From an uncultured Lachnospiraceae bacterium (lineage in GTDB: Bacteria; Bacillota; Clostridia; Lachnospirales; Lachnospiraceae): a stretch of 64,000 nucleotides of DNA. The stretch spans positions 1 to 64,000 of the forward strand of contig CANREB010000008.1 in the NCBI GenBank assembly GCA_947629525.1. Direction: 5' to 3'. Positions 1 to 64,000 of the stretch are shown one piece after another. The stretch's first letter is position 1. Each line of letters opens with the position of its first letter. A model generated the notes under the pieces. It was not told where the DNA came from, searched no databases, and saw nothing but the letters and a program-made list of their open reading frames with translations. A program made the translations under genes and the position numbers.

Positions 1-2
1 GC

Positions 3-74
3 CGGCGGCAGGAAGTGCATATGCAAATCAAGTGCGGCGAAAGCCCGCGTTTGGTAAAGAAAGGTATGGTATGA
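3..74 (+). CDS. 3' end of an upstream gene (partial)
   Basis: An open frame runs in from the left edge and ends at a TGA (72-74) that overlaps the ATG at 71 as ATGA. This is the usual sign of translational coupling to the helicase gene downstream. Only about 23 residues are visible, ending in LVKKGMV, and no family can be named. The next frame is also open here, so the coding claim rests on the stop/start overlap. Confidence 0.45.
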   Translation, partial: RRQEVHMQIKCGESPRLVKKGMV

Positions 75-2149
75 TCATGGCAGAGAACAATCAGATCAAA
101 AGAGACGACGAGTGGCAGGCAGAAAAGGAGCATTTGGATGAGTGCAGAAAGCTTATAGCCTCAAATATCAAAGAGTATGAGCAGCAGTATGAAAAGATGC
201 GTAAAGAGACAAAAGAACTCTTTGACGAAGTGCAGAGCGGTAATGTGGAGCTTTACGACCAATTGCTTACATCGAAAAGCTTGGAGGAGCACAGCTTTAA
301 CCGACTGAAAAATAATAGGGCGGCATATGATAAACCGTTTTTTGGAAGGATCGATTACAGAAATTTAAGCGAAGAACTTTTTGAGTCGATCTATATCGGA
401 AAGCATGGCGTACTCAGGGATAAAGTGAATGTCGAAATCGTGGATTGGCGCGCGCCTGTTTCGACAGTGTATTATGAAAACGAACTTGGAGCGGGAAATT
501 ACAGCACGCCTGATAACAGCTATGATATTGATTTGAAGCTGAAGCGCACGTTTGATATTGAAGACGGCGCTCTGCTGGGGTATTATGACAGTGACGTGGC
601 AGCGAATGACGAGCTGCTTGTGAAATATCTGAGCAAAAACCGCGACGCTGTGCTTGGGGATATAATAGCCACTATACAGAAAGAACAGAATGAGATCATA
701 CGCGAAAGCCCGTTTTGCAACATCATAGTGCAGGGCGTGGCAGGCAGCGGCAAGACGACCGTGGCTATGCACCGCATTTCGTATATTATGTACAATTACA
801 AAGAGCGTTTTACTTCAAATGAGTTTTGCATTGTGGGCGGCAGCGACCTTTTGATCAACTATATAACTGGCGGGCTTCCTGAGCTTGAGGTTTACGACGT
901 GAAGCATATGCGCATGGACGAGCTGCTTACATATCTTCTGAAAAAGGAGTGGAAAAAGAAATATAAGCTTGTGCCGCCGCAGCCCGATTTTGCATGGAAA
1001 AGCAAGATGCTGTTTACAGAGGAGCTTGAAAATTATCTGCAGCGTATGAGACGCAGGCTTTTAGGCGGCTGTGAGGTTGCTGATGACGAACTTGGAATGC
1101 TGCTTTCGCGGAATAACAATGAAACATTTATTGCGGATAATCCCGATTATTCAATAAACAGGCTGCTTACTGTTCTTGATGAAAGGCTTAAGAGCAGGAT
1201 AAAGCTTCAATGCGTCGGGCGCGAAGAGGTTGACATTTATAAAAAGAAGCTTGTGCAGTATAAAAATTATTTCAAAGCGCATTGTTATAAGGGCGATGTT
1301 GTTAGTATATATCTTAAATTCCTGCAAAGTTATGGTGCGGTTCACAATACAGATATGACACGAGTGTCAGAAAATATCCTCGGCGGATGTTTCGACATAT
1401 ATGATGCGGCGGCAATGCTGCTCATATATTACAGGGTGCTGCAGAAAAAGCCTGATGAAGAGTTCGGGCAGATGTTCATAGATGAGGCGCAGGATTTTGG
1501 GGCGGCAGTATATTATGTGCTGAGGACTGTGCTGCCCGAGTGTTTCTTTACGATTATGGGCGATGTATCGCAGAATGTGAATTATGAGTGCGGCATGAAT
1601 GACTGGAATGATATGCGGGAGAAAGTTTTTTGCGGTGAAAGGGATTGCTTTAAGCTGCTTGCAAAAAGCTACAGAAATACGATTGAAATTTCAGAGTTTG
1701 CGGGCAAAGTGTTGGAAAGCGCATCAAAAGGGGCGTATAAAATCGAGCCTGTCATACGTCATGGGGAGCCCGTGCATTTTATCGACAGCATATCGCCGGA
1801 GGAGACGGCAGGTCTTTGTGTGGAAACGATAGAAGCTATGCTGCAAAAGGGATATGAAACCATCGCCGTGATTTGCTTTGATGATATACAGAAAGCGGAG
1901 GCTGGAAAAAGAATTAGCAGGTTACTCTCAGACGGCGAAAAAACGAATATAAAGTTTTCAGCGGCAGATAATGACAGCTTTGGAAAGGGTGTGACTGTGC
2001 TGACCGTGCCTGAAACTAAGGGACTGGAATTTGACTGCGTGGTGCTGTGGAAAGCAGATTTCGAGGAGTGCAGGACAGACCCGAAAGCGGCAAAACTGAT
2101 GTATGTCGCGGTGACCAGAGCTTTGCATGAGCTGTTTGTTGTAAAGTAG
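71..2149 (+). CDS. HelD-like UvrD/Rep-superfamily helicase
   Basis: Predicted 692-aa superfamily 1 ATPase resembling HelD, the protein that releases stalled RNA polymerase in Gram-positive bacteria. It has a charged N-terminal coiled-coil-like arm (about residues 10-75). The Walker A motif GVAGSGKTT is near residue 222, a Walker B-like FIDEAQDF near 468, and the C-terminal helicase motifs TKGLEFDCVVLW and MYVAVTRAL sit at the end. Length is close to the HelD family (about 700-770 aa). The ATG at 71 is chosen because GAAAGG lies 6 nt upstream; an upstream in-frame start at 32 lacks a ribosome site. A generic UvrD-like DNA helicase is the alternative. Confidence 0.85.
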   Translation: MIMAENNQIKRDDEWQAEKEHLDECRKLIASNIKEYEQQYEKMRKETKELFDEVQSGNVELYDQLLTSKSLEEHSFNRLKNNRAAYDKPFFGRIDYRNLSEELFESIYIGKHGVLRDKVNVEIVDWRAPVSTVYYENELGAGNYSTPDNSYDIDLKLKRTFDIEDGALLGYYDSDVAANDELLVKYLSKNRDAVLGDIIATIQKEQNEIIRESPFCNIIVQGVAGSGKTTVAMHRISYIMYNYKERFTSNEFCIVGGSDLLINYITGGLPELEVYDVKHMRMDELLTYLLKKEWKKKYKLVPPQPDFAWKSKMLFTEELENYLQRMRRRLLGGCEVADDELGMLLSRNNNETFIADNPDYSINRLLTVLDERLKSRIKLQCVGREEVDIYKKKLVQYKNYFKAHCYKGDVVSIYLKFLQSYGAVHNTDMTRVSENILGGCFDIYDAAAMLLIYYRVLQKKPDEEFGQMFIDEAQDFGAAVYYVLRTVLPECFFTIMGDVSQNVNYECGMNDWNDMREKVFCGERDCFKLLAKSYRNTIEISEFAGKVLESASKGAYKIEPVIRHGEPVHFIDSISPEETAGLCVETIEAMLQKGYETIAVICFDDIQKAEAGKRISRLLSDGEKTNIKFSAADNDSFGKGVTVLTVPETKGLEFDCVVLWKADFEECRTDPKAAKLMYVAVTRALHELFVVK

Positions 2150-2207
2150 AGTGCTGTGTGTTAAAATAGACATGTTGAAATATGAAGATGGATAGGAAGG
2201 GATATAA

Positions 2208-3383
2208 ATGAAATACAGATTTGACAGACACGGCAATCAAATTTCACAGCTTGGCTATGGCTGCATGCGGTTTACCAAAAAAGGAAATGCAATCGACTAC
2301 GAAAAGGCAGAGAGAGAAGTGTTGCTTGCTATTGAAGGCGGCGTCAACTATTTTGATACCGCGTACATTTATCCGGGCAGCGAGGAATGTCTTGGACGTA
2401 TTTTGGATGAAAATAAGTGCCGCGATAAAGTTTATATCGCGACAAAGCTTCCGCAGTATATCATGCGCTCATCCGCCGCGATAGACAAAACATTTAACGA
2501 AGAGCTTTCACGTCTGCGCACAGATTATATCGACTATTACCTGATGCACATGTTTACGGATTATGCGGAGTGGGAGCATTTAAAGACCTTGGGCATTGAG
2601 GATTGGATTGAGCAAAATAAGGCAGCGGGGCGCATCCGTAATATCGGATTTTCTTATCATGGCGATACAGATATGTTTTTGAAAATCCTTGACGCATATG
2701 ACTGGGATTTCTGCCAAATTCAGTATAACTATCTCGATGAGCACACGCAGGCAGGAAGAAAAGGTCTGCAGGCGGCGGCAGCCAAGGGCATACCTGTGAT
2801 AATTATGGAACCGCTGCGCGGCGGCAAACTCGTCAATCTGCCCGATAAGGCAAAACAACTGCTTGCTTTGGACAGCAAAGGCTATACGCCGGCAGAGCTT
2901 GGACTGCGCTGGCTTTGGAACCAGCCCGAGGTAAGCTGCGTGCTTTCGGGTATGAACTCAGAGGATATGATAAAGGAAAATATCCGCATCGCATCCGAGG
3001 CTGAGGCGGGAGATTTCACGGATGAGGATATGGAGACAGTAGAGCAGATAAAGAAAATCATCCGTGAGCGTGAAAAGGTAGGATGCACAGGCTGCCGTTA
3101 TTGCATGCCATGTCCTAAAGGCGTCGATATCCCGGGCAATTTTTACTATTACAATCTGATGTATATGGAGAAAAAAGCACCCGCCCGCTTTGAATTTGCA
3201 CAGAACATGGGAATGCGCAAGGAGCCGGGCTTTGTGTCTCAGTGCGCAGGATGCGGCAAATGCGAAAAGCACTGTCCGCAGCATATCAATATCCGTGAAA
3301 AATTAAAGGAAGCCGACAAAGCGCTTAGACCGCTGCCGTATAAGATTGGCATCAATGCGGCACGGAAATTTATAATTAAATAA
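2208..3383 (+). CDS. Aldo/keto reductase with C-terminal 4Fe-4S ferredoxin domain
   Basis: 391-aa cytoplasmic oxidoreductase. Residues 1 to about 280 form an aldo/keto reductase TIM barrel, with FDTAYIYPGSE and IATKLP carrying the family's Asp/Tyr/Lys and YLMHMF the His. The C-terminal 110 residues hold two Cys clusters, CTGCRYCMPCP (near 292) and CAGCGKCEKHCP (near 345), typical of the ferredoxin-type reductase subfamily common in Clostridia. A GGAAGGG site precedes the ATG. It stands alone in a 58-nt gap after the helicase gene. The substrate cannot be inferred. Confidence 0.9.
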   Translation: MKYRFDRHGNQISQLGYGCMRFTKKGNAIDYEKAEREVLLAIEGGVNYFDTAYIYPGSEECLGRILDENKCRDKVYIATKLPQYIMRSSAAIDKTFNEELSRLRTDYIDYYLMHMFTDYAEWEHLKTLGIEDWIEQNKAAGRIRNIGFSYHGDTDMFLKILDAYDWDFCQIQYNYLDEHTQAGRKGLQAAAAKGIPVIIMEPLRGGKLVNLPDKAKQLLALDSKGYTPAELGLRWLWNQPEVSCVLSGMNSEDMIKENIRIASEAEAGDFTDEDMETVEQIKKIIREREKVGCTGCRYCMPCPKGVDIPGNFYYYNLMYMEKKAPARFEFAQNMGMRKEPGFVSQCAGCGKCEKHCPQHINIREKLKEADKALRPLPYKIGINAARKFIIK

Positions 3384-3463
3384 GCCGAAAGTAAGTAAAT
3401 GTATTTTTATTTTTATGCGATTTGCCCAATAAGAACGACATATAATTTTGTGCAAAAGTGCCT

Positions 3464-3492
3464 TTGACTTTTGGGAGTGTTACAAATAAAAT
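3464..3492 (+). promoter_or_regulatory. Promoter for the MATE gene
   Basis: TTGACT (3464-3469) and TAAAAT (3487-3492) are separated by 17 nt, a near-consensus sigma-A promoter. Transcription would begin close to 3499, exactly where the leader hairpin starts. Confidence 0.6.
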
Positions 3493-3498
3493 AATAGT

Positions 3499-3552
3499 AA
3501 ACGTGTAGCAGGACTGCGTAAATCCAGTTATCTGCCGCACGTTTATTTTTTT
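3499..3552 (+). terminator. Leader terminator/attenuator upstream of the MATE gene
   Basis: AAACGTG (3499-3505) pairs with CACGTTT (3538-3544). Inner helices GCAG/CTGC and ACTG/CAGT extend the stem, and a T-rich run follows directly. The element sits between the promoter and the GGGAGG ribosome site of the exporter gene. It would therefore stop transcription in the leader unless antagonised. It could also end readthrough from the reductase gene. No known riboswitch consensus was recognised. Confidence 0.6.
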
Positions 3553-3572
3553 GTAAAAAAGGGAGGATTAAG

Positions 3573-4991
3573 ATGGAGACAAATCAATTTTTGGGAACGG
3601 AGCGCATAGGGCGGCTTATGGGAAAATATGCCGTACCCTGCATTATCTCGCTTTTAGTGGGTGCGCTCTACAATATCGTAGACCAGATATTTATTGCAAA
3701 TGCCGCGTATCTCGGCTCATACGGAAATGCTGCAAATACGGTAGTATTTCCGCTGACCGTGATTGCGCTTGCCATAGCTGTGATGGCGGGCGACGGGTGC
3801 TGCGCGTTTGTAAGCCTTAGCCTTGGCAAAGGCGAGCCTGAAAATGCGAGAAAGAGTGTTGGAAACGCTGTAGTGTTCATAATTGCGGCAAGCCTGATTT
3901 TGTCCGCTGTATATCTGCTGTTTAGCGACGGCATTATTGCAATGTTCGGCGGCACGGTAAACGCGGAGACTTTTAAGTACTCAAAGGAATATTTTTTCTA
4001 TATTTCACTGGGTATTCCTTTTTATATGTTCGGGCAGGCGATGAACCCTATTATCAGGGCAGACGGTAATCCGAAGTTTGCGATGATTTCCACGCTTGCG
4101 GGCGCGGTTTTAAACATCATTCTCGACCCGATATTTATATTTTCGTTCAAGTGGGGAATGATGGGCGCGGCTGTCGCTACTGTAGCGGGGCAGATAGTTA
4201 CGGCGGTTCTTGCCGTATGGTATCTGCTGAATATGAAGACTGTAAAGCCCGTGAAGTCGGATTACATTATAAACCTGAGCATTTCAAAGAAAACGCTGAC
4301 GCTTGGCATATGCAGCTTTTTGTCGCAGATCTCGCTTGTTGCGGCAATGGCGGCTATCAACAATATGATACGCAAATACGGAGCGCTTGATGAGATTTTC
4401 GGACAGGAGCAGTTTGCGCAGATACCTATGGCGGTAGTTGGGATCGTAATGAAATTTTTCCAAATCGTCATTTCCATAGTAGTTGGCATGGCAGCAGGCT
4501 GTATTCCTATTGTGGGCTATAATATGGGCGCGGGATTGAAACAGAGGGTAAAGGACTTATTCACACGGCTGCTTCTTGCTGAGGCGTGTGTCGGCACGGC
4601 GGCGTTTATGGTCGTTGAATTTCTGCCGCGGCAGCTCATAGTAGTTTTCGGAGCAGCAAACGAGAGCGTGTATTATACTGATTTTGCGGTCAGAGCATTT
4701 CGCATTTATCTGTGCATGATAATCTTTGCTTGTGTCAACAAGGCGTGCTTTATATTTCTGCAGGCTATGGGTAAGGCGGCTGCGTCAACGCTGCTTTCCA
4801 TGGTGAGAGAGATTGTGTTTGGAGTGGGCTTTGCGCTGCTGTTGCCTGTAAACTTCGGGCTTGACGGGGTTTTATACTCTATGCCCGTGTCGGATATACT
4901 GACATTTGCAATCGCGGCGGTGCTTATCAGGCGCACATACAAAGAACTTGCTACAGAAAGGGCGAGCAGACAAGAGAGACTTGCGGCATAA
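3573..4991 (+). CDS. MATE family multidrug/metabolite exporter
   Basis: 472-aa polytopic membrane protein with about 12 hydrophobic segments in two similar halves. Typical MATE features include the N-terminal MGKYAVPCIISLLVGALYN segment, the NMGAG-like element after the seventh helix and the DGVLYSMPVSD stretch near the C terminus. It probably exchanges Na+ or H+ for cationic drugs or metabolites across the cytoplasmic membrane. It is monocistronic, behind its own promoter and a leader terminator. Substrate specificity cannot be read from sequence. Confidence 0.9.
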   Translation: METNQFLGTERIGRLMGKYAVPCIISLLVGALYNIVDQIFIANAAYLGSYGNAANTVVFPLTVIALAIAVMAGDGCCAFVSLSLGKGEPENARKSVGNAVVFIIAASLILSAVYLLFSDGIIAMFGGTVNAETFKYSKEYFFYISLGIPFYMFGQAMNPIIRADGNPKFAMISTLAGAVLNIILDPIFIFSFKWGMMGAAVATVAGQIVTAVLAVWYLLNMKTVKPVKSDYIINLSISKKTLTLGICSFLSQISLVAAMAAINNMIRKYGALDEIFGQEQFAQIPMAVVGIVMKFFQIVISIVVGMAAGCIPIVGYNMGAGLKQRVKDLFTRLLLAEACVGTAAFMVVEFLPRQLIVVFGAANESVYYTDFAVRAFRIYLCMIIFACVNKACFIFLQAMGKAAASTLLSMVREIVFGVGFALLLPVNFGLDGVLYSMPVSDILTFAIAAVLIRRTYKELATERASRQERLAA

Positions 4992-5016
4992 AGGCAGCAG
5001 TGTGTTGAAAAACGGC

Positions 5017-5257
5017 GAAGTCAGCCGGCTATGTCCGCGCAAGTGCTGTGGTGCGAATGGCAGATTTTCTAAATGTAATGCATATAGGTGGTCTATGACG
5101 GTCGAGGCACGGCGCAAGTCGCCATCCGTGGCTTAAGTGCGCCTCAATTTGCCGTCCGGGCAAATTGTCCTCTAGGTGTTCTTGCATTACATAAGAAAAT
5201 GCGCCATTCGCGCCAAGGCACTTGCGCGGACATAGCCGGCTGACTTCTTTTTTTAGA
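5017..5257. repeat. 235-bp imperfect palindrome with T-run
   Basis: This fills most of the 370-nt gap between the MATE and XRE genes. The outer 30 nt of each arm (starting GAAGTCAGCCGGCTATGTCC at 5018 and its complement ending near 5247) match perfectly. Pairing then continues with few mismatches through about 5082 and 5185. The centre contains smaller hairpins (a GGCG/CGCC stem near 5111-5123 and CAATTTGCC/GGGCAAATTG near 5145-5166). A T-run follows the right arm. It may be a giant terminator, a structured RNA or a MITE-like repeat. Open frames inside it are by-products of the palindrome. Confidence 0.8.
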
Positions 5258-5361
5258 TATGATAAATTGATACAGAAACGCAAAGTTGACAAAACGAAAC
5301 TGTAGATTTGTTGTCTTTTGAGGGCGGTTAATGATAAAATGTTTGCAGGAGGTGAATGGAA

Positions 5362-6285
5362 ATGACTTTGGGGCAGAAACTAAAGGCGCTTTTGAAGGAC
5401 AATAATATGACTCAGGAGGATTTGGCGGAAAAACTTGATGTATCGCGGCAGGCAGTGGGGAAGTGGGTGAATGATAGAGGAATACCTGAGGTAGGTAAGT
5501 TGGTTCAGATCAGCAGGTTGTTTGGAGTACCGACAGACTATCTGCTGAAGGAGGAGTGCGAGGAAAAGAGCGCGTTAATGGAAAAGTCAACAGAAGAAAA
5601 CAGTGCATCTGAAAGCGGATTTTATGTCAGCCAAGAGATGCTTGGGGGATATTTGCTGTATTGCCGACGGAATGTGAGACGGATTGTGGGGGGAATTAGT
5701 CTTTTTATATTGTCAAATATTTTTGAATGCTTTGGCAGTGACAGCATAACGATGTCTTTGCTCTATTGGGTTACAATGATGGCAGGGATAGCTATTGTCA
5801 TTTTACAGTTCTCTCAGACTGGACAGTATCAGAAAATCAAAAATGAACATCTTATATTTGATGATAAGGTGTATGAGAACTTTAAGAAACAGCAGGAAGG
5901 CAGAAGAAAAAAATACGCTTTCGCAGTTATTGCAGGGGTAGCTGTCCTTATGGCAAGTTCTGAAATGCAAGGTATGCTGATGGCTTATCCGGGACAGACG
6001 GTTTGTGAAGTTTTGGAATGGGCAGCAGATGCGGTGTGGATAGCGCTCATCATATGGGGTGGCATGTCTATGCGCGTTGACAGTATTGTTGTTAAAAACA
6101 CTGAACATTTCCCACAAAACGGCAATATGAAAAGATATCGCTGGATATATATGGCGTTACCTGTCACAGCCGCGGCTGTTTGGATTGGGATAGTGACAAA
6201 TGCATGGAGTCCGTATGCGCCTATCATAATTCTGTTCTGCTGTTTACTGGTGACGACGTGCAAATTGCTTATAGAAAAAAGTTGA
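5362..6285 (+). CDS. XRE-family regulator with membrane-spanning C-terminal region
   Basis: 307 aa. Residues about 3-57 form a Cro/CI-type helix-turn-helix (MTQEDLAEKLDVSRQAVGKW). A short linker follows, then six or so hydrophobic segments, so this is a DNA-binding protein anchored in the membrane. This layout is common in Clostridia, often next to transporters or stress genes. The ATG at 5362 is preferred because GGAGG at 5348-5352 is 9 nt upstream; the ATG at 5356 is too close to it. It probably acts with the lipoprotein gene 47 nt downstream. Ligand and targets are unknown. Confidence 0.8.
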   Translation: MTLGQKLKALLKDNNMTQEDLAEKLDVSRQAVGKWVNDRGIPEVGKLVQISRLFGVPTDYLLKEECEEKSALMEKSTEENSASESGFYVSQEMLGGYLLYCRRNVRRIVGGISLFILSNIFECFGSDSITMSLLYWVTMMAGIAIVILQFSQTGQYQKIKNEHLIFDDKVYENFKKQQEGRRKKYAFAVIAGVAVLMASSEMQGMLMAYPGQTVCEVLEWAADAVWIALIIWGGMSMRVDSIVVKNTEHFPQNGNMKRYRWIYMALPVTAAAVWIGIVTNAWSPYAPIIILFCCLLVTTCKLLIEKS

Positions 6286-6332
6286 GCTTTTGGAGTATTT
6301 TAAGATTATTGTTTGAGATGAGGGTATAAATT

Positions 6333-6836
6333 ATGAAAATTACGAATAAGACAGGTTATATTAAAGCGGGAATTATTCTTTCATTTGTGCTATGTATATG
6401 TGCAGGGTGTTCCAACAGGCAGGATGAAAAATACACTGTTGAGGATTTGGGCGGACTGGCTGAGATAAGAATATTTTCGGCAGAGGATAATGAGCTTATA
6501 AAAACGATAAGTGATGAGGAACAGTTGTATCAGTATAATCAACATTTGAACTTTGACACGTCAGACATAGAGGAACGCCAAAACGAATTAAAAAAGGATT
6601 TAAACGGCGCAAATGAGCAGTATCGTTTTGTTGCATATAAGCGTCCCGTCGCGCGCTTTGGCGATGACGAGCCGGAGGAAAATTTTACTATTACGCTATA
6701 CGAGGACACAGATATCGCCAAAATGACAGTATCGGATGAAAGCATTAAAGCTTTTTCTGTTCCGGAGGAACTTTTGGCTTTTTACTTTGAAATCTCTGAT
6801 GAGGAAATAAAATTTTTGACTTCTTTAGCTGAATGA
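6333..6836 (+). CDS. Predicted lipoprotein of unknown function
   Basis: 167 aa. An N-terminal hydrophobic signal ends in ICAGC, a lipobox, so the mature protein starts at the Cys near residue 26 and is membrane-anchored outside the cell. The rest is acidic and soluble with no family recognised. It lies 47 nt behind the membrane XRE regulator in the same direction and is likely co-transcribed. Confidence 0.7.
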   Translation: MKITNKTGYIKAGIILSFVLCICAGCSNRQDEKYTVEDLGGLAEIRIFSAEDNELIKTISDEEQLYQYNQHLNFDTSDIEERQNELKKDLNGANEQYRFVAYKRPVARFGDDEPEENFTITLYEDTDIAKMTVSDESIKAFSVPEELLAFYFEISDEEIKFLTSLAE

Positions 6837-6960
6837 CAATGAGCTGTCAAAGAGTGAGAAGATGCATAAAGCAACGGCATCATGAGTTTGAAAAGACATG
6901 CAAGGCATAGCGTATCGGCGCATATACTGGTAATAACAGCCATATATGCGAGGTATCAGC

Positions 6961-8679
6961 GTGACCTGTAAAGAACGGATTTTGTCAAATGACTACAGCG
7001 ATTGGATCGTAGACTTTATTTTGGACGAGGACAGATTATGGCAGGTACGGGACGATTATTGTTACCACGTAGTGGATAATAATCTTGCTGTCTTTTATAT
7101 AAGCAAGACAGTCACAGACAGCGGCACGGATTTCAGAAGATCTTTATATTCGTTTCTGCCTAAATGCTACGGTCTTATGGAAAGTCCGACGGGGTTTTCA
7201 TCTCAAAACCTGAACACGCTAAGTCTTTCGGCATCAGGTATTTTAGAGATACAAAGACCGCCGCTTGGTCTTACGGGAAAAGGCGTAGTCATAGGCTTTA
7301 TCGATACAGGCATACGCTATCAGGAACCTGTATTCAGAGATTTTGCGGGCAGAAGCCGCATCTTGGGAATATGGGATCAAACCATACAGACAGGGACGCC
7401 GCCTGAGGGATTTGAGTATGGCAGCGAGTATACAAACGCGATGATAAATGAGGCGCTTGAAAGCGATGATCCGTTTTCGATAGTGCCAAGCACTGATGTA
7501 AACGGACATGGAAGCGCGATGGCAAGCGTGGCGGCAGGAAGTTCCATAGAAGGCGGACGGTTTATTGGCGCGGCGCCTGACAGCGATATAGTCATGGTGA
7601 AACTCAAAGAGGCAAAGCCGTATCTGCGTGAATATTATAAAATCCCGATGGGAGTGCCGTGTTACAGCGAAACGGATATTATTCAGGCGATACAATATCT
7701 GCAGAAATATGTTGAGGTCCTAAGCCGCCCGATCGTTATCTGCCTTGGTATAGGCACAAGCACGGGCGACCATATGGGTCTTGGTATGCTTGGAAATTAT
7801 ATGGACCATTTAAGCAGACAGAAAAGCCGCGTGTTCGTTGTAGCGGTTGGCAATGAGGGTAACGCGGCGCATCATTTTCACGGAGAGATAAGCATGCGCG
7901 AGACATATCAGGATGTCGAGCTTAGAGTAGGAGAAAATGAAAACGGGTTTGTGATGGATTTATGGGGTGATGCGCCCTATTTTTATAATACTGAGATACG
8001 TACCCCGGGCGGTGAAAGCGTAAGGTGGAGCAATCCAAGGGGGTATACGCCGCAGAAGTTTAACTTTGTGTATGAAAAGACACGGATAATAGTTGATTAT
8101 CTGCTTGTAGAGCAGGCTTCAGGAGCGGAGCTTATACGATTCAGGTTTACGGATCCGACGGCGGGCGTGTGGAATATAAGAGTCAACTCTGAGGGGGTTG
8201 TTGTCGGCGGCGGCTTTGATATATGGCTGCCCATCTCGCAGTTTTTGTCTTCGGAAACATATTTCCTCGTGCCAAGTCCATATGTCACGATTACGGAGCC
8301 GGGTTATGTATATGGTGTTATCACAGTGGCAAATTACAGGACTTCAAACAACAGCATATATTCTTCGTCGGGCAGAGGTTATGCGCGGGACAATTTCATA
8401 GTGCCTGATATCGCGGCGCCGGGTGTAAACGTGTCCACGCCGTTTGGTGAGCGCACGGGTTCAAGCATTTCAGCGGCGATAACGGCAGGCGGCTGCGCTC
8501 AGCTTATGCAGTGGGCGGTAGTGGAGGATAATGATTTCCTTGTCAATTCGATAAACATAAGGAACTATCTGATACGCGGCGCACAGAGGGACGATTTTCT
8601 TGAATATCCCAACCGTGAATGGGGGTATGGGCGCCTTAACATCGCGGGCGTGTTCGACTTCCTTGCGGGACTTGGGTAA
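6961..8679 (+). CDS. Subtilisin-like S8 peptidase, Csp-like
   Basis: 572-aa serine peptidase of the clostridial Csp-like branch. The catalytic triad is complete: Asp in FIDTGIRY (near 115), His in NGHGSAMA (near 183) and Ser in TGSSISAAI (near 502). The long insert between His and Ser is typical of this branch. There is no signal peptide, as in family members that act on pro-enzymes or germination proteins. The GTG at 6961 is chosen because GAGG sits 7 nt upstream. The ATG at 6946 is in frame but has no ribosome site. Confidence 0.82.
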   Translation: MTCKERILSNDYSDWIVDFILDEDRLWQVRDDYCYHVVDNNLAVFYISKTVTDSGTDFRRSLYSFLPKCYGLMESPTGFSSQNLNTLSLSASGILEIQRPPLGLTGKGVVIGFIDTGIRYQEPVFRDFAGRSRILGIWDQTIQTGTPPEGFEYGSEYTNAMINEALESDDPFSIVPSTDVNGHGSAMASVAAGSSIEGGRFIGAAPDSDIVMVKLKEAKPYLREYYKIPMGVPCYSETDIIQAIQYLQKYVEVLSRPIVICLGIGTSTGDHMGLGMLGNYMDHLSRQKSRVFVVAVGNEGNAAHHFHGEISMRETYQDVELRVGENENGFVMDLWGDAPYFYNTEIRTPGGESVRWSNPRGYTPQKFNFVYEKTRIIVDYLLVEQASGAELIRFRFTDPTAGVWNIRVNSEGVVVGGGFDIWLPISQFLSSETYFLVPSPYVTITEPGYVYGVITVANYRTSNNSIYSSSGRGYARDNFIVPDIAAPGVNVSTPFGERTGSSISAAITAGGCAQLMQWAVVEDNDFLVNSINIRNYLIRGAQRDDFLEYPNREWGYGRLNIAGVFDFLAGLG

Positions 8680-8806
8680 TTGTCTTTTGAATTTTACAAA
8701 AAATAACAATTTTATATGATAGACAGATAGCATAATTTACTTCCACGCGCGGCAAAATAAAACAGACCGGAAATGGTCAGCAAATCGCGATGAATGGAGG
8801 GAAATT

Positions 8807-9700
8807 ATGAAAATGAATTTTAAAGCAAAAAAGTTTAATCGCAAGGCGGTTCTTGCGGCGGCATGCCTGACATGCGCCCTTGGCGTTACGGCGTGCGGCA
8901 GGAACAATAATAATCAAAATCAGGACCCGCTTACGGGAGAAGATATGTCTCATCAGGAAAACGAAGGCGCATCCGAAGAAGATTCCCCGCAGCAAGGGGC
9001 GGACGGTCAGGACGGCACGGCAATGGGTGAGTTCGACCAAATGCTTAAGGATGGAAAAAACGATGCCAACAGCATTATCGACTATATAAATACAAATATA
9101 GTTGATGCGGGCGCAAATGAGATCGAAAAATTTTTTGCGGGACTTTTAAGTTTTGGCGATGACGTCAGAAATATTGATTTTACAAAGCTTAATGACAGCA
9201 GACAGTATATGCCCGAAGATATGATAGCGTTTATGGATCTGATGAAGCTTGAGTCAGACACACCGTCCATGGTCATGTCAGATACGGAAAACCGCAGGGT
9301 GATCAATATGACGCTGTCGGAGATGCTTGAACGTGCGCTTTTGTTTGAGCAGCATATTAAAAAGTATCCGAATGCCGTGACAACTGAAGCCGCATCGCGT
9401 CTTTATGAAGAAATAGCGACAAACGCCATATCCGGAGGATATAATAAGGCAGAAGGCATCGCTCATTATTATAAAGGTGATTCGGACGATGTTATAGATA
9501 AGGAAGCGCTGCAGTATTATCAGCAGTTTGCAGATGCCAACGCGGACAGTAATCTTGGCAGAATAGTCAAGGAGTACATCGGCGTTCTGCAGTCAAATGA
9601 TTTTAAGATAAATGATTCTATGGAAGACTTTTATAAAAGTCTGCACCAAAGGCTTGATGTGAAAAATCTGACTGACGAGGCAGCAGAAGGAACAGTATAG
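8807..9700 (+). CDS. Predicted lipoprotein of unknown function
   Basis: 297 aa. A basic N terminus, a hydrophobic stretch and the lipobox GVTAC place the mature N terminus at a Cys near residue 30. An Asn/Gln/Glu-rich low-complexity linker follows, then a mostly helical-looking soluble domain. GGAGGG precedes the ATG. It is followed by a strong terminator shared with the convergent carbamate kinase gene. No domain was recognised. Confidence 0.7.
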   Translation: MKMNFKAKKFNRKAVLAAACLTCALGVTACGRNNNNQNQDPLTGEDMSHQENEGASEEDSPQQGADGQDGTAMGEFDQMLKDGKNDANSIIDYINTNIVDAGANEIEKFFAGLLSFGDDVRNIDFTKLNDSRQYMPEDMIAFMDLMKLESDTPSMVMSDTENRRVINMTLSEMLERALLFEQHIKKYPNAVTTEAASRLYEEIATNAISGGYNKAEGIAHYYKGDSDDVIDKEALQYYQQFADANADSNLGRIVKEYIGVLQSNDFKINDSMEDFYKSLHQRLDVKNLTDEAAEGTV

Positions 9701-9714
9701 GGCGAATAAATACA

Positions 9715-9745
9715 AATGGGGCTGTATATGCAGCCCCATTAAAAA
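9715..9745. terminator. Bidirectional terminator
   Basis: AATGGGGCTG (9715-9724) pairs perfectly with CAGCCCCATT (9731-9740) around a 6-nt loop, with an A/T-rich tract on each side. It lies between two convergent genes and serves both. Confidence 0.85.
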
Positions 9746-9749
9746 TATA

Positions 9750-10682
9750 TTATGCGGTAATGACCGTACCGACTTTTTCACTGATAGCATCATGAGTCTT
9801 ATCAAGAGATGTTATAACCGCCCTTCCGTTTGGAACTGCCTCAAGATATTCGATAGCCGCCATAATTTTAGGAAGCATATCCGTCTCGCCAAATTGACCG
9901 TCCTCTATGTATTTTTTTGCTTCCGCGACAGTCATGGAACTGATGGGCGATTCGTTTTCAAGTCCGTAATTAAGATATACATAATCAACGCTTGTAAGTA
10001 TCAGAAGCTCGTCTGCCTTTAGATCGGAAGCAAGTCTGCCTGCAATACTGTCTTTTTCAATTACGGCAGATGCCCCCTTGAGGTTGTGTTTCTGTTCAAT
10101 AACAGGGATGCCGCCGCCGCCGCAGGCAATAACGATCTGTCCTGCGTCCGCAAGTGTCTTTATCGCGTCGATTTCGACAATGTCAATAGGCTTCGGTGCA
10201 GCGACTATCCTGCGATAACCTTCTTTTTCCTGAATGACATAATTCCCCTTATTGACCTCTATGTCGGCATCGTCTTTAGACATGTATCTGCCGATTGCCT
10301 TCTTCGGCTCATAAAAAGCCTCGTCATACGGATCGACAGTAACTTGCGTGAGGATCGTGCTGACAGGTACGGAAATGCCGCGGCTCAACAATTCAGACTT
10401 TAGTGAGTTTTGGATATCGTAACCGACATAGCCCTGACTCATAGCAGAGCAGACGCACATAGGAGCAGGAGTATAGTCGATATAAATACGCCGCAGCTCA
10501 GTCATAGCCTTATGGATCATACTCACCTGAGGACCATTGCTGTGCGTTATTGTCAGCTGCAGATCAGCCTCGACCAGATCGGCGAGTGCTTTTGCCGTCT
10601 TTTTGACAGCGTCCATCTGCTCTAAAATGGTATAGCCAAGAGCGTCATGTCCTAACGCGACAACCACTTTTTTCTTGCTCAT
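9750..10682 (-). CDS. arcC: Carbamate kinase
   Basis: 310 aa, the usual family length. Signature stretches are the N-terminal VVVALGHDAL, the ITHSNGPQVS phosphate-binding loop and the VIACGGGGIPV glycine-rich segment. The enzyme makes ATP and carbamate from carbamoyl phosphate and ADP, or runs in reverse. GGAGGA lies 4 nt before the ATG. Arginine deiminase and ornithine carbamoyltransferase are not adjacent, so a role in purine, agmatine or other carbamoyl phosphate turnover is possible. Confidence 0.92.
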   Translation of the reverse strand: MSKKKVVVALGHDALGYTILEQMDAVKKTAKALADLVEADLQLTITHSNGPQVSMIHKAMTELRRIYIDYTPAPMCVCSAMSQGYVGYDIQNSLKSELLSRGISVPVSTILTQVTVDPYDEAFYEPKKAIGRYMSKDDADIEVNKGNYVIQEKEGYRRIVAAPKPIDIVEIDAIKTLADAGQIVIACGGGGIPVIEQKHNLKGASAVIEKDSIAGRLASDLKADELLILTSVDYVYLNYGLENESPISSMTVAEAKKYIEDGQFGETDMLPKIMAAIEYLEAVPNGRAVITSLDKTHDAISEKVGTVITA

Positions 10683-10814
10683 ATATTCCTCCGTTCAGCG
10701 CAGATGCCTGCGCGGTTGATTTTTGTTTACCACAATTATAGCAAATCGTGTGATATTTGTATACGAAAATGTAAAAAAATGCTCAATTTATATAATATAA
10801 GTATATTATTATGG

Positions 10815-10844
10815 TTGACATTCGCATATAAGCAATGATATAGT
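10815..10844 (+). promoter_or_regulatory. Promoter for the HTH-PfkB kinase gene
   Basis: TTGACA (10815-10820) and TATAGT (10839-10844) are 18 nt apart. It lies in the divergent gap between the carbamate kinase and PfkB genes. Confidence 0.65.
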
Positions 10845-10908
10845 ATTATCAGTAGCTATATGGTGAAATTATAAGCATGTGCCTACCGTGCATAAGGGGG
10901 AAAACAAT

Positions 10909-11997
10909 ATGATGACAAGCAGAGAAGCACAGATTTATCAGTGGATCACGGAAAATCCGATGATATCACAAGAAGAGCTTGCCGAGAAGGCAGGCATAAA
11001 ACGTTCGTCAGCGGCAGTCCACATTTCCAATTTGATGAAAAAGGGGTATATATTGGGAAAAGGATACATCACGAACGGACCTAATTACTGTACCGTCATA
11101 GGCGGCGCAAATATGGATATCGGGGGCATTCCCGAAGAAAGCATATCGGACATGGATCCTGCCGACGGTAAAGTGATCATATCACAGGGCGGGATAGCAA
11201 GGAACATAGCTCACAATATGAGTATGCTGGGACTGAACGCTAAGCTCATCACAGCGCTTGGCGACGACGGATATGCGCATAAGATCATTGAAAGATGTGA
11301 TTCGGCAGGTGTCGATACGACAGATTCACTGCGTTCCGTTGAAAATCAGACGGCAATATATACATATATTGTTGACAACGGCGGTAAGATGCGCCTTGCG
11401 ATCTCGGATACGCACATATATGAGAAGATCACGCCTGATTTTATAAAAACAAAGATGGATAAGATAAACAGAGGACGGCTTGCTGTAATAGATGCGGGGC
11501 TGCCCGAGGAGACGATATATTATATCGCCGAGAATGCCGCAGTACCGCTTTTTGCGGAGACAGTCTCAACAAAAAAAGGAAAAAATCTGCTCAGGGTCTT
11601 GAATAAGCTGCATACGATAGCGCCGACTCAGATAGAGGCGGAGGAATTGAGCGGTGTAAAGATAACGGATGAGTTTACGGTAAAAAGAGCGGCAAGCATA
11701 ATCTTGTCTAAAGGCGTCAAAAATGTATTCATAACTTTCAAAGAGCATGGTATATTTTATGCCAACGAATGGGAGTCAGGATTTTTAGGTGCTTTGGAAT
11801 GTAATGTGGTAAACGATAACGGTGCGAGAGATGCCATAATGGCGGGACTTGCGCTCGCGTATATACGCCACCTGCCAATCAAAGACGCGGCGCTGGTCGG
11901 GCGCGCGGCGGCATGTATTGCCGTTGAGAGCGAAGAAACGATAAATCCGCATTTGAGCATAGCAGAGATATCAAACAGGACAAAAATGGAGCTATGA
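10909..11997 (+). CDS. PfkB-family sugar/nucleoside kinase with N-terminal helix-turn-helix
   Basis: 362 aa. Residues 1 to about 58 form a winged-helix-type DNA-binding domain (SQEELAEKAGIKRSSAAVHI). The rest is a ribokinase/PfkB fold, seen as VIGGANMDIGG at the start and NGARDAIMAG at the end, where the usual GAGD anion hole reads GARD but keeps the catalytic Asp. The layout matches YeiI-like HTH-PfkB proteins near the pseudouridine kinase group. AAGGGGG lies 9 nt before the ATG at 10909; the GTG at 10879 is less likely. It is divergent from carbamate kinase. Confidence 0.82.
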   Translation: MMTSREAQIYQWITENPMISQEELAEKAGIKRSSAAVHISNLMKKGYILGKGYITNGPNYCTVIGGANMDIGGIPEESISDMDPADGKVIISQGGIARNIAHNMSMLGLNAKLITALGDDGYAHKIIERCDSAGVDTTDSLRSVENQTAIYTYIVDNGGKMRLAISDTHIYEKITPDFIKTKMDKINRGRLAVIDAGLPEETIYYIAENAAVPLFAETVSTKKGKNLLRVLNKLHTIAPTQIEAEELSGVKITDEFTVKRAASIILSKGVKNVFITFKEHGIFYANEWESGFLGALECNVVNDNGARDAIMAGLALAYIRHLPIKDAALVGRAAACIAVESEETINPHLSIAEISNRTKMEL

Positions 11998-12017
11998 TGA
12001 ATTAAATAATATAAAAA

Positions 12018-12053
12018 CGGAAACGCAGGTTTTTACACCTGCGTTTCCGCTTT
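12018..12053. terminator. Terminator between convergent genes
   Basis: CGGAAACGCAGGT (12018-12030) pairs perfectly with ACCTGCGTTTCCG (12037-12049) around a 6-nt loop. It is flanked by T-rich sequence on the plus strand and an A-rich tract on the other side, so it can act in both directions. Confidence 0.85.
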
Positions 12054-12103
12054 ACAAAAGGGGATATGAGAAAAAAGTAAAACAAAAAATTGATATAAGC
12101 TTT

Positions 12104-13579
12104 TTAAGGGATAGACCAGAAGTAATTATACGGGAATGAGAAGCCTCCGTTTCCGTTATCTTCAGGTTCATCGTTCTGTTCCGGCTCATCGTCGCCGAAT
12201 ACCTTGCTTGTGCCAAGTGTAAGCGAATAAGTCTGTTCCGTATAACCGTCGTTGCTTTGTACCATAGCGGTTATGTTGACTGTTTCACCCGCTTTATAGT
12301 AGGTCAGGAGCGTTTTGAGCTCACTCATCGACTTGACAGTCTGACCGTCAAACTTTGTTATGATACTACCCTTTGGAAGTCCTGCTTTCTCAGCGGGCGA
12401 ATCATCATAAATAGTATTTACATAAATACCGACAGGCATACCGTATGTCTGTGAGATTTCACTTGTAACATCCGTACCGCCTATCCCAAGATAGCCCTGT
12501 GCTTCTTCGGGAACAGTGTCACGGGTTTCCTTAAGCATAAGTTCCTCTATTATAGACTGTACATCTGAAATGGGAATGGCATATCCCATACCTTCGACAG
12601 AGCTTGACGCAACCTTTACGGAGTTGATGCCTATAAGCTCGCCGTTCATATTTAAAAGTGCACCGCCTGAGTTGCCGGGATTTATTGCGGCGTCTGTCTG
12701 TATGAGTCTGTTTGTTATTGTGCTGCCGTTGTCGTCTGAAACAGTCACTTCGCGGTTGAGGGCGCTTATATATCCTACGGTAACTGACTGACCATATCCA
12801 AGCGCGTTACCTATTGCGACAACCTGCTGACCGAGAACAAGGTTTGAGGAGTCGCCTATAGTAGCGATTTTTATCTGAGAACGCATTTCGTTTGTGACAT
12901 CATCAAGCGATACAGAGATAACGGCAAGATCTTTGTCTGCGTCATAGCCCTTAACACGCGCACTGACGACGGACGGTTCGTCGCTGTCTTCATCATAGCT
13001 GAAGACTACGCTTAATTCGTTGCTTCCGGAAATCACGTGATAGTTTGTAACTATAAGCAGTTCAGTATCGTTTTCACCGATTATGATGCCCGAGCCGCTG
13101 CTCTCAGTATCCTGTTGGTAAGTACCGAACATAGTGCGGACTTCGGTCACGCCCTTATTTGTGATAGATACAACACTTGGAAGGCAGCTTTGGGCGATGG
13201 CGCTTATGGTATTTGCGGAAGCCTGTTCAGAATCAAAAGCGGTATTTGAAGCATTTGATGGTGAAAGCGAGTCCGTTGTTGATGAAATAGCGGGAGCCGT
13301 CGAATTATTATTTGATATTTCTTCTTTCAGTTCTGACATTTCAGCTCTTGTCTGTTTGAGTTCCTTTGTGCTGAAATATGCGGGGATACTGAAAGCTGCG
13401 CCCGCCGTAACACCAAAAAGCGCTCCAAGACAGATGAAAGCAGCTGCTTTCTTCAAAAATGGTCTTTGCTTTTTGCTTTTTTTGGGCGGAGTGCCTGACG
13501 TGGTGCCGGCCGTATAGTAATACTCGCGGTAATTGCCTGATTGGGAATTGTTTTCATTGTTACTGTTGTTTTCGTACAT
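12104..13579 (-). CDS. HtrA/DegP-like membrane-anchored serine protease
   Basis: 491 aa. A Ser/Asn-rich cytoplasmic N terminus is followed by one membrane segment (AAAFICLGALFGVTAGAAF) and an extracellular trypsin-like domain. The triad is His in TNYHVIS (near 180), Asp in DKDLAVI (near 211) and Ser in PGNSGGAL (near 302). A C-terminal PDZ domain begins around QGYLGIGG. Such proteases degrade or refold damaged exported proteins. The ATG at 13579 has GGAGGT 7 nt upstream; the ATG at 13594 overlaps that site. Confidence 0.9.
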   Translation of the reverse strand: MYENNSNNENNSQSGNYREYYYTAGTTSGTPPKKSKKQRPFLKKAAAFICLGALFGVTAGAAFSIPAYFSTKELKQTRAEMSELKEEISNNNSTAPAISSTTDSLSPSNASNTAFDSEQASANTISAIAQSCLPSVVSITNKGVTEVRTMFGTYQQDTESSGSGIIIGENDTELLIVTNYHVISGSNELSVVFSYDEDSDEPSVVSARVKGYDADKDLAVISVSLDDVTNEMRSQIKIATIGDSSNLVLGQQVVAIGNALGYGQSVTVGYISALNREVTVSDDNGSTITNRLIQTDAAINPGNSGGALLNMNGELIGINSVKVASSSVEGMGYAIPISDVQSIIEELMLKETRDTVPEEAQGYLGIGGTDVTSEISQTYGMPVGIYVNTIYDDSPAEKAGLPKGSIITKFDGQTVKSMSELKTLLTYYKAGETVNITAMVQSNDGYTEQTYSLTLGTSKVFGDDEPEQNDEPEDNGNGGFSFPYNYFWSIP

Positions 13580-13721
13580 GATATATACCTCCATTCGTCA
13601 ACTTGTTATAAAGTTCTTTCGCCTTTGTATGTCTATAATTTAAAACCAAATTGTGTTTTAAATGTTATGCAAATGTGTATATTTTGTGAAATCATAAAAA
13701 ATAAAAATAATGATTTCCATA

Positions 13722-13749
13722 TTGATAAAAAAAAATATTGTGGTAATAT
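13722..13749 (+). promoter_or_regulatory. Possible promoter of the glycan island
   Basis: TTGATA (13722-13727) and TAATAT (13744-13749) are 16 nt apart in a very A/T-rich divergent gap, about 45 nt before the first island gene. The match is plausible, but the composition makes chance hits likely. Confidence 0.35.
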
Positions 13750-13794
13750 ATAAAATATAAAAGTGTATTATGTATCGAACAGGAAAGGAATCAC

Positions 13795-16353
13795 ATGAGA
13801 AGGCAAGGAAAGCAGCTGGCATTGGACACGGTCCAAAAACTGCACAGAACTCACGAAAATATCAGGAATAATATCGATGATGGCGAAGCTGATTATGCAA
13901 GACAGCTTTTATCAGAGTGCCAGCAAAGCGCCATAGAACTCGGCAATATGATCGAGCAGACAGAAGGCGAAGACTTTTCGACAGTAAGGTACATAGAGGA
14001 CTATTGCGAACTTTTATACAACGATTATCAGGCATTAGAGAATCTTTCAGATGTCAGTGCCAATAAAATATTCAAAACACTTCGTAAAAATCTCATACAG
14101 ATCGAAAACAGCATAAGGAACGATATCAAAATCAGGCTTGAGGCTGTATTTTTGCCGTATAAGGCTTCAATGTGGGATTCACTTGAGAGCATATGGAAGG
14201 CGGCGGACGCGGATCCTGATTGTGACGCATATGTAGTTCCTATTTCATATTATGATAAAAATCCGGACGGCAGCTATAAAAAAGAACATTATGAGGGAGA
14301 TTTATACCCTGATTACGTGCCTGTTACGGGATTTAATGAATATGACATCGAAAAAAGACATCCTGATATTATTTTCATACATAATCCTTATGATAATAAT
14401 AATTTAGTCACAAGTGTGCACCCGGATTTTTTCTCGGATAAGCTGAAGAAGTGTACGGAGTTGTTGGTGTATGTGCCGTATTATTCGACAACGGGCGGCA
14501 TGAGCGAGGGACAAAGAAGCTGCCCCGCATACTATAATGCGGATTATATTATCATACAGGCGGATAAATACCGAGGCTTTTTTGACGCGGCGCTGCCACA
14601 GGACAAGCTTTTGGCGCTTGGCTCTCCTAAATTTGACAGAGTTATAAATATATGTAAGAATCCGCCCGAACCGCCTGCCGACTGGAAAGAGAAAATGGCA
14701 GGGAAAAAGGTTTATTTTTACAATACCAGCATAGGCGGTATGCTTGGAAATACTGAGACGTTTTTGAAAAAGATGAAGTATGTGTTCAAATGCTTTGAAG
14801 GAAGAACGGACGCATGCCTGATATGGCGTCCTCATCCTCTTTTAGAGTCAACACTGGATTCGATGAGGATGATATATAAGGAAGAATTTCTCAGGATTAA
14901 AGCGCAGTTTATAAGCAGCGGAACAGGTATATATGACGAGACGCCGGATATTACGAACACCATAGCGCTATGTGATGCATACGTCGGAGATTCGGGGACA
15001 AGCGTGACGTCACTGTTTGGCATTGCGGGCAAGCCGCTGTTTATATTGCATAATAATATTGATGCCGAGCCGGAAGAGAACGACTGGCGCGGACAGATCA
15101 TTAACGGATTTTCCGCTGTGGGAAGCCATAAGTGGCTGATAGTGTCGGGGACAAGGCTGTATCACTCGCCTGATGACAACTATAAGTATGAATATTATTG
15201 CGATTTGTCAGAGTATTCAGGCGGATATTATTATTCGCAGGTGATAGAGATAAATGGTAAGAATTATGTCTGCCCTGCTAATGCGAATGATATCTTAGTA
15301 GTTGATGATAGAAAAATTGTAAAACGCATCAGTCTGTCTGTGCAGCTTAAGGAGCCGGGAGCATTTTACGGAGCGCTAAGAAGCGGCGATTACCTGATTC
15401 TGCTGCCTAATAAATATCCCGTGATAGTGCGCTATAATACTGTTACCGGGAAACTTGATTATCTGAATAAAGATGCGGACATTATTTTGGCTGTTGTGAA
15501 CGGTGAAAGACGTTTCGGCGGCGCATGTGAAAGGGACGGTCACATATATATAGGTTCGCCTGTAAGTCCAAAGGCAGTTGATATTGAAGTTGCGACAGGC
15601 AAAGAGACGGTGCTTGAGATAAAATCCGCAAATTACAGCGGCTGTATGATAATGCAGTGCGACGGTGAAAAAATGTGGATCATGCCATATACCGGAAATA
15701 CGATCATATGTTGGGATCCCGCCGACGGCAGTACTGCGGAATATTCCTGCAAGGTCGAAGGATTTGAGTGTTTCAATCCGATTTTAGGGTATAAGTGCGG
15801 CGACAGACCTTTTGGATGCTGTGCTTTCTATAACGATTATGTATACGTTACGCCCTATTGGGGAAACGAGTATATCAGGATCAACAGGCAAAACGGCGAA
15901 ATCGTGAAATGGTGTCCTCCGTTTGAGAGGACAAGTAATGCCGTCAATGGATATTTCTTTGCGGGGTCGGAGAGCACATTCATTTATTCGGTTGACGGGA
16001 AAAGTACAGGCAGCGTATGGAGGCTGTTTTCCATATACGACAGAAGACTGTACGACGTAAATTTTGAAACCAACGAATATAAGGAAATACCTGTTGAATT
16101 TAACTTAGATGAATTAAAAGAAAAAACGGACGGATTTAGCGAATGTTCGGAATGGGTGATGTATGCCTGCGTTGAGGATGCGTTTAATTCCCTGCCGGAC
16201 TTTTTGGACGGCAACATTACGGGCAATCAGTTCGATAAGGACAGACAGTTTAAGGCTTACAGTCAGATCACGGCAAATTATGACGGCACATGCGGCGCGA
16301 AGGTATATGATTTTATGCGCGAAAAGCTTAGGCAGGGCGCAGGTAACACGTAA
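13795..16353 (+). CDS. CDP-glycerol glycerophosphotransferase-like protein with C-terminal propeller-like domain
   Basis: 852 aa. The N-terminal 110 residues are helical and charged. Residues about 110-430 resemble TagF-type GT-B polyol-phosphate transferases: LVYVPYYSTTGG, LLALGSPKFDRV, LIWRPHPLLEST and LCDAYVGDSGTSVTSLFG, the counterpart of the DYSS region. The second half (430-852) has repeating aromatic/Gly strands suggesting a beta-propeller, perhaps for glycan binding. There is no signal peptide. It is the first gene of the island, 17 nt before a cytidylyltransferase fusion that could make its CDP-polyol donor. GGAAAGGA precedes the ATG. The actual polyol is unknown. Confidence 0.75.
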   Translation: MRRQGKQLALDTVQKLHRTHENIRNNIDDGEADYARQLLSECQQSAIELGNMIEQTEGEDFSTVRYIEDYCELLYNDYQALENLSDVSANKIFKTLRKNLIQIENSIRNDIKIRLEAVFLPYKASMWDSLESIWKAADADPDCDAYVVPISYYDKNPDGSYKKEHYEGDLYPDYVPVTGFNEYDIEKRHPDIIFIHNPYDNNNLVTSVHPDFFSDKLKKCTELLVYVPYYSTTGGMSEGQRSCPAYYNADYIIIQADKYRGFFDAALPQDKLLALGSPKFDRVINICKNPPEPPADWKEKMAGKKVYFYNTSIGGMLGNTETFLKKMKYVFKCFEGRTDACLIWRPHPLLESTLDSMRMIYKEEFLRIKAQFISSGTGIYDETPDITNTIALCDAYVGDSGTSVTSLFGIAGKPLFILHNNIDAEPEENDWRGQIINGFSAVGSHKWLIVSGTRLYHSPDDNYKYEYYCDLSEYSGGYYYSQVIEINGKNYVCPANANDILVVDDRKIVKRISLSVQLKEPGAFYGALRSGDYLILLPNKYPVIVRYNTVTGKLDYLNKDADIILAVVNGERRFGGACERDGHIYIGSPVSPKAVDIEVATGKETVLEIKSANYSGCMIMQCDGEKMWIMPYTGNTIICWDPADGSTAEYSCKVEGFECFNPILGYKCGDRPFGCCAFYNDYVYVTPYWGNEYIRINRQNGEIVKWCPPFERTSNAVNGYFFAGSESTFIYSVDGKSTGSVWRLFSIYDRRLYDVNFETNEYKEIPVEFNLDELKEKTDGFSECSEWVMYACVEDAFNSLPDFLDGNITGNQFDKDRQFKAYSQITANYDGTCGAKVYDFMREKLRQGAGNT

Positions 16354-16370
16354 AACAGGAGGCGGCAGTC

Positions 16371-17729
16371 ATGGTAAAAGTAATTACATACGGTACGTTT
16401 GACCTGTTTCATGAAGGTCACTACAGGCTGCTGCAGAGGGCAAAGCAACTGGGAGATTATCTGATAGTAGGCGTCACGACAGAGGAGTACGACCAGACAA
16501 GAGGTAAGCTTAATGTAATCGACTCGCTTGTGACGAGGATTGAAAATGTCAAAAAGACAGGATTTGCGGATGAAGTAATTGTAGAAGAAGCTGCAGGTCA
16601 GAAGTTTCAGGATATTAAGAAATATCATATAGATATTTTCACTGTAGGTTCAGACTGGATTGGAAAATTTGATTATCTCAAGGATTACTGCAAGGTTGTG
16701 TATCTTGAAAGGACAAAGAATATCTCAAGCACAATGCTGCGTGAGCAGAATAAACGCATACAACGGATAGGAATCATAGGCACAGGCAGAATAGCGAAAA
16801 GATTTATGCCGGAGGCGGCAAGTGTCAGCGGGATAAGTGTTCAGGGGGTTTACAATCCTCATATTGGCAGCGCTGAAAGTTTTGCAAGAAGCCACGATAT
16901 AGATTGTTATGAAACATTAGATGATTTTTTTCCGGCGGTGGATGCTGTTTACATAGCGTCGCCGCATCAGACACACTATGGATATGCCAAAGCGGCGCTT
17001 GAGCATGGAAAGCACGTATTATGTGAGAAGCCGATGACGCTTGATAAGCGCCATGCAGAACAGCTCTTTAATATGGCAAAAGAACGCGATCTGATACTGT
17101 TCGAGGGAATAAAGACAGCATACTGTCCGGGATTTATCAAGCTTATGGGCATAGCCTGCAGCGGCGCTATAGGGAGTATTAAAAGTGTTGAGGCGTGTTT
17201 TACGAAACTTGAAGATGAGGACAGCAGGGAGCTTACCGATTTGAAGTATGGCGGGAGTATGTTGGAGCTTGGAAGCTATTGCCTGCTGCCGATAATAAAA
17301 ATCCTTGGGGCTGATTATGAAAGGTTAAGCTTTGATACGGTCAATGGAGACAACAACCTTGATATATTGACAAAGGCATATTTTAAATATCCTAACGCTG
17401 TAGCGACTGCGACATGCGGACTTGGTGTAAAGTCGGAAGGGCAGCTTATCATATCGGGAACTAAAGGCTATATACTGACAGAGGCACCTTGGTGGAAAAC
17501 GAATTATTTTGAGGTGCGTCATGAAAATCCAGATGATGTGGAGAAATTTTCGGCAAGATTTTTGGGCGACGGGCTTAGATATGAGATAAGCGATTTCCTG
17601 TCTATGATAAATGGAAGCGCAAAGAGCGAATTTAAGCTGACACGAAGCGAATCGGTCGCGTTTGCCGATATAATGGGGAAATTTTTGGAGACGGAAAAGA
17701 GGAATTTAGATGAAAATTTGGGCGCATAG
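16371..17729 (+). CDS. Fusion of TagD-like cytidylyltransferase and Gfo/Idh/MocA oxidoreductase
   Basis: 452 aa, two enzymes in one chain. Residues 1 to about 130 are a glycerol-3-phosphate-type cytidylyltransferase, with YGTFDLFHEGHYRLL carrying the HxGH motif and NISSTMLRE the ISST motif. Residues about 133-450 are an NAD(P)-dependent Gfo/Idh/MocA dehydrogenase, with IGIIGTGRIAKRF for the dinucleotide and HVLCEKPMTLD for the catalytic Lys. The protein could form a polyol phosphate or keto-sugar and activate it with CTP. It overlaps the GDPD gene by 20 nt, indicating tight coupling. Confidence 0.88.
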   Translation: MVKVITYGTFDLFHEGHYRLLQRAKQLGDYLIVGVTTEEYDQTRGKLNVIDSLVTRIENVKKTGFADEVIVEEAAGQKFQDIKKYHIDIFTVGSDWIGKFDYLKDYCKVVYLERTKNISSTMLREQNKRIQRIGIIGTGRIAKRFMPEAASVSGISVQGVYNPHIGSAESFARSHDIDCYETLDDFFPAVDAVYIASPHQTHYGYAKAALEHGKHVLCEKPMTLDKRHAEQLFNMAKERDLILFEGIKTAYCPGFIKLMGIACSGAIGSIKSVEACFTKLEDEDSRELTDLKYGGSMLELGSYCLLPIIKILGADYERLSFDTVNGDNNLDILTKAYFKYPNAVATATCGLGVKSEGQLIISGTKGYILTEAPWWKTNYFEVRHENPDDVEKFSARFLGDGLRYEISDFLSMINGSAKSEFKLTRSESVAFADIMGKFLETEKRNLDENLGA

Positions 17730-18438
17730 AGGGTGCAGTCAGAATTATCCGGAAAATACGCTGACATCATTTGAAAAAGCAATTCAAATTAAGGGATTGA
17801 CAGGAATAGAGCTTGACATACAGCTTACAAAAGACGGGCATATGGTGGTTATCCATGATGAAAAAGTGAACAGGACTACGGACGGCAGGGGCGAAGTGCG
17901 AAATTACACACTGTCTGAATTAAAGAAGCTGAAGATCAGTGCGGGTGAAGGCAGATTTGAACAGATACCCACAATAGATGAAGTATTTGATTTGTTGGAG
18001 AAAAGCCTTAAAAGTGGGTTGAAGCTAAATATAGAATTGAAGAACAGCATATTCCCCTATGTGGGAATGGAGAAGCAGATTATAAACCTGGTATATAGAA
18101 GAGGTTTGCAGGACAGCATAGTGTATTCGTCGTTCAGTGCTTTGTCGATAGAGCGAATAAGGCAGATAGATTCAAGCGCGGAAACGGGAATACTGGACAG
18201 CAAAGTGTCGGACTGCCTTTATAAGTTAAAAGGCGGCTGTGGGGCGGATGCGCTGCATCCGTTTTGGCGAGGAATCGACTTGCCAAGGGAAAAACTGGAA
18301 GGATATACGGTGAGGGCTTGGCTTTCAGGGCATCTATATCCAGAAAAGCCGACAGGGACGGTGCTTGACTTGAAAGCGTTGGAGAATATCGGCATTACGG
18401 ATGTGTTTTTGAATGAGCCTGAGGCTTATTTGAAATAG
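17710..18438 (+). CDS. Glycerophosphodiester phosphodiesterase
   Basis: 242 aa, the size of cytosolic UgpQ-type enzymes. Motifs are WAHRGCSQNYPENTL with the catalytic His/Arg, and IELDIQLTKDGHMVVIHDE with the metal-binding Glu/Asp and second His. It hydrolyses glycerophosphodiesters to glycerol 3-phosphate and an alcohol. No signal peptide is seen. With the cytidylyltransferase and TagF-like genes it suggests recycling or supply of glycerol phosphate for a polyol-phosphate glycan. Confidence 0.9.
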   Translation: MKIWAHRGCSQNYPENTLTSFEKAIQIKGLTGIELDIQLTKDGHMVVIHDEKVNRTTDGRGEVRNYTLSELKKLKISAGEGRFEQIPTIDEVFDLLEKSLKSGLKLNIELKNSIFPYVGMEKQIINLVYRRGLQDSIVYSSFSALSIERIRQIDSSAETGILDSKVSDCLYKLKGGCGADALHPFWRGIDLPREKLEGYTVRAWLSGHLYPEKPTGTVLDLKALENIGITDVFLNEPEAYLK

Positions 18439-18483
18439 ATCAAAACGCACTTTGACAATTTCATACTTTATATGAGGACTTGT

Positions 18484-18512
18484 TTGCCATAGTGCTTCCG
18501 TTTTGGTATAAT
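18484..18512 (+). promoter_or_regulatory. Promoter of the Uma2 cassette gene
   Basis: TTGCCA (18484-18489) and TATAAT (18507-18512) are exactly 17 nt apart, inside the cassette and 24 nt before the start codon. Confidence 0.7.
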
Positions 18513-18535
18513 AATGGTAAAATGGAAGGATGTGT

Positions 18536-19081
18536 ATGACATTGGTACAGAGGGACAGGGTAAGAGACGAGAAAATAAATGGCGAGATTTTTGATATGTC
18601 ACCGTCGCCCAGCTTTCAGCATAGTGTAGTGACAAATAATATTAACTGCAAAATCAGGGATGGCTTAAAGGACAGCTTATGTTTGGTATTTATGGAGAAT
18701 ATTGATTATAAGTATGATCCTGAGTCGGATGACTATTTAGAGCCTGACATCATTATCTGCTGCGACAGAAGCAAGATAAAAGGCAACTCATATTATGGCA
18801 CGCCTAAGTTTGTTGCGGAAACGATAAGTCCGTCAACCGTTAAAAGAGACAGGACAATAAAAAAAGATATTTATGAGAAAGCGGGAGTTGATGAATACTG
18901 GATCGTGTCGCCTGTTGAGAGGGCTTTGGAGATATATTATCTTAATGATGGAAAATATGAGTTGGTTGAGTCGTATATAGTGGAGGACGATGAAAAGAGT
19001 GAGCATTACAATTTGAAAACGGAAGTGACACTCAGGTGTTTCCCGATAACTATGACATTGGAAGATATATTTACGATATAG
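18536..19081 (+). CDS. Uma2-family PD-(D/E)XK endonuclease-like protein
   Basis: 181 aa, typical Uma2 (DUF820) length. The family pattern is clear: EPDIIICCD, then FVAETISPSTVKRD, then YEKAGVDEYWIVSP, which holds the metal-binding Asp, Glu and Lys-rich helix. The biochemical role of the family is not settled; it is abundant in cyanobacteria and Firmicutes and linked to mobile DNA. The ATG at 18536 is chosen because GGAAGGA (18524-18530) ends 5 nt upstream; the ATG at 18530 overlaps it. It has a private promoter and terminator, so it is a self-contained unit. Confidence 0.85.
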   Translation: MTLVQRDRVRDEKINGEIFDMSPSPSFQHSVVTNNINCKIRDGLKDSLCLVFMENIDYKYDPESDDYLEPDIIICCDRSKIKGNSYYGTPKFVAETISPSTVKRDRTIKKDIYEKAGVDEYWIVSPVERALEIYYLNDGKYELVESYIVEDDEKSEHYNLKTEVTLRCFPITMTLEDIFTI

Positions 19082-19106
19082 AGGAAATATATAAAAAATA
19101 AAATCA

Positions 19107-19157
19107 AATCCTGATATAAAGTATGAAATTTTTTGGTGCTTTATATCGGGATTTTTT
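19107..19157 (+). terminator. Terminator at the right end of the Uma2 cassette
   Basis: AATCCTGATATAAAG (19107-19121) pairs with CTTTATATCGGGATT (19139-19153) with one G-U pair, followed by six T. The loop begins with the ATGAAAT part of the shared cassette end. Confidence 0.75.
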
Positions 19158-19188
19158 ATATTTTAAAATATCATATGAAAGGGTAAGA

Positions 19189-20001
19189 ATGATACAACTT
19201 GATGACAGGACGCTGCGGCAGGTTCAACTGATACAGCTTGAGATGCTTACGGAGGTTGACAGGATATGCAGGAAATGCGGAATCAAATACAACATAATAG
19301 CGGGTACGCTGCTCGGTGCAGTGCGCCACGGAGGGTATATACCGTGGGATGATGATGCGGATGTAGCACTGTTGCGTCCCGAATACGAAAAATTTCGCAG
19401 GGCATGCAGAACGGAGCTTGATAAAACGCGGTTTGTTTTTCAAGACCATAGAAATACAAAAGGCTACCGCTGGGGATATGGGAAAATCAGGAGAAAAGAT
19501 ACGCTGTTTTTGCGCGAGCATCAGGAGCATATGCCGTATATGCAAGGGATATTCATTGATGTATTCCCGCTTGATGGGGTGCCTGACAATTACATGCTGA
19601 GGAGTATGAAGAACTTTGAATGTTTCTGCATACGTAAGCTTTTATGGGCAAGAGTAGGGAAATACGCAGAAAAGAATCTGCTTAAGCGGAAGATATACGG
19701 TTTTTTGGACAAAGTGCCTGAAAAAATGATTTTTAGCTATTATCATATGATGATACGCAGAGCGAACAGCAAGCGTACAAGAATGGTTAGAATACTTACT
19801 TTCCCGACGCCGAATAATGAGTACGGGTATTACAGGTGCTGGTATGAGAACAGCGCGGACACAGTATTTGAGGGAAAAGTGTTTAAAGGAATTAAGGACT
19901 ATGACAGCTATCTGAGCTTTAAATTCGGCAGTTATATGGAGCTGCCGCCGACAGAGAAAAGGAAGGTGCATCCGGTGAGCAGGATAAAATTGATTGAATA
20001 A
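19189..20001 (+). CDS. LicD-family phosphotransferase
   Basis: 270 aa. LicD proteins transfer phosphocholine or polyol phosphate from a CDP donor onto surface glycans. The hallmark is IIAGTLLGAVRHGGYIPWDDDADVAL, with the DDDxD acidic cluster near residue 65, then FIDVFPLDGVPD. GAAAGGG lies 5 nt before the ATG at 19189. An upstream in-frame start at 19123 lies inside the cassette terminator and is unlikely. It is sandwiched between two nuclease cassettes and may once have followed the GDPD gene directly. The donor is probably a product of the island's cytidylyltransferases (inference). Confidence 0.85.
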   Translation: MIQLDDRTLRQVQLIQLEMLTEVDRICRKCGIKYNIIAGTLLGAVRHGGYIPWDDDADVALLRPEYEKFRRACRTELDKTRFVFQDHRNTKGYRWGYGKIRRKDTLFLREHQEHMPYMQGIFIDVFPLDGVPDNYMLRSMKNFECFCIRKLLWARVGKYAEKNLLKRKIYGFLDKVPEKMIFSYYHMMIRRANSKRTRMVRILTFPTPNNEYGYYRCWYENSADTVFEGKVFKGIKDYDSYLSFKFGSYMELPPTEKRKVHPVSRIKLIE

Positions 20002-20075
20002 CATTAATGATATCAATTAATTGTACATTGACAATTTCATACTTAAACGGTGAAAAGTGAAAAAAATTCATATAG

Positions 20076-20813
20076 CTCAATGAAAAAACGTCGAACTTCG
20101 ACATTGCATTTAAAGCGCTGAATCCGCTTTTGACAAAAGGAGTTATTACAGTGAACCTACACATTGATATGGAGCCGCAGAAAAACTATTCGCTGCCGTA
20201 TCCCGTTGAGAAAAGGGGTATGTATTACCTTGCAAGGAGGCTATCATCACAGCTTTCGATAGTGACGGAACAGACCGATTATGGACAGCTTGAGAAATGC
20301 TACAGCATATGGATATGCAGGGACAGCATTCCGAAAGACGAGCAGTACAGCGTGTCAGTCTACGAGACGGTAAATACCCAAAATACAAGCCGGAAAGAAA
20401 CGCCAAAAGAAAATTATGATTTGATGACATTGGTGGTTATCAAACTGGGCAATATGGTGTATAATGGGGAAAAGGGGGAAGAAAACTATGATTTGCTGCA
20501 TTTCCTTAATACAGTGATGTATCCCCATAAGGCTGACTTTATTGAGACTGTATCGGAATATATTGACTTCTCTGAAACAGAGGAGCTGTGGAAGGAGGCG
20601 TCGGAAGTGACAGGGCTTGGGCAGTGTGTTTATAATGACGGTGTGGAGGTAGGAATAGAGAAAGGAATAGAGAAGGGAATACGTGTTTTAGTGCTTGACA
20701 GCATTGCGGAGCAGGTATCAAAAGAACGCAGCATTGACAAGCTGCAGAAATATTTCAAGCTTACCAAAGAGAAGGCGGAGCAGTATTACGATATGTTTGC
20801 CAGTGAAGCGTAA
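20076..20813 (+). pseudogene. 5'-deleted Rpn-like PD-(D/E)XK nuclease gene
   Basis: From CTC at 20076 the frame matches the intact nuclease at 58495-59487 from its codon 90 to the end, mostly residue for residue (IDMEPQK, EKCYSIWICRD, QYYDMFASEA). Upstream, DNA identity resumes in the leader up to TTCATATAG (20067-20075). The junction therefore fuses leader to mid-gene with about 330 bp removed, and a TAG precedes the frame. A TTG at 20130, or a GTG at 20152 behind AAAGGAG, might still give a shortened protein. Loss of the native start and N terminus argues for a pseudogene. Confidence 0.75.
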
Positions 20814-20875
20814 AGGTGCAAGGCAGGGGCAGAACTGCAGATTACGACAATTGAATAATAAGAAAGAATAAGGAA

Positions 20876-20928
20876 AATCCCGTTATAAGTATGAAATGGT
20901 TTATTTTATGTTATAGCGGGATTTTTTT
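20876..20928 (+). terminator. Terminator at the right end of the deleted Rpn cassette
   Basis: AATCCCGTTATAA (20876-20888) pairs with TTATAGCGGGATT (20911-20923), followed by a T-run. It is nearly identical to the hairpin at 59546-59597. Confidence 0.75.
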
Positions 20929-20961
20929 GTGTTTTGAATATAAATTAGGGTGGTTTCGAAA

Positions 20962-23115
20962 ATGGCAGACAACGGAAAGACAAAATTTGATTACGAAATA
21001 GAAGAATTTGAACAGGCTTTTGATGATAAGCGGGATAAAAGGATAGCCATATACGGTACAGGGCGAATGACCGCTACGCTGCTTGGCAGGATAAAGGGTT
21101 TCAACATAATAGGTCTGCTGGACAGGGAAGAAGCTCTTATAGGCAGCAGCCAATATGGTGTTGAAATAATAAGCAGGGAAGCTGCTGAAAGAAATGCTGA
21201 CCTGATAATCATAAACACGGCAGAAAATTACTGGAGGACAATATATAACCGTATCAAAGATTGGAATATTCCAATATATTTCAGAAATGGCAGGTTAGCG
21301 GCACAGAGTGGGAAAGAAGACAGGGCGGCAGATGAGTATTTCAACAAATCATATGATGAATTAAGGCAGAAAGCTGAGAAGTATGACATTATATCATTTG
21401 ATATTTTTGATACATTAATAATGAGAAAAATATGTCTTCCGTCAGATATATTTGGATTAGTTGATAAAAAAATAAAAGGATTTACCGACACAGACATTAA
21501 TTTTGCGGAGATACGCAGAAAAGCCGCAGCATTATCAGACAATCCAAGCATAGATGAAATATATTACAAAATACGGGAGATGACAGGCTGGGATGTTTCA
21601 TTGACGGAAAAAGTAAAGCAATGTGAATTGGAAACGGATTTTAAGCTTATTTCCGCAAGAAATGTTATGACAAAGCTATGCAGGGAACTGATGCAGGAAA
21701 AAGAAGTGTGGCTTGTAAGCGATATGTATTATACGGCGGATTATATAAAAAAGATACTTCATTATAATGGCTTGGATATAGACAGCAGCAGGATTATTGT
21801 GTCATGTGACTGCAAAAGAAGCAAAGAAGACGGAAGCCTGTGGGAATTTTACAGGCAGAACGTGGTTAAAGGGAGAAGTGCCCTGCATATAGGCGACAAT
21901 GAAAAAAGTGACTGTATGCGTCCAAAAGAATACGGCATAGACACATATTTTATCAGAAGTGCAGGCGAAATGATGGCAAATTCATCTTTGAGGGAGATCC
22001 TGCCGCAGGTCAACAGCTTATATGCTTCGCTGGCTGCAGGGATGACTGCTGTAAAAATCTTTAATAATCCCTTCGTAAATACTGGGGGGGGGGTAAAATT
22101 TAATGATGAGAAAGAAGCCGGGTATTGTCTTTTGGGAAGCTTATGCTGTTCATTTATGCACTGGCTGATGCAAAACTCTGTTTCGGACGGGGTTGAGGAG
22201 ATAGTATTTTTTGCCCGTGAAGGATATCTGCTTATTGAACAATACAGATATATGTGTTCTCTTTTGAAAGGGTGTAAATTTCCCAAAGCCGTATATATGG
22301 AAATTTCCAGAAGGGCAGTAATAAATGCCGCCATTGAAGTAAAAGATGATATATATGAAGCGGCGATGTTTCCGTATACAGGCAATCTGTCAGGATTTCT
22401 GCATGACAGGTTCAGGGTGGAAAGTGAAGATGAAGAAACACTTACAACAGCGGTTATTGACATACAAAAAGACAGGGACACACTGGAAAAAGCACTAGGT
22501 AAGTATGCAGACGAGATATACCGTAAGGCATTGGAAGAAAGGGCAGGGTATCTGAAATACATATCCAAGCTTGGACTGATGCCGAAAATAGGAGTAGTTG
22601 ATTCACTGCTGTATGGCAACACACAATATTATCTGGGAAAGATAATGAAACAAAAAATGAACGGATATTATTTCTGTGCATGCCTTGACAATGATAATAA
22701 ATGCTGCCGCCGTCAAAACATGAAAGGATGCTTCCAAAACAAAGACGACACGACAGGGAAGCAGTCTAAAGTATGGAAAAATTCAAATTTCATAGAAGCT
22801 TTTTTTACAAGTCCGAATGGGATGCTGATTTTTATGAATCCTGACGCAAATGCGGAATATGCCGCGCCGATGTCAAACCAGAAGGCTTTTGGCGTAAGGC
22901 TGGAAATGCAGGAAGGCATATTTGAGTTTATGCGTGAAATAGTGGATATACAGGAAAAAATAGCTTTTGATGACTTATGCAATGACACAAGCTTTGCGGA
23001 AGATTTGTTTGGCTGTTTTATGGACGGCGGATTTGAGCCGTCGGATAAAATGAAAAAAAGTTTTTATTATGATAATGGCATACTGAATAATAAAGAAGTG
23101 CCTATATGGGAGTGA
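20962..23115 (+). CDS. Rossmann-HAD hydrolase multidomain glycan protein, phase-variable
   Basis: 717 aa. An N-terminal Rossmann-like module (IAIYGTGRMTATLLG, then IIGLLDRE) spans about residues 18-120. A HAD domain begins with FDIFDTLIMR near 146, with VWLVSDMYYT and HIGDNEKSDC as later motifs. A C-terminal domain of unknown fold follows from about 385 (EEIVFFAREGYLL). Ten consecutive G (22084-22093) encode Gly-Gly-Gly at the linker between them. The count here keeps the frame open; a loss or gain of one G stops it within a few codons. AGGGTGG precedes the ATG at 20962. Substrate unknown; similar proteins occur in glycan loci. Confidence 0.75.
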   Translation: MADNGKTKFDYEIEEFEQAFDDKRDKRIAIYGTGRMTATLLGRIKGFNIIGLLDREEALIGSSQYGVEIISREAAERNADLIIINTAENYWRTIYNRIKDWNIPIYFRNGRLAAQSGKEDRAADEYFNKSYDELRQKAEKYDIISFDIFDTLIMRKICLPSDIFGLVDKKIKGFTDTDINFAEIRRKAAALSDNPSIDEIYYKIREMTGWDVSLTEKVKQCELETDFKLISARNVMTKLCRELMQEKEVWLVSDMYYTADYIKKILHYNGLDIDSSRIIVSCDCKRSKEDGSLWEFYRQNVVKGRSALHIGDNEKSDCMRPKEYGIDTYFIRSAGEMMANSSLREILPQVNSLYASLAAGMTAVKIFNNPFVNTGGGVKFNDEKEAGYCLLGSLCCSFMHWLMQNSVSDGVEEIVFFAREGYLLIEQYRYMCSLLKGCKFPKAVYMEISRRAVINAAIEVKDDIYEAAMFPYTGNLSGFLHDRFRVESEDEETLTTAVIDIQKDRDTLEKALGKYADEIYRKALEERAGYLKYISKLGLMPKIGVVDSLLYGNTQYYLGKIMKQKMNGYYFCACLDNDNKCCRRQNMKGCFQNKDDTTGKQSKVWKNSNFIEAFFTSPNGMLIFMNPDANAEYAAPMSNQKAFGVRLEMQEGIFEFMREIVDIQEKIAFDDLCNDTSFAEDLFGCFMDGGFEPSDKMKKSFYYDNGILNNKEVPIWE
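22084..22093 (+). repeat. G10 homopolymer tract (in-frame)
   Basis: Ten G followed by TAAAA within the HAD protein gene. G9 gives TAA immediately; G11 gives a stop three codons later (GGT AAA ATT TAA). It is an in-frame candidate switch. Confidence 0.9.
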
Positions 23116-23117
23116 AG

Positions 23118-24269
23118 ATGCAGACTATACAGGAATTAGAAGAATTATTTGAAAAGTATTGGGAAAATGAAAAAGGATATATAGTAATGCCGTACACGAT
23201 CCGTGCAAGGGCTTATCTTGCAGTAATAGCGGATGATATACATATAGAAGCCGTACTGGATAATAATGATGCACTGGACAATACATACTTTGGAGGCATT
23301 CAGATAAAAGCTGCTTCAAAGTTTCTGGAAGAAAATATTTCACAAAATGGCGTAAAAAAGAAGATCCTAGTATCGGCTCATTACAGTGAGATAGCGGAAC
23401 AGCTAAAAAATGCCGGGTATGTGGAAAACATAGACTTTATTGATATGCATATGTTTGTTTCCATGTACTACTGGCGCAAAAAGGGTGAAATACATCTTTT
23501 GGATGTTCATACGGCAGTAACGACATACTGTTCTTTAAACTGCAAAAACTGCAATATGTTTATTAACCATTATGCGGACAGCAGAAGAAGAAATATCGGT
23601 ATGGAAGAGTTTAGGGAGAATTTTAATGCTCTATTTAGGAATGTAAATTACTGCTATAAGGTATCAATCCTGGGCGGTGAGCCGCTGCTCAATAGGGAGC
23701 TGCCGCAGATGCTGGACTGGCTGCATAAAGAATACGGGAGCCGTATAGGTCAGATCGTTATTGTTACTAATGGTACAGTGCCGGTTCAGGAAAGGCTTAT
23801 GAAAGTGCTGAAGGAAACAGGCGCTAAAATAAGCATCAGCGACTATACGGCGAGCGTCCCGTATGATGAAAAATTAAAAAGATTTGAAGATAAATTAGAG
23901 AACAGCGGCATTGAATTTGAAACCAATAAAGAGATGAAATGGAAGAATTTTTTCTTTCCCAAAGAGAATCAGAAAGTGGGCTTTGAGTCTGCAAGGGAGC
24001 ATATGCTGCGTTGCAATCCTGTGTTTAGAGGGTTAAATGATAAGAAATTTTATTACTGCCATATAGTATGGAGCGCGGTACAGGCAGGACTGCTGAAAGA
24101 AGATAAGGCTGATTTTGTAGATTTGGAGGAGATAAAAAGCCCTGCGGAAAGGAAGAAGCTGTTATCGCATGATTTGGGATTTGTTGAAAATGGAAGTATA
24201 TCACTCTGCAGGTATTGCGGTGGATGCGGGAGTGATAATGAAAGTTTAGTAGTGGCTGGGGTACAATGA
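23118..24269 (+). CDS. Radical SAM protein with N-terminal Rossmann-like module (first copy)
   Basis: 383 aa. The first 110 residues resemble the Rossmann modules of neighbouring proteins in a degenerate form (IEAVLDNNDALDN). CSLNCKNC (near 137) is the CX3CX2C that binds the 4Fe-4S cluster, and ILGGEPLLN is the SAM-binding GGEP motif. The C terminus has further Cys (CRYCGGCG) that may hold an auxiliary cluster. The reaction is unknown; placement suggests modification of a sugar or polyol. The ATG at 23118 has GGGAG 5 nt upstream and starts 2 nt after the preceding stop. Confidence 0.8.
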   Translation: MQTIQELEELFEKYWENEKGYIVMPYTIRARAYLAVIADDIHIEAVLDNNDALDNTYFGGIQIKAASKFLEENISQNGVKKKILVSAHYSEIAEQLKNAGYVENIDFIDMHMFVSMYYWRKKGEIHLLDVHTAVTTYCSLNCKNCNMFINHYADSRRRNIGMEEFRENFNALFRNVNYCYKVSILGGEPLLNRELPQMLDWLHKEYGSRIGQIVIVTNGTVPVQERLMKVLKETGAKISISDYTASVPYDEKLKRFEDKLENSGIEFETNKEMKWKNFFFPKENQKVGFESAREHMLRCNPVFRGLNDKKFYYCHIVWSAVQAGLLKEDKADFVDLEEIKSPAERKKLLSHDLGFVENGSISLCRYCGGCGSDNESLVVAGVQ

Positions 24270-24311
24270 CTGGGTTTTATATTTATCAATATATGATGTG
24301 AGGAAAACATT

Positions 24312-25265
24312 ATGAAAAAAGTATCTATTATTATCCCTATATATAACACAGAAAAATATTTAGAAAGATGTTTATCCAGTGTTTGTAATCAGACATATGA
24401 GAACTTGGAAATCATTTGTATTGACGATGGTTCAACAGATCAATCGGGAGAAATTGCAGAAGAATTCAGACAAAAAGATTCAAGGATAATTTTAAAGCAT
24501 CAGGAGAATAGTGGTGAAAGTGCAGCAAGAAATAGTGGTCTGGTTCTTTCAAGTGGTGATTATATAGGATTTATTGATTGCGATGATTGGATTGAGGCGG
24601 GTATGTATGAAAAACTTGTAGAAGAGCTTGAAAAAAGTAATGCGGATATTGCTATAAGTGGTTGGTACAAAGATACTTTATCGGAAAGCATTAAAATAAA
24701 AAATGAAAAAGAAGTAGAAGAAAGTATTTTTACAGGAAAGAAATTATTAAGATATTTGTATGAAAGGGATTCATACAGAGAGTTTGCTTATATATGGGAT
24801 AAGCTCTACAAAAGGGAATTGCTTTATGATGAAAACGGAAAAATGATTTTGTTTGATATGTCGTTAATGCTTGGTGCGGATGCGGTGTGGCTTGGAAGAG
24901 TGGCACTGAATGTAGATAAAGCAGTATATGTAAATAAAACGTTTTATCATTATATACAAAGAGAGGACTCAGGTTGCCATTCAAGGGATATAAGTAGGCG
25001 TCTTGATTGGTTAAAAGCGTATATTGACTTGATAGATATATTTTATGAAAAAGAAATAAGTATAGAGATAATAGATTTGTTAAAGCGTTTTTTGGTATAT
25101 CACAGCGCAATTGTAGCGGATATGGCTTATAATCAAAAAAATAAAGATGCATTAGCGTACTGCAAGAAGATTATTACAGATTATAAAGATGAATATGAAA
25201 AATTAAATATGGATAAGCCTGAAAGAATCAAATGGCTAAGTAAAATTTTGGATTATAGGTTATAG
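24312..25265 (+). CDS. Family 2 glycosyltransferase
   Basis: 317 aa, GT-A fold. The N terminus VSIIIPIYNTEKYLERCL, the IDDGSTD nucleotide-binding segment and FIDCDDWI with the DxD metal site are classic GT2 motifs. It is cytoplasmic and probably adds one sugar to a lipid-linked or soluble acceptor. Composition becomes clearly more A/T-rich from here on, with many ATA and AGA codons. Donor and acceptor cannot be named. Confidence 0.88.
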   Translation: MKKVSIIIPIYNTEKYLERCLSSVCNQTYENLEIICIDDGSTDQSGEIAEEFRQKDSRIILKHQENSGESAARNSGLVLSSGDYIGFIDCDDWIEAGMYEKLVEELEKSNADIAISGWYKDTLSESIKIKNEKEVEESIFTGKKLLRYLYERDSYREFAYIWDKLYKRELLYDENGKMILFDMSLMLGADAVWLGRVALNVDKAVYVNKTFYHYIQREDSGCHSRDISRRLDWLKAYIDLIDIFYEKEISIEIIDLLKRFLVYHSAIVADMAYNQKNKDALAYCKKIITDYKDEYEKLNMDKPERIKWLSKILDYRL

Positions 25266-25280
25266 GAAGAGGACAAAAAC

Positions 25281-26432
25281 ATGAAATGGAAAAAACGAGG
25301 ACACGAATATGATGTCATATATCGTAATATGGAACAAAAAGAAATGTTTTATTTATTTGGTGCAGGTGATTATGGAAGACAGTTTCATAAAATATTTAAT
25401 AATGAAATAAAAATATGTGGATATATAGATAACAATATAAAAAAACAAGGAACAACAATAGATGGGAAGGAATGTTTCCCCTTAAAAGCAATCAGCATTA
25501 ATAAAAACATTGGAATTATTGTTACTATATCTCAATTTGAACGTTCAGTACCGATAGAACAGTTGAAAGCCGTAGGATATGAATACGGAGAGGATTTTTT
25601 TATAATTGAAGAATTTTTGTCTGTATATTATCTATATAAATATAACAAGATTTATTTTTCAAGTATTTCTTTTCTTCCAAGTACAGCTTGCAATTTGAAT
25701 TGCCGAAATTGCCTAAATTTTAATCCGTTTGCTAAACAATTTTACATTAGAAGGCTGGAAGACTTGAAAAAAGATGTTGACCTATTTTTCTCATGCGTTG
25801 ACCGCATTATGTTATTTCATGTGAGCGGCGGAGAGCCGATGGTGTATAAACATACAGCAGACCTGATAGAGTATATAGACAGGAATTATGGTGACAGGAT
25901 AGATACACTTCGCACTGTGACGAATGGGACGATTGTGCCTAAGGATGAAGTGTTGGAAAAGCTTTCCAAGTGTAATGTTGAGGTTACCGTGGATGATTAT
26001 AGGGATGCAGTACCTAGATTTAACGACAGGTTTGATGAGCTTGTTAGAAAACTGGAAGAATATCACATTAAATATTATATAAATAAGGCTGACAGTTGGA
26101 TAGACTTAGCACCTGATAAAACCGATTATTCGGGTTGGACGGATGAACAGTTAGAGAAGCATAGGTCTGAGTGCAGCCAGTCATGGCAGGAATTGCGTGA
26201 TGGAAAGCTGTACAGCTGCAATTATGCCGCCTATGCTACAGTAGCAGGGATTGCAGGAGAGCAGGATGTAGAAGAAGCATATGATTTGCGAGAGTATGCA
26301 TTAGATAAGGCAAAAGAGCTGATAGAGTTTAGACTTGGATATACAACAAAGGGGTACACGAATTTCTGTAAGAAATGCAGAGGGTTTACTGTGGAAAATG
26401 CAGGAAGAGAAAAACCTGCTGTGCAGATATAA
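25281..26432 (+). CDS. Radical SAM protein with N-terminal Rossmann module (second copy)
   Basis: 383 aa, paralogous in layout to the gene at 23118. The N-terminal module reads FYLFGAGDYGRQFHK and ICGYIDNN. The radical SAM cluster is CNLNCRNC (near 136) and the SAM motif is VSGGEPMVY. C-terminal Cys (FCKKCRG) may bind a second cluster. GGAAGAGG lies upstream. The first half is A/T-rich while the second half, from about 25800, is visibly richer in G/C, suggesting a recombinant gene. The reaction is unknown. Confidence 0.82.
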   Translation: MKWKKRGHEYDVIYRNMEQKEMFYLFGAGDYGRQFHKIFNNEIKICGYIDNNIKKQGTTIDGKECFPLKAISINKNIGIIVTISQFERSVPIEQLKAVGYEYGEDFFIIEEFLSVYYLYKYNKIYFSSISFLPSTACNLNCRNCLNFNPFAKQFYIRRLEDLKKDVDLFFSCVDRIMLFHVSGGEPMVYKHTADLIEYIDRNYGDRIDTLRTVTNGTIVPKDEVLEKLSKCNVEVTVDDYRDAVPRFNDRFDELVRKLEEYHIKYYINKADSWIDLAPDKTDYSGWTDEQLEKHRSECSQSWQELRDGKLYSCNYAAYATVAGIAGEQDVEEAYDLREYALDKAKELIEFRLGYTTKGYTNFCKKCRGFTVENAGREKPAVQI

Positions 26433-26494
26433 AGTTTGAAGGTGAACATAGTATGTAAATTGTAATTTTAGGTGCGTGGAAAGCGAGAAATTTT

Positions 26495-27574
26495 ATGAAA
26501 ATATCAATTATTACAGTTTCATTCAACAGTGCAAAAACAATAGAACGGACAATAAAAAGTGTCTTATCGCAAAATTATGAAGAAAAAGAATATATAATAA
26601 TTGACGGAGCTTCTGTAGATAAAACTGTAGATATAATTAAAAAGTATGAACAGGAAATAGATTATTGGATAAGTGAGCCAGATGGAGGCATATTTGATGC
26701 CATGAATAAAGGCGTTAGTAAATGTACAGGTGAAATTGTTGCATTTATGAATAGTGATGATTGTTATACTCATAATAATGTTTTAGCGAATGTTGCCAAG
26801 TTATATGAAAATAGTAAGTTTGATATTCTCTGCGGAAGTATAGCATTATTGTATAATGATGAAATAGTATCAATTAGAAGAGCAGGAAAAGAGTCAAAGA
26901 GAATATGGCTTGAGAGTATATATGGGCATCAAGCAATGTTTTGCAAAAAGAAGCTGTTTGCGAAATATAAAGTCTTTTCTACAGCATATCAATTAGGTGG
27001 AGATTACGAGTGGATGTTACGGATGCATTGTTTGGGAGTTAAGGTTAACGTAGTAGATGAAACATATGCAAATTATTCATTGACGGGATTGAGTGGAACA
27101 CATTCGCTGCAGCTTGCTGAAGAATTCAAAGAAATAGCCATGAGTCATATTACTTCACTAAACAATGAGTATTCAGTAGAGGAAGTAGAAAAATATCATG
27201 ATTGGAAAATATCATTTTATGAAAAAGTTGATGAATTAAAGAAAATGATAATGCATAATGATAAAAGATTGAAGCAATTATTTGGTAGTAATGAATATTA
27301 TATTTGGGGAACAGGAAAGATGGGGATATTCAGCTATGAACTGCTAAAGAATTTAGAAATAAAGATTTGTGGTTTTATTGATAATAATGTTATTTCAGAT
27401 AGAATTTTGGGCTACCCTGTTGTTTGTCCACAAAAGGCTGATTATAGTAAAAGAATATTTATATCAGTACTTAATGTAGAGGATGCAGAGAAAATTATGC
27501 AACAGATAGAAAAAGTAAATATTGATGGTTGTATAGTGCTTAGAAATTTGATCGATAATATTAATGAATTGTAA
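26495..27574 (+). CDS. Family 2 glycosyltransferase with C-terminal Rossmann module
   Basis: 359 aa. Residues 1 to about 235 are GT2 of the WcaA/colanic-acid-like type: ISIITVSFNSAKTIERT, IIDGASVDKT, EPDGGIFDAMNKG and FMNSDDCY. Residues about 265-355 form the recurring Rossmann-like module (YYIWGTGKMG, then ICGFIDNN). Fusion at the C terminus contrasts with the N-terminal position in neighbours. The module may bind a nucleotide sugar or provide an interaction surface (inference). Confidence 0.85.
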   Translation: MKISIITVSFNSAKTIERTIKSVLSQNYEEKEYIIIDGASVDKTVDIIKKYEQEIDYWISEPDGGIFDAMNKGVSKCTGEIVAFMNSDDCYTHNNVLANVAKLYENSKFDILCGSIALLYNDEIVSIRRAGKESKRIWLESIYGHQAMFCKKKLFAKYKVFSTAYQLGGDYEWMLRMHCLGVKVNVVDETYANYSLTGLSGTHSLQLAEEFKEIAMSHITSLNNEYSVEEVEKYHDWKISFYEKVDELKKMIMHNDKRLKQLFGSNEYYIWGTGKMGIFSYELLKNLEIKICGFIDNNVISDRILGYPVVCPQKADYSKRIFISVLNVEDAEKIMQQIEKVNIDGCIVLRNLIDNINEL

Positions 27575-27620
27575 TATTTTATTTGTATAAATAATATTTG
27601 TAGAAGTGAATGGTGAATAT

Positions 27621-28670
27621 ATGTATAAGATATTAATTTGGGGAACGGGTGCTGTTGCAAAGAAATTTATTGAAAATGGTATAAACGCAAAGTTGATTGG
27701 TTTTATTGAAACACATAAAACCATAGATGAATATAAGGGTGTTTCAGTGTATAGTATAGACGAACTACCAAAAGGATATGACTTTATTGTTGTCGCTAAT
27801 ATGCATTCTAATGAGATATATCAGACATGTATAAAAATAGGCATAGATATGGAAAAAATTATATTTCTTTGTGGTGTGAAAAGTCAGATTGGATGTAATG
27901 ATTTAGAAATAATTTATAATATATTTGGAGAGAAAAACTACACAAACTATTGTGCTGAATTTAGTTTGATTGAGGATTCTTTTTTCCAACAAGATAAAAA
28001 ACGATACAATATTTTAAATACAAGAGAGGAATTTCGCATTCAAGAAAAATATGAATTACCAATTATTGGTGATAAATTTAATGTTGCTGGAACTGTAGGG
28101 AATTATTTTTGGCAGGATTTATGGGCAGCAAAATTAATTTATAAAAGCGGAATAAAAAAACACTTTGATATTGGTTCAAGGATAGATGGATTTATAGCTC
28201 ATCTGCTTGCTATGGATGTTGATGTTACGTTAATTGACATTAGGGAGTTGCCAACGGAAATTGAACATTTACATACTTTAGTAGATGATGCTACGAATTT
28301 GATTCAAGTTGAAAATGAAAGTATAGAAAGTATGTCTGCCCTTTGCTCGTTGGAGCATTTCGGTTTAGGACGCTATGGCGATTCGATAGATCCGGAAGCA
28401 TGCTTTAAGTGCTTTAAGAAAATACAGGAGAAAATCTGCAAAGGCGGAAATTTGTATCTATCAGTTCCAGTTGGAAAAGAGAGGCTTGAATTTAATGCGC
28501 ATAGAGTATTTTATGCAGAAACAATCATAAATCAATTTGATAAAATGAAACTGAAAGAGTTTTCATGCACGGCGGATGGAAAGATTGAATATAATGTTGA
28601 CATTCATAAGTATGACAAAGACAAGCATAATGGAAATTATCGTTATGGGTTATTTCATTTTGCAAAGTGA
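27621..28670 (+). CDS. Rossmann module fused to a DUF268/methyltransferase-like domain
   Basis: 349 aa. Residues 1 to about 95 form the shared module (ILIWGTGAVAKKF, LIGFIETHK). The remainder resembles DUF268 proteins, which have a SAM-methyltransferase-like core: HFDIGSRIDGFIAHLL, TLIDIREL and a typical CSLEHFGLGRYGD segment. A role as a sugar O- or N-methyltransferase is possible but unproven. The ATG at 27621 follows GGTG by 5 nt; the GTG at 27606 is less likely. The stop overlaps the region of the next gene's alternative starts. Confidence 0.72.
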   Translation: MYKILIWGTGAVAKKFIENGINAKLIGFIETHKTIDEYKGVSVYSIDELPKGYDFIVVANMHSNEIYQTCIKIGIDMEKIIFLCGVKSQIGCNDLEIIYNIFGEKNYTNYCAEFSLIEDSFFQQDKKRYNILNTREEFRIQEKYELPIIGDKFNVAGTVGNYFWQDLWAAKLIYKSGIKKHFDIGSRIDGFIAHLLAMDVDVTLIDIRELPTEIEHLHTLVDDATNLIQVENESIESMSALCSLEHFGLGRYGDSIDPEACFKCFKKIQEKICKGGNLYLSVPVGKERLEFNAHRVFYAETIINQFDKMKLKEFSCTADGKIEYNVDIHKYDKDKHNGNYRYGLFHFAK

Positions 28671-28708
28671 TAGTTATTATGATAATAGATATGCACGGGA
28701 GAATAGGA

Positions 28709-29758
28709 ATGGAATCTAATGTAATATTGAGTATATGTATATCAACATATAATCGAGCCACTAAAATTGAAAAATTAGTTAGAGAAATATTGAAATGCAA
28801 ATCTAAAAAAATATCAGTAGTTGTAACAGATGATAAATCTACAGATGAAACTCTTGAAAAGCTTGGGAATATCAAAGATGATAGGGTATATTTAATGAAG
28901 AATAAATTAAATTTAGGAGCAAGAGGAAACTGGTATGAAACTATAAACAATGGAAACGGGAAATATATTTTGCATTTGCTGGATAGAGATTGGTTAGATT
29001 ACAGATACCTAGATAATGTGGTGTCTATATTAGAAAGTGAAGATATAGGATTTGGATATATAGGAAATTTATATACACGGTATTGGCGTATTAATTCTCG
29101 AAATGATGCTGTGGAATATTATACAAACAAAACAGAAACAACAAATATGTTTGCTTTCAGTTGGATCCATCCATCAGGATTTTTGATTAAAAAAGATGTA
29201 TGGAATTACATAAAAGACAGAAATATTTTTAGCGATGCGAAATACGGAATATACCCTCATTCGTATATATATTCACTTTTGGCTGGAAAAGAGAAAGGCG
29301 TAGTAATTAAGTACAAAATGATAACTTCTTCCGTAAAATCTAATTTTATGAATAACCGTTCAAGATTTTATCAGCATGAGAATAATGATTTGTTGTATTG
29401 GTGGTTGCCAAAATCATGGAAAAATGAAATATGTATGTCAACGATGTATGCGTGTGAAATGCAATTATGGGATAAAAGATTAACACAACAAGTGATTATT
29501 AACAGATTTAAGGATGCATTGTATCTTGCAACGATTTCTTATCGCAATGAAGCTATGGAAACAGAACATTGTATGCACTATAACATAAATAAAGAATATA
29601 TTGCACCTGGAAGTTTGATAAAAATAAATATAAAATTTGTTGCTGATTATATAAAATTTGTAGTTATTAATCATTATAATATAGCAGATATAGGGTTTGT
29701 GTATAAAATTATAAAAGCTGGAATTATGAATTTAAAAGAAATATTGGAAATGGGGTAG
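28709..29758 (+). CDS. Family 2 glycosyltransferase
   Basis: 349 aa. ILSICISTYNRATKIEKL and VTDDKSTDET mark the GT-A nucleotide-binding half. The usual DxD reads LLDRDWLDY, so the second acidic residue is kept. The C-terminal half is A/T-rich and shows no domain. The ATG at 28709 has GGGAGA a few nt upstream; in-frame codons back to 28667 overlap the previous gene. The following gene starts 4 nt after its stop. Confidence 0.8.
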   Translation: MESNVILSICISTYNRATKIEKLVREILKCKSKKISVVVTDDKSTDETLEKLGNIKDDRVYLMKNKLNLGARGNWYETINNGNGKYILHLLDRDWLDYRYLDNVVSILESEDIGFGYIGNLYTRYWRINSRNDAVEYYTNKTETTNMFAFSWIHPSGFLIKKDVWNYIKDRNIFSDAKYGIYPHSYIYSLLAGKEKGVVIKYKMITSSVKSNFMNNRSRFYQHENNDLLYWWLPKSWKNEICMSTMYACEMQLWDKRLTQQVIINRFKDALYLATISYRNEAMETEHCMHYNINKEYIAPGSLIKINIKFVADYIKFVVINHYNIADIGFVYKIIKAGIMNLKEILEMG

Positions 29759-29762
29759 CAAA

Positions 29763-30263
29763 TTGAAGAAAAAAACGTTAGGGACATTAATAGGTATCTT
29801 CTTTATTATGGCTTTTTCCTTAAGATTGATAATAAAAATACAAAATTATATTGATAAAATTGTGGTAAACAGATTAAAACAAATTGATAAGTTTAAAAGT
29901 TATTATTTAATGCATGAAACTTGGCTAGAGCTTTATATGAACAACATAAAAATAGCGGATAACTTGAAAAAGCAAGGCATCAATAAAATTGCTATATATG
30001 GATACGGCAAAATAGGAAAAAATCTGTATAAAGAAATAAGTAAATCGGATATTGAGGTATGTTATATAATCGATAAACAGGCAAAAAAACTGATTGGGGA
30101 TATTCCTGTATTGGATATACAGGAAGAATTGCCAAAAGTTGATGCTGTCATAGTAACAATTCCAGAGCAATATGACAAGATACGTCAAGAATTGAAAAAA
30201 ATATGCATATATAAAATAATTTATTTGGAAGAATTTATATATTCATGTTGTAAAGAAGAATGA
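29763..30263 (+). CDS. Stand-alone Rossmann module with N-terminal membrane helix
   Basis: 166 aa. A hydrophobic helix (about residues 7-25) is followed by a helical linker, then the recurring module: KIAIYGYGKIGKNLY, CYIIDKQAK and AVIVTIPEQYD. No catalytic partner domain is present. It may be a membrane-tethered accessory subunit of the glycan machinery (inference). The start is TTG at 29763, with only a weak GGGG upstream, so the exact N terminus is uncertain. Confidence 0.65.
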   Translation: MKKKTLGTLIGIFFIMAFSLRLIIKIQNYIDKIVVNRLKQIDKFKSYYLMHETWLELYMNNIKIADNLKKQGINKIAIYGYGKIGKNLYKEISKSDIEVCYIIDKQAKKLIGDIPVLDIQEELPKVDAVIVTIPEQYDKIRQELKKICIYKIIYLEEFIYSCCKEE

Positions 30264-30313
30264 GAATTTAAATATACTATTAAATTGATTAAATTTATTT
30301 AGAAGGGTTGGGT

Positions 30314-31249
30314 ATGGAGAAATTATCAATTGAAAAAATAGGTAATGTGACAATGGATTATTCATATTATGATGGAAAAGATGTATATTCTGACGGGGAA
30401 GTAGAAGAGAAATTATTGGAGATAGTAAAGGAAAGAGATGATTATGAGAGAATAATTAAAGATGCAGAAGACTTTGCTATTTTTTATCATCTTGCAAAGG
30501 AAAGGGAATTTATCACAGAGGTAATGGATATTTCAAAAAACGATAATGTTTTAGAAATTGGTGCTGGCTGTGGGGCGATTACAGGTGCGTTGGCGAGAAT
30601 GGCTAAAAACGTTGAATGTATAGAACTGTCAAAACGAAGATCGATGATAAATGCATATAAAAATAAAAAATATAAAAATATAACAATAAAGGTCGGAAAT
30701 TATGAATGTATCAGATTTGATAGAAAATATGATGTAATTACGTTAATAGGAGTTTTAGAGTATTCAGAATATTATATACATTCGACAAACCCATTTATTG
30801 ATTTGCTGAAGGATGTTTATAATAAATTGAATGAAGGGGGGCGAATATATATAGCAATTGAAAATAGATTAGGAATAAAGTATTTTGCTGGATGTAAAGA
30901 GGATCATACAGGAAAAGAATTTGAAGGGATTCAAGGATATTCTGATATAACAAGAACAAGGACTTTTTCATATTATGAATTTATTCATATGTTTAAGAAA
31001 TGCCATTTTAACAATTATGAGTTTTATTATCCATATCCAGATTATAAATTCCCTAGAAGGATATTTTCAGATAATTATTTACCAAGTAATGGAGATGGTT
31101 TTGAATTGGCAAGTGATTATTTGTGGGAAAGAAAACAATATTTCTCAGAGGAAAAATTTTTAAAAAGTATCGTAATGGATAAAGAACTAAAAATATTTTC
31201 AAATTCATTTTTAATATGTATAAGAAAAATAGGTGACAATATAATATGA
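30314..31249 (+). CDS. Class I SAM-dependent methyltransferase
   Basis: 311 aa. VLEIGAGCGAITGALA is motif I, binding SAM; CIELSKRRS follows as the acidic loop; and GGRIYIAIENRLGIKYF is the later motif. The GIKYF...TGKEFEG and YPYPDYKFP-like stretches match the N-terminal domain of the 779-aa fusion at 38510 (RLAVRYF...TGRNFDG). AGAAGGG lies 6 nt before the ATG. The next gene starts inside its stop (ATGA), so the two are translationally coupled. The methyl acceptor is unknown, likely a glycan or its lipid-linked precursor. Confidence 0.8.
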   Translation: MEKLSIEKIGNVTMDYSYYDGKDVYSDGEVEEKLLEIVKERDDYERIIKDAEDFAIFYHLAKEREFITEVMDISKNDNVLEIGAGCGAITGALARMAKNVECIELSKRRSMINAYKNKKYKNITIKVGNYECIRFDRKYDVITLIGVLEYSEYYIHSTNPFIDLLKDVYNKLNEGGRIYIAIENRLGIKYFAGCKEDHTGKEFEGIQGYSDITRTRTFSYYEFIHMFKKCHFNNYEFYYPYPDYKFPRRIFSDNYLPSNGDGFELASDYLWERKQYFSEEKFLKSIVMDKELKIFSNSFLICIRKIGDNII

Positions 31250-32334
31250 AAGTGTTGTATTTTAAGGGGTCTACGAAGAGACGCAGGGAGTTCCAGATAA
31301 AAACTAAAATTATAGAACAGGATGGAAAAGTAGTGGTTGTAAAAGAGCCAATTTATGAGGAAGGAACTGCTCACGTGTACAAGACATATGAAAATATTGA
31401 ATTGGCAAAAAAAATTTATCAAAATAAGGCGGTTGAGGGAAAATATACAGATGGATGCCTTACTATTCCATTTTATTTTGGAGAAACGTTAGGACATAGA
31501 TTAAGAAAGGTCTTGACTTATAAAAAAAATGCAGAGGGTGTAAAAGAGTTATTAAGAATATGGGAAAAACTCATTATAGGTACTAATGATAACCTTTGTA
31601 AGTTTTTGCCATCGGATGCGTTTACTGAAATTTTTGGTTCAGCAGATGAGCTGATAGGGGATGATGCGGTCATTATATCAAATATGGATTGTTCATGTGA
31701 GAACATAATATTTCTTGAGAATGGTGAAATAAAAATTTTTGATTATGAATGGTTTTATGATTTCTCGATACCAGTTGATTTTATAAAATACAGAATGATG
31801 TGGGTATTTTATGTAAATAACAAAGAATTTTTAAGTTGGAAGATTTTGAAGGAGTTATTAAACATTTCCGAGGAAAAAGTGGTTATTTATGAAAAGATGT
31901 CTGATAGATTCAACCGATATGTGGAGGAAGATAGTATATCGAACATTAATTATAAAATTTTAGGAAAACAATTTTTAGAACCTAAAATATCTGAGTCTAA
32001 TATAGATAAAATATACTATCAGTTTCCACGTGATTTAATTCCGGTTAAAAGCAGAATTATTATTTATGGAGCAGGAAGTGTTGGTTGTGATTATATTAAG
32101 TATATTAAAAAATCAAACGATTATAGTTTGGTTGCTTGGGCAGATAAAAAAGCTGATTTACACCGAAGTCAAGGTATGAATGTTATTAGACTGGAGGAAT
32201 TATATAAGTTGCAATATGACTTTTTGCTGATTAGTGTAATGAAAGAAGATATTGCAAACGAGATACGAAAAGAATTGGTAGATGCAGGAATAGAAGAAAA
32301 TAAAGTAATATGGGTTAAGCCACAGATAGTATAA
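31246..32334 (+). CDS. Kinase-like protein with C-terminal Rossmann module
   Basis: 362 aa. The first 230 residues look like a protein-kinase-fold phosphotransferase (APH/LPS-kinase-like): VVVVKEPIYEEGTAHV with a possible ATP-binding Lys, then SNMDCSCENIIF and IKIFDYEWF, resembling the catalytic loop Asp/Asn and metal Asp. Residues about 265-360 are the recurring module (IIIYGAGSVGCDYIK). With the coupled upstream methyltransferase it forms a split version of the MT-kinase-Rossmann part of the 38510 fusion. Kinase activity is inferred from motifs only. Confidence 0.68.
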   Translation: MKVLYFKGSTKRRREFQIKTKIIEQDGKVVVVKEPIYEEGTAHVYKTYENIELAKKIYQNKAVEGKYTDGCLTIPFYFGETLGHRLRKVLTYKKNAEGVKELLRIWEKLIIGTNDNLCKFLPSDAFTEIFGSADELIGDDAVIISNMDCSCENIIFLENGEIKIFDYEWFYDFSIPVDFIKYRMMWVFYVNNKEFLSWKILKELLNISEEKVVIYEKMSDRFNRYVEEDSISNINYKILGKQFLEPKISESNIDKIYYQFPRDLIPVKSRIIIYGAGSVGCDYIKYIKKSNDYSLVAWADKKADLHRSQGMNVIRLEELYKLQYDFLLISVMKEDIANEIRKELVDAGIEENKVIWVKPQIV

Positions 32335-32348
32335 GAGGATATTGTTTT

Positions 32349-33587
32349 ATGAAGGTTTATATATGGGGAGCAGGAAAAAATACAAAGAAGGTAATACAAT
32401 GTATAAATTTAAATTATATAAATGTATTGGGGATAATTGATAATAATCCTGCAAAACAGGAAAGAGTATTAGAAGGATATAAAATTATTTCAATAAATAG
32501 TATTGAGAAAAACTATGATTATATTATTGTTTCTGCAATTAGCTATGATTCAATAATATATCAAATAGAATATGAGAAATGCATTGACCTTAATAGGGTA
32601 ATTATTTTTTTTGATGAATCATATTTAGAAAAAAAAGAATGCTTAAAGATATTTGATATACAGAAATGGAGAATTTGTTTGCTAGAATGTAAGGTAAAAA
32701 AGCTAGAAAATATGTTGAATTATCGTTTGTCTAATATTGGATATGAAATAATAGACAAGTATAGAAATAATGGATATAATTTCCCTATTATAGGTGATAC
32801 AGAAGAAGCGGTTTTTAAGATTGTTAACGAAAGATGTTCGTTAGTTCGGTTTGGTGATGGCGAATTTGAGATAATGGTTGGACATGATAGGGCAGTATTC
32901 CAAAAGTATAATAGTAAACTGGCAGAAAGACTAAAAACAGTGATACGAAGTAACGATGATAAACTACTTATTGCTATTGCGAATAATTATGGTAATCTTG
33001 AACAATATACGGATAATACTGCAGATGGAATACGGAGCTATATGAATGAAACGGTAAGAAAATTTCATGATGAGTTTATATATAAAGATAAAATATATTA
33101 TGATGCATATATGTTTAAGGCTTATTTGCCATATAAGGATAAATCGAAAGCAGATAAAAGATTTGGTTTAATAAAAAGAATATGGGATAAGAGAGATATT
33201 GTTATTGTAGAGGGTGATAAAACTAGGACAGGATATGGAAATAATTTATTAGATAATGCAGCTTCAATAAGACGTATATTAGCTCCCACTCAAAATGCTT
33301 TTTCTGTATATGAGAAGGTTTTAAATGCTGTTTTGAAAATAGAAAAAGATGAATTGATCTTAATTGCGTTAGGTCCGGCAGGAAAGGTGTTGGTATATGA
33401 TTTGACAGAACTGGGATATCAAGCAGTTGATGTAGGACAGGTTGATATTGACTATGAATGGTACAAGGCTGGAAAAGGAACAAGAATACCAGTTCCAAAT
33501 AAATATGTATCTCAGTTGCCACCAATGCCAGTAGTGGATGTAAAAGACATAAGATATTTATCTGAGATAATCTGTAAAATTGAATAA
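32349..33587 (+). CDS. Rossmann module fused to a GT-D-type glycosyltransferase (DUF1792-like)
   Basis: 412 aa. Residues 1 to about 95 carry the shared module (VYIWGAGKNTKKV, VLGIIDNNP). Residues about 145-400 match the GT-D fold family first described for a streptococcal glucosyltransferase: SLVRFGDGEFEI contains the RxGDGE metal/nucleotide motif, and VEGDKTRTGYGNNLL and LIALGPAGKVL are conserved segments. It probably transfers a hexose to the growing glycan. It begins 15 nt after the kinase-like gene. Confidence 0.78.
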   Translation: MKVYIWGAGKNTKKVIQCINLNYINVLGIIDNNPAKQERVLEGYKIISINSIEKNYDYIIVSAISYDSIIYQIEYEKCIDLNRVIIFFDESYLEKKECLKIFDIQKWRICLLECKVKKLENMLNYRLSNIGYEIIDKYRNNGYNFPIIGDTEEAVFKIVNERCSLVRFGDGEFEIMVGHDRAVFQKYNSKLAERLKTVIRSNDDKLLIAIANNYGNLEQYTDNTADGIRSYMNETVRKFHDEFIYKDKIYYDAYMFKAYLPYKDKSKADKRFGLIKRIWDKRDIVIVEGDKTRTGYGNNLLDNAASIRRILAPTQNAFSVYEKVLNAVLKIEKDELILIALGPAGKVLVYDLTELGYQAVDVGQVDIDYEWYKAGKGTRIPVPNKYVSQLPPMPVVDVKDIRYLSEIICKIE

Positions 33588-33611
33588 TAAGCTGGTGGTT
33601 GGAGAATAAAA

Positions 33612-33662
33612 ATGAAATTGTTAGTTTCTGCTATAATTATTTTAATAACATTTTTAGGATAA
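33612..33662 (+). CDS. Possible 16-aa hydrophobic micro-ORF
   Basis: ATG at 33612 has GGAG 7 nt upstream and runs to TAA at 33660, encoding a hydrophobic peptide (MKLLVSAIIILITFLG). It could be a small membrane peptide, or the relic of a signal or membrane segment in the 200-nt gap between two glycan genes. In A/T-rich DNA such frames arise by chance. Confidence 0.25.
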   Translation: MKLLVSAIIILITFLG

Positions 33663-33786
33663 TAATTATAAGTGGCTTTAGTTAAATTAGAAGTGCGGAT
33701 AATGTATATGATTAAAAGAGAAAATTTTTTGTCTATATGTTTTAGATTTTAGGTTCTGAACATGTAGAAATGAGGATTCGTAAATA

Positions 33787-34206
33787 ATGGATATGAATTT
33801 ATTACAAATAGATTATGATAAGGAATATAGTAGTCTTGAAAAATTTGCTAATTTTACATACTTATTTGATTTTTGGCTACAGATAATTGAACAGGGGAAA
33901 AATGTTGCTTCTTTTTTTGAAGAAAGGCAATATTCCAGAGTTGCAATATATGGAATGGGGATTTTGGGAAGGCATTTAAAAACGCAATTAGATGCTGAAA
34001 GATGTAAGGTCAGTTATATAATAGATAAGGGCGTAATATATTTTGAAGATGCACAATATGATTTGTTAACTAATATATATAAGCTACAGAAAGCAGACAT
34101 TATCGTGGTAACGCCAGTTATGGAGTATATAGGGATAAAGAGAATGCTTGAAGAACATATAAATATTAAAATTGTTTCTATAGAAGAAGTAATACTTAGC
34201 ATATAG
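33787..34206 (+). CDS. Stand-alone Rossmann module protein
   Basis: 139 aa. A 45-residue N-terminal stretch leads into the recurring module alone: RVAIYGMGILGRHLK, SYIIDKGV and ADIIVVTPVMEY. It resembles the C-terminal 100 residues of the glycosyltransferase at 35388 (IIIYGWGKMAKHL, IIVTPIYDFE, VVSLEDVI against VSIEEVI). It may be a detached domain. GAGG lies 11 nt before the ATG, so expression may be low. Confidence 0.65.
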   Translation: MDMNLLQIDYDKEYSSLEKFANFTYLFDFWLQIIEQGKNVASFFEERQYSRVAIYGMGILGRHLKTQLDAERCKVSYIIDKGVIYFEDAQYDLLTNIYKLQKADIIVVTPVMEYIGIKRMLEEHINIKIVSIEEVILSI

Positions 34207-34221
34207 GAGAATGAAAAAGAT

Positions 34222-35388
34222 ATGCACATTGTATATTTGACAACAGATTTTGTAGAAAATAACGGTCCTACGACAGGGCTTCCTAAATATTTATATAGAG
34301 TCTCAAAGGTACTCACAGAGTGTGGGCATAAAGTAAGCGTAATAACTTGTTCAAATAGGAGTGTATATTATGAATTCTTTGGAATACATGTATATCATGT
34401 AAGAAGACCAGCAATAAAAGCATATGGAAATCAAAAAAAAGATGCAATTGCTAATGGTCTTAGAGATGGCTGTATAACTAATCAAGCTTTGGGCAGAATT
34501 TATAAAAATGAAAAAATAGATATAGTACAATATACAAGTTTGAATGGATTGGCATATTATCATAATTTATCCATTCCAGCGGTAACTCGATTGTCATCTT
34601 ATGCACCAATGTGGCCACTTGAAGGACAGGAAGAAAGCATAGATGGAAAAGCAATCTTAGAAAGAGAAGCCGCAATAAAGTGCGATGCTGTGTTTGCTCC
34701 ATCTTTTGTTGTGGCAAAAAGATTCTCAAAGGATATTGGAAGAAAAGTTGATGTAATTGAAACTCCTTTTGTTATGGAGGAACAGAAGGAGGATTATCAG
34801 ACATATAACGATTGCTTTTGGAGGAAAAAATATTTTTTGTTTTATGGTACGCTTATAAAATATAAAGGCCTTACTGTAATTGCGGATGCTGCATATGAAG
34901 TGTTAGATAATTATAGAGATATATATATTGGTATAATAGGAAACGGAAATAAGCAATTAGTTAGTAATATAAAACAAAAAGCAGGAAAATATGCTGATAG
35001 GATTATATATCATTCAGCAGTTGGGTTTGCAAAATTAAAACCAATAATAAGAAATGCCGAAGCAGTTATACTTCCGTCACTGATGGAGAACTTTTCCAAT
35101 GCCTGCGTAGAGTCTATGGCATTAGGGCAGATTGTCATAGGAACTAATGGCGCCAGTTTTGAACAACTCATAGAAGATGGAAAGAATGGTTTCCTGTGTG
35201 AGATAGGGGATCCTAAGTCATTAATAAAGGCTGTGCATAAAGTGATGAGCCTTACATTAGAAGAAAAAGAGTCTATAAGAAGTGCGGCAATCAGTAGAAC
35301 AGATTTATTAAGTCCTCAAATAGTGGTAAAGAAATTGTTAAATTATTATGAAAGTATTATAAGGACTTATATGGAGAGACATAGCTGA
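34222..35388 (+). CDS. Family 4 glycosyltransferase
   Basis: 388 aa, GT-B fold. The N-terminal domain begins MHIVYLTTDFVENNGPTTG. The C-terminal nucleotide-sugar domain contains FYGTLIKYKGL, VILPSLMENFSNACVESMALG and the EX7E-like pair around it. It is likely a retaining cytoplasmic sugar transferase of the capsule type. Its last codon overlaps the start of the next glycosyltransferase (TGATG), so both are co-translated. Confidence 0.88.
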   Translation: MHIVYLTTDFVENNGPTTGLPKYLYRVSKVLTECGHKVSVITCSNRSVYYEFFGIHVYHVRRPAIKAYGNQKKDAIANGLRDGCITNQALGRIYKNEKIDIVQYTSLNGLAYYHNLSIPAVTRLSSYAPMWPLEGQEESIDGKAILEREAAIKCDAVFAPSFVVAKRFSKDIGRKVDVIETPFVMEEQKEDYQTYNDCFWRKKYFLFYGTLIKYKGLTVIADAAYEVLDNYRDIYIGIIGNGNKQLVSNIKQKAGKYADRIIYHSAVGFAKLKPIIRNAEAVILPSLMENFSNACVESMALGQIVIGTNGASFEQLIEDGKNGFLCEIGDPKSLIKAVHKVMSLTLEEKESIRSAAISRTDLLSPQIVVKKLLNYYESIIRTYMERHS

Positions 35389-36995
35389 TGAACATAGGAA
35401 TAATAGTAAATTTTTTGAAAGGCGGCGGAGCCGAAAAATGTGCAGCAGATCTAAGTATAGCATTTGAACGATATGGATATGCGGTTGTTTTCTTTACGGA
35501 TTTGGATTACGAAGCGGAATATCAATATAAAGGCAGATTGGTCAATTTTTCATTTAATTTAAATAAAGATAGAGAATTAATGTCAGAAAAAGAAGCTATA
35601 GAAAAGAAAGCTGAAGAATTGAAAAAATTAAAGATAGAATATAATATTGATGTTTCAATCAGTTTTATGCAGTTCGCAAATTACATTAATATTATATCTA
35701 AGGGCAGTGAAAGAGTAATTCTTACCACACATAGTGTAAATTCGGAGTATGCTAAGTATGATAAATCTGTATTTTGGTCAGATCATACATTTAGGGAGCT
35801 GTATCAATATGCTGATGCTATTACATTTCCATCCGAATATTGCAGAAAGGATTGGATAGAGCATTATGGTGATAAAAATAATATAACAAAAGTTATTTAT
35901 AATCCGATAAATATTATGTCAGCTAACGAAGAAGACAATAAAAAGAATATAGTGATTACTATTGGAAGGATGCAAGGTGTAAAAAGGCAATGGCATATAA
36001 TTCGGGCATTTAAAAAGGTTAATGATAAAATAAAAAATAGCAGATTGATAATATTGGGTGACGGAGAATTGTATACTCAATTATGTGAACTTACTGAAGA
36101 ACTTGGATTAAAAAATAGTGTTGATATGCCGGGAAATGTTGTGAATGTGCAGGATTATTTGTCTCAGGCAAAGGTATTTGTTTTAGCGTCTAAGTACGAG
36201 TCACAATCAATTGCGGCAGCTGAGGCGTTAAGTGCAGGTGTTCCAGTAGTGTCTTGTGATATGCCAGGTGGGATAAGAGAAGTGCTTGATATTTCATCTG
36301 CTCAACAAACCGATGAAGGCTCAATTTATGGAGAATGTGGTATTATTGTGCCGAATATTAAGGATTATAATACAGATGAAATGAATGCAGAAGAAGAAGA
36401 AATGGCGAATCAAATATTGAATCTGCTTGAGAATGATAAGCTAAGACGATATATGGGTATAAACGGAAAAAAACGTGCTGAGGTGTTTTCGCTGAATCAT
36501 ATAGGAAATATATGGATTAATGAAATTTTAAAGAAAAAATCAGATAACAAAATTAATATGTATGAATTTGAAGAAGCTAAAGAAAAAAGTATAAATACAC
36601 TTAGCAGTAATTTTCAAGTAAATGTTAAAATGTATATTTCTTATTATAGACTTTTAGAAAAGTGGATGATTTTGCATGAAAAGGGAATAAAAGTAGAATA
36701 TTATTTTAGAAAAAGAGGATTAAAGCGAATTATAATATATGGATGGGGAAAGATGGCAAAACATCTGATTGTAAATTTAAAAAACAGTAGTGTGCATATT
36801 GTCTGCGCAATTGATAAAAGGGCGAATGCAATATGTGATAAATTCCCGATTATAACAAGTGAAGATACCATACCTGATGCTGATTGTATCATTGTGACTC
36901 CAATATATGATTTTGAAATAATTAAAAATGAGTTAATGACAAAAACGCAAATATTGGTAGTTTCATTAGAAGATGTAATTAATGGTTGCAATTAG
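35388..36995 (+). CDS. Family 4 glycosyltransferase with C-terminal Rossmann module
   Basis: 535 aa. Residues 1 to about 375 are GT4, with IIVNFLKGGGAEKCA at the N terminus, TIGRMQGVKRQ, and VFVLASKYESQSIAAAEALSAG for donor binding. A helical linker leads to the shared module at about 440-535 (RIIIYGWGKMAKHL, VCAIDKRAN). The start overlaps the previous stop. It is one of two C-terminal GT fusions of this module, the other being at 26495. Confidence 0.87.
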   Translation: MNIGIIVNFLKGGGAEKCAADLSIAFERYGYAVVFFTDLDYEAEYQYKGRLVNFSFNLNKDRELMSEKEAIEKKAEELKKLKIEYNIDVSISFMQFANYINIISKGSERVILTTHSVNSEYAKYDKSVFWSDHTFRELYQYADAITFPSEYCRKDWIEHYGDKNNITKVIYNPINIMSANEEDNKKNIVITIGRMQGVKRQWHIIRAFKKVNDKIKNSRLIILGDGELYTQLCELTEELGLKNSVDMPGNVVNVQDYLSQAKVFVLASKYESQSIAAAEALSAGVPVVSCDMPGGIREVLDISSAQQTDEGSIYGECGIIVPNIKDYNTDEMNAEEEEMANQILNLLENDKLRRYMGINGKKRAEVFSLNHIGNIWINEILKKKSDNKINMYEFEEAKEKSINTLSSNFQVNVKMYISYYRLLEKWMILHEKGIKVEYYFRKRGLKRIIIYGWGKMAKHLIVNLKNSSVHIVCAIDKRANAICDKFPIITSEDTIPDADCIIVTPIYDFEIIKNELMTKTQILVVSLEDVINGCN

Positions 36996-37042
36996 ATTTT
37001 TTATCCCCCAAAAAACGAAATAAACAAAAGGACGCGGTAAAC

Positions 37043-38503
37043 TTGATAAAAATAAAGAAACTGTCAGACATAACAAAAAAAAAGTATACTCAGATAATAT
37101 GCTTTGGAGCAGGAAAGAAACTTGAAGAATTTGCTACACAGTTTCCTGATATAACAATCGACGCTTTAACCGACAACTATAAATATAATGAAACCGATGA
37201 AATAGTGCTTTTAAACAGGCGGCTCCCTATTTATCCGCCATATGAACTCCCAAGGATTGTAAGCGCTATTCCTGACACAGCAATAATAATAACTTCAAGG
37301 GCATATGACGAAATAGTAGATCAGCTTGACAGAATGGATCATGTAGACTCTGCCGACTGTTATTTATTCTGCGCAGAAAATGAAAGTATATATGTCTCGA
37401 GAACTAATGACAGTCTTGACATGCAAAATTACGCGCTTAAAAATAAGAGCGCTAAACAGAAGAAATATCAGATATGGGAGTATGTTTCGCCGGTAGCTAT
37501 AGCCGGATGGAAAGCCAGAATAGATATAAAAGACATTGCAGGTGAAATGGGATATCAGGTCTTAAAAGTACATATGACTGCAGGGGAAGAAGGAACAGGC
37601 AGAAGAGAGTGCAGTGAGAGGCTGAACAGGGACGAGTGGGAATATTGTTATCACAATATTGAAGAAAATTCCATTTTGCTTATACAGATGCCAACAACAT
37701 CGGCAGAGATAACATCAGAGGAATTTTTGAAACGTTTAGTTGATGAAAAGCATGTACATATAATATGCTTATATCATGACATAGAAAAGTTAAGGATAAT
37801 AAATAATTCAAAGGCAAGACAAAAAGAATTTGAAATGACGAAGAAATTATCAGAATTTTTCATTGTACATAATGAAAAAATGATGGATGCGCTTGTTGAT
37901 TTGGGTATCCCGAAAGATAGAATGTACAATTTAAAAATATTTGACTATCTTTGCAAGGAAAATGAACATTCAAAGAAATTTTCGCCGTTGATTTATATAG
38001 CAGGGAACTTGTCGCCGAAGAAATCGCCGTATATTAATAAAATAAAAAATATTCATGGTGTTTCTTTCAGGCTGTATGGACCTGATTTCCCTAAGGATGC
38101 AATAGGAGACAACATAACCTATTGCGGAGTAATGGATTCGGAAAATATACCGGGGGTTTTTGAAGAGGGGTTTGGACTGGTATGGGATGGCACGGATGTT
38201 TCAAGCTGCAGTGGGGAAACAGGAGAGTATCTTAAATACAACAATCCGCATAAGCTTTCATTATATTTAGCAGCGGGTATGCCTGTCATTATTTGGAAAG
38301 AGGCGGCGGAGGCTGGGTTTGTAATTGAAAATAACGTTGGGATAGCGGTAAGCTCTCTGTACGAATTAGAAAAAATTATAATGGGATTATCAGCAGAAGA
38401 GTATGACAGTATGGCAAATAACGCAAAGATAATTTCAGGCAGACTGCGTAGTGGACAATATACGCAAAGGGTATTGCAGGATATAGAAAAAAATTTGAGG
38501 TAA
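37043..38503 (+). CDS. Rossmann module fused to a Gtf3/galactofuranosyltransferase-like enzyme
   Basis: 486 aa. The N-terminal module is variant (IICFGAGKKLEEF, DALTDNYK). From about 150 the protein resembles GT-B enzymes of the Gtf3 or beta-1,6-galactofuranosyltransferase type: ISPVAIAGWKARI-like start, LIYIAGNLSPKKSPYI, GLVWDGTDVSS and NNPHKLSLYLAAGMPVI. TTG at 37043 is chosen because AAAGGA lies about 10 nt upstream; a TTG at 36986 is an in-frame alternative inside the previous gene. G/C content rises again from here. Confidence 0.78.
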   Translation: MIKIKKLSDITKKKYTQIICFGAGKKLEEFATQFPDITIDALTDNYKYNETDEIVLLNRRLPIYPPYELPRIVSAIPDTAIIITSRAYDEIVDQLDRMDHVDSADCYLFCAENESIYVSRTNDSLDMQNYALKNKSAKQKKYQIWEYVSPVAIAGWKARIDIKDIAGEMGYQVLKVHMTAGEEGTGRRECSERLNRDEWEYCYHNIEENSILLIQMPTTSAEITSEEFLKRLVDEKHVHIICLYHDIEKLRIINNSKARQKEFEMTKKLSEFFIVHNEKMMDALVDLGIPKDRMYNLKIFDYLCKENEHSKKFSPLIYIAGNLSPKKSPYINKIKNIHGVSFRLYGPDFPKDAIGDNITYCGVMDSENIPGVFEEGFGLVWDGTDVSSCSGETGEYLKYNNPHKLSLYLAAGMPVIIWKEAAEAGFVIENNVGIAVSSLYELEKIIMGLSAEEYDSMANNAKIISGRLRSGQYTQRVLQDIEKNLR

Positions 38504-38509
38504 TTGTTA

Positions 38510-40849
38510 ATGGACAGACTGATAACTGAAAACCTAATAGGCGAACTGCCTAAAGGATTAGTGCTGTGGTACAGTTTTCAAAAAGGAAAAAGATTATTAT
38601 ATCTGGGGCAGGATGAACAGAACCTTGATAGCATAAAACAATCGTTCATTAAAATAGGAATGGCTGCAGATGTAATTCATTATTCAGAGTTTGAAAGTGT
38701 TGCTGCAAAAAAAATATTATATGATTATATAATAGTTGTTGAAGTATTGGAAAAAAGTGAAGATCCTGTATGTATGCTGAGACGGCTTTATGATTTGTTG
38801 GATAATGATGGTGTATTCTTGCTAGGAACTGACAATCGCTTGGCAGTCAGATATTTTTGCGGAGACACGGATAAATATACAGGAAGAAATTTTGACGGTA
38901 TAGAAGATTACTTTAGAGTCGGAAATACTGAAGGTGATACTTATATCGGGCGTGCGTATTCAAAGTCTGAAATTCAAAAACTGCTGAAAAGCGCAGGTTT
39001 TTCTGAGTTTCAATTTTATTCGGTTTTTCCGGTTTTGGAAAGACCCCAAATAATCTTTGCCGAAGATTATATTCCTAAGGAAGATGTATCTGTTCGAATA
39101 GCTCCTCAATACAATGATCCGAGTATGGTTTTTTTGGATGAGGAGAAACTGTATAGGACACTGATGGATAATGGGCTTTTTCACACCATGGCGAATGGAT
39201 TTCTGATTGAATGTACAAAATGCGGACATTTATCCAAAGCAAGGCAGATTACGGTATCAATGGATAGAGGTCCCGAAAATGCTATGGCAACAATTATTCA
39301 CGGAAATAATACGGTCGAGAAAAAAGCAATATATGATGAGGGCAAGAATAAGATTTATCAGATTTTAGAAAATCATAATTATTTGAGAAAACATGGAATT
39401 CCTGTGATAGATGCAGATCCGGAAAATGGAAGTTTAATAATGCCGTACATAGACAGTGCTATTGCCGCCGGATATTATGCAGATTTATTTTTTAGCGATA
39501 AAGAATATTGTCTTCATAAGTTGGATGAACTATGGGAGCTGATATTACATTCATCGGAGCATGTTATGTATGAAGCTGTGGATTGGGAGAAATTTGAACC
39601 ATATTGGGAAAAAAGGAAAAAAGATGACCCCAACATATATAAATGGCGTGATATTGCATTGAACTCTGATGAAGGCAGGAATGATTTGGGACCGATTTTA
39701 AAAAGAGGGTATATTGATTTAGTGTCTATTAACAGTTTTATTGTTGATGGCAGTCCGTTATTTTTTGATCAGGAGTTATTCATAGAAAATCTGCCGGCGA
39801 AAGTAATATTAATGCGCACAATAGATTTTATGCTTTCCGGGCACAGCGGCAGACAGCTCTTAGATATGAGGGATGAACTTTATGAAAGGTACGGATTGGC
39901 AAAATATCAGGATTTGTTCCATTCATTTATCGGCGCTTTTTTAAGAAAATTCAGAAATGAATCCGAGTTGATGGTTTATAATAAGAAATACAGGAAAGAT
40001 GCGGGAATCGTTAATTCCAACCGTCAGAGGATGAATTTTTCGGCAGATGAATACCAGAAGATTTTTTACGGGCTTTTTAAAAATATTGAGGGAAAAGATA
40101 TATATGTATTCGGCTCAGGAAATTTTGCAAAGCACTTTTTGTCGCAGTATTCGTCAGAATATAAAATATCAGGGATTTTAGACAACGATTCGTCAAAATG
40201 GGGCAGTACTCTAAGCGGAATAACGATATATTCACCTGAACATATATTATCGCTGCCGGCTAACTCATACAAAATAATAATATGTATAAAGAACTATATA
40301 TCCGTATTGCAGCAGATTAAAAAAATGGATGTTTCCGATTATGGGATATATGATGATAATTTAAAGATTGAGAGACATTTTCCTATTGCAGCTTATGCAC
40401 CAAAATCAGATGACAAGCCTAAAAAGTATCATGTAGGCTATATATCGGGAGTTTTTGATTTGTTCCATATAGGGCATTTGAACATGTTTAAGCGCGCTAA
40501 GGAACAGTGTGACTATTTGATAGTTGGAATAGTGACGGACGAAGGTGTGGTAAAAGGGAAAAAAACTATGCCGTTTGTTCCTTTTGCGGAACGGATGGAG
40601 ATGGTGCGTTCATGTAAATATGTTGATGAAGTCGTAGAAATCCCTATAGATTATCCCGGAACAGATGAGGCATACAAACGGTATCAGTTTGATGTCCAGT
40701 TTTCAGGAAGCGATTATGAAAATGATCCATATTGGCTCTCAAACAGAGAATTTCTGCGCCAAAACGGTTCGGATCTTGTCTTTTTCCCATATACCGAACA
40801 GACAAGCTCAACAAAAATAAAGGCTTTGATTGAAAAAGGTTTGATATGA
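38510..40849 (+). CDS. Four-domain fusion: methyltransferase, kinase-like, Rossmann module, cytidylyltransferase
   Basis: 779 aa. (1) A SAM-methyltransferase-like domain to about 230 (LLYLGQDEQ in place of a canonical motif I, then GTDNRLAVRYF). (2) A kinase-fold region about 240-480 (KAIYDEGKNKIYQIL; FFDQELF near the end). (3) The shared module about 520-620 (IYVFGSGNFAKHF, ISGILDND). (4) A TagD-like cytidylyltransferase about 640-779 with GVFDLFHIGHLNMF and QTSSTKIKA. The ATG at 38510 follows GAGG by 9 nt. Domains 1-3 mirror the two genes at 30314-32334. It probably activates and modifies a polyol phosphate (inference). Confidence 0.8.
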   Translation: MDRLITENLIGELPKGLVLWYSFQKGKRLLYLGQDEQNLDSIKQSFIKIGMAADVIHYSEFESVAAKKILYDYIIVVEVLEKSEDPVCMLRRLYDLLDNDGVFLLGTDNRLAVRYFCGDTDKYTGRNFDGIEDYFRVGNTEGDTYIGRAYSKSEIQKLLKSAGFSEFQFYSVFPVLERPQIIFAEDYIPKEDVSVRIAPQYNDPSMVFLDEEKLYRTLMDNGLFHTMANGFLIECTKCGHLSKARQITVSMDRGPENAMATIIHGNNTVEKKAIYDEGKNKIYQILENHNYLRKHGIPVIDADPENGSLIMPYIDSAIAAGYYADLFFSDKEYCLHKLDELWELILHSSEHVMYEAVDWEKFEPYWEKRKKDDPNIYKWRDIALNSDEGRNDLGPILKRGYIDLVSINSFIVDGSPLFFDQELFIENLPAKVILMRTIDFMLSGHSGRQLLDMRDELYERYGLAKYQDLFHSFIGAFLRKFRNESELMVYNKKYRKDAGIVNSNRQRMNFSADEYQKIFYGLFKNIEGKDIYVFGSGNFAKHFLSQYSSEYKISGILDNDSSKWGSTLSGITIYSPEHILSLPANSYKIIICIKNYISVLQQIKKMDVSDYGIYDDNLKIERHFPIAAYAPKSDDKPKKYHVGYISGVFDLFHIGHLNMFKRAKEQCDYLIVGIVTDEGVVKGKKTMPFVPFAERMEMVRSCKYVDEVVEIPIDYPGTDEAYKRYQFDVQFSGSDYENDPYWLSNREFLRQNGSDLVFFPYTEQTSSTKIKALIEKGLI

Positions 40850-40902
40850 TAAAACCCTATTGATAAAACTTTTAAATAATCAAAAACAAGGTACAGAAAT
40901 GA

Positions 40903-41052
40903 AGCCCCGCCAGTGTCATGCGCCATATTCAGACCTTCAAAAAGCGTCGGCACTTAGCGAAGCAAGCTGTAAAGCGCCGCCGAGCTTAGTGTCCGCTGCG
41001 CTTTTTGGGAGCGCAAGCGTGTCTGAATATGACGCATGACACTGGCGGGGCT
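40903..41052. repeat. 150-bp imperfect palindrome between convergent genes
   Basis: The arms 40903-40934 and 41021-41052 pair with one mismatch in 32 (starting AGCCCCGCCAGTGTCATGCG). Inner segments continue the symmetry (AAAAAGCG/CGCTTTTT; CACTTAGC near 40951 with GCTTAGTG near 40984). It fills the 229-nt gap between the island's last gene and the sensor kinase gene. There is no clear T-run, unlike the palindrome at 5017. It may be a bidirectional terminator or a repeat family; sequence is not shared with the first palindrome. Confidence 0.8.
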
Positions 41053-41078
41053 GGCGTAGTGGACATGAAAATCCTCAA

Positions 41079-44000
41079 TCACCTCATAACCTCCGCAATA
41101 GTCTCAAACAGCTTTCCAATATCAAGCGGCTTTGACAAATGCCCGTTCATGCCGCTCTCCACCGATTTTTTCATATCCTCGTCAAACGCGTTCGCCGTCA
41201 TAGCTATGATCGGTATCTTCATTGCGTCAGGGTGCTGTGACTGGCGTATAAATTTAGTCGCGTCAAGCCCGTTCATAACAGGCATCTGAATATCCATCAA
41301 AATCAAGTCAAACTCTCCCTCGGCGCTGTTGACGAATATATCGACAGCTTCCTGCCCGTTTCGCGCCTGCGTTATAACCGCATCCTCCATTTCAAGGATC
41401 GTCTGTGCGATTTCTATATTAAGCTCATTATCTTCGACAAGCAGAATATGCAGCCCCGCGATAGAAACATCGTCTGCTTGGATATTGGCAGCCTCGGTTT
41501 CGGTATGGTCGCTGCATTTGGGAAGAGAAAGTGAAAAGAAAAATTCGCTGCCTTCGCCCGGCTTGCTCTTAAGTTCTATAATACCGCCCATCATGCGCAC
41601 GATACGACTGCTTATCGCAAGCCCAAGCCCCGTGCCGCCGTATTGACGCGTAGTGCTTCCCTCAGCCTGCTCAAATGCCTCAAATATCCGCTGCTGGTTC
41701 TCAGGGCTTATGCCTATGCCTGTGTCGCGTACACAGAACATCACTTCCCCGTCGTTATTCTGCTTGACGCTCAATGTAAGCGAGCCGCCTTCGGGAGTGA
41801 ATTTGACGGCGTTCCCAAGCAGATTTATAAGCACTTGGTTTATTCTTAAGGAGTCGCCTGTCACATTTTTATCAGCGACAGAGATGTCAGTTATATAGCT
41901 GAGCTTTTTGCTGTCTGCCTGAGGGCGTATAAGATTGCTGACATTTTCAAGAAGCTCAAGCAGATCGAACTTTTCGTGTTCGATCGTCATCTTGCCGCTT
42001 TCGATCCTTGATAAGTCGAGGATGTCATTGATGATACCAAGCAGATATTGTGACGATTGATTTATCTTGTTTAAATCCTCAGTGATAAGCTCAGGGTTAT
42101 CTTTGTGCGTCTGCGCTATATATGCCATACCTATGATCGCATTCATAGGAGTACGGATCTCATGACTCATGCGTGAGAGAAAATCACTCTTTGCGCGGTT
42201 TGCCGTATCATAGCGCTGGCGGTTAAAGTTTGATTCAAGTATTTTGACAACTTCATGCATCTCGTTGTACTGTGCCTGCGTCCATGCGGCACGATCAGGC
42301 GAGTGCAGAAAAAGCACGCATCCGGTGTATGTACCGTTGTCGTAGAGCGGATACGCGACACCGTTTTTCTCAATAGGCACTCTGAGGTAGTAGCGCTGTT
42401 CCGCGGTGAGGTCGTTCAGATGCAGACATACAGGCTGTTCACTCCAAAGTGCACTCTCGTAATCGAAAAATTCTTCCGCAGTGAACCGCACAAGTTCATT
42501 GTCATTTTCCGATTCAGGATCCTGATGCCACTGATATACAGTCTTTGCCGTGTAAAATTCTCTGTTTACCTGCACGAGGCAGATATCTTCCGCGTTAAAA
42601 TACCGTCCAAGCTTAGGAAACAATATCGTTATGATGCCGCTTATATCGTTGCTCTTATCAAAGAAGCTGAATGTAAGCGGAACGATGTTTTTGAGCGGAG
42701 CGCTTGCATGGTCGATAGGAGTAAGGCTTAAGGACGGTGCATCTGTAAAGGCGTGTACCTCGCCGTCAACAATGGCTGTCTCTCCGCTTGCAAGGGCATG
42801 TGCCAACGCGGCTTCCGCTCTGGCGTACGAAGTATTGTAATCGCGCCCATGTGAAACCGCGACACCGCATATGAGACTGACAGGCGGGTTTTCCGCATTG
42901 TATAGGTTTTTTGCTCTGCGGCAAAGCTCACGGGCAGCGGCAATTCCCTCGTCAGGTTCATAATCTTCAAGCCATACCATAAACTCGTCGCCGCCGATTC
43001 TTATTATGGCTACCTTGGAGGCATCAACCTCCTGTTTCCATTCAAGTATCATATTGGCGAGTTCTTCCAGTACAGTATCTCCGACGACGATGCCGAAATC
43101 CTCGTTTATATGCAGAAAACCGCGCACATCTGTCATGAGAATGCAGCCCCTATGACCGCTCTGGATGCTGCTGCGCACAATATCAAGCCCCGAGCTTTTG
43201 CGGTACAGTTTTGTAAGCGGGTCTGTATGGAGCAGTTCGTATTCTTCCATTTCCTGCTGCTTTAAGTCGTTTATATTGTGCATTGATCCTATGAAAGTCG
43301 AATGTTTGCCGTTGGCGGCAGGAAGCACGCGCCCGCTTAATTCAAACCACTGATAGCTTCCGTCGGAAGTATACCAGTTGCAGCGGAATGTGACCGATAC
43401 GTCCGACTGCGCATTCTGCACGCGCGCGATAAATACCTTGCGGTCGAGCGGATGGATATATTCGCCTGACATAAGTTTTTCGGGCAGATCGTTTACCACG
43501 GTCTCTTCACCTGCTTCGTTGAGGTTATAGAATACCGCGCGTCCGGTTTCCATATCATAACTGACAAGAATGTCGGAATTATTCTGCAGTGCGAGGCGGT
43601 ATCTTTCCTTTTCTTCAAGAAGTTCATACTCTGCCTGACGCTGGCGCTGCATAAGCTTCGAGATAGTGTCGTAAAGATTGTCAACCTCAACGACCTGTCC
43701 CGTGTCAAAATGATTTAACTCGTTGCCGCTGCTTGTATCAATGCACTTGTGCAGACGCCGTATCGGGCGTGTGATATAATTGACAAGAATATATGCAAGA
43801 AGTATGGCAATGGCAAGAGAAGAAAGCGTGGCAGCCACAAAAATACCCGAGAGCTGTTTACTCAGTCCAAACAGAGAGCTGTGTGTCTCAACGCCCGCAA
43901 TATACCAGCCGCGGCTGTAAAACGGCGTATTTGTATTGTAGAGCCGCAGCGGTTTCAGAACCAGATATGATGCCTCATTGATATTGGCATTTTTTATAAG

Positions 44001-44981
44001 ATAAAGCAACGGATATTTTGTGGAATCGATCTCAACACTTTCAATGCCCGAAACCATCTGTGCGACATACGGACCGGAAGAACAGATGACGTCATAGTTG
44101 TTGTCCTGCATCTGCTCTAAGATCAGGTAGCCGCCGCTTTGGTCAGAATTTATCTCGCGATACGGGATAGCTTTCGCAAGATAAGGCAGAGATATCTCGA
44201 TGCCCATTACGCCGAAAATATCTCCGTCCGGTGTAGACAGCGGCACGGAGTATGTGATCATATAATATGAGTCCTTTGCAGAGTTGTCCTCAAGGCAGAA
44301 AGGACGGCTCCAATAACAGTAATTTTCCGGTTCATTTATCCGCGCATCCTGTGCGGAGATGTACGGTGCGTAAAAGAAATCATCCGCCTCGCGTTCACCG
44401 TATGGCAGTACGTTAAGCTGCGACTTCCATTGAAGCCCGAACGGTATGCGGTATTCCTTTGCTATATCAGATGAACCTATGGCAAGCAGAAAATCCGAGT
44501 AATCCGCGGGGTTGGAATCGGGATCGGTGTCACGTATATAGATAGCGTTGAGCGCTCCGCCGTCTTTTTCAATATTTGGGCGGCTGAGTATTAGAAAAGC
44601 TCCTGAAGTTGAGTTTTTCCTCATCATATATCCCCATGTAGGCAGCAGAGAATTAAGATATTCCTGCTGAAGACGGTTGTCTGACAGGAACGAATTCAGC
44701 GTTGTATCATTCTCGGCAAGTATATTTTTGAGAGTCTGGTTTGCCGTGTCATATTCCTCGGAAATTGCTGACCATTGCTGAACCATATTGTTTTCAAGGA
44801 TAATCTGGCGCGTTTCAGTGACCTGTTCAAGTCTGTCTATGGAATAATTTTGGAGAGCGGAAAAAGTGCCGCCGAAAATGACTGTTCCAAATGAAAGCAC
44901 AGCCTGCATGATGACAAGCAGCAAAAGCGGTACAAGAAACAGCCTGAAAATATGCTTTGGCTTTGAGTGTCTGCGTTTCAT
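41079..44981 (-). CDS. Hybrid sensor histidine kinase with Cache, PAS, GGDEF and receiver domains
   Basis: 1300 aa. Two membrane helices (about 13-36 and 380-406) flank a Cache-like sensor domain. HAMP and PAS regions follow, then a GGDEF-type domain with intact RIGGDEF (near 664) that could make or bind nucleotides. A GAF-like stretch precedes the HisKA domain (FLSRMSHEIRTPMNAI, His near 938), the HATPase (NLLGNAVKFTPEGG, GTGLGLAIS) and a C-terminal receiver (LILMDIQMP, Asp near 1227). The ATG at 44981 is preferred; the ATG at 44987 abuts the GGGAGGG site. No separate DNA-binding regulator is adjacent. The next gene upstream encodes a solute-binding protein. Confidence 0.9.
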   Translation of the reverse strand: MKRRHSKPKHIFRLFLVPLLLLVIMQAVLSFGTVIFGGTFSALQNYSIDRLEQVTETRQIILENNMVQQWSAISEEYDTANQTLKNILAENDTTLNSFLSDNRLQQEYLNSLLPTWGYMMRKNSTSGAFLILSRPNIEKDGGALNAIYIRDTDPDSNPADYSDFLLAIGSSDIAKEYRIPFGLQWKSQLNVLPYGEREADDFFYAPYISAQDARINEPENYCYWSRPFCLEDNSAKDSYYMITYSVPLSTPDGDIFGVMGIEISLPYLAKAIPYREINSDQSGGYLILEQMQDNNYDVICSSGPYVAQMVSGIESVEIDSTKYPLLYLIKNANINEASYLVLKPLRLYNTNTPFYSRGWYIAGVETHSSLFGLSKQLSGIFVAATLSSLAIAILLAYILVNYITRPIRRLHKCIDTSSGNELNHFDTGQVVEVDNLYDTISKLMQRQRQAEYELLEEKERYRLALQNNSDILVSYDMETGRAVFYNLNEAGEETVVNDLPEKLMSGEYIHPLDRKVFIARVQNAQSDVSVTFRCNWYTSDGSYQWFELSGRVLPAANGKHSTFIGSMHNINDLKQQEMEEYELLHTDPLTKLYRKSSGLDIVRSSIQSGHRGCILMTDVRGFLHINEDFGIVVGDTVLEELANMILEWKQEVDASKVAIIRIGGDEFMVWLEDYEPDEGIAAARELCRRAKNLYNAENPPVSLICGVAVSHGRDYNTSYARAEAALAHALASGETAIVDGEVHAFTDAPSLSLTPIDHASAPLKNIVPLTFSFFDKSNDISGIITILFPKLGRYFNAEDICLVQVNREFYTAKTVYQWHQDPESENDNELVRFTAEEFFDYESALWSEQPVCLHLNDLTAEQRYYLRVPIEKNGVAYPLYDNGTYTGCVLFLHSPDRAAWTQAQYNEMHEVVKILESNFNRQRYDTANRAKSDFLSRMSHEIRTPMNAIIGMAYIAQTHKDNPELITEDLNKINQSSQYLLGIINDILDLSRIESGKMTIEHEKFDLLELLENVSNLIRPQADSKKLSYITDISVADKNVTGDSLRINQVLINLLGNAVKFTPEGGSLTLSVKQNNDGEVMFCVRDTGIGISPENQQRIFEAFEQAEGSTTRQYGGTGLGLAISSRIVRMMGGIIELKSKPGEGSEFFFSLSLPKCSDHTETEAANIQADDVSIAGLHILLVEDNELNIEIAQTILEMEDAVITQARNGQEAVDIFVNSAEGEFDLILMDIQMPVMNGLDATKFIRQSQHPDAMKIPIIAMTANAFDEDMKKSVESGMNGHLSKPLDIGKLFETIAEVMR

Positions 44982-45002
44982 TCCCATCCCTCCCGGTTTT
45001 TG

Positions 45003-46457
45003 TTATGATATTGCGTCAATAAGCGCAGATTGGAAATCGTTATACCAGTTTTCAAACGCCTGACTGTCTGTAAAGTCAGAGACAGCATCGTCAAGCGAAG
45101 TTCCCGAAGCAAGCCTTTCAAGTACGGCTTCACGGTCAGAAGCAGCCTTATCCGACAGGTTATATTCCAAAACCTTCCGCGCTGCCGCGCCGTTTTCGAA
45201 CGCTTTATCGGTATAAAAAGTTGACACTTGTGTCATATCAAAGCATGATATCATAGTATCATATGTTTTGCCTGAAACATTAAGCTCATTGCCTTCAATG
45301 ACAGAATCGAGACGCTCTTTTGAAAAAGCTTCTTTTTTTACGGGCATATATCCCGAAGTGCAGCTAAAGAGCAGGTTGTTGTCAGTCTGTGTAAACCACT
45401 TTAAAAATACTACGGAAGCATACTCGCGTTCGGGTGTGCTTTTTGTTACGACCATTCCCGCACCCTGCTGTACCATATAGTTTTCGCCGCCTTCAAAAAT
45501 AGGAGCGGGAAGTATCAGGTAATCAATATCCTTAGTGCCGCTGTCAGTCTCGACCGAGTCGGGGAAATAATTTGCGGAGGAAGTTGAACCCGTGTAAGCT
45601 ATTATCTCGCCTATTTTTACATCATCGGAGCGGAAACGCCCGTATGACGCAAAATATCCCTTTACGTATGGCACATAGTACGTGTCCCATATTTTTCGCA
45701 TAACGTTTTTGTCAAGCTGCAGCGAAGCCTTGCCGTTCTCGAGTTTAAAAAGCTGTACGCCAAGCTGCTGTGAACCTATGATGAAAAGATTTGCCATAGC
45801 ATCCCTTCCGTAAAATGCCTTGCCGTCGTTGGGGATATCGGGAGTTTTGGCATCAGTCCAGTTATAATAAGCCTCGGCAGTCGCCGCTACGCCTTCCATA
45901 GTGGCAAGATCGTCGAGTGATGCCCCCGTTTCCTCGGCAAACGGTTCCCAGTCGGTGCGGCTCATTATGAAGACTTCACTCGACTTTGCGGTGGGGAAGA
46001 TACGCAGCTTTCCGTCTGAGCTGATACGTCCTTCCTCGATAAAAGAATCGACATATGTATCAAGCTCTTCTTTGGACATGTATTCATCAAGGTCAACGAG
46101 CATATCCATTTGCTCAATAGTATAAGCAGTATCGGCATATGAAGAAAATATGTCGGGCGGTGCGTCGCTGCCGACTTCGCCGTTAAATGCGGCAAGCACG
46201 CTGGTTTCAAGATCGTTGACATTTCCCTGACTTGCGGTTTCCACATATATGCCAAGTTCCTTGCCCTCAGTACGGTTAAATTCTTCAACGAGCTGGTCAA
46301 AAGCGATCTGCTGTGTGCCGTTATAGTAATGCCAGATAGTTATGTGAGTAGGATCGTCGGGATCAAGCTTGACCGAACCGGTCTTATCATTAGCGCATCC
46401 GCCAATGGAAAGAAGCGTCATAAACAAACATCCGAGTGTCAAAAAACGAAATTTCAC
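45003..46457 (-). CDS. Family 1 extracellular solute-binding lipoprotein
   Basis: 484 aa. The lipobox SIGGC (Cys near 20) places it on the outer face of the membrane. ITIWHYYNGTQQIAFDQLVEEF is typical of carbohydrate ABC binding proteins, and VVFLKWFTQTDNN occurs near the C terminus as in UgpB/MalE-like proteins. The start is GTG at 46457 with GGGGG 7 nt upstream; open frame further upstream crosses the promoter. No ABC permease or ATPase genes adjoin. It ends 21 nt before the sensor kinase and is probably co-transcribed with it, so a sensory role is likely (inference). Confidence 0.85.
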   Translation of the reverse strand: MKFRFLTLGCLFMTLLSIGGCANDKTGSVKLDPDDPTHITIWHYYNGTQQIAFDQLVEEFNRTEGKELGIYVETASQGNVNDLETSVLAAFNGEVGSDAPPDIFSSYADTAYTIEQMDMLVDLDEYMSKEELDTYVDSFIEEGRISSDGKLRIFPTAKSSEVFIMSRTDWEPFAEETGASLDDLATMEGVAATAEAYYNWTDAKTPDIPNDGKAFYGRDAMANLFIIGSQQLGVQLFKLENGKASLQLDKNVMRKIWDTYYVPYVKGYFASYGRFRSDDVKIGEIIAYTGSTSSANYFPDSVETDSGTKDIDYLILPAPIFEGGENYMVQQGAGMVVTKSTPEREYASVVFLKWFTQTDNNLLFSCTSGYMPVKKEAFSKERLDSVIEGNELNVSGKTYDTMISCFDMTQVSTFYTDKAFENGAAARKVLEYNLSDKAASDREAVLERLASGTSLDDAVSDFTDSQAFENWYNDFQSALIDAIS

Positions 46458-46490
46458 AATAATTCCCCCAATTATAAAATAATATAAATA

Positions 46491-46519
46491 ATTATACCAA
46501 TGTGTTCGGACTTTGGCAA
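46491..46519 (-). promoter_or_regulatory. Promoter of the solute-binding/sensor kinase operon
   Basis: On the minus strand TTGCCA (46519-46514) and TATAAT (46496-46491) are 17 nt apart, 33 nt before the GTG start at 46457. Confidence 0.75.
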
Positions 46520-46626
46520 GAGCAGAGGAATTTCTTATAAAAAATATGTAGAAATTTCCGCTTATCCATGATAAACTATATTCATTGAAAGAGCTTACAA
46601 TAAATGTTGAAAGGGCGTGTTGATAA

Positions 46627-47652
46627 ATGAAAAAAAGAGAATTTGACCTATTGGCGCTTGGCGAGATACTTCTTCGCCTGTCGCCGCCCGTGAATGAACG
46701 TCTTACGAGAGGAGACGCATTCCAGAAACAGGCAGGCGGTGCGGAGTTAAACGTTGTGTCGGGTGTTTCGCTTCTTGGTCTGAGAACCGGTATAATATCA
46801 AAAGTTCCCGCCAATGATTTAGGAAATTACATACAGAACAGAGTACGATTCTGCGGCGTGAGCGACGATTATCTTGTCTATGACCACTCAAAGGACGCGC
46901 GTCTTGGCATCTATTATTATGAGTACGGCGCACATCCGAGAAAGCCGAACGTTATCTATGACAGAAAAAGCACAGCCTTTGCCGATATATCAATAGACGA
47001 TTTCCCTGAGGAAATGTTCAGCGCGGCGAGATGCTTCCACACGACAGGCATTACTCTCGCACTCTGCCCCGAAACGCGTAAGACGGCAATTGAGATGATA
47101 AAACGCTTTAAGGAGCACGGTACGCTGATATCTTTTGACGTCAACTTCCGCGGCAATCTTTGGACAGGCGAGGAAGCAAAAGAGTGCATAGAGCAGATAC
47201 TTCCGTATGTTGACGTTTTCTTCTGCTCGGAAGAGACAGCACGGCTTACATTCAAAAAAGAAGGCACCGTGCAGGAGATGATGAAGAGCTTTACAAAAGA
47301 TTACAGGATAAGCGTGGTTGCGTCTACACAGCGTACGGTACATTCACCCAAGATACATTCTTTCGGTTCGTGCGTATATGATGCGATAAATGACTGCTTT
47401 GTACAGGAACCCGCATATGAAAACATCGACGTCGTAGACCGTATCGGCAGCGGCGACGCCTATATTTCAGGAGCGCTCTACGGACTGCTCGCCCACAATA
47501 TGGACTGCCGTAAAGCCATGGAGTACGGCAATGCTACGGCGGCGGTAAAGAATACCATACCGGGGGACCTGCCTTCATCGAATTTACGGGAAATAGATTC
47601 GATAATAAAAAACCACCAGTCAACAGGTCCGCAGCTTGAGATGAACAGATAA
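46627..47652 (+). CDS. PfkB-family sugar kinase (2-keto-3-deoxygluconate kinase-like)
   Basis: 341 aa. LLALGEILLRLSPP, QKQAGGAELNVVSG and the C-terminal DRIGSGDAYISGAL, with the catalytic Asp in GSGD, identify a ribokinase-fold enzyme close to KDG kinases. It phosphorylates a sugar acid or ketose with ATP in the cytoplasm. AAAGGG precedes the ATG. It is divergent from the solute-binding gene, with no KDPG aldolase next to it. A strong terminator follows. Confidence 0.85.
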   Translation: MKKREFDLLALGEILLRLSPPVNERLTRGDAFQKQAGGAELNVVSGVSLLGLRTGIISKVPANDLGNYIQNRVRFCGVSDDYLVYDHSKDARLGIYYYEYGAHPRKPNVIYDRKSTAFADISIDDFPEEMFSAARCFHTTGITLALCPETRKTAIEMIKRFKEHGTLISFDVNFRGNLWTGEEAKECIEQILPYVDVFFCSEETARLTFKKEGTVQEMMKSFTKDYRISVVASTQRTVHSPKIHSFGSCVYDAINDCFVQEPAYENIDVVDRIGSGDAYISGALYGLLAHNMDCRKAMEYGNATAAVKNTIPGDLPSSNLREIDSIIKNHQSTGPQLEMNR

Positions 47653-47659
47653 TGATATG

Positions 47660-47700
47660 CGTCCGCAGACAAAGACGAGGTTTGCGGACGTTATCTTTTA
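47660..47700 (+). terminator. Terminator after the PfkB gene
   Basis: CGTCCGCA (47660-47667) pairs with TGCGGACG (47683-47690), followed by TTATCTTTTATT. Confidence 0.75.
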
Positions 47701-47728
47701 TTAACACGGTCCGGTGCGGAGGTTTTAT

Positions 47729-48469
47729 ATGATAAAAGTGATTTTATGGGATATCGACAATACGCTTTTGGATTTTAAGAAAGCTGAGAGCTACGCAATC
47801 AAAAAGTGCTTTGAGATATTCGGTCTTGGGGAATGTACCGATGAAATGATATCGCGGTACTCGGAAATAAATAAGCGCTACTGGGAACGGCTTGAGCGTG
47901 GCGAGATTGCGAAAAAACGCGTACTTGAGGGGCGGTTTGAGGACTTTTTCGCGCTCTTGGGACTGCCTGTTGAAAAGGCGGCGGCGTTCAATGAGGAGTA
48001 TCAGATGCGGCTTGGCGACAAGGCGTTTTTTTGCGATGGCGCAGACGAGGTCGTAAAGAGGCTTAAAGGGAAAGTCAGGCAGTACGCGGTCACGAACGGG
48101 ACACTCACAGCGCAGAGCAGGAAACTTGCAAGCTCAGGACTTGACAAGCTGCTTGACGGAGTGTTTATTTCCGATGTTATCGGAGTGGAGAAGCCGAATA
48201 TCGGATTTTTTGAGTATGTGTTTGAAAATATTGACGACAGCATAAAAAAAGAAGAGATAATGATCGTCGGCGACTCACTTACAAGCGATATGCTCGGGGG
48301 GAACAATGCGGGTATAAGGTGCTGTTGGTATAACCCCGAATGTAAGATCAAAGCTTTGCCCGAAGGGATGCGCGGCGAGGTGAGAGTCGATTTTGAGATA
48401 AGGGATTTGAGAGAGGTTTTGGCGCATGACGGTCAGCAGCCTTCCTCACTCAACCACCATAGACTGTGA
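47729..48469 (+). CDS. YjjG-like HAD nucleotidase
   Basis: 246 aa, a class of HAD phosphatases that removes phosphate from non-canonical pyrimidine nucleotides. VILWDIDNTLLDF carries the nucleophile Asp and DxD; YAVTNGT, GVEKPNIGFF and IMIVGDSLTSDM are the other HAD motifs. The ATG at 47729 has GGAGG 6 nt upstream. Its 3' end overlaps the convergent lipoprotein gene by 24 nt. Confidence 0.85.
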   Translation: MIKVILWDIDNTLLDFKKAESYAIKKCFEIFGLGECTDEMISRYSEINKRYWERLERGEIAKKRVLEGRFEDFFALLGLPVEKAAAFNEEYQMRLGDKAFFCDGADEVVKRLKGKVRQYAVTNGTLTAQSRKLASSGLDKLLDGVFISDVIGVEKPNIGFFEYVFENIDDSIKKEEIMIVGDSLTSDMLGGNNAGIRCCWYNPECKIKALPEGMRGEVRVDFEIRDLREVLAHDGQQPSSLNHHRL

Positions 48470-49012
48470 ATTTGTCTCACTCACAACATTTCCTGTAGCG
48501 GAATCGACATACCGCACGACAGTAAGTGCTTCATCTGCGCTGACACCACTGTATATCTGATATTTATTACCCGCGATATAGAATGACATTGCAAGCATAG
48601 ATTCATATATATTTATATTTTCACCGACAAGTTCAATCGTAAATTCCGTATGATCTTCGTTTGCCGTGATTGCTTTAATATCAGGATAACGATCGTCATC
48701 CGCAAGGATAACATCAATGCTGTCTGCAAGCTCATCGGAAAGTCTGCGCACAATGTCGCCGCGTTCGTCCCCTGAAAGCGCGTAGACGACAAACGAACCG
48801 TCATCTTCCGTATATGCTGCCTGTTTGTCGGAAACCTCGTCCCCGACAAGCCCTGCCGGGATAGAAATCTCTGCGTCGGCAAAGCTGCTGCCTGTCTCGG
48901 AGGCAGAGTCCGTTGTCGTGCTTTCGTTGTTTTCTGATTTTTTGCAGCCTGTTAAAGACATGCAGAGGCAAAGCAGAGCAAAAAATAAGCAAAAATATCG
49001 TTTCTTCCGCAT
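48446..49012 (-). CDS. Predicted lipoprotein of unknown function
   Basis: 188 aa. MRKKRYFCLFFALLCLC followed by the lipobox SLTGC gives a lipid-anchored extracellular protein. A Ser/Thr/Glu linker follows, then a domain of about 130 residues with no recognised family. The ATG at 49012 has AAAGGAAA 8 nt upstream; the start at 49042 is unsupported. Its 3' end overlaps the convergent HAD gene by 24 nt. Confidence 0.7.
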   Translation of the reverse strand: MRKKRYFCLFFALLCLCMSLTGCKKSENNESTTTDSASETGSSFADAEISIPAGLVGDEVSDKQAAYTEDDGSFVVYALSGDERGDIVRRLSDELADSIDVILADDDRYPDIKAITANEDHTEFTIELVGENINIYESMLAMSFYIAGNKYQIYSGVSADEALTVVRYVDSATGNVVSETNSQSMVVE

Positions 49013-49075
49013 AAAAATTTCCTTTCTTCTTATCATATCCATATAGCTTATAATGTTTCAATATAACCGTTTCTT

Positions 49076-49105
49076 ATTATAAAGTCACCCGATAAAAAAT
49101 GTCAA
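49076..49105 (-). promoter_or_regulatory. Promoter of the lipoprotein gene
   Basis: On the minus strand TTGACA (49105-49100) and TATAAT (49081-49076) are 18 nt apart, about 64 nt before the start codon at 49012. Confidence 0.75.
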
Positions 49106-49267
49106 TTGTATGAAACAAAAAATATACAATAAAATTTCAATTTACCACAAAATCTGATATTGATGCTCAAATAAGTAAAGATATGTATTAAAAAAATAGA
49201 AGATAATTCATATTTGATATGCTATGTACAATGAAAGCGTTTTGTTATTCAGGAAACAGAGGTAAAT

Positions 49268-49501
49268 ATGGATTATAAAATCAGGATGCGCAATTTGCGT
49301 GAGGACAGCGATATGACGCAGCAGGAAATCGCCGATATTCTGGGCACATCACAGACAATGTATGCCAGATATGAGCGCGGAGCGAATGAACTGCCGATCA
49401 GGCATCTGATCTGTTTGGCGAACTATTATGATGTGTCAACCGACTATATGCTGGGGCTCACTGAGGAAAAAAAGCCGTTTCCACGCATGAAGAAGCGATA
49501 A
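49268..49501 (+). CDS. Small XRE-family regulator
   Basis: 77 aa, essentially one Cro/CI-type helix-turn-helix (MTQQEIADILGTSQTMYARYERG) with a short basic tail. No sensor domain is present. Such proteins are often autoregulators or control a neighbour. Two inverted repeats lie in the 240-nt gap between it and the LCP gene and are candidate operators (inference). Confidence 0.8.
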   Translation: MDYKIRMRNLREDSDMTQQEIADILGTSQTMYARYERGANELPIRHLICLANYYDVSTDYMLGLTEEKKPFPRMKKR

Positions 49502-49670
49502 ATAAAGCATAGTGATGCACAAAAATGTAAAAAAAGAAGATATTAGAAGGTATTTTTAATAAAAATATTTACTAAAATTAAAATGTGTGGTATATTACAT
49601 TTACCTTGGTAAGCCAGTGTAATTCTTAGTATATTGTTGTTTTTTCCATATGTCCTATATTTTTTTGCTA

Positions 49671-49696
49671 TTTTTAGTAAATAAATTTACTAAAAA
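49671..49696. promoter_or_regulatory. 26-bp inverted repeat upstream of the LCP operon
   Basis: TTTTTAGTAAAT (49671-49682) and ATTTACTAAAAA (49685-49696) are perfect inverted repeats around AA, 45 nt before the LCP start. A degenerate copy (TTTTTAATAAA...ATTTACTAAAA) lies near 49555-49576. Spacing and duplication suggest an operator. The low complexity of the sequence lowers confidence. Confidence 0.5.
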
Positions 49697-49740
49697 GAAA
49701 ACCGGAAAATATGTAATCAGGATTGAGGGGGCGGCTTGAA

Positions 49741-50883
49741 ATGAAAGAAAACATAAAAAAAGCCAAGAGAGCTAAGAACGTAAAAAGAAAAAATACTTTT
49801 GGAAAGATAGCCAAGGGAACTTTGGCATTTATGTTCATAATAATACTGACGATCGGGCTTGCGGGAATCGTCGTTTATAAATCCGGCGAAATGTCTCTTA
49901 AGGCGTCGGCAAGCACACAGACGCCAAAACTTGTGATAGATGAAGCAGAGGTCGAAAGAATAAAAGAAAGCCTTAATTACAGTAATAGTGTGGCTTGGCA
50001 GGAGGATTGGGTCGTATACAATGATAAGGTTTATGAGTATCGTGAGGATGCACTTAATTTCCTGCTTCTTGGAATAGACCGCCGTGGTGAGCTGTCGAGC
50101 GAAACAAAGCTTACTGACTGGAAAGCAGGGCAGGCGGATGTGATTTTTCTATTGTCGTTGTGCAAGGAAGATAAGACGCTCAGTGTGATAGGAATACCGC
50201 GGAACTCTATGGTGGATGTGGAAGTATTTGACAATAAGAACGAATGTATAGATACGATCTACGATCAGATATGCCTTCAATACGGTTATGCGGGCGGAGG
50301 CGAACTGGGACTTGCAAAAATGGCGGAAAGCGTGTCGGAACTTTTTGGAGGGCTGCCGATACACGGCGCATGCGCCGTAAGCTATGACGCGGTATCAGAG
50401 CTGACCAAACGCCTTGGCGGCATAGAGGTCGTGGTGCCTGATGATATGACAGCATATAATCGTGATTATGTTCAGGGAAGCACGCAGATTTTGACTGAAA
50501 AAAATGTAGTTAATTATCTGCGTTACCGCGATATGTATACTTTGGGAAGCCCCACGGTAAGACTTACGCGGCAGAAAGCGTTTATGAAGACCGCGGCAGC
50601 GCGCGTACTGCAGGAAATAAAGGCAGATCCCGCCTTTGTAAAGGAAACGTATGAAGCGGTGAAGCCTTATATGAATACTGATATATCGCTTGACGAAGCC
50701 GTTTACATAGCGGCGCAGGCGTTGGAATGCACATTGTCAGACGGTTCATTTTATCAGCTTTCAGGTGAAGATAAGGCAAAATATATAAATGATGAGGGCG
50801 ATTATTATAATGAATATTATCTTGACGAGGAAGCTTTGAAAGACCTTATGATGAAAGTCTTTTACAAAGCGGTCAAAGTATAA
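49741..50883 (+). CDS. LCP (LytR-CpsA-Psr) family glycopolymer ligase
   Basis: 380 aa. A basic cytoplasmic N terminus and one membrane helix (LAFMFIIILTIGLAGIVVY) precede an extracellular LCP domain: NFLLLGIDRRG, VIFLLSLCKEDKTLSVIGIPRN with the conserved Arg, and YLRYRDMYTLGSPTVRLTRQKAF with the RxxR pair. LCP enzymes move glycopolymers from undecaprenyl phosphate onto peptidoglycan or proteins. It is the first gene of the second polysaccharide operon. The ATG at 49741 has GGGGGCGG about 7 nt upstream; TTG at 49723 is unlikely. Confidence 0.88.
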   Translation: MKENIKKAKRAKNVKRKNTFGKIAKGTLAFMFIIILTIGLAGIVVYKSGEMSLKASASTQTPKLVIDEAEVERIKESLNYSNSVAWQEDWVVYNDKVYEYREDALNFLLLGIDRRGELSSETKLTDWKAGQADVIFLLSLCKEDKTLSVIGIPRNSMVDVEVFDNKNECIDTIYDQICLQYGYAGGGELGLAKMAESVSELFGGLPIHGACAVSYDAVSELTKRLGGIEVVVPDDMTAYNRDYVQGSTQILTEKNVVNYLRYRDMYTLGSPTVRLTRQKAFMKTAAARVLQEIKADPAFVKETYEAVKPYMNTDISLDEAVYIAAQALECTLSDGSFYQLSGEDKAKYINDEGDYYNEYYLDEEALKDLMMKVFYKAVKV

Positions 50884-50945
50884 ATTATATAGATATATAA
50901 AGAAATTTATATATAAAAATTCAATAAAAGAGGAGGAAGGAAGAA

Positions 50946-51623
50946 TTGAAAAAGAGATTTTTAGCTGCGAGCATGGCAGTCGTACTCTCATTGTCAATGT
51001 CATTTACGTCTTTGGCGATAAACATGAGTGATTCTACAAGAGAAGACATTATAGACGAAACTGACAGTTCCGGTGATGAGAATACGGACACAGGCAATGT
51101 ATCAAACAGCAGGACATCAGGTACGCAGGAGATGACAGTAGCTGCCGCGGCACCGGGAGGACGTGTTGCGCCAAGTACGGTAAGCGTGGCAATAGCAAAT
51201 GCGGATGGCACCGTATCAGTGGTCAGTCTGGCAACAGTTATCAGTGATGTCCGCAATACCTTGAAGACATCAACAACGACATCGGGGGCGGCATCTACAT
51301 TGCAGGCGCTTATGACGACAGTTCCGACAGGATTTTTTGCAAGGACATTTGAAGCGCTTGTCGAAAGCAAGGGCTCTGCAATGGCAGTGAATGACTGCGG
51401 TACAGTAAAGACAGCGGCAATAGTTCCTGACCCGCTCGGCAACAATATAGCTTCCGCGGGCGTCATTCCTCATGTGACAACGGGGGCGTTGGTTATGCTT
51501 ATGAGCGTTGATGCGGACGGAACGATCGAATATGTCGAGGGAGTTGTAGACCCTGTAACGGGCGCAGTGCTCGGCGCATTTAAGGGAGTGCCTGTTACGC
51601 TGACAGTATTGGTATTGGCATAA
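50946..51623 (+). CDS. Secreted protein of unknown function
   Basis: 225 aa. A clear signal peptide (FLAASMAVVLSLSMSFTSLA) is followed by an acidic Ser/Asp-rich stretch and an Ala/Val/Thr-rich region with Gly-poor, beta-prone spacing. No family was recognised. It starts with TTG at 50946 behind an excellent AGGAGGAAGG site. Position between the LCP and SH3 genes suggests an extracellular partner of glycan assembly. Confidence 0.7.
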   Translation: MKKRFLAASMAVVLSLSMSFTSLAINMSDSTREDIIDETDSSGDENTDTGNVSNSRTSGTQEMTVAAAAPGGRVAPSTVSVAIANADGTVSVVSLATVISDVRNTLKTSTTTSGAASTLQALMTTVPTGFFARTFEALVESKGSAMAVNDCGTVKTAAIVPDPLGNNIASAGVIPHVTTGALVMLMSVDADGTIEYVEGVVDPVTGAVLGAFKGVPVTLTVLVLA

Positions 51624-51636
51624 TTTTGACATTGTG

Positions 51637-51678
51637 GAAAAGGGGAATTGAAATGCAAATGGAGATTTCCCTTTTTCT
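51637..51678 (+). terminator. Possible terminator/attenuator between secreted and SH3 genes
   Basis: GAAAAGGGGAA near 51637-51647 can pair with TTTCCCTTTTTC near 51666-51677, with a T-run in the right arm. The stem is imperfect and it may only reduce readthrough inside the operon. Confidence 0.35.
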
Positions 51679-51708
51679 GATGTCGTCGGATATAAGGACA
51701 TAGGTAAA

Positions 51709-52611
51709 ATGAGAGGGAAGTTTGATTTAATGAAGCTCATATGCTTCTGTGCCCTGTGCTGCCTTTGCATGTTTGGCACAAGGGTATATGCGGCTGAGAA
51801 CGACGATATTTTTGCGGATGATGCCACCGTAAAGGTGTATGCGTCAATGTCGGAAGATGGCGGTATAACAGCAAGCCTCATTGACGGCAGCGGATTTGAA
51901 ATACTGGACACACAGACGGATGAGGACGGGGACATATGGTATAGGATAAAGACTGATTTCGGTGCGCAGGGATATGTGAAATCGGATGAAATGGAAAGGC
52001 TGCGCATTTCTGACAGGAATGACGCAGGCAGTGACGCATCGGCAGGACAGCAGGGAGAACTTAATGTACTCGAAACAATAAATTTTAGGGAACAGCCCTC
52101 AACAGACTCGGAAGTCATTGCAAGGATAGAGCACAACACAAGGATTCCATACTTTGAAGAATACGTCGATGAGTCGGGGGAAGTATGGTATCAGGTATCG
52201 TATGAAAATATGACAGGATACGTTACAGGCAGCGCAGTCGCCATTGTACAGCAAACGCAGCCTGATGAAGATATACAGACACAGCCTGATGAGGCACCAC
52301 CTGAACGCAGCAATGCGCGGGAAAATGTAAGGGAAAATGTGCAATCCACAGGTCAGATTTTCGGCACAAAGACCGTTTCGGGTATTGCGGCGGCGTCCAA
52401 GACTGAAACAGGCATAACTTCAGTGTCCGTATCAGATGAAAAAAAACATCATATTAAGTTTGATATGCTGGCAATTGTCTGCATTATTGGAGATATTTTT
52501 TGTGCTGTAATGCTGGCGTTATTACTGAAAAAGATATACAAGACCGTACAAAACGCAAAGAACGGCAGCAAAATAAAGAAACAGGAGAAAATGAACAATG
52601 TATATAGATGA
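51709..52611 (+). CDS. Membrane-anchored protein with two SH3b-like domains
   Basis: 300 aa. A signal sequence (ICFCALCCLCMFG) is followed by two bacterial SH3-like repeats, seen as IWYRIKTDFGAQGYVKSDE and VLETINFREQPSTDSEVIAR...VWYQVSYENMTGYV. A linker and a C-terminal membrane helix (LAIVCIIGDIFCAVMLALLL) with a basic tail complete it. SH3b domains usually bind peptidoglycan. The ATG at 51730 has a better GAGGGAAG site and would give a more usual signal peptide, so the start is uncertain. It overlaps the Wzz-like gene by 14 nt. Confidence 0.78.
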   Translation: MRGKFDLMKLICFCALCCLCMFGTRVYAAENDDIFADDATVKVYASMSEDGGITASLIDGSGFEILDTQTDEDGDIWYRIKTDFGAQGYVKSDEMERLRISDRNDAGSDASAGQQGELNVLETINFREQPSTDSEVIARIEHNTRIPYFEEYVDESGEVWYQVSYENMTGYVTGSAVAIVQQTQPDEDIQTQPDEAPPERSNARENVRENVQSTGQIFGTKTVSGIAAASKTETGITSVSVSDEKKHHIKFDMLAIVCIIGDIFCAVMLALLLKKIYKTVQNAKNGSKIKKQEKMNNVYR

Positions 52612-54082
52612 TAGAGACAGGAGCAGTCGGGAGGATGCACAGACATCGAAGATATATCTTCATATGGAAAACGATGACGACGAGCAGCAGATAGATCTGT
52701 TTGGTGTGATAGATCACATGAAAATGAGAAAAAAGCTGTATCTCTATATCCTGCTGGCGGCAGTCTGCATAGGAGTGATAGCGGGACTGACGCTGATAGC
52801 AGTGGATCACATAAGAGGAGAGGACGCATATGCGCAAGCCGTCATCAGCTTTCAGTATGAAGGGATAGAGGACGGACTGGATCCCAACGGAGCGGCATTT
52901 GACATAAACAAAATTAAATCCCCCGCGGTAATAGAGGCGGCGCTTAATTCTCTTGGCATTACGAAATATGACACAGAGCAGATCAGGGAAAACATCTCAA
53001 TAGAAGGCGTTGTACCGGAGGACGCAGTAGAGCGCATCACTGTCATAAAAGAGATGGCGCTTGAAGATGTTTCAAATTATGAAAAAATACTTGATGTGTC
53101 CTACTTCCCGTCACAGTACATTGTATATCTGCATGACAGACTTGGGATGTCGTCGGAGGAGGCAACACAGATACTGAATGCCGTGCTTGAAAGCTACAGG
53201 ACATATTTTCTCGGCACATATGCCAATACAGAGGTGCTTACAGTCACAGGCAATCTGATAGATTACACGGGCTATGATTATGCGGAGGCTCTTGATATGC
53301 TCGAGGCACAGATAGATATCATGCTTGATTATGTAAACGAGCGCGGTGAGCAGGCACCGGAATTTCGTTCCGCGGCGACGGGGCTTTCTTTCAACGACAT
53401 ATCTACGGCGCTTGATACAGTCAATGGAGTAGATATAGCAAATTTAAGTTCTTATATAGAAAGCCACACTCTTACAAAAGACGCAGGCAGACAGCGGGAA
53501 TATTACGAGTACAAAATAAAGAAATACAACATGGACATCTCTGAGTGTAAGGTAGAACTTAACAACATACAGTCTGTCATTGACAAATACCAGAAAGATC
53601 CTGTCATCATTGTAAGCGCTCAGGAAACAATGCAGCAGTTTACACAGACAAACGACTATTATGACAGCCTGCTGCAGCAGAAACTTGAACTGTCAAATAA
53701 GATTGCCGAATTGAATACAGACCTGAATGAGACATATGCACGTTTGGCGGCAATTGATAATTCAAATTCGGTAAACAGTCAGGACGAGTATGATTATGCG
53801 GACGGACTGATGGCGGCGGTGGCGCAGACAATATCTGAGTGGGCAGATCTCACTGAGCAGACGACAGAGGAATATTACACTACCACGCTTTTCTCAAACG
53901 CATACAAAATCGGCGTACCCGCGCAGTACAAAGCAGCAGGAGGCATCCTGACAGCAGCGAAAAAAATCGGCGTGCCGGTATTTGTAACGGTATTTGCCGC
54001 ATTTATGCTTTGGTGTATAGACGGGCTTGTGTGTGAACTGAAAACATTAAAGAAATCTAAGGCAGCAAAAGACACCGCCTAA
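52598..54082 (+). CDS. Wzz-like polysaccharide chain-length regulator
   Basis: 494 aa. An N-terminal cytoplasmic segment leads to a membrane helix (LYLYILLAAVCIGVIAGLTL), then a large extracytoplasmic region with coiled-coil-like helices (about 290-400), and a second helix near the C terminus (VPVFVTVFAAFMLWCIDGL). This is the co-polymerase (PCP) topology that sets chain length in Wzy-dependent pathways. No tyrosine kinase is fused or adjacent. It overlaps the preceding gene and is followed within 45 nt by the priming transferase. Confidence 0.82.
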   Translation: MYIDDRDRSSREDAQTSKIYLHMENDDDEQQIDLFGVIDHMKMRKKLYLYILLAAVCIGVIAGLTLIAVDHIRGEDAYAQAVISFQYEGIEDGLDPNGAAFDINKIKSPAVIEAALNSLGITKYDTEQIRENISIEGVVPEDAVERITVIKEMALEDVSNYEKILDVSYFPSQYIVYLHDRLGMSSEEATQILNAVLESYRTYFLGTYANTEVLTVTGNLIDYTGYDYAEALDMLEAQIDIMLDYVNERGEQAPEFRSAATGLSFNDISTALDTVNGVDIANLSSYIESHTLTKDAGRQREYYEYKIKKYNMDISECKVELNNIQSVIDKYQKDPVIIVSAQETMQQFTQTNDYYDSLLQQKLELSNKIAELNTDLNETYARLAAIDNSNSVNSQDEYDYADGLMAAVAQTISEWADLTEQTTEEYYTTTLFSNAYKIGVPAQYKAAGGILTAAKKIGVPVFVTVFAAFMLWCIDGLVCELKTLKKSKAAKDTA

Positions 54083-54125
54083 GATTTCCTAAATGTTTAG
54101 GAAAAACGCAAGGGAGGCGTTTTTC

Positions 54126-55502
54126 TTGAGGTTTTTAAGACATGGGGAGTGGAATAATGGAGGCAGTGTGAAAGAGGATTTTCTTTTAAGGCTTATGCGG
54201 GCGCTTATTCCGTTTGGAAATATCATGATATTCTGCTACGTGTGGGCGCTGTATTACAATGAAAAGACATTTGAAGGCTTTTGGTATCAGGGGATGCTTA
54301 TATGCGCCGCGCTTTATATACTGATATATTACGCGTTTGGCAAGCTTTACCGCGCTTTCAAGATAAACATCGCAGGGACAGGCGAGCTGATGCTTTCACA
54401 GTTTCTCGCAATAGGAATGTCGGATTTTGTCATGTATATGGTGTGTTATCTGACACATATGCGTTTTGCAAACCCGCTGCCGGGACTTATCGCGGCGGCG
54501 ATACAGCTTATAGTAACCTGTTTTCTGATAAAAGTAAACAAGGCAAGCATCGCGAAATATATACCGCCGCAGTCGGCAATTTTTATATATGGCGCTAAAA
54601 TGCAGCTTAGAGCGGAGCATATCGAAACTTCCGCGGAGCAGCTCATAAATAAACTCAAAAAGAAACATTCCGACCTGTTTGAGATACAGGAGGTCTGCAG
54701 CGATACTCAGGAAAGTTCGGAACTTGTCGGAAAAATCGCTGATTATGAGGCTGTGATACTCTGCCATGTGTCACAGAAGCTGCGTGCAAGGCTGCTTGCC
54801 GTATGCGCGGAAAAAGGCAAAAGCGTGTATGTCACGCCAAAGCTCGAAGATATTATGCTGATGAATTATGAGTACAACAGCATGACCGATACGCCGATGC
54901 TTATGCTGCCTGCAAGACGTGACGGTTACAAGGGAAAAAGGTTTCTCGACATAGGAATGTCGGTACTTATGCTGCTCATATTTTCACCGTTTATGCTTCT
55001 TGCGGCATTGTGCATAAAACTGGAGGACGGCGGTCCCATACTTTACAGGCAGCGGCGCGTCACGCAAAACGGCAGAGAATTTGATATGCTTAAATTCCGC
55101 AGTATGATTGTGGACGCGGAAAAGCAAGGTTATATGCCCGCTGTACAAAAAGACAGCCGCATCACGAAAACAGGGAAGTTTATCAGGGCAACGCGTTTTG
55201 ACGAAACGCCGCAGCTGTTCAACATATTAAAGGGCGATATGTCTATCGTAGGACCGCGCCCTGAGCGCATAGAGCATGTGCAAAAATACACGGAAAACCT
55301 TCCCGAATTTTCCTATCGGCTGCGTGTGCGCGGTGGGCTGACAGGCTACGCGCAGATATACGGCAAATACAACACCAGCGCCGAGGACAAGCTCAAGATG
55401 GATTTGATGTATATTGAAAAGCAGTCGCTTCTGCTGGATCTGCAGCTTATTCTGCTGACGGTGAAGGTGATATTTATGAGGGAGAGTACGGAAGGGTTTT
55501 GA
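54126..55502 (+). CDS. Undecaprenyl-phosphate sugar phosphotransferase (priming glycosyltransferase)
   Basis: 458 aa. Membrane segments in the N-terminal half precede a nucleotide-binding-like region, then the conserved bacterial sugar transferase domain: KRFLDIGMSVLMLLIFSPFM, YRQRRVTQNGREFDMLKFRSM, RFDETPQLFNILKGDMSIVGPRPE and GLTGYAQIYGKYNT. The enzyme starts repeat-unit synthesis by moving sugar-1-phosphate from a UDP donor to undecaprenyl phosphate. TTG at 54126 has GGGAGG 8 nt upstream; the ATG at 54093 has no visible site but stays possible. Confidence 0.9.
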   Translation: MRFLRHGEWNNGGSVKEDFLLRLMRALIPFGNIMIFCYVWALYYNEKTFEGFWYQGMLICAALYILIYYAFGKLYRAFKINIAGTGELMLSQFLAIGMSDFVMYMVCYLTHMRFANPLPGLIAAAIQLIVTCFLIKVNKASIAKYIPPQSAIFIYGAKMQLRAEHIETSAEQLINKLKKKHSDLFEIQEVCSDTQESSELVGKIADYEAVILCHVSQKLRARLLAVCAEKGKSVYVTPKLEDIMLMNYEYNSMTDTPMLMLPARRDGYKGKRFLDIGMSVLMLLIFSPFMLLAALCIKLEDGGPILYRQRRVTQNGREFDMLKFRSMIVDAEKQGYMPAVQKDSRITKTGKFIRATRFDETPQLFNILKGDMSIVGPRPERIEHVQKYTENLPEFSYRLRVRGGLTGYAQIYGKYNTSAEDKLKMDLMYIEKQSLLLDLQLILLTVKVIFMRESTEGF

Positions 55503-55510
55503 ACGGCTGT

Positions 55511-56599
55511 ATGAAAAAAATACTGATAATGGTAAATCGGGATTTTGTCCTTTATAACTTTCGGATAGAGCTGGTGCGGGAGCTTTTACAAAGCGGCGCT
55601 AAGGTATACATATGTCTTCCGTATGGCGGGCGCGTCGATGAGATGGTTGATATGGGTTGTACCTTTATAGATGTCGATATCGACAAGCGCGGCAAAAATC
55701 CGTTTAAGGATGCGGTGTTGATAAGCAGATACATAGGAATTTTTTCAAAAATCAAGCCTGATATGGCGCTGCTTTATACCACAAAGGTATGTATATATGG
55801 AGGAATAATATCGGGCGCGATGCGTATTCCATATATAGTAAATATTTCAGGGCTGGGGACGGCAGTGGAAAATAAAAGCCTGATACAGCCGTTTGTGCTT
55901 TGGCTGTACAGATTAGCAATCAAAAAGGCTAAGTGCGTATTTTTTCAAAATATCCAAAATCAAGTTTTTTTCGAGAAACACAGGCTTTATAACGGCAGAC
56001 AGCGGCTGACGGCAGGTTCGGGAGTAAATCTCGACAGGTGGCGGCTTATGGAATATCCAAGCGACAGCGGCGGAGTGGAGTTTTTGTTTATGGCGCGTGT
56101 CATAAAGGAAAAGGGCATAGAAGAATATTTGGCGGCGGCAGAGCAGATAAAAAAGGAATTTCCGAGCGCAGTGTTTCATGTGCTTGGACCATGTGACGGC
56201 GGTTATGGAGAAGCTTTGGCGGACTATGAGGCGCAGGGCATAATCAAATATCACGGCATGGTAAAGGATACGCGTTTATATATTGCAAAAGCGCACTGTA
56301 CTATACATCCGTCATATTATCCCGAAGGAATGTCAAACGTCTGCCTTGAAAGTGCGGCGTGCGGTCGTCCTGTCATCACGACAGACAGAAGTGGCTGCCG
56401 CGAGACGGTAGATGATAATATCACGGGATATATCTTTGAGGCGAAGAATACAGATGCGCTCATATGCAGAATATGGCAGTTTTTAAGTTTGACGAATGAC
56501 GAGCGCAGGCAAATGGGGCTTTGCGCCCGCGCAAAGATGGAACGTGGGTTTGACAGACGTGAGGTGACGGCTGCTTATTTGGAGGAGATAAATGGATAA
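55511..56599 (+). CDS. Family 4 glycosyltransferase
   Basis: 362 aa. ILIMVNRDFVLYNFRIELVREL is the typical N terminus of capsule GT4 enzymes related to N-acetylgalactosaminyl or galactosyl transferases. The donor domain includes FLFMARVIKEKGIEEYL and HPSYYPEGMSNVCLESAACGRPVI, with the two Glu of the EX7E motif. It likely adds the second sugar to the primed lipid. The ATG at 55511 is assumed; TTG at 55499 is an alternative. It overlaps the next gene by 8 nt. Confidence 0.87.
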   Translation: MKKILIMVNRDFVLYNFRIELVRELLQSGAKVYICLPYGGRVDEMVDMGCTFIDVDIDKRGKNPFKDAVLISRYIGIFSKIKPDMALLYTTKVCIYGGIISGAMRIPYIVNISGLGTAVENKSLIQPFVLWLYRLAIKKAKCVFFQNIQNQVFFEKHRLYNGRQRLTAGSGVNLDRWRLMEYPSDSGGVEFLFMARVIKEKGIEEYLAAAEQIKKEFPSAVFHVLGPCDGGYGEALADYEAQGIIKYHGMVKDTRLYIAKAHCTIHPSYYPEGMSNVCLESAACGRPVITTDRSGCRETVDDNITGYIFEAKNTDALICRIWQFLSLTNDERRQMGLCARAKMERGFDRREVTAAYLEEING

Positions 56600-57497
56600 G
56601 TATTTAAAATCAAAAGTTAAACTTCAAATATTAAAGTTGTTTAACTGGATTCCTGACAAACAAATGATATGCCTGCAATATTGGATGAAAACAGGGCGCA
56701 GGCTTAATCTGAAAAATCCTAAACGCTATACGGAAAAGTTGCAGTGGTACAAGCTTTACCACCGTGATCCTTTAATGGCGCAGTGTGCGGATAAATATGA
56801 AGTCCGCGCCTACATAGAGAAGAAAGGTTTGGGAAATATTTTAAATGAATGTTACGGGGTGTATCAATCTGAAGACGATATTGACTTTGATGTTTTGCCG
56901 GAACAGTTTGTGATAAAAGCTACGAACGGCGCGGGCGGCGTGGGTATTGAGATATGCAAGGACAAGTCACAGCTTGACATTCCAAAGCTTAAAAAGGAGC
57001 TTCATAGATGGCTGAAGCCTCAAAAAAACGGCGGGGGACGTGAATGGGTATATTACCAGTATAAGCCAAAGCTGATGATTGAAAAATACCTTGCGCCGGG
57101 AAAAGGGGAAAACAGCCTTGTTGACTATAAATTTTTCTGCTTTAATGGAGAGCCGTACTGTCTTTATGTAATGAATGAATGTTTTACAGAGGGCGGTGTG
57201 CGTCAGAACATCTATGATTTGGATTTCAATGTTATGCCATATATGCGTGAAAAAATCAAACCGATACATACCAAAATCAATAAACCTGACAATTTTGATG
57301 AAATGATAGAGATAGCCCGAAAATTGTCCGAGGATTTTCCGTATGTCAGGGTGGATTTGTACGATATAGACGGAAGGGTACTTTTTGGCGAGCTAACCTT
57401 CTTCCCTGAAAGCGGATATTATGACTTTGAACCTGATGAGTTTGATTTTGTGCTAGGGGAGAAGTTTAAGACTGATTTGGCAAAAAGGAGAATATAA
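56592..57497 (+). CDS. TupA-like ATP-grasp protein
   Basis: 301 aa. The N terminus (NLKNPKRYTEKLQWYKLYHRDPL) and the ATP-grasp signatures (FVIKATNGAGGVGIEI, VDYKFFCFNGEPY, YVRVDLYDIDGRVLFGELTFFPESGY) match the TupA-like family found in capsule and teichuronopeptide clusters. Such enzymes may form amide links between glycan uronic acids and amino acids. It overlaps the glycosyltransferase gene upstream. The amino acid or substrate is unknown. Confidence 0.85.
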   Translation: MDKYLKSKVKLQILKLFNWIPDKQMICLQYWMKTGRRLNLKNPKRYTEKLQWYKLYHRDPLMAQCADKYEVRAYIEKKGLGNILNECYGVYQSEDDIDFDVLPEQFVIKATNGAGGVGIEICKDKSQLDIPKLKKELHRWLKPQKNGGGREWVYYQYKPKLMIEKYLAPGKGENSLVDYKFFCFNGEPYCLYVMNECFTEGGVRQNIYDLDFNVMPYMREKIKPIHTKINKPDNFDEMIEIARKLSEDFPYVRVDLYDIDGRVLFGELTFFPESGYYDFEPDEFDFVLGEKFKTDLAKRRI

Positions 57498-57503
57498 AAA
57501 TAT

Positions 57504-58289
57504 ATGCTAAAGGACAAAAACTTAATTGAGCTGATATTTGCCAAAGTATTATGTGAGAATGGCGATATTGTTATACCGAAAACTGTCTGTGGGTGTTCGG
57601 CAGGATATTTTTTTGATAGTGACAGACTTTCAATATCATATGAAAAGATGATAGAAAAATTACAAAATCTAAATGGAAAGTACATCTTAAAAGCTACAGT
57701 AGGGACAAGCTCAGGGCGGGACGTGATTGTCTTGGATTTGCCAAATGAAAAGCTTGGAACAATACTTTCAGGATTTGGAAATGATTATATAATTCAAGAA
57801 AAAATAGAGCAGCACGCAAGCTGCGCCATACTTCACCCACAGTCCGTAAACACGATAAGAGTAATGAGTTATCGGACAGAGGATCAGATAAAAACTACGT
57901 CGTGCGTAATGCGCATAGGTATAAGCGGAAAGTATGTGGACAATGGACACGCAGGAGGATTGTATATAAAAGTGATGCAGGACGGAAAACTGTCAAAATT
58001 TGCCTGCCGTGGAAATCAGGGAATGCTGAAACAGCATCCGGATAGCGCTATAGTATTTGAAAACCATCAGCTTGCGGAACTACCAAAAATAGTTAATGCG
58101 GCTAAGAAGCTTCACGCCTGCCTGCCCAATATAGGCATAGTAAACTGGGATTTTGCTATGAATAATGAAAGCAAACCGGTGCTGATTGAGGCTAATATGC
58201 TGTGCGGAAGCATGTGGTTATTCCAAAATACAGGGGGGGGGGTATTTGGACATGACACAGAGTATATGATTAATAGGATAAGAAAATGA
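57504..58289 (+). CDS. Sugar-transfer-associated ATP-grasp protein, phase-variable C terminus
   Basis: 261 aa. ILKATVGTSSGRDVIVLD and NDYIIQEKIEQHASCAILHP form the ATP-grasp subdomain, and VNTIRVMSYRTED, NGHAGGLYIKV and IGIVNWDFAMNNESKPVLIEAN hold the metal ligands. It is somewhat shorter at the N terminus than usual relatives (from memory). A G10 tract at 58233-58242 encodes Gly-Gly-Gly 15 residues before the end. G9 or G11 would replace the last residues with short alternative tails rather than destroy the core. It starts 6 nt after the TupA-like stop. Confidence 0.78.
   Translation: MLKDKNLIELIFAKVLCENGDIVIPKTVCGCSAGYFFDSDRLSISYEKMIEKLQNLNGKYILKATVGTSSGRDVIVLDLPNEKLGTILSGFGNDYIIQEKIEQHASCAILHPQSVNTIRVMSYRTEDQIKTTSCVMRIGISGKYVDNGHAGGLYIKVMQDGKLSKFACRGNQGMLKQHPDSAIVFENHQLAELPKIVNAAKKLHACLPNIGIVNWDFAMNNESKPVLIEANMLCGSMWLFQNTGGGVFGHDTEYMINRIRK
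58233..58242 (+). repeat. G10 homopolymer tract near the ATP-grasp C terminus
   Basis: The context AATACA-G10-TATT is shared with the tract at 60747. G10 reads through to the natural-looking end (GVFGHDTEYMINRI). G9 would end after MTQSI, and G11 after IWT. Confidence 0.9.
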
Positions 58290-58411
58290 TGATGAATTTT
58301 ACTTATGATAAAGAAGCTGCTAAAAAGAACAGCAGAATAGTGTGTTTAGATGTGGCTGTGGAAAAGAACCGCAGTACTTGTACATTGATAATTTCATACT
58401 TAAATCGGTGA
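58286..58411 (+). pseudogene. Possible 5' gene fragment interrupted by the Rpn cassette
   Basis: A 41-codon frame starting ATGATGATG overlaps the ATP-grasp stop and runs into the left end of the nuclease cassette, where it ends by chance at 58411. The first 25 residues (NSRIVCLDVAVEKN) loosely recall the start of the island's Rossmann modules. It may be the remnant of a gene split by cassette insertion; no matching 3' half is seen on the other side. Weakly supported. Confidence 0.3.
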
Positions 58412-58433
58412 TAAGAAAAAATTCATATAGATA

Positions 58434-58462
58434 TTGACAAACATATGTTTGCATAGTAAAAT
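58434..58462 (+). promoter_or_regulatory. Promoter with embedded palindromic operator
   Basis: TTGACA (58434-58439) and TAAAAT (58457-58462) are 17 nt apart. The spacer contains a perfect 14-bp palindrome CAAACATATGTTTG at 58438-58451 that overlaps the -35 box, so a bound dimer would block RNA polymerase. Confidence 0.65.
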
Positions 58463-58494
58463 AAATATAAACATACATTCGAGAGGAAGGCTAT

Positions 58495-59487
58495 ATGGAT
58501 AAAATCAAAGGAAGCATGGAAGCGCTAAATTCATTTCAACTGACGGAGGACATGCGGGGGCTGGATGCCCAAAGCAAGCTGCTGTTTCACAGCAGGGAAG
58601 TCCTTGCAGTCATATTGCAAGGCACTATTCGGGAGTACAAGGGTTATTCAAAGAAAGAAATCATGGAGTTCATAGAAGTTGATTCAATCAGTGAGGACAC
58701 CGAGGTTTCACCGAACAGGACAAACACGACAATAAAGGGTGACAATACAGAGTATATGCTGCTCAATGAGAAGGCAACTTTGTTTGATGTTGATTTTAAG
58801 GTACTAAACCCTGCTCTTACGAAAGCTAATATTACAGTGAAGCTGCACATTGATGTAGAGCCGCAGAAAAATTACTCGCTGCCATATCCTATCGAGAAAA
58901 GGGGCATATACTATCTCGCAAGGAAACTCTCATCACAGCTTTCACTCATTACGGGGCAGACCGACTACGGTCAGCTTGAAAAATGCTATAGTATATGGAT
59001 ATGCAGGGATAATATCCCAAAAAACGAGCAGTACAGCATGTCAGTCTATGAGATAGTCAATACTCATAACACAAGTATGGAAGAAATACCAAAAGAAAAT
59101 TATGATTTATTGACTTTGGTGGTTATCAAACTTGGAAATAGGGTGTATAATGGGGAAAAGGGGGAAGCAAATTACGAATTGCTGCATTTCCTAAATACGG
59201 TAATGTACCCTCATAAAGCAGACTTTATTAAAACTGTATCGGAATATATTGACTTCTCAAAAACAGAGGAGCTGTGGAAGGAGGCGTCGGGAGTGACAGG
59301 ACTGGGACAGTGCGTGTATAATGACGGTGTTGAGGAAGGAATAGAGATGGGAATGCGCTATTTTGTGCTTGATGATATTGATGAACATGTGCCAAGAGAG
59401 CGCAGCATAATCAAGCTGCAGAAATATTTCAAGCTGACGGAAGAAGAAGCGGAGCAGTATTACGATATGTTTGCCAGTGAGGCATAG
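58495..59487 (+). CDS. Rpn-like PD-(D/E)XK nuclease family 'transposase'
   Basis: 330 aa. The family is widespread and multicopy in Lachnospiraceae and related to recombination-promoting Rpn nucleases. The region FDVDFKVLNP followed by VKLHIDVEPQK matches the Asp...Glu-x-Gln/Lys catalytic layout. KCYSIWICRDN and a C-terminal acidic tail (EEEAEQYYDMFA) are also typical. The ATG at 58495 follows GAGGAAGG by 4 nt. The gene has its own promoter and terminator within inverted ends. The copy at 20076 lacks its first 89 codons. True transposition is not established for this family. Confidence 0.82.
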   Translation: MDKIKGSMEALNSFQLTEDMRGLDAQSKLLFHSREVLAVILQGTIREYKGYSKKEIMEFIEVDSISEDTEVSPNRTNTTIKGDNTEYMLLNEKATLFDVDFKVLNPALTKANITVKLHIDVEPQKNYSLPYPIEKRGIYYLARKLSSQLSLITGQTDYGQLEKCYSIWICRDNIPKNEQYSMSVYEIVNTHNTSMEEIPKENYDLLTLVVIKLGNRVYNGEKGEANYELLHFLNTVMYPHKADFIKTVSEYIDFSKTEELWKEASGVTGLGQCVYNDGVEEGIEMGMRYFVLDDIDEHVPRERSIIKLQKYFKLTEEEAEQYYDMFASEA

Positions 59488-59545
59488 GACGGCAAGACAC
59501 TGGCAGATCCGCGGCAGATGACAACTGAATATCGGAAAATTAAAG

Positions 59546-59597
59546 AATCCCGTTATAAGTATGAAATGGTTAATTTTATGTTATAACGGGATTTTTT
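59546..59597 (+). terminator. Terminator at the right end of the Rpn cassette
   Basis: AATCCCGTTATAA (59546-59558) pairs perfectly with TTATAACGGGATT (59581-59593), followed by T residues. Confidence 0.8.
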
Positions 59598-59649
59598 AAT
59601 TGATGATTTGATGATAATAGAAAACCGTACAATCAGGCAGGAGGTTTTT

Positions 59650-60786
59650 ATGAAAACAGCATTAATCATTCCATATTTTGGTAAGTTTCCAAATTATTTT
59701 TATCTGCATTTAATATCAATAAGGCATAATCCTGATTTTACATGGTTTTTCTTTACAGATGATTATACGGAATACGACTATCCGCCCAATGCAAAGGTTT
59801 TTTATATGAGCTTTGATGAAATGCGGAGCTTAGTGCAGAGTAAATTCGATTTTCCCATAGCATTGGAAAGACCGTATAAGCTGTGTGATTTCAAACCGGC
59901 GTACGGGCATATTTTCGCTGAATATCTGAAGGAATATGACTATTGGGGACACTGTGACTTGGACGTCATATGGGGCGATTTGAATAAATATTTAAAAGAT
60001 AAATTAGCAGAGGATTATGATTTGCTGTACCGCGAAGGAGCGCTGCGGTTATATAAAAACGACGATAATATAAATCAACTGTATAAAAAAGAAGGTTCGA
60101 TTTTTAATTATAAGAAAGTGTTTTCTCATAAGGAAAATTATAGTTTTGATGAAGAACTGGGCATTCAGCGCATTGCGGAAAGAAACCGAATTAAATTATA
60201 TGTAAATGATAATGATGTGGCGGATATTGACGCATTTGTCGGACCGCTGTACATACGCAGAGTCTGCAAAAAAAGGTGGAAAGATGAAGCAGGCATATTC
60301 AGAAGCATAAAAAATTATAAAAATCAGATATTTCGTTGGGAAAATGGCAAGGTTTACAGAATTTATATTGATAATGGTTTAGTTGGTAAAGATGAGTTTA
60401 TGTATCTGCATTTGCTCAAGCGCAAAATGGATATAGGAATGGTCAGCAAAAATGCGGAGAGCTTTACTGTAATACCTAATAAATTTATAGCAGAGAATGT
60501 TAAGGAAATACCTGAAATAAATGAGATAGAACAGCTGTCCAATAACTCAAAAATGCCATCACAGGAGAAATTTGCGCATAAATTATGCAGAAAGTTGAGA
60601 AGGTATAAGGGAATGAGTAAAAATAGCAGAAGAATTACAATGAAACAAAGATTATATTCTGAGATATTTAATTGTTTTGGAGCTTTTTGGAATGCTAATA
60701 TAAAAGGAAAAGTTGAGAGCAGCAGTAGAAATATACGAAAAATACAGGGGGGGGGGTATTGCAACACCGTTGACGATACAAAATAA
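59650..60786 (+). CDS. DUF6625-like glycosyltransferase with switchable C-terminal tail
   Basis: 378 aa. TALIIPYFGKFPNYFYLHLISI, WFFFTDDYTEYDYP and YDYWGHCDLDVIWGDL, with DxD, mark a GT-A-like family common in capsule loci. AGGAGG lies 5 nt before the ATG at 59650. A G10 tract (60747-60756) sits 12 codons before the stop. With ten G the protein ends YCNTVDDTK. With nine or twelve G the frame continues for 20 more codons and ends in an ATGA overlap with the flippase start. Sugar specificity is unknown. Confidence 0.78.
   Translation: MKTALIIPYFGKFPNYFYLHLISIRHNPDFTWFFFTDDYTEYDYPPNAKVFYMSFDEMRSLVQSKFDFPIALERPYKLCDFKPAYGHIFAEYLKEYDYWGHCDLDVIWGDLNKYLKDKLAEDYDLLYREGALRLYKNDDNINQLYKKEGSIFNYKKVFSHKENYSFDEELGIQRIAERNRIKLYVNDNDVADIDAFVGPLYIRRVCKKRWKDEAGIFRSIKNYKNQIFRWENGKVYRIYIDNGLVGKDEFMYLHLLKRKMDIGMVSKNAESFTVIPNKFIAENVKEIPEINEIEQLSNNSKMPSQEKFAHKLCRKLRRYKGMSKNSRRITMKQRLYSEIFNCFGAFWNANIKGKVESSSRNIRKIQGGGYCNTVDDTK
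60747..60756 (+). repeat. G10 homopolymer tract controlling the DUF6625 tail
   Basis: AATACA-G10-TATT. In the assembled state the frame closes at 60786, leaving a 39-nt gap to the flippase. G9 or G12 opens the frame to 60829; G11 closes it after six codons. Confidence 0.9.
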
Positions 60787-60825
60787 AATGTTAAGGAAAT
60801 ATGACTCTCAAAGTTTGGTGGCGGA

Positions 60826-62232
60826 ATGAAAAATCGGTTTTTAAAAAATACGTCAATAGTAGTTGTGGTAAATGGCATATGTACAGCCATTAATGTGCTG
60901 ATAAATTTTATTATACCGATTGTTTTTGGCGAAAGCCAGTATGCCTATTATCAGTTGGAAAATCTGTATTGTGGATATTTATGGATAATTTCGTTAGGCT
61001 GGCATGAGGGAGTATACCTTTATTACGGCGGACAGACACAAGAGGAAATCAACAAGGATGAAATTGCGACGCAGTTTTGGCTGTTTACGGGATATATGAT
61101 TATTGCAACAGCAGCCGCGTGCGCATTTAGCAAGATATTTATGCGTGATATAGATAAACAAATCGTTTGGGCATATTCTGCGGCAAGTATCTTTATAGAA
61201 GCTCTAAGGTATGTTTATCTGTATTATTTGATATGCATAAACAGCATAAAAAAATACTCTGCATATTTATTTTTGGATAGAGTTTTACATATTTTGCTTT
61301 TGACAATATTATCTGTTGTCGGGATTAAAGACTACAGATTTATGCTTGGGGCGGACATATTATCCAAACTGGTAATCTTAGCGATGATTTTAAAAATAAA
61401 CAGCGCGTTGTTTTTTAGGCATCTGCTTCCGTTGAAGGAAAGCCTTATACGTACAAAGGAGCTGATATTTTCAGGCATTAATATAATATTCGCTGCCTTT
61501 GTAAGCAGAATGATTAGAGGCACAGTGCGTTTTGCCATAGAAATGTATTGGGGAATACTTGTGTTTGGAAAAGTGTCGTTGGCTTTGAGCATTTCCAATA
61601 TGTTTACGCAGTTTATTCAATCAGTAAGCACGGTTCTGTTTCCGGCACTGAGAAGATTTGATTATGGCAAAAGAGAGCGTGTGTATGCGTATCTAAGTGA
61701 TGTCTTAGATATATTGATGGCGATGATGTTTTTGCTTTATTTGCCTGCAGTGCGAATATTGGGACGCATTCTTCCGCAATATACGGACAGCCTTAAATAT
61801 ATGGCGGTTTTAATGCCATTGAGCCTGTACGATGCAAGAAACGTTGTCTTAAACAGCACATATTTAAAAGCTTTACATAAGGAAAGAGCCATATTGGCAT
61901 CAAGCGTTGTGGCTACAGGCTTTAGCTTTCTGTTTGCGTTTGTGTCGGTATATATATGTCATAATTTGGATATGGCGGTATTTTCTATGATAGCACTTGC
62001 TGTCATTCGCAATATAGTATGTGAATACCGACTGTCAAAATGCTTAAAAATACAAATGATAAAAAATCTTATGAGCGAAATGGTACTTACTATGATTTTT
62101 ATAATAGCGAACTGGTATATCGGCGGCATATACGGTACACTTATGTATTTGCTGATATTGATAATATACTTATGGTTAAAACGGGAAAGAGTAAAAAAAA
62201 TATTTAAATATATGAAAGACAGTGTCTTATAA
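60826..62232 (+). CDS. Oligosaccharide-lipid flippase (Wzx-like)
   Basis: 468 aa, 12 to 14 hydrophobic segments of the MOP/polysaccharide exporter type. It begins NTSIVVVVNGICTAINVLINFIIPI-like, a typical start, and has FGKVSLALSISNMFTQFI in the middle. It moves undecaprenyl-linked repeat units across the membrane. It lies downstream of the switchable glycosyltransferase, and the ATGA overlap in the alternate frame implies optional translational coupling. A weak GGTGG site is also present. Confidence 0.85.
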   Translation: MKNRFLKNTSIVVVVNGICTAINVLINFIIPIVFGESQYAYYQLENLYCGYLWIISLGWHEGVYLYYGGQTQEEINKDEIATQFWLFTGYMIIATAAACAFSKIFMRDIDKQIVWAYSAASIFIEALRYVYLYYLICINSIKKYSAYLFLDRVLHILLLTILSVVGIKDYRFMLGADILSKLVILAMILKINSALFFRHLLPLKESLIRTKELIFSGINIIFAAFVSRMIRGTVRFAIEMYWGILVFGKVSLALSISNMFTQFIQSVSTVLFPALRRFDYGKRERVYAYLSDVLDILMAMMFLLYLPAVRILGRILPQYTDSLKYMAVLMPLSLYDARNVVLNSTYLKALHKERAILASSVVATGFSFLFAFVSVYICHNLDMAVFSMIALAVIRNIVCEYRLSKCLKIQMIKNLMSEMVLTMIFIIANWYIGGIYGTLMYLLILIIYLWLKRERVKKIFKYMKDSVL

Positions 62233-62258
62233 TAATTGGCTTTTTATAACAGCAGTTT

Positions 62259-62768
62259 ATGGGTATTAGCAGGAATACAGAGCATTATATTATTGACAAT
62301 ATGGGGCAGGAAGTGCTTGTGAAAAATTGGGCAATGACATCCGGGGGGGGGGTATCTTTGGATAAATTTTTGAGGATGGGAGATTTTGATGAGGCTCTTT
62401 TTGTCGGTCATATTGATATAGAATATGGAATCCGTATTCATGAGAAGGGATATGAGATACATCAAATAAAAAAAGCAATGATGTACCAACGGCTTGGAAA
62501 TGCGGAGGAGAAAAGACTGTTATGGAAAAAGGTGCATCCTTATCATGGAGCGTTATATAGATATTATTATCAAACGAGAAATCAATATTATATACTGCAT
62601 AAATACGGAATAAAATATAAAAAGTTTACTAATGTGTATCTTTGGCGGAGTCTGATAAAAATTGTGTTATATGAGGACAAAAAACTGCAGCGCATAAAAA
62701 TGCTTATATTAGGATATGTTGATGGATTCCGCGGAATAATGGGCAAATGCCAGTATCATTATGAATAA
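62259..62768 (+). pseudogene. C-terminal fragment of a family 2 (rhamnosyltransferase-like) glycosyltransferase
   Basis: 169 codons. WAMTSGGGVSLDKFLRMGDFDEALFVGHIDIEYGIRIHEKGYEIHQ corresponds to the distal half of WbbL-type GT2 enzymes (split here only by quoting; key motifs are GxFDE, D-x-E and KGY). The N-terminal nucleotide-binding half, about 130 residues, is absent, and the flippase gene ends 27 nt before. A G10 tract encodes the Gly-Gly-Gly in the conserved S-G segment. It is either a relic or a fragment reactivated by recombination. Confidence 0.65.
62343..62352 (+). repeat. G10 homopolymer tract in the GT2 fragment
   Basis: TCC-G10-TATCT. G10 keeps the frame open into the conserved GT2 C-terminal half. 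This tract lies near the place where the N-terminal half is missing. Confidence 0.9.
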
Positions 62769-62847
62769 GCCGTTAATATTATACTTGGATGATTTTATAG
62801 AGAAATGGACATTCACTGCCAATATAAGATGAGGGTGGATCAAGTAA

Positions 62848-64000
62848 ATGTATTTGAAATTCAGGCAGATTTTATATTTGTTTATCGGAGTTGAAATTAT
62901 ATTTGTTTTTGGGCTGGTTTCATTGGGATATTTTAACTATAATAATGCCGTTTATAGTACCGTACTTTTTGCAGTAAGCTTTTGCGAATGCCTTTATGTT
63001 ATTTATTCATATAATAAAAAGGACGCGCTGCTAATGCTGTTTTTCATATGTGCATATATTGTAAGGTGTCTTTTGATTTATTATGATGTGAATATTCATG
63101 AGATTGATCCTGGCGATGCTGTCGATTTCAGGGCAGGAGGAGAGTATTTCTTTTACCACAATATATTAATGTTTCGTGGGGAAATATTGAAGGGATCTTG
63201 TACGATTTTGCTGATGGGCATTATAAACAAAATTTTTGGACCGCAGCGGTTTATTGTGGAGTACTGCAGTACTCTTTGTTTTATCAGCAGTGCGCTTATT
63301 ACTAATCAGATTTTAAAAAGATATAATATTAAAAAGCGTGTCAGATACATATTGATTTTATGGATGCTGTTCACGCCGCAAAATATCAGGCACACTTCGG
63401 CATCTAACAGAGAAGGTTTCATTCAGCTTTTTTTGTCTGTTTCATTATATTTTTTCCTTTTGTGGATTGAGCATAAAAAGAAAAGATATATTATTGGCGC
63501 ATTTGTTCCTCTGATTGTGGCAATGTGTATGCATTCAGGAACAGTAGGAATCTTAGCAGGGTATATAGTATGGCTTGCTTTTTACGACAAGCGTAAAAGA
63601 AAGCTGTCTATAAAAGGAAAAACAGTTTTGGTGCTTTTATTGAGTGTTGCATTGTTGATTATAGTATATAGCAGATTTTCTAATGTGCTGTTTGGTAAAT
63701 TCTCTAGTTTGGAAAACATTACGGATATTGTGCAGCCTTCAATTTCATCAGGAGATGGCGGAAGCGGCTACTCTGTTCCTGGCAGTAATGCGGATTCAAT
63801 ATCGGAGATTATATTATATTCGCCGCTGCGCATGATATACTTTCTGCTGTCACCCATGCCTTGGGATTGGAGAGGATTTAAGGACGCGATAGCGTTTATG
63901 ATATGTTCAGTGCCGCAGCTTATCATAGCTGTCCAATTTGTGAAAAGGGTAATATTTGGAAGCAGACATAAGTATACATGGGAAAAAAGTATAATAATTG
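62848..64000 (+). CDS. Polymerase-like polytopic membrane protein (EpsG/Wzy-type), 5' part
   Basis: Open from ATG 62848 to the right edge (384 codons seen, no stop). GAGGGTGGA precedes the start. There are eight or more hydrophobic segments, with a loop containing TPQNIRHTSASNREGFIQLF between them and a Ser/Gly-rich extracellular loop. Layout resembles EpsG or O-antigen polymerases, which join repeat units outside the membrane. Presence next to the flippase and with Wzz upstream supports this. The C terminus lies outside the window. Confidence 0.72.
   Translation, partial: MYLKFRQILYLFIGVEIIFVFGLVSLGYFNYNNAVYSTVLFAVSFCECLYVIYSYNKKDALLMLFFICAYIVRCLLIYYDVNIHEIDPGDAVDFRAGGEYFFYHNILMFRGEILKGSCTILLMGIINKIFGPQRFIVEYCSTLCFISSALITNQILKRYNIKKRVRYILILWMLFTPQNIRHTSASNREGFIQLFLSVSLYFFLLWIEHKKKRYIIGAFVPLIVAMCMHSGTVGILAGYIVWLAFYDKRKRKLSIKGKTVLVLLLSVALLIIVYSRFSNVLFGKFSSLENITDIVQPSISSGDGGSGYSVPGSNADSISEIILYSPLRMIYFLLSPMPWDWRGFKDAIAFMICSVPQLIIAVQFVKRVIFGSRHKYTWEKSIII

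Follow-up and report, generated by a model that had tools for sequence, protein, structure and literature searches.

Does a stretch of DNA with four runs of exactly ten guanines, each inside a different gene for putative glycan functions, carry switches that turn on the gain and loss of single bases? The window, which is the whole 64,000-nucleotide stretch analysed here, contains such runs at positions 22084, 58233, 60747 and 62343. Their exact length and the TA directly after each of them were confirmed. It also held that no other G run of the window exceeds six, the remaining runs of at least six G being three G6. No C run of six or more was found in a scan of the whole 64,000-nt stretch. 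Windows of eight G were observed 12 times, and 100 dinucleotide-preserving shuffles gave a mean of 0.73 and a maximum of 6. A chance origin of the G runs was ruled out by this comparison. The tracts and the genes around them are as follows.

20950..23115, plus strand: 721-aa protein carrying the 22084 tract, with a HAD-like motif, SFDIFDT, recognised by eye
22084..22093, plus strand: G10 tract, flanks ATACT before and TAAA after, in frame, codons read as T-GGG-V
57504..58289, plus strand: sugar-transfer associated ATP-grasp protein (PF14397, E=3.9e-38), carrying the 58233 tract
58233..58242, plus strand: G10 tract, flanks AATACA and TATT, in frame, 18 codons before the stop
59608..60786, plus strand: DUF6625 protein, putative glycosyltransferase (PF20330, E=4.7e-92), carrying the 60747 tract
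60747..60756, plus strand: G10 tract, flanks AATACA and TATT, near the C-terminus, 13 codons from the stop
60826..62232, plus strand: 468-aa ORF downstream of the 60747 tract, polytopic-membrane-like, flippase-like by eye
62259..62768, plus strand: 169-aa ORF carrying the 62343 tract, resembling by eye the C-terminal half of a GT2 glycosyltransferase
62343..62352, plus strand: G10 tract, flanks ACATCC and TATC, in frame, without the upstream TAC flank

The gene labels of the initial annotation were borne out by Pfam for the ATP-grasp and DUF6625 proteins. The HAD and GT2 labels were judged by eye. The former is used because a DxFDT motif was seen, and a Pfam search of the 721-aa protein gave no match. 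The 169-aa ORF had no significant Pfam match and lacks the N-terminal half of a GT2 enzyme, so that it is probably a remnant. The Pfam search of the 468-aa ORF gave no match either. Two related PD-(D/E)XK transposase-family genes (PDDEXK_2, Rpn-like; 20130-20813 and 58495-59487) directly adjoin the tract genes at 20950 and 57504, and the first copy looks N-terminally truncated. An association of tracts with PDDEXK_2 genes was considered and dropped; the sampled tract loci contained a single additional clear relative (L164).

The consequence of a length change differs among the four sites. One G more or fewer at 22084 would truncate the 721-aa protein at about residue 380-390. At 58233 the other frames give alternative tails of 7 or 12 residues, and the three frames at 60747 end in tails of 13, 27 or 8 residues, the stop of the 27-residue tail overlapping the start codon of the next gene. 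These are tracts at the 3' end of an ORF with alternative tails in the other frames, as in the C-terminal phase variation of Helicobacter canadensis (PMC2823697), where a frame change swaps short C-terminal tails. From their sequence, the 58233 and 60747 tracts fit such C-terminal switching. In H. canadensis the variation of tract length within a population was seen in reads (PMC2823697), whereas the lengths here are known from assemblies and compared between species. The C-terminal tract is absent from relatives of the DUF6625 protein, and a relative in the genome of another species (G017; 30-35% identical) has a G10 run near its N-terminus instead. Among the four tracts of the window, 22084 is the only clean on/off position, which limits the proposal that all four act as a set of contingency loci.

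The other part of that proposal gained support from the whole genome of this uncultured gut Lachnospiraceae bacterium (3.08 Mb in 110 contigs), where the set extends well beyond the window. The genome contains 30 runs of at least eight G, 24 of which have at least nine, with a modal length of 10 (six G8, eight G9, twelve G10, two G11 and two G12). Seven of the long runs share a segment of about 13 kb on contig 1. The 24 runs are mostly in surface-modification genes or promoters; thus, a scatter of such runs over unrelated genes was not found. Runs of G9 or more were present in 32 of 38 genomes sampled from the same Lachnospiraceae genus, although very unevenly distributed, and 115 of 130 sampled tracts are carried on whichever strand has the longer open frame. 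Pfam searches over 109 tract-bearing ORFs or ORF halves returned methyltransferases (up to 15), acyltransferase-3 (6), sulfatase-fold (6), radical SAM (4), hexapeptide transferase (4), AMP-binding (3), MBOAT (2) and YfhO (2) families. FkbM, GT61, Caps_synth and GtrII-like enzymes are among the tract genes of this genome itself. Judged from family names, with tract genes alone counted, the functions appear to be mostly surface decoration.

The census resembles the poly-G phasome of Campylobacter, which also has many tracts per genome, modal lengths of 9 and 10, and a preference for ORFs and the coding strand (PMC6321876). G9 is the most common length in Campylobacter, followed by G10 (PMC6321876). 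Surface-modification genes are affected in both cases, including SAM methyltransferases, ATP-grasp and radical SAM proteins, and ON and OFF states are both present (PMC6321876).

Among 92 tracts that are open on both sides, 55 are in frame and 37 are frame-split, a class defined by ORF lengths that may include chance ORFs. The in-frame share exceeds the random one third (p=3e-7), yet the tract genes are far from always intact. A Pfam domain spans the break in three split genes of this genome. The clearest split case, an AMP-binding gene on contig 15, is broken into 146 and 373 aa at a G10 tract. Its copy in G017, a different species, has G9 and is intact. Across 2,261 bp the two copies share 99.03% identity, with the tract as their single indel. 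In this pair, G10 or G9 makes the difference between a broken and an intact gene. An insertion of a short cassette was also considered for this gene, because its relatives lack about 9-12 residues where the tract lies, but this loop varies too much for the difference to serve as proof. The split gene (L014, contig 15, about 30.5-38 kb) adjoins a 2,436-aa NRPS-like ORF with several AMP-binding domains, so that a natural-product pathway may be phase variable.

These data bear on the reading of the G runs as artefacts of sequencing or assembly, such as poly-G tails or homopolymer miscalls. Runs at contig ends (bases 1-12 of contig 5 in this genome, contig 24 of G022 and contig 30 of G017) would agree with it, as would a run of about 30-45 G in one further genome (G047, contig 49, about 17917-17963), which is itself probably a sequencing artefact. 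However, genomes of different species, assembled separately, have internal tracts at matching positions of a gene and with matching flanks, the share of tracts in frame is above chance, and the flank is missing from short-run controls. We consider this reading highly improbable as a whole and reject it for internal tracts; contig-end runs may be artefacts.

Tracts also lie in promoters. The pattern of TTGACA, a G-tract spacer and TATAAT had 15 matches in six genomes and none when reversed. Three exact matches are in this genome, none of them within the window. In 18 such promoters inspected singly, the spacers are about 16-21 bp, and many precede genes for secreted LysM-domain proteins. The spacers of orthologous promoters differ in length by one base (18/19 and 19/20); the 19/20 difference is an A that precedes the tract, not a G. 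The design is similar to that of the Neisseria meningitidis porA promoter, in which poly-G lies between -35 and -10 and its length sets the spacing (PMC3639595). Unlike porA, several species here share one promoter design, predicted from sequence, with TAC before the tract and the -10 element directly after it. Many promoter tracts placed to drive secreted LysM proteins also distinguish this genus from Campylobacter. In the genome G052, six promoters of the form TTGACA-TAC-G tract-TATAAT were seen (L184, L185, L189, L190, L191 and L196), four of which precede paralogous secreted LysM proteins. A promoter-like poly-G spacer, TTGACAAAAATACA-G10-TATAAT, was also observed in another phylum, in Streptobacillus notomytis (L078).

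Coding and promoter tracts together allow a further alternative to be weighed, namely that the runs do not switch in any biologically relevant way and serve as stable glycine codons with a function, or as promoter spacers of fixed length. In its favour, the frame is kept at many ORF tracts, orthologous tracts often have one length in different species, and a loop may tolerate three glycines. On the other hand, 37 of the 92 tracts are frame-split, two gene copies that are 99% identical are in opposite states at G10 and G9, non-GGG glycine codons would avoid the risk, and spacing differs between orthologous promoters. We regard stable tracts as quite improbable.

The preferred reading, to which we give a probability of about 85%, is that the G10 runs of the window belong to a genome- and genus-wide set of poly-G contingency loci that switch by slippage. 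The pattern fits slipped-strand phase variation of the Campylobacter and Neisseria kind. We infer slipped-strand mispairing because of the tract type, the lengths, the frame states and the single-indel pair, and switching within a clone and an effect on the cell surface are suggested in the same conditional way. Replication slippage would add or remove single G's. In ORFs, the resulting frame shift would turn surface-decoration enzymes on and off or swap a C-terminal tail. In the promoter tracts elsewhere in the genome, a change of the -35/-10 spacing would lead to graded transcription of secreted LysM and other exported proteins.

MutL (PF01119) is encoded by this genome, and a search of the 18 good-quality genomes of the genus detected it in every one. 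Therefore, mismatch-repair loss through MutL is not the explanation, and loss of MutL as the cause of the tracts was ruled out. Campylobacter is generally described as lacking MutSL; the host here, in contrast, is a Lachnospiraceae genus with MutL. MutL lowers mononucleotide slippage in Neisseria (PMC3639595). Its presence, together with the constant length of several orthologous tracts, counts against the contingency-locus reading.

The tracts share more than their length. Many of them follow a rule of TAC, 0-2 bases, G9 or more, and TA(T), which forms a near inverted repeat around the tract. The flank AATACA...TATT had been singled out as shared by two tracts of the window. It is indeed present at 58233 and 60747, but it is not peculiar to them and belongs to a genus-wide pattern. 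In this genome, G010 and G022, which were sampled irrespective of flank, there are 48 runs of G9 or more. TA follows 79% of them, TAC occurs upstream of 58%, within five bases, and 54% have both. Both flanks accompany 13 of 3,271 (0.4%) short control runs of G3-G6. The motif occurs in all three codon phases and in promoters; therefore, it is a feature of the DNA level, and a protein-level cause was ruled out. Across the genus, G9TAT was counted 154 times versus 6 reversed, and in other genera of the family about 45 times versus 6 in some 127 genomes. The fuller motif gave 14 versus 0 reversed in this genome and 5 versus 5 in 248 other Bacillota genomes, so long G runs of the phylum do not in general have this flank, and this generic explanation was set aside. 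The TAC/TA flank is described here as a feature of the Lachnospiraceae tracts. Two ATACA-G10-TATATA tracts were also observed in Hungatella hathewayi WAL-18680 (L095), each just past the signal-peptide-like start of similar proteins, and one of them is frame-split ahead of a 1,645-aa ORF. Enterocloster hominis BX10, like H. hathewayi a cultured relative, also has matches to the motif.

At the 22084 site, the 721-aa protein has orthologues in two genomes of sister species (G052 and G020) that are 95-96% identical. The ten bases of the tract read GGGAGAGGGG and GGAGGAGGGA in them, interrupted and aligned base for base, in frame and with the TAC/TA flank kept. Since the sister orthologues are interrupted at the same ten bases, point substitution either gave rise to the 22084 tract or locked the others. 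The insertion of a cassette is unsupported at this site, where the sister genes carry the same ten bases. A common origin of the tracts, or recombination between them, had also been suggested. This was not upheld, as the similarity ends at the short motif and 22084 aligns with the interrupted 10-bp versions of the sister species.

Candidate causes of the flank are a slippage-raising effect for which it was selected, or a recognised site. More broadly, the flank could mark a dedicated process at the DNA level, one that acts through a recognised site or copies a short cassette and that gives rise to tracts, spreads them or makes them unstable in addition to slippage. The contrast with short runs, the occurrence in every codon phase and in promoters, and the orientation bias in this genome as compared with other Bacillota all favour such a process. 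Nevertheless, no candidate enzyme was identified, the sister versions of 22084 have the flank and the length but not a pure G run, evidence against a cassette inserted at this site, and a slippage-raising flank under selection would look alike. We consider a dedicated process unlikely. It is unlikely, too, that this lineage-specific flank, which disregards reading frame and gene context, is a recognised element through which a protein or process makes, maintains or destabilises the G tracts, with switching sites being generated and not left to passive slippage.

Poly-G phase variation as a kind is already known. No report of it in Lachnospiraceae was found in the open-access literature, most subscription journals being outside the search, and within the same limits neither its scale in this lineage nor the LysM promoter class nor the flank rule was found. 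The phase variation of gut Firmicutes met in the searched literature is DNA inversion. A set of poly-G switches would account for seemingly frame-broken genes in these Lachnospiraceae genomes, and the flank rule is a testable handle on how contingency tracts arise and are kept. A poly-G set of Campylobacter scale in MutL-bearing Lachnospiraceae would allow these common commensals to vary their surface combinatorially, as a defence against phages and IgA.
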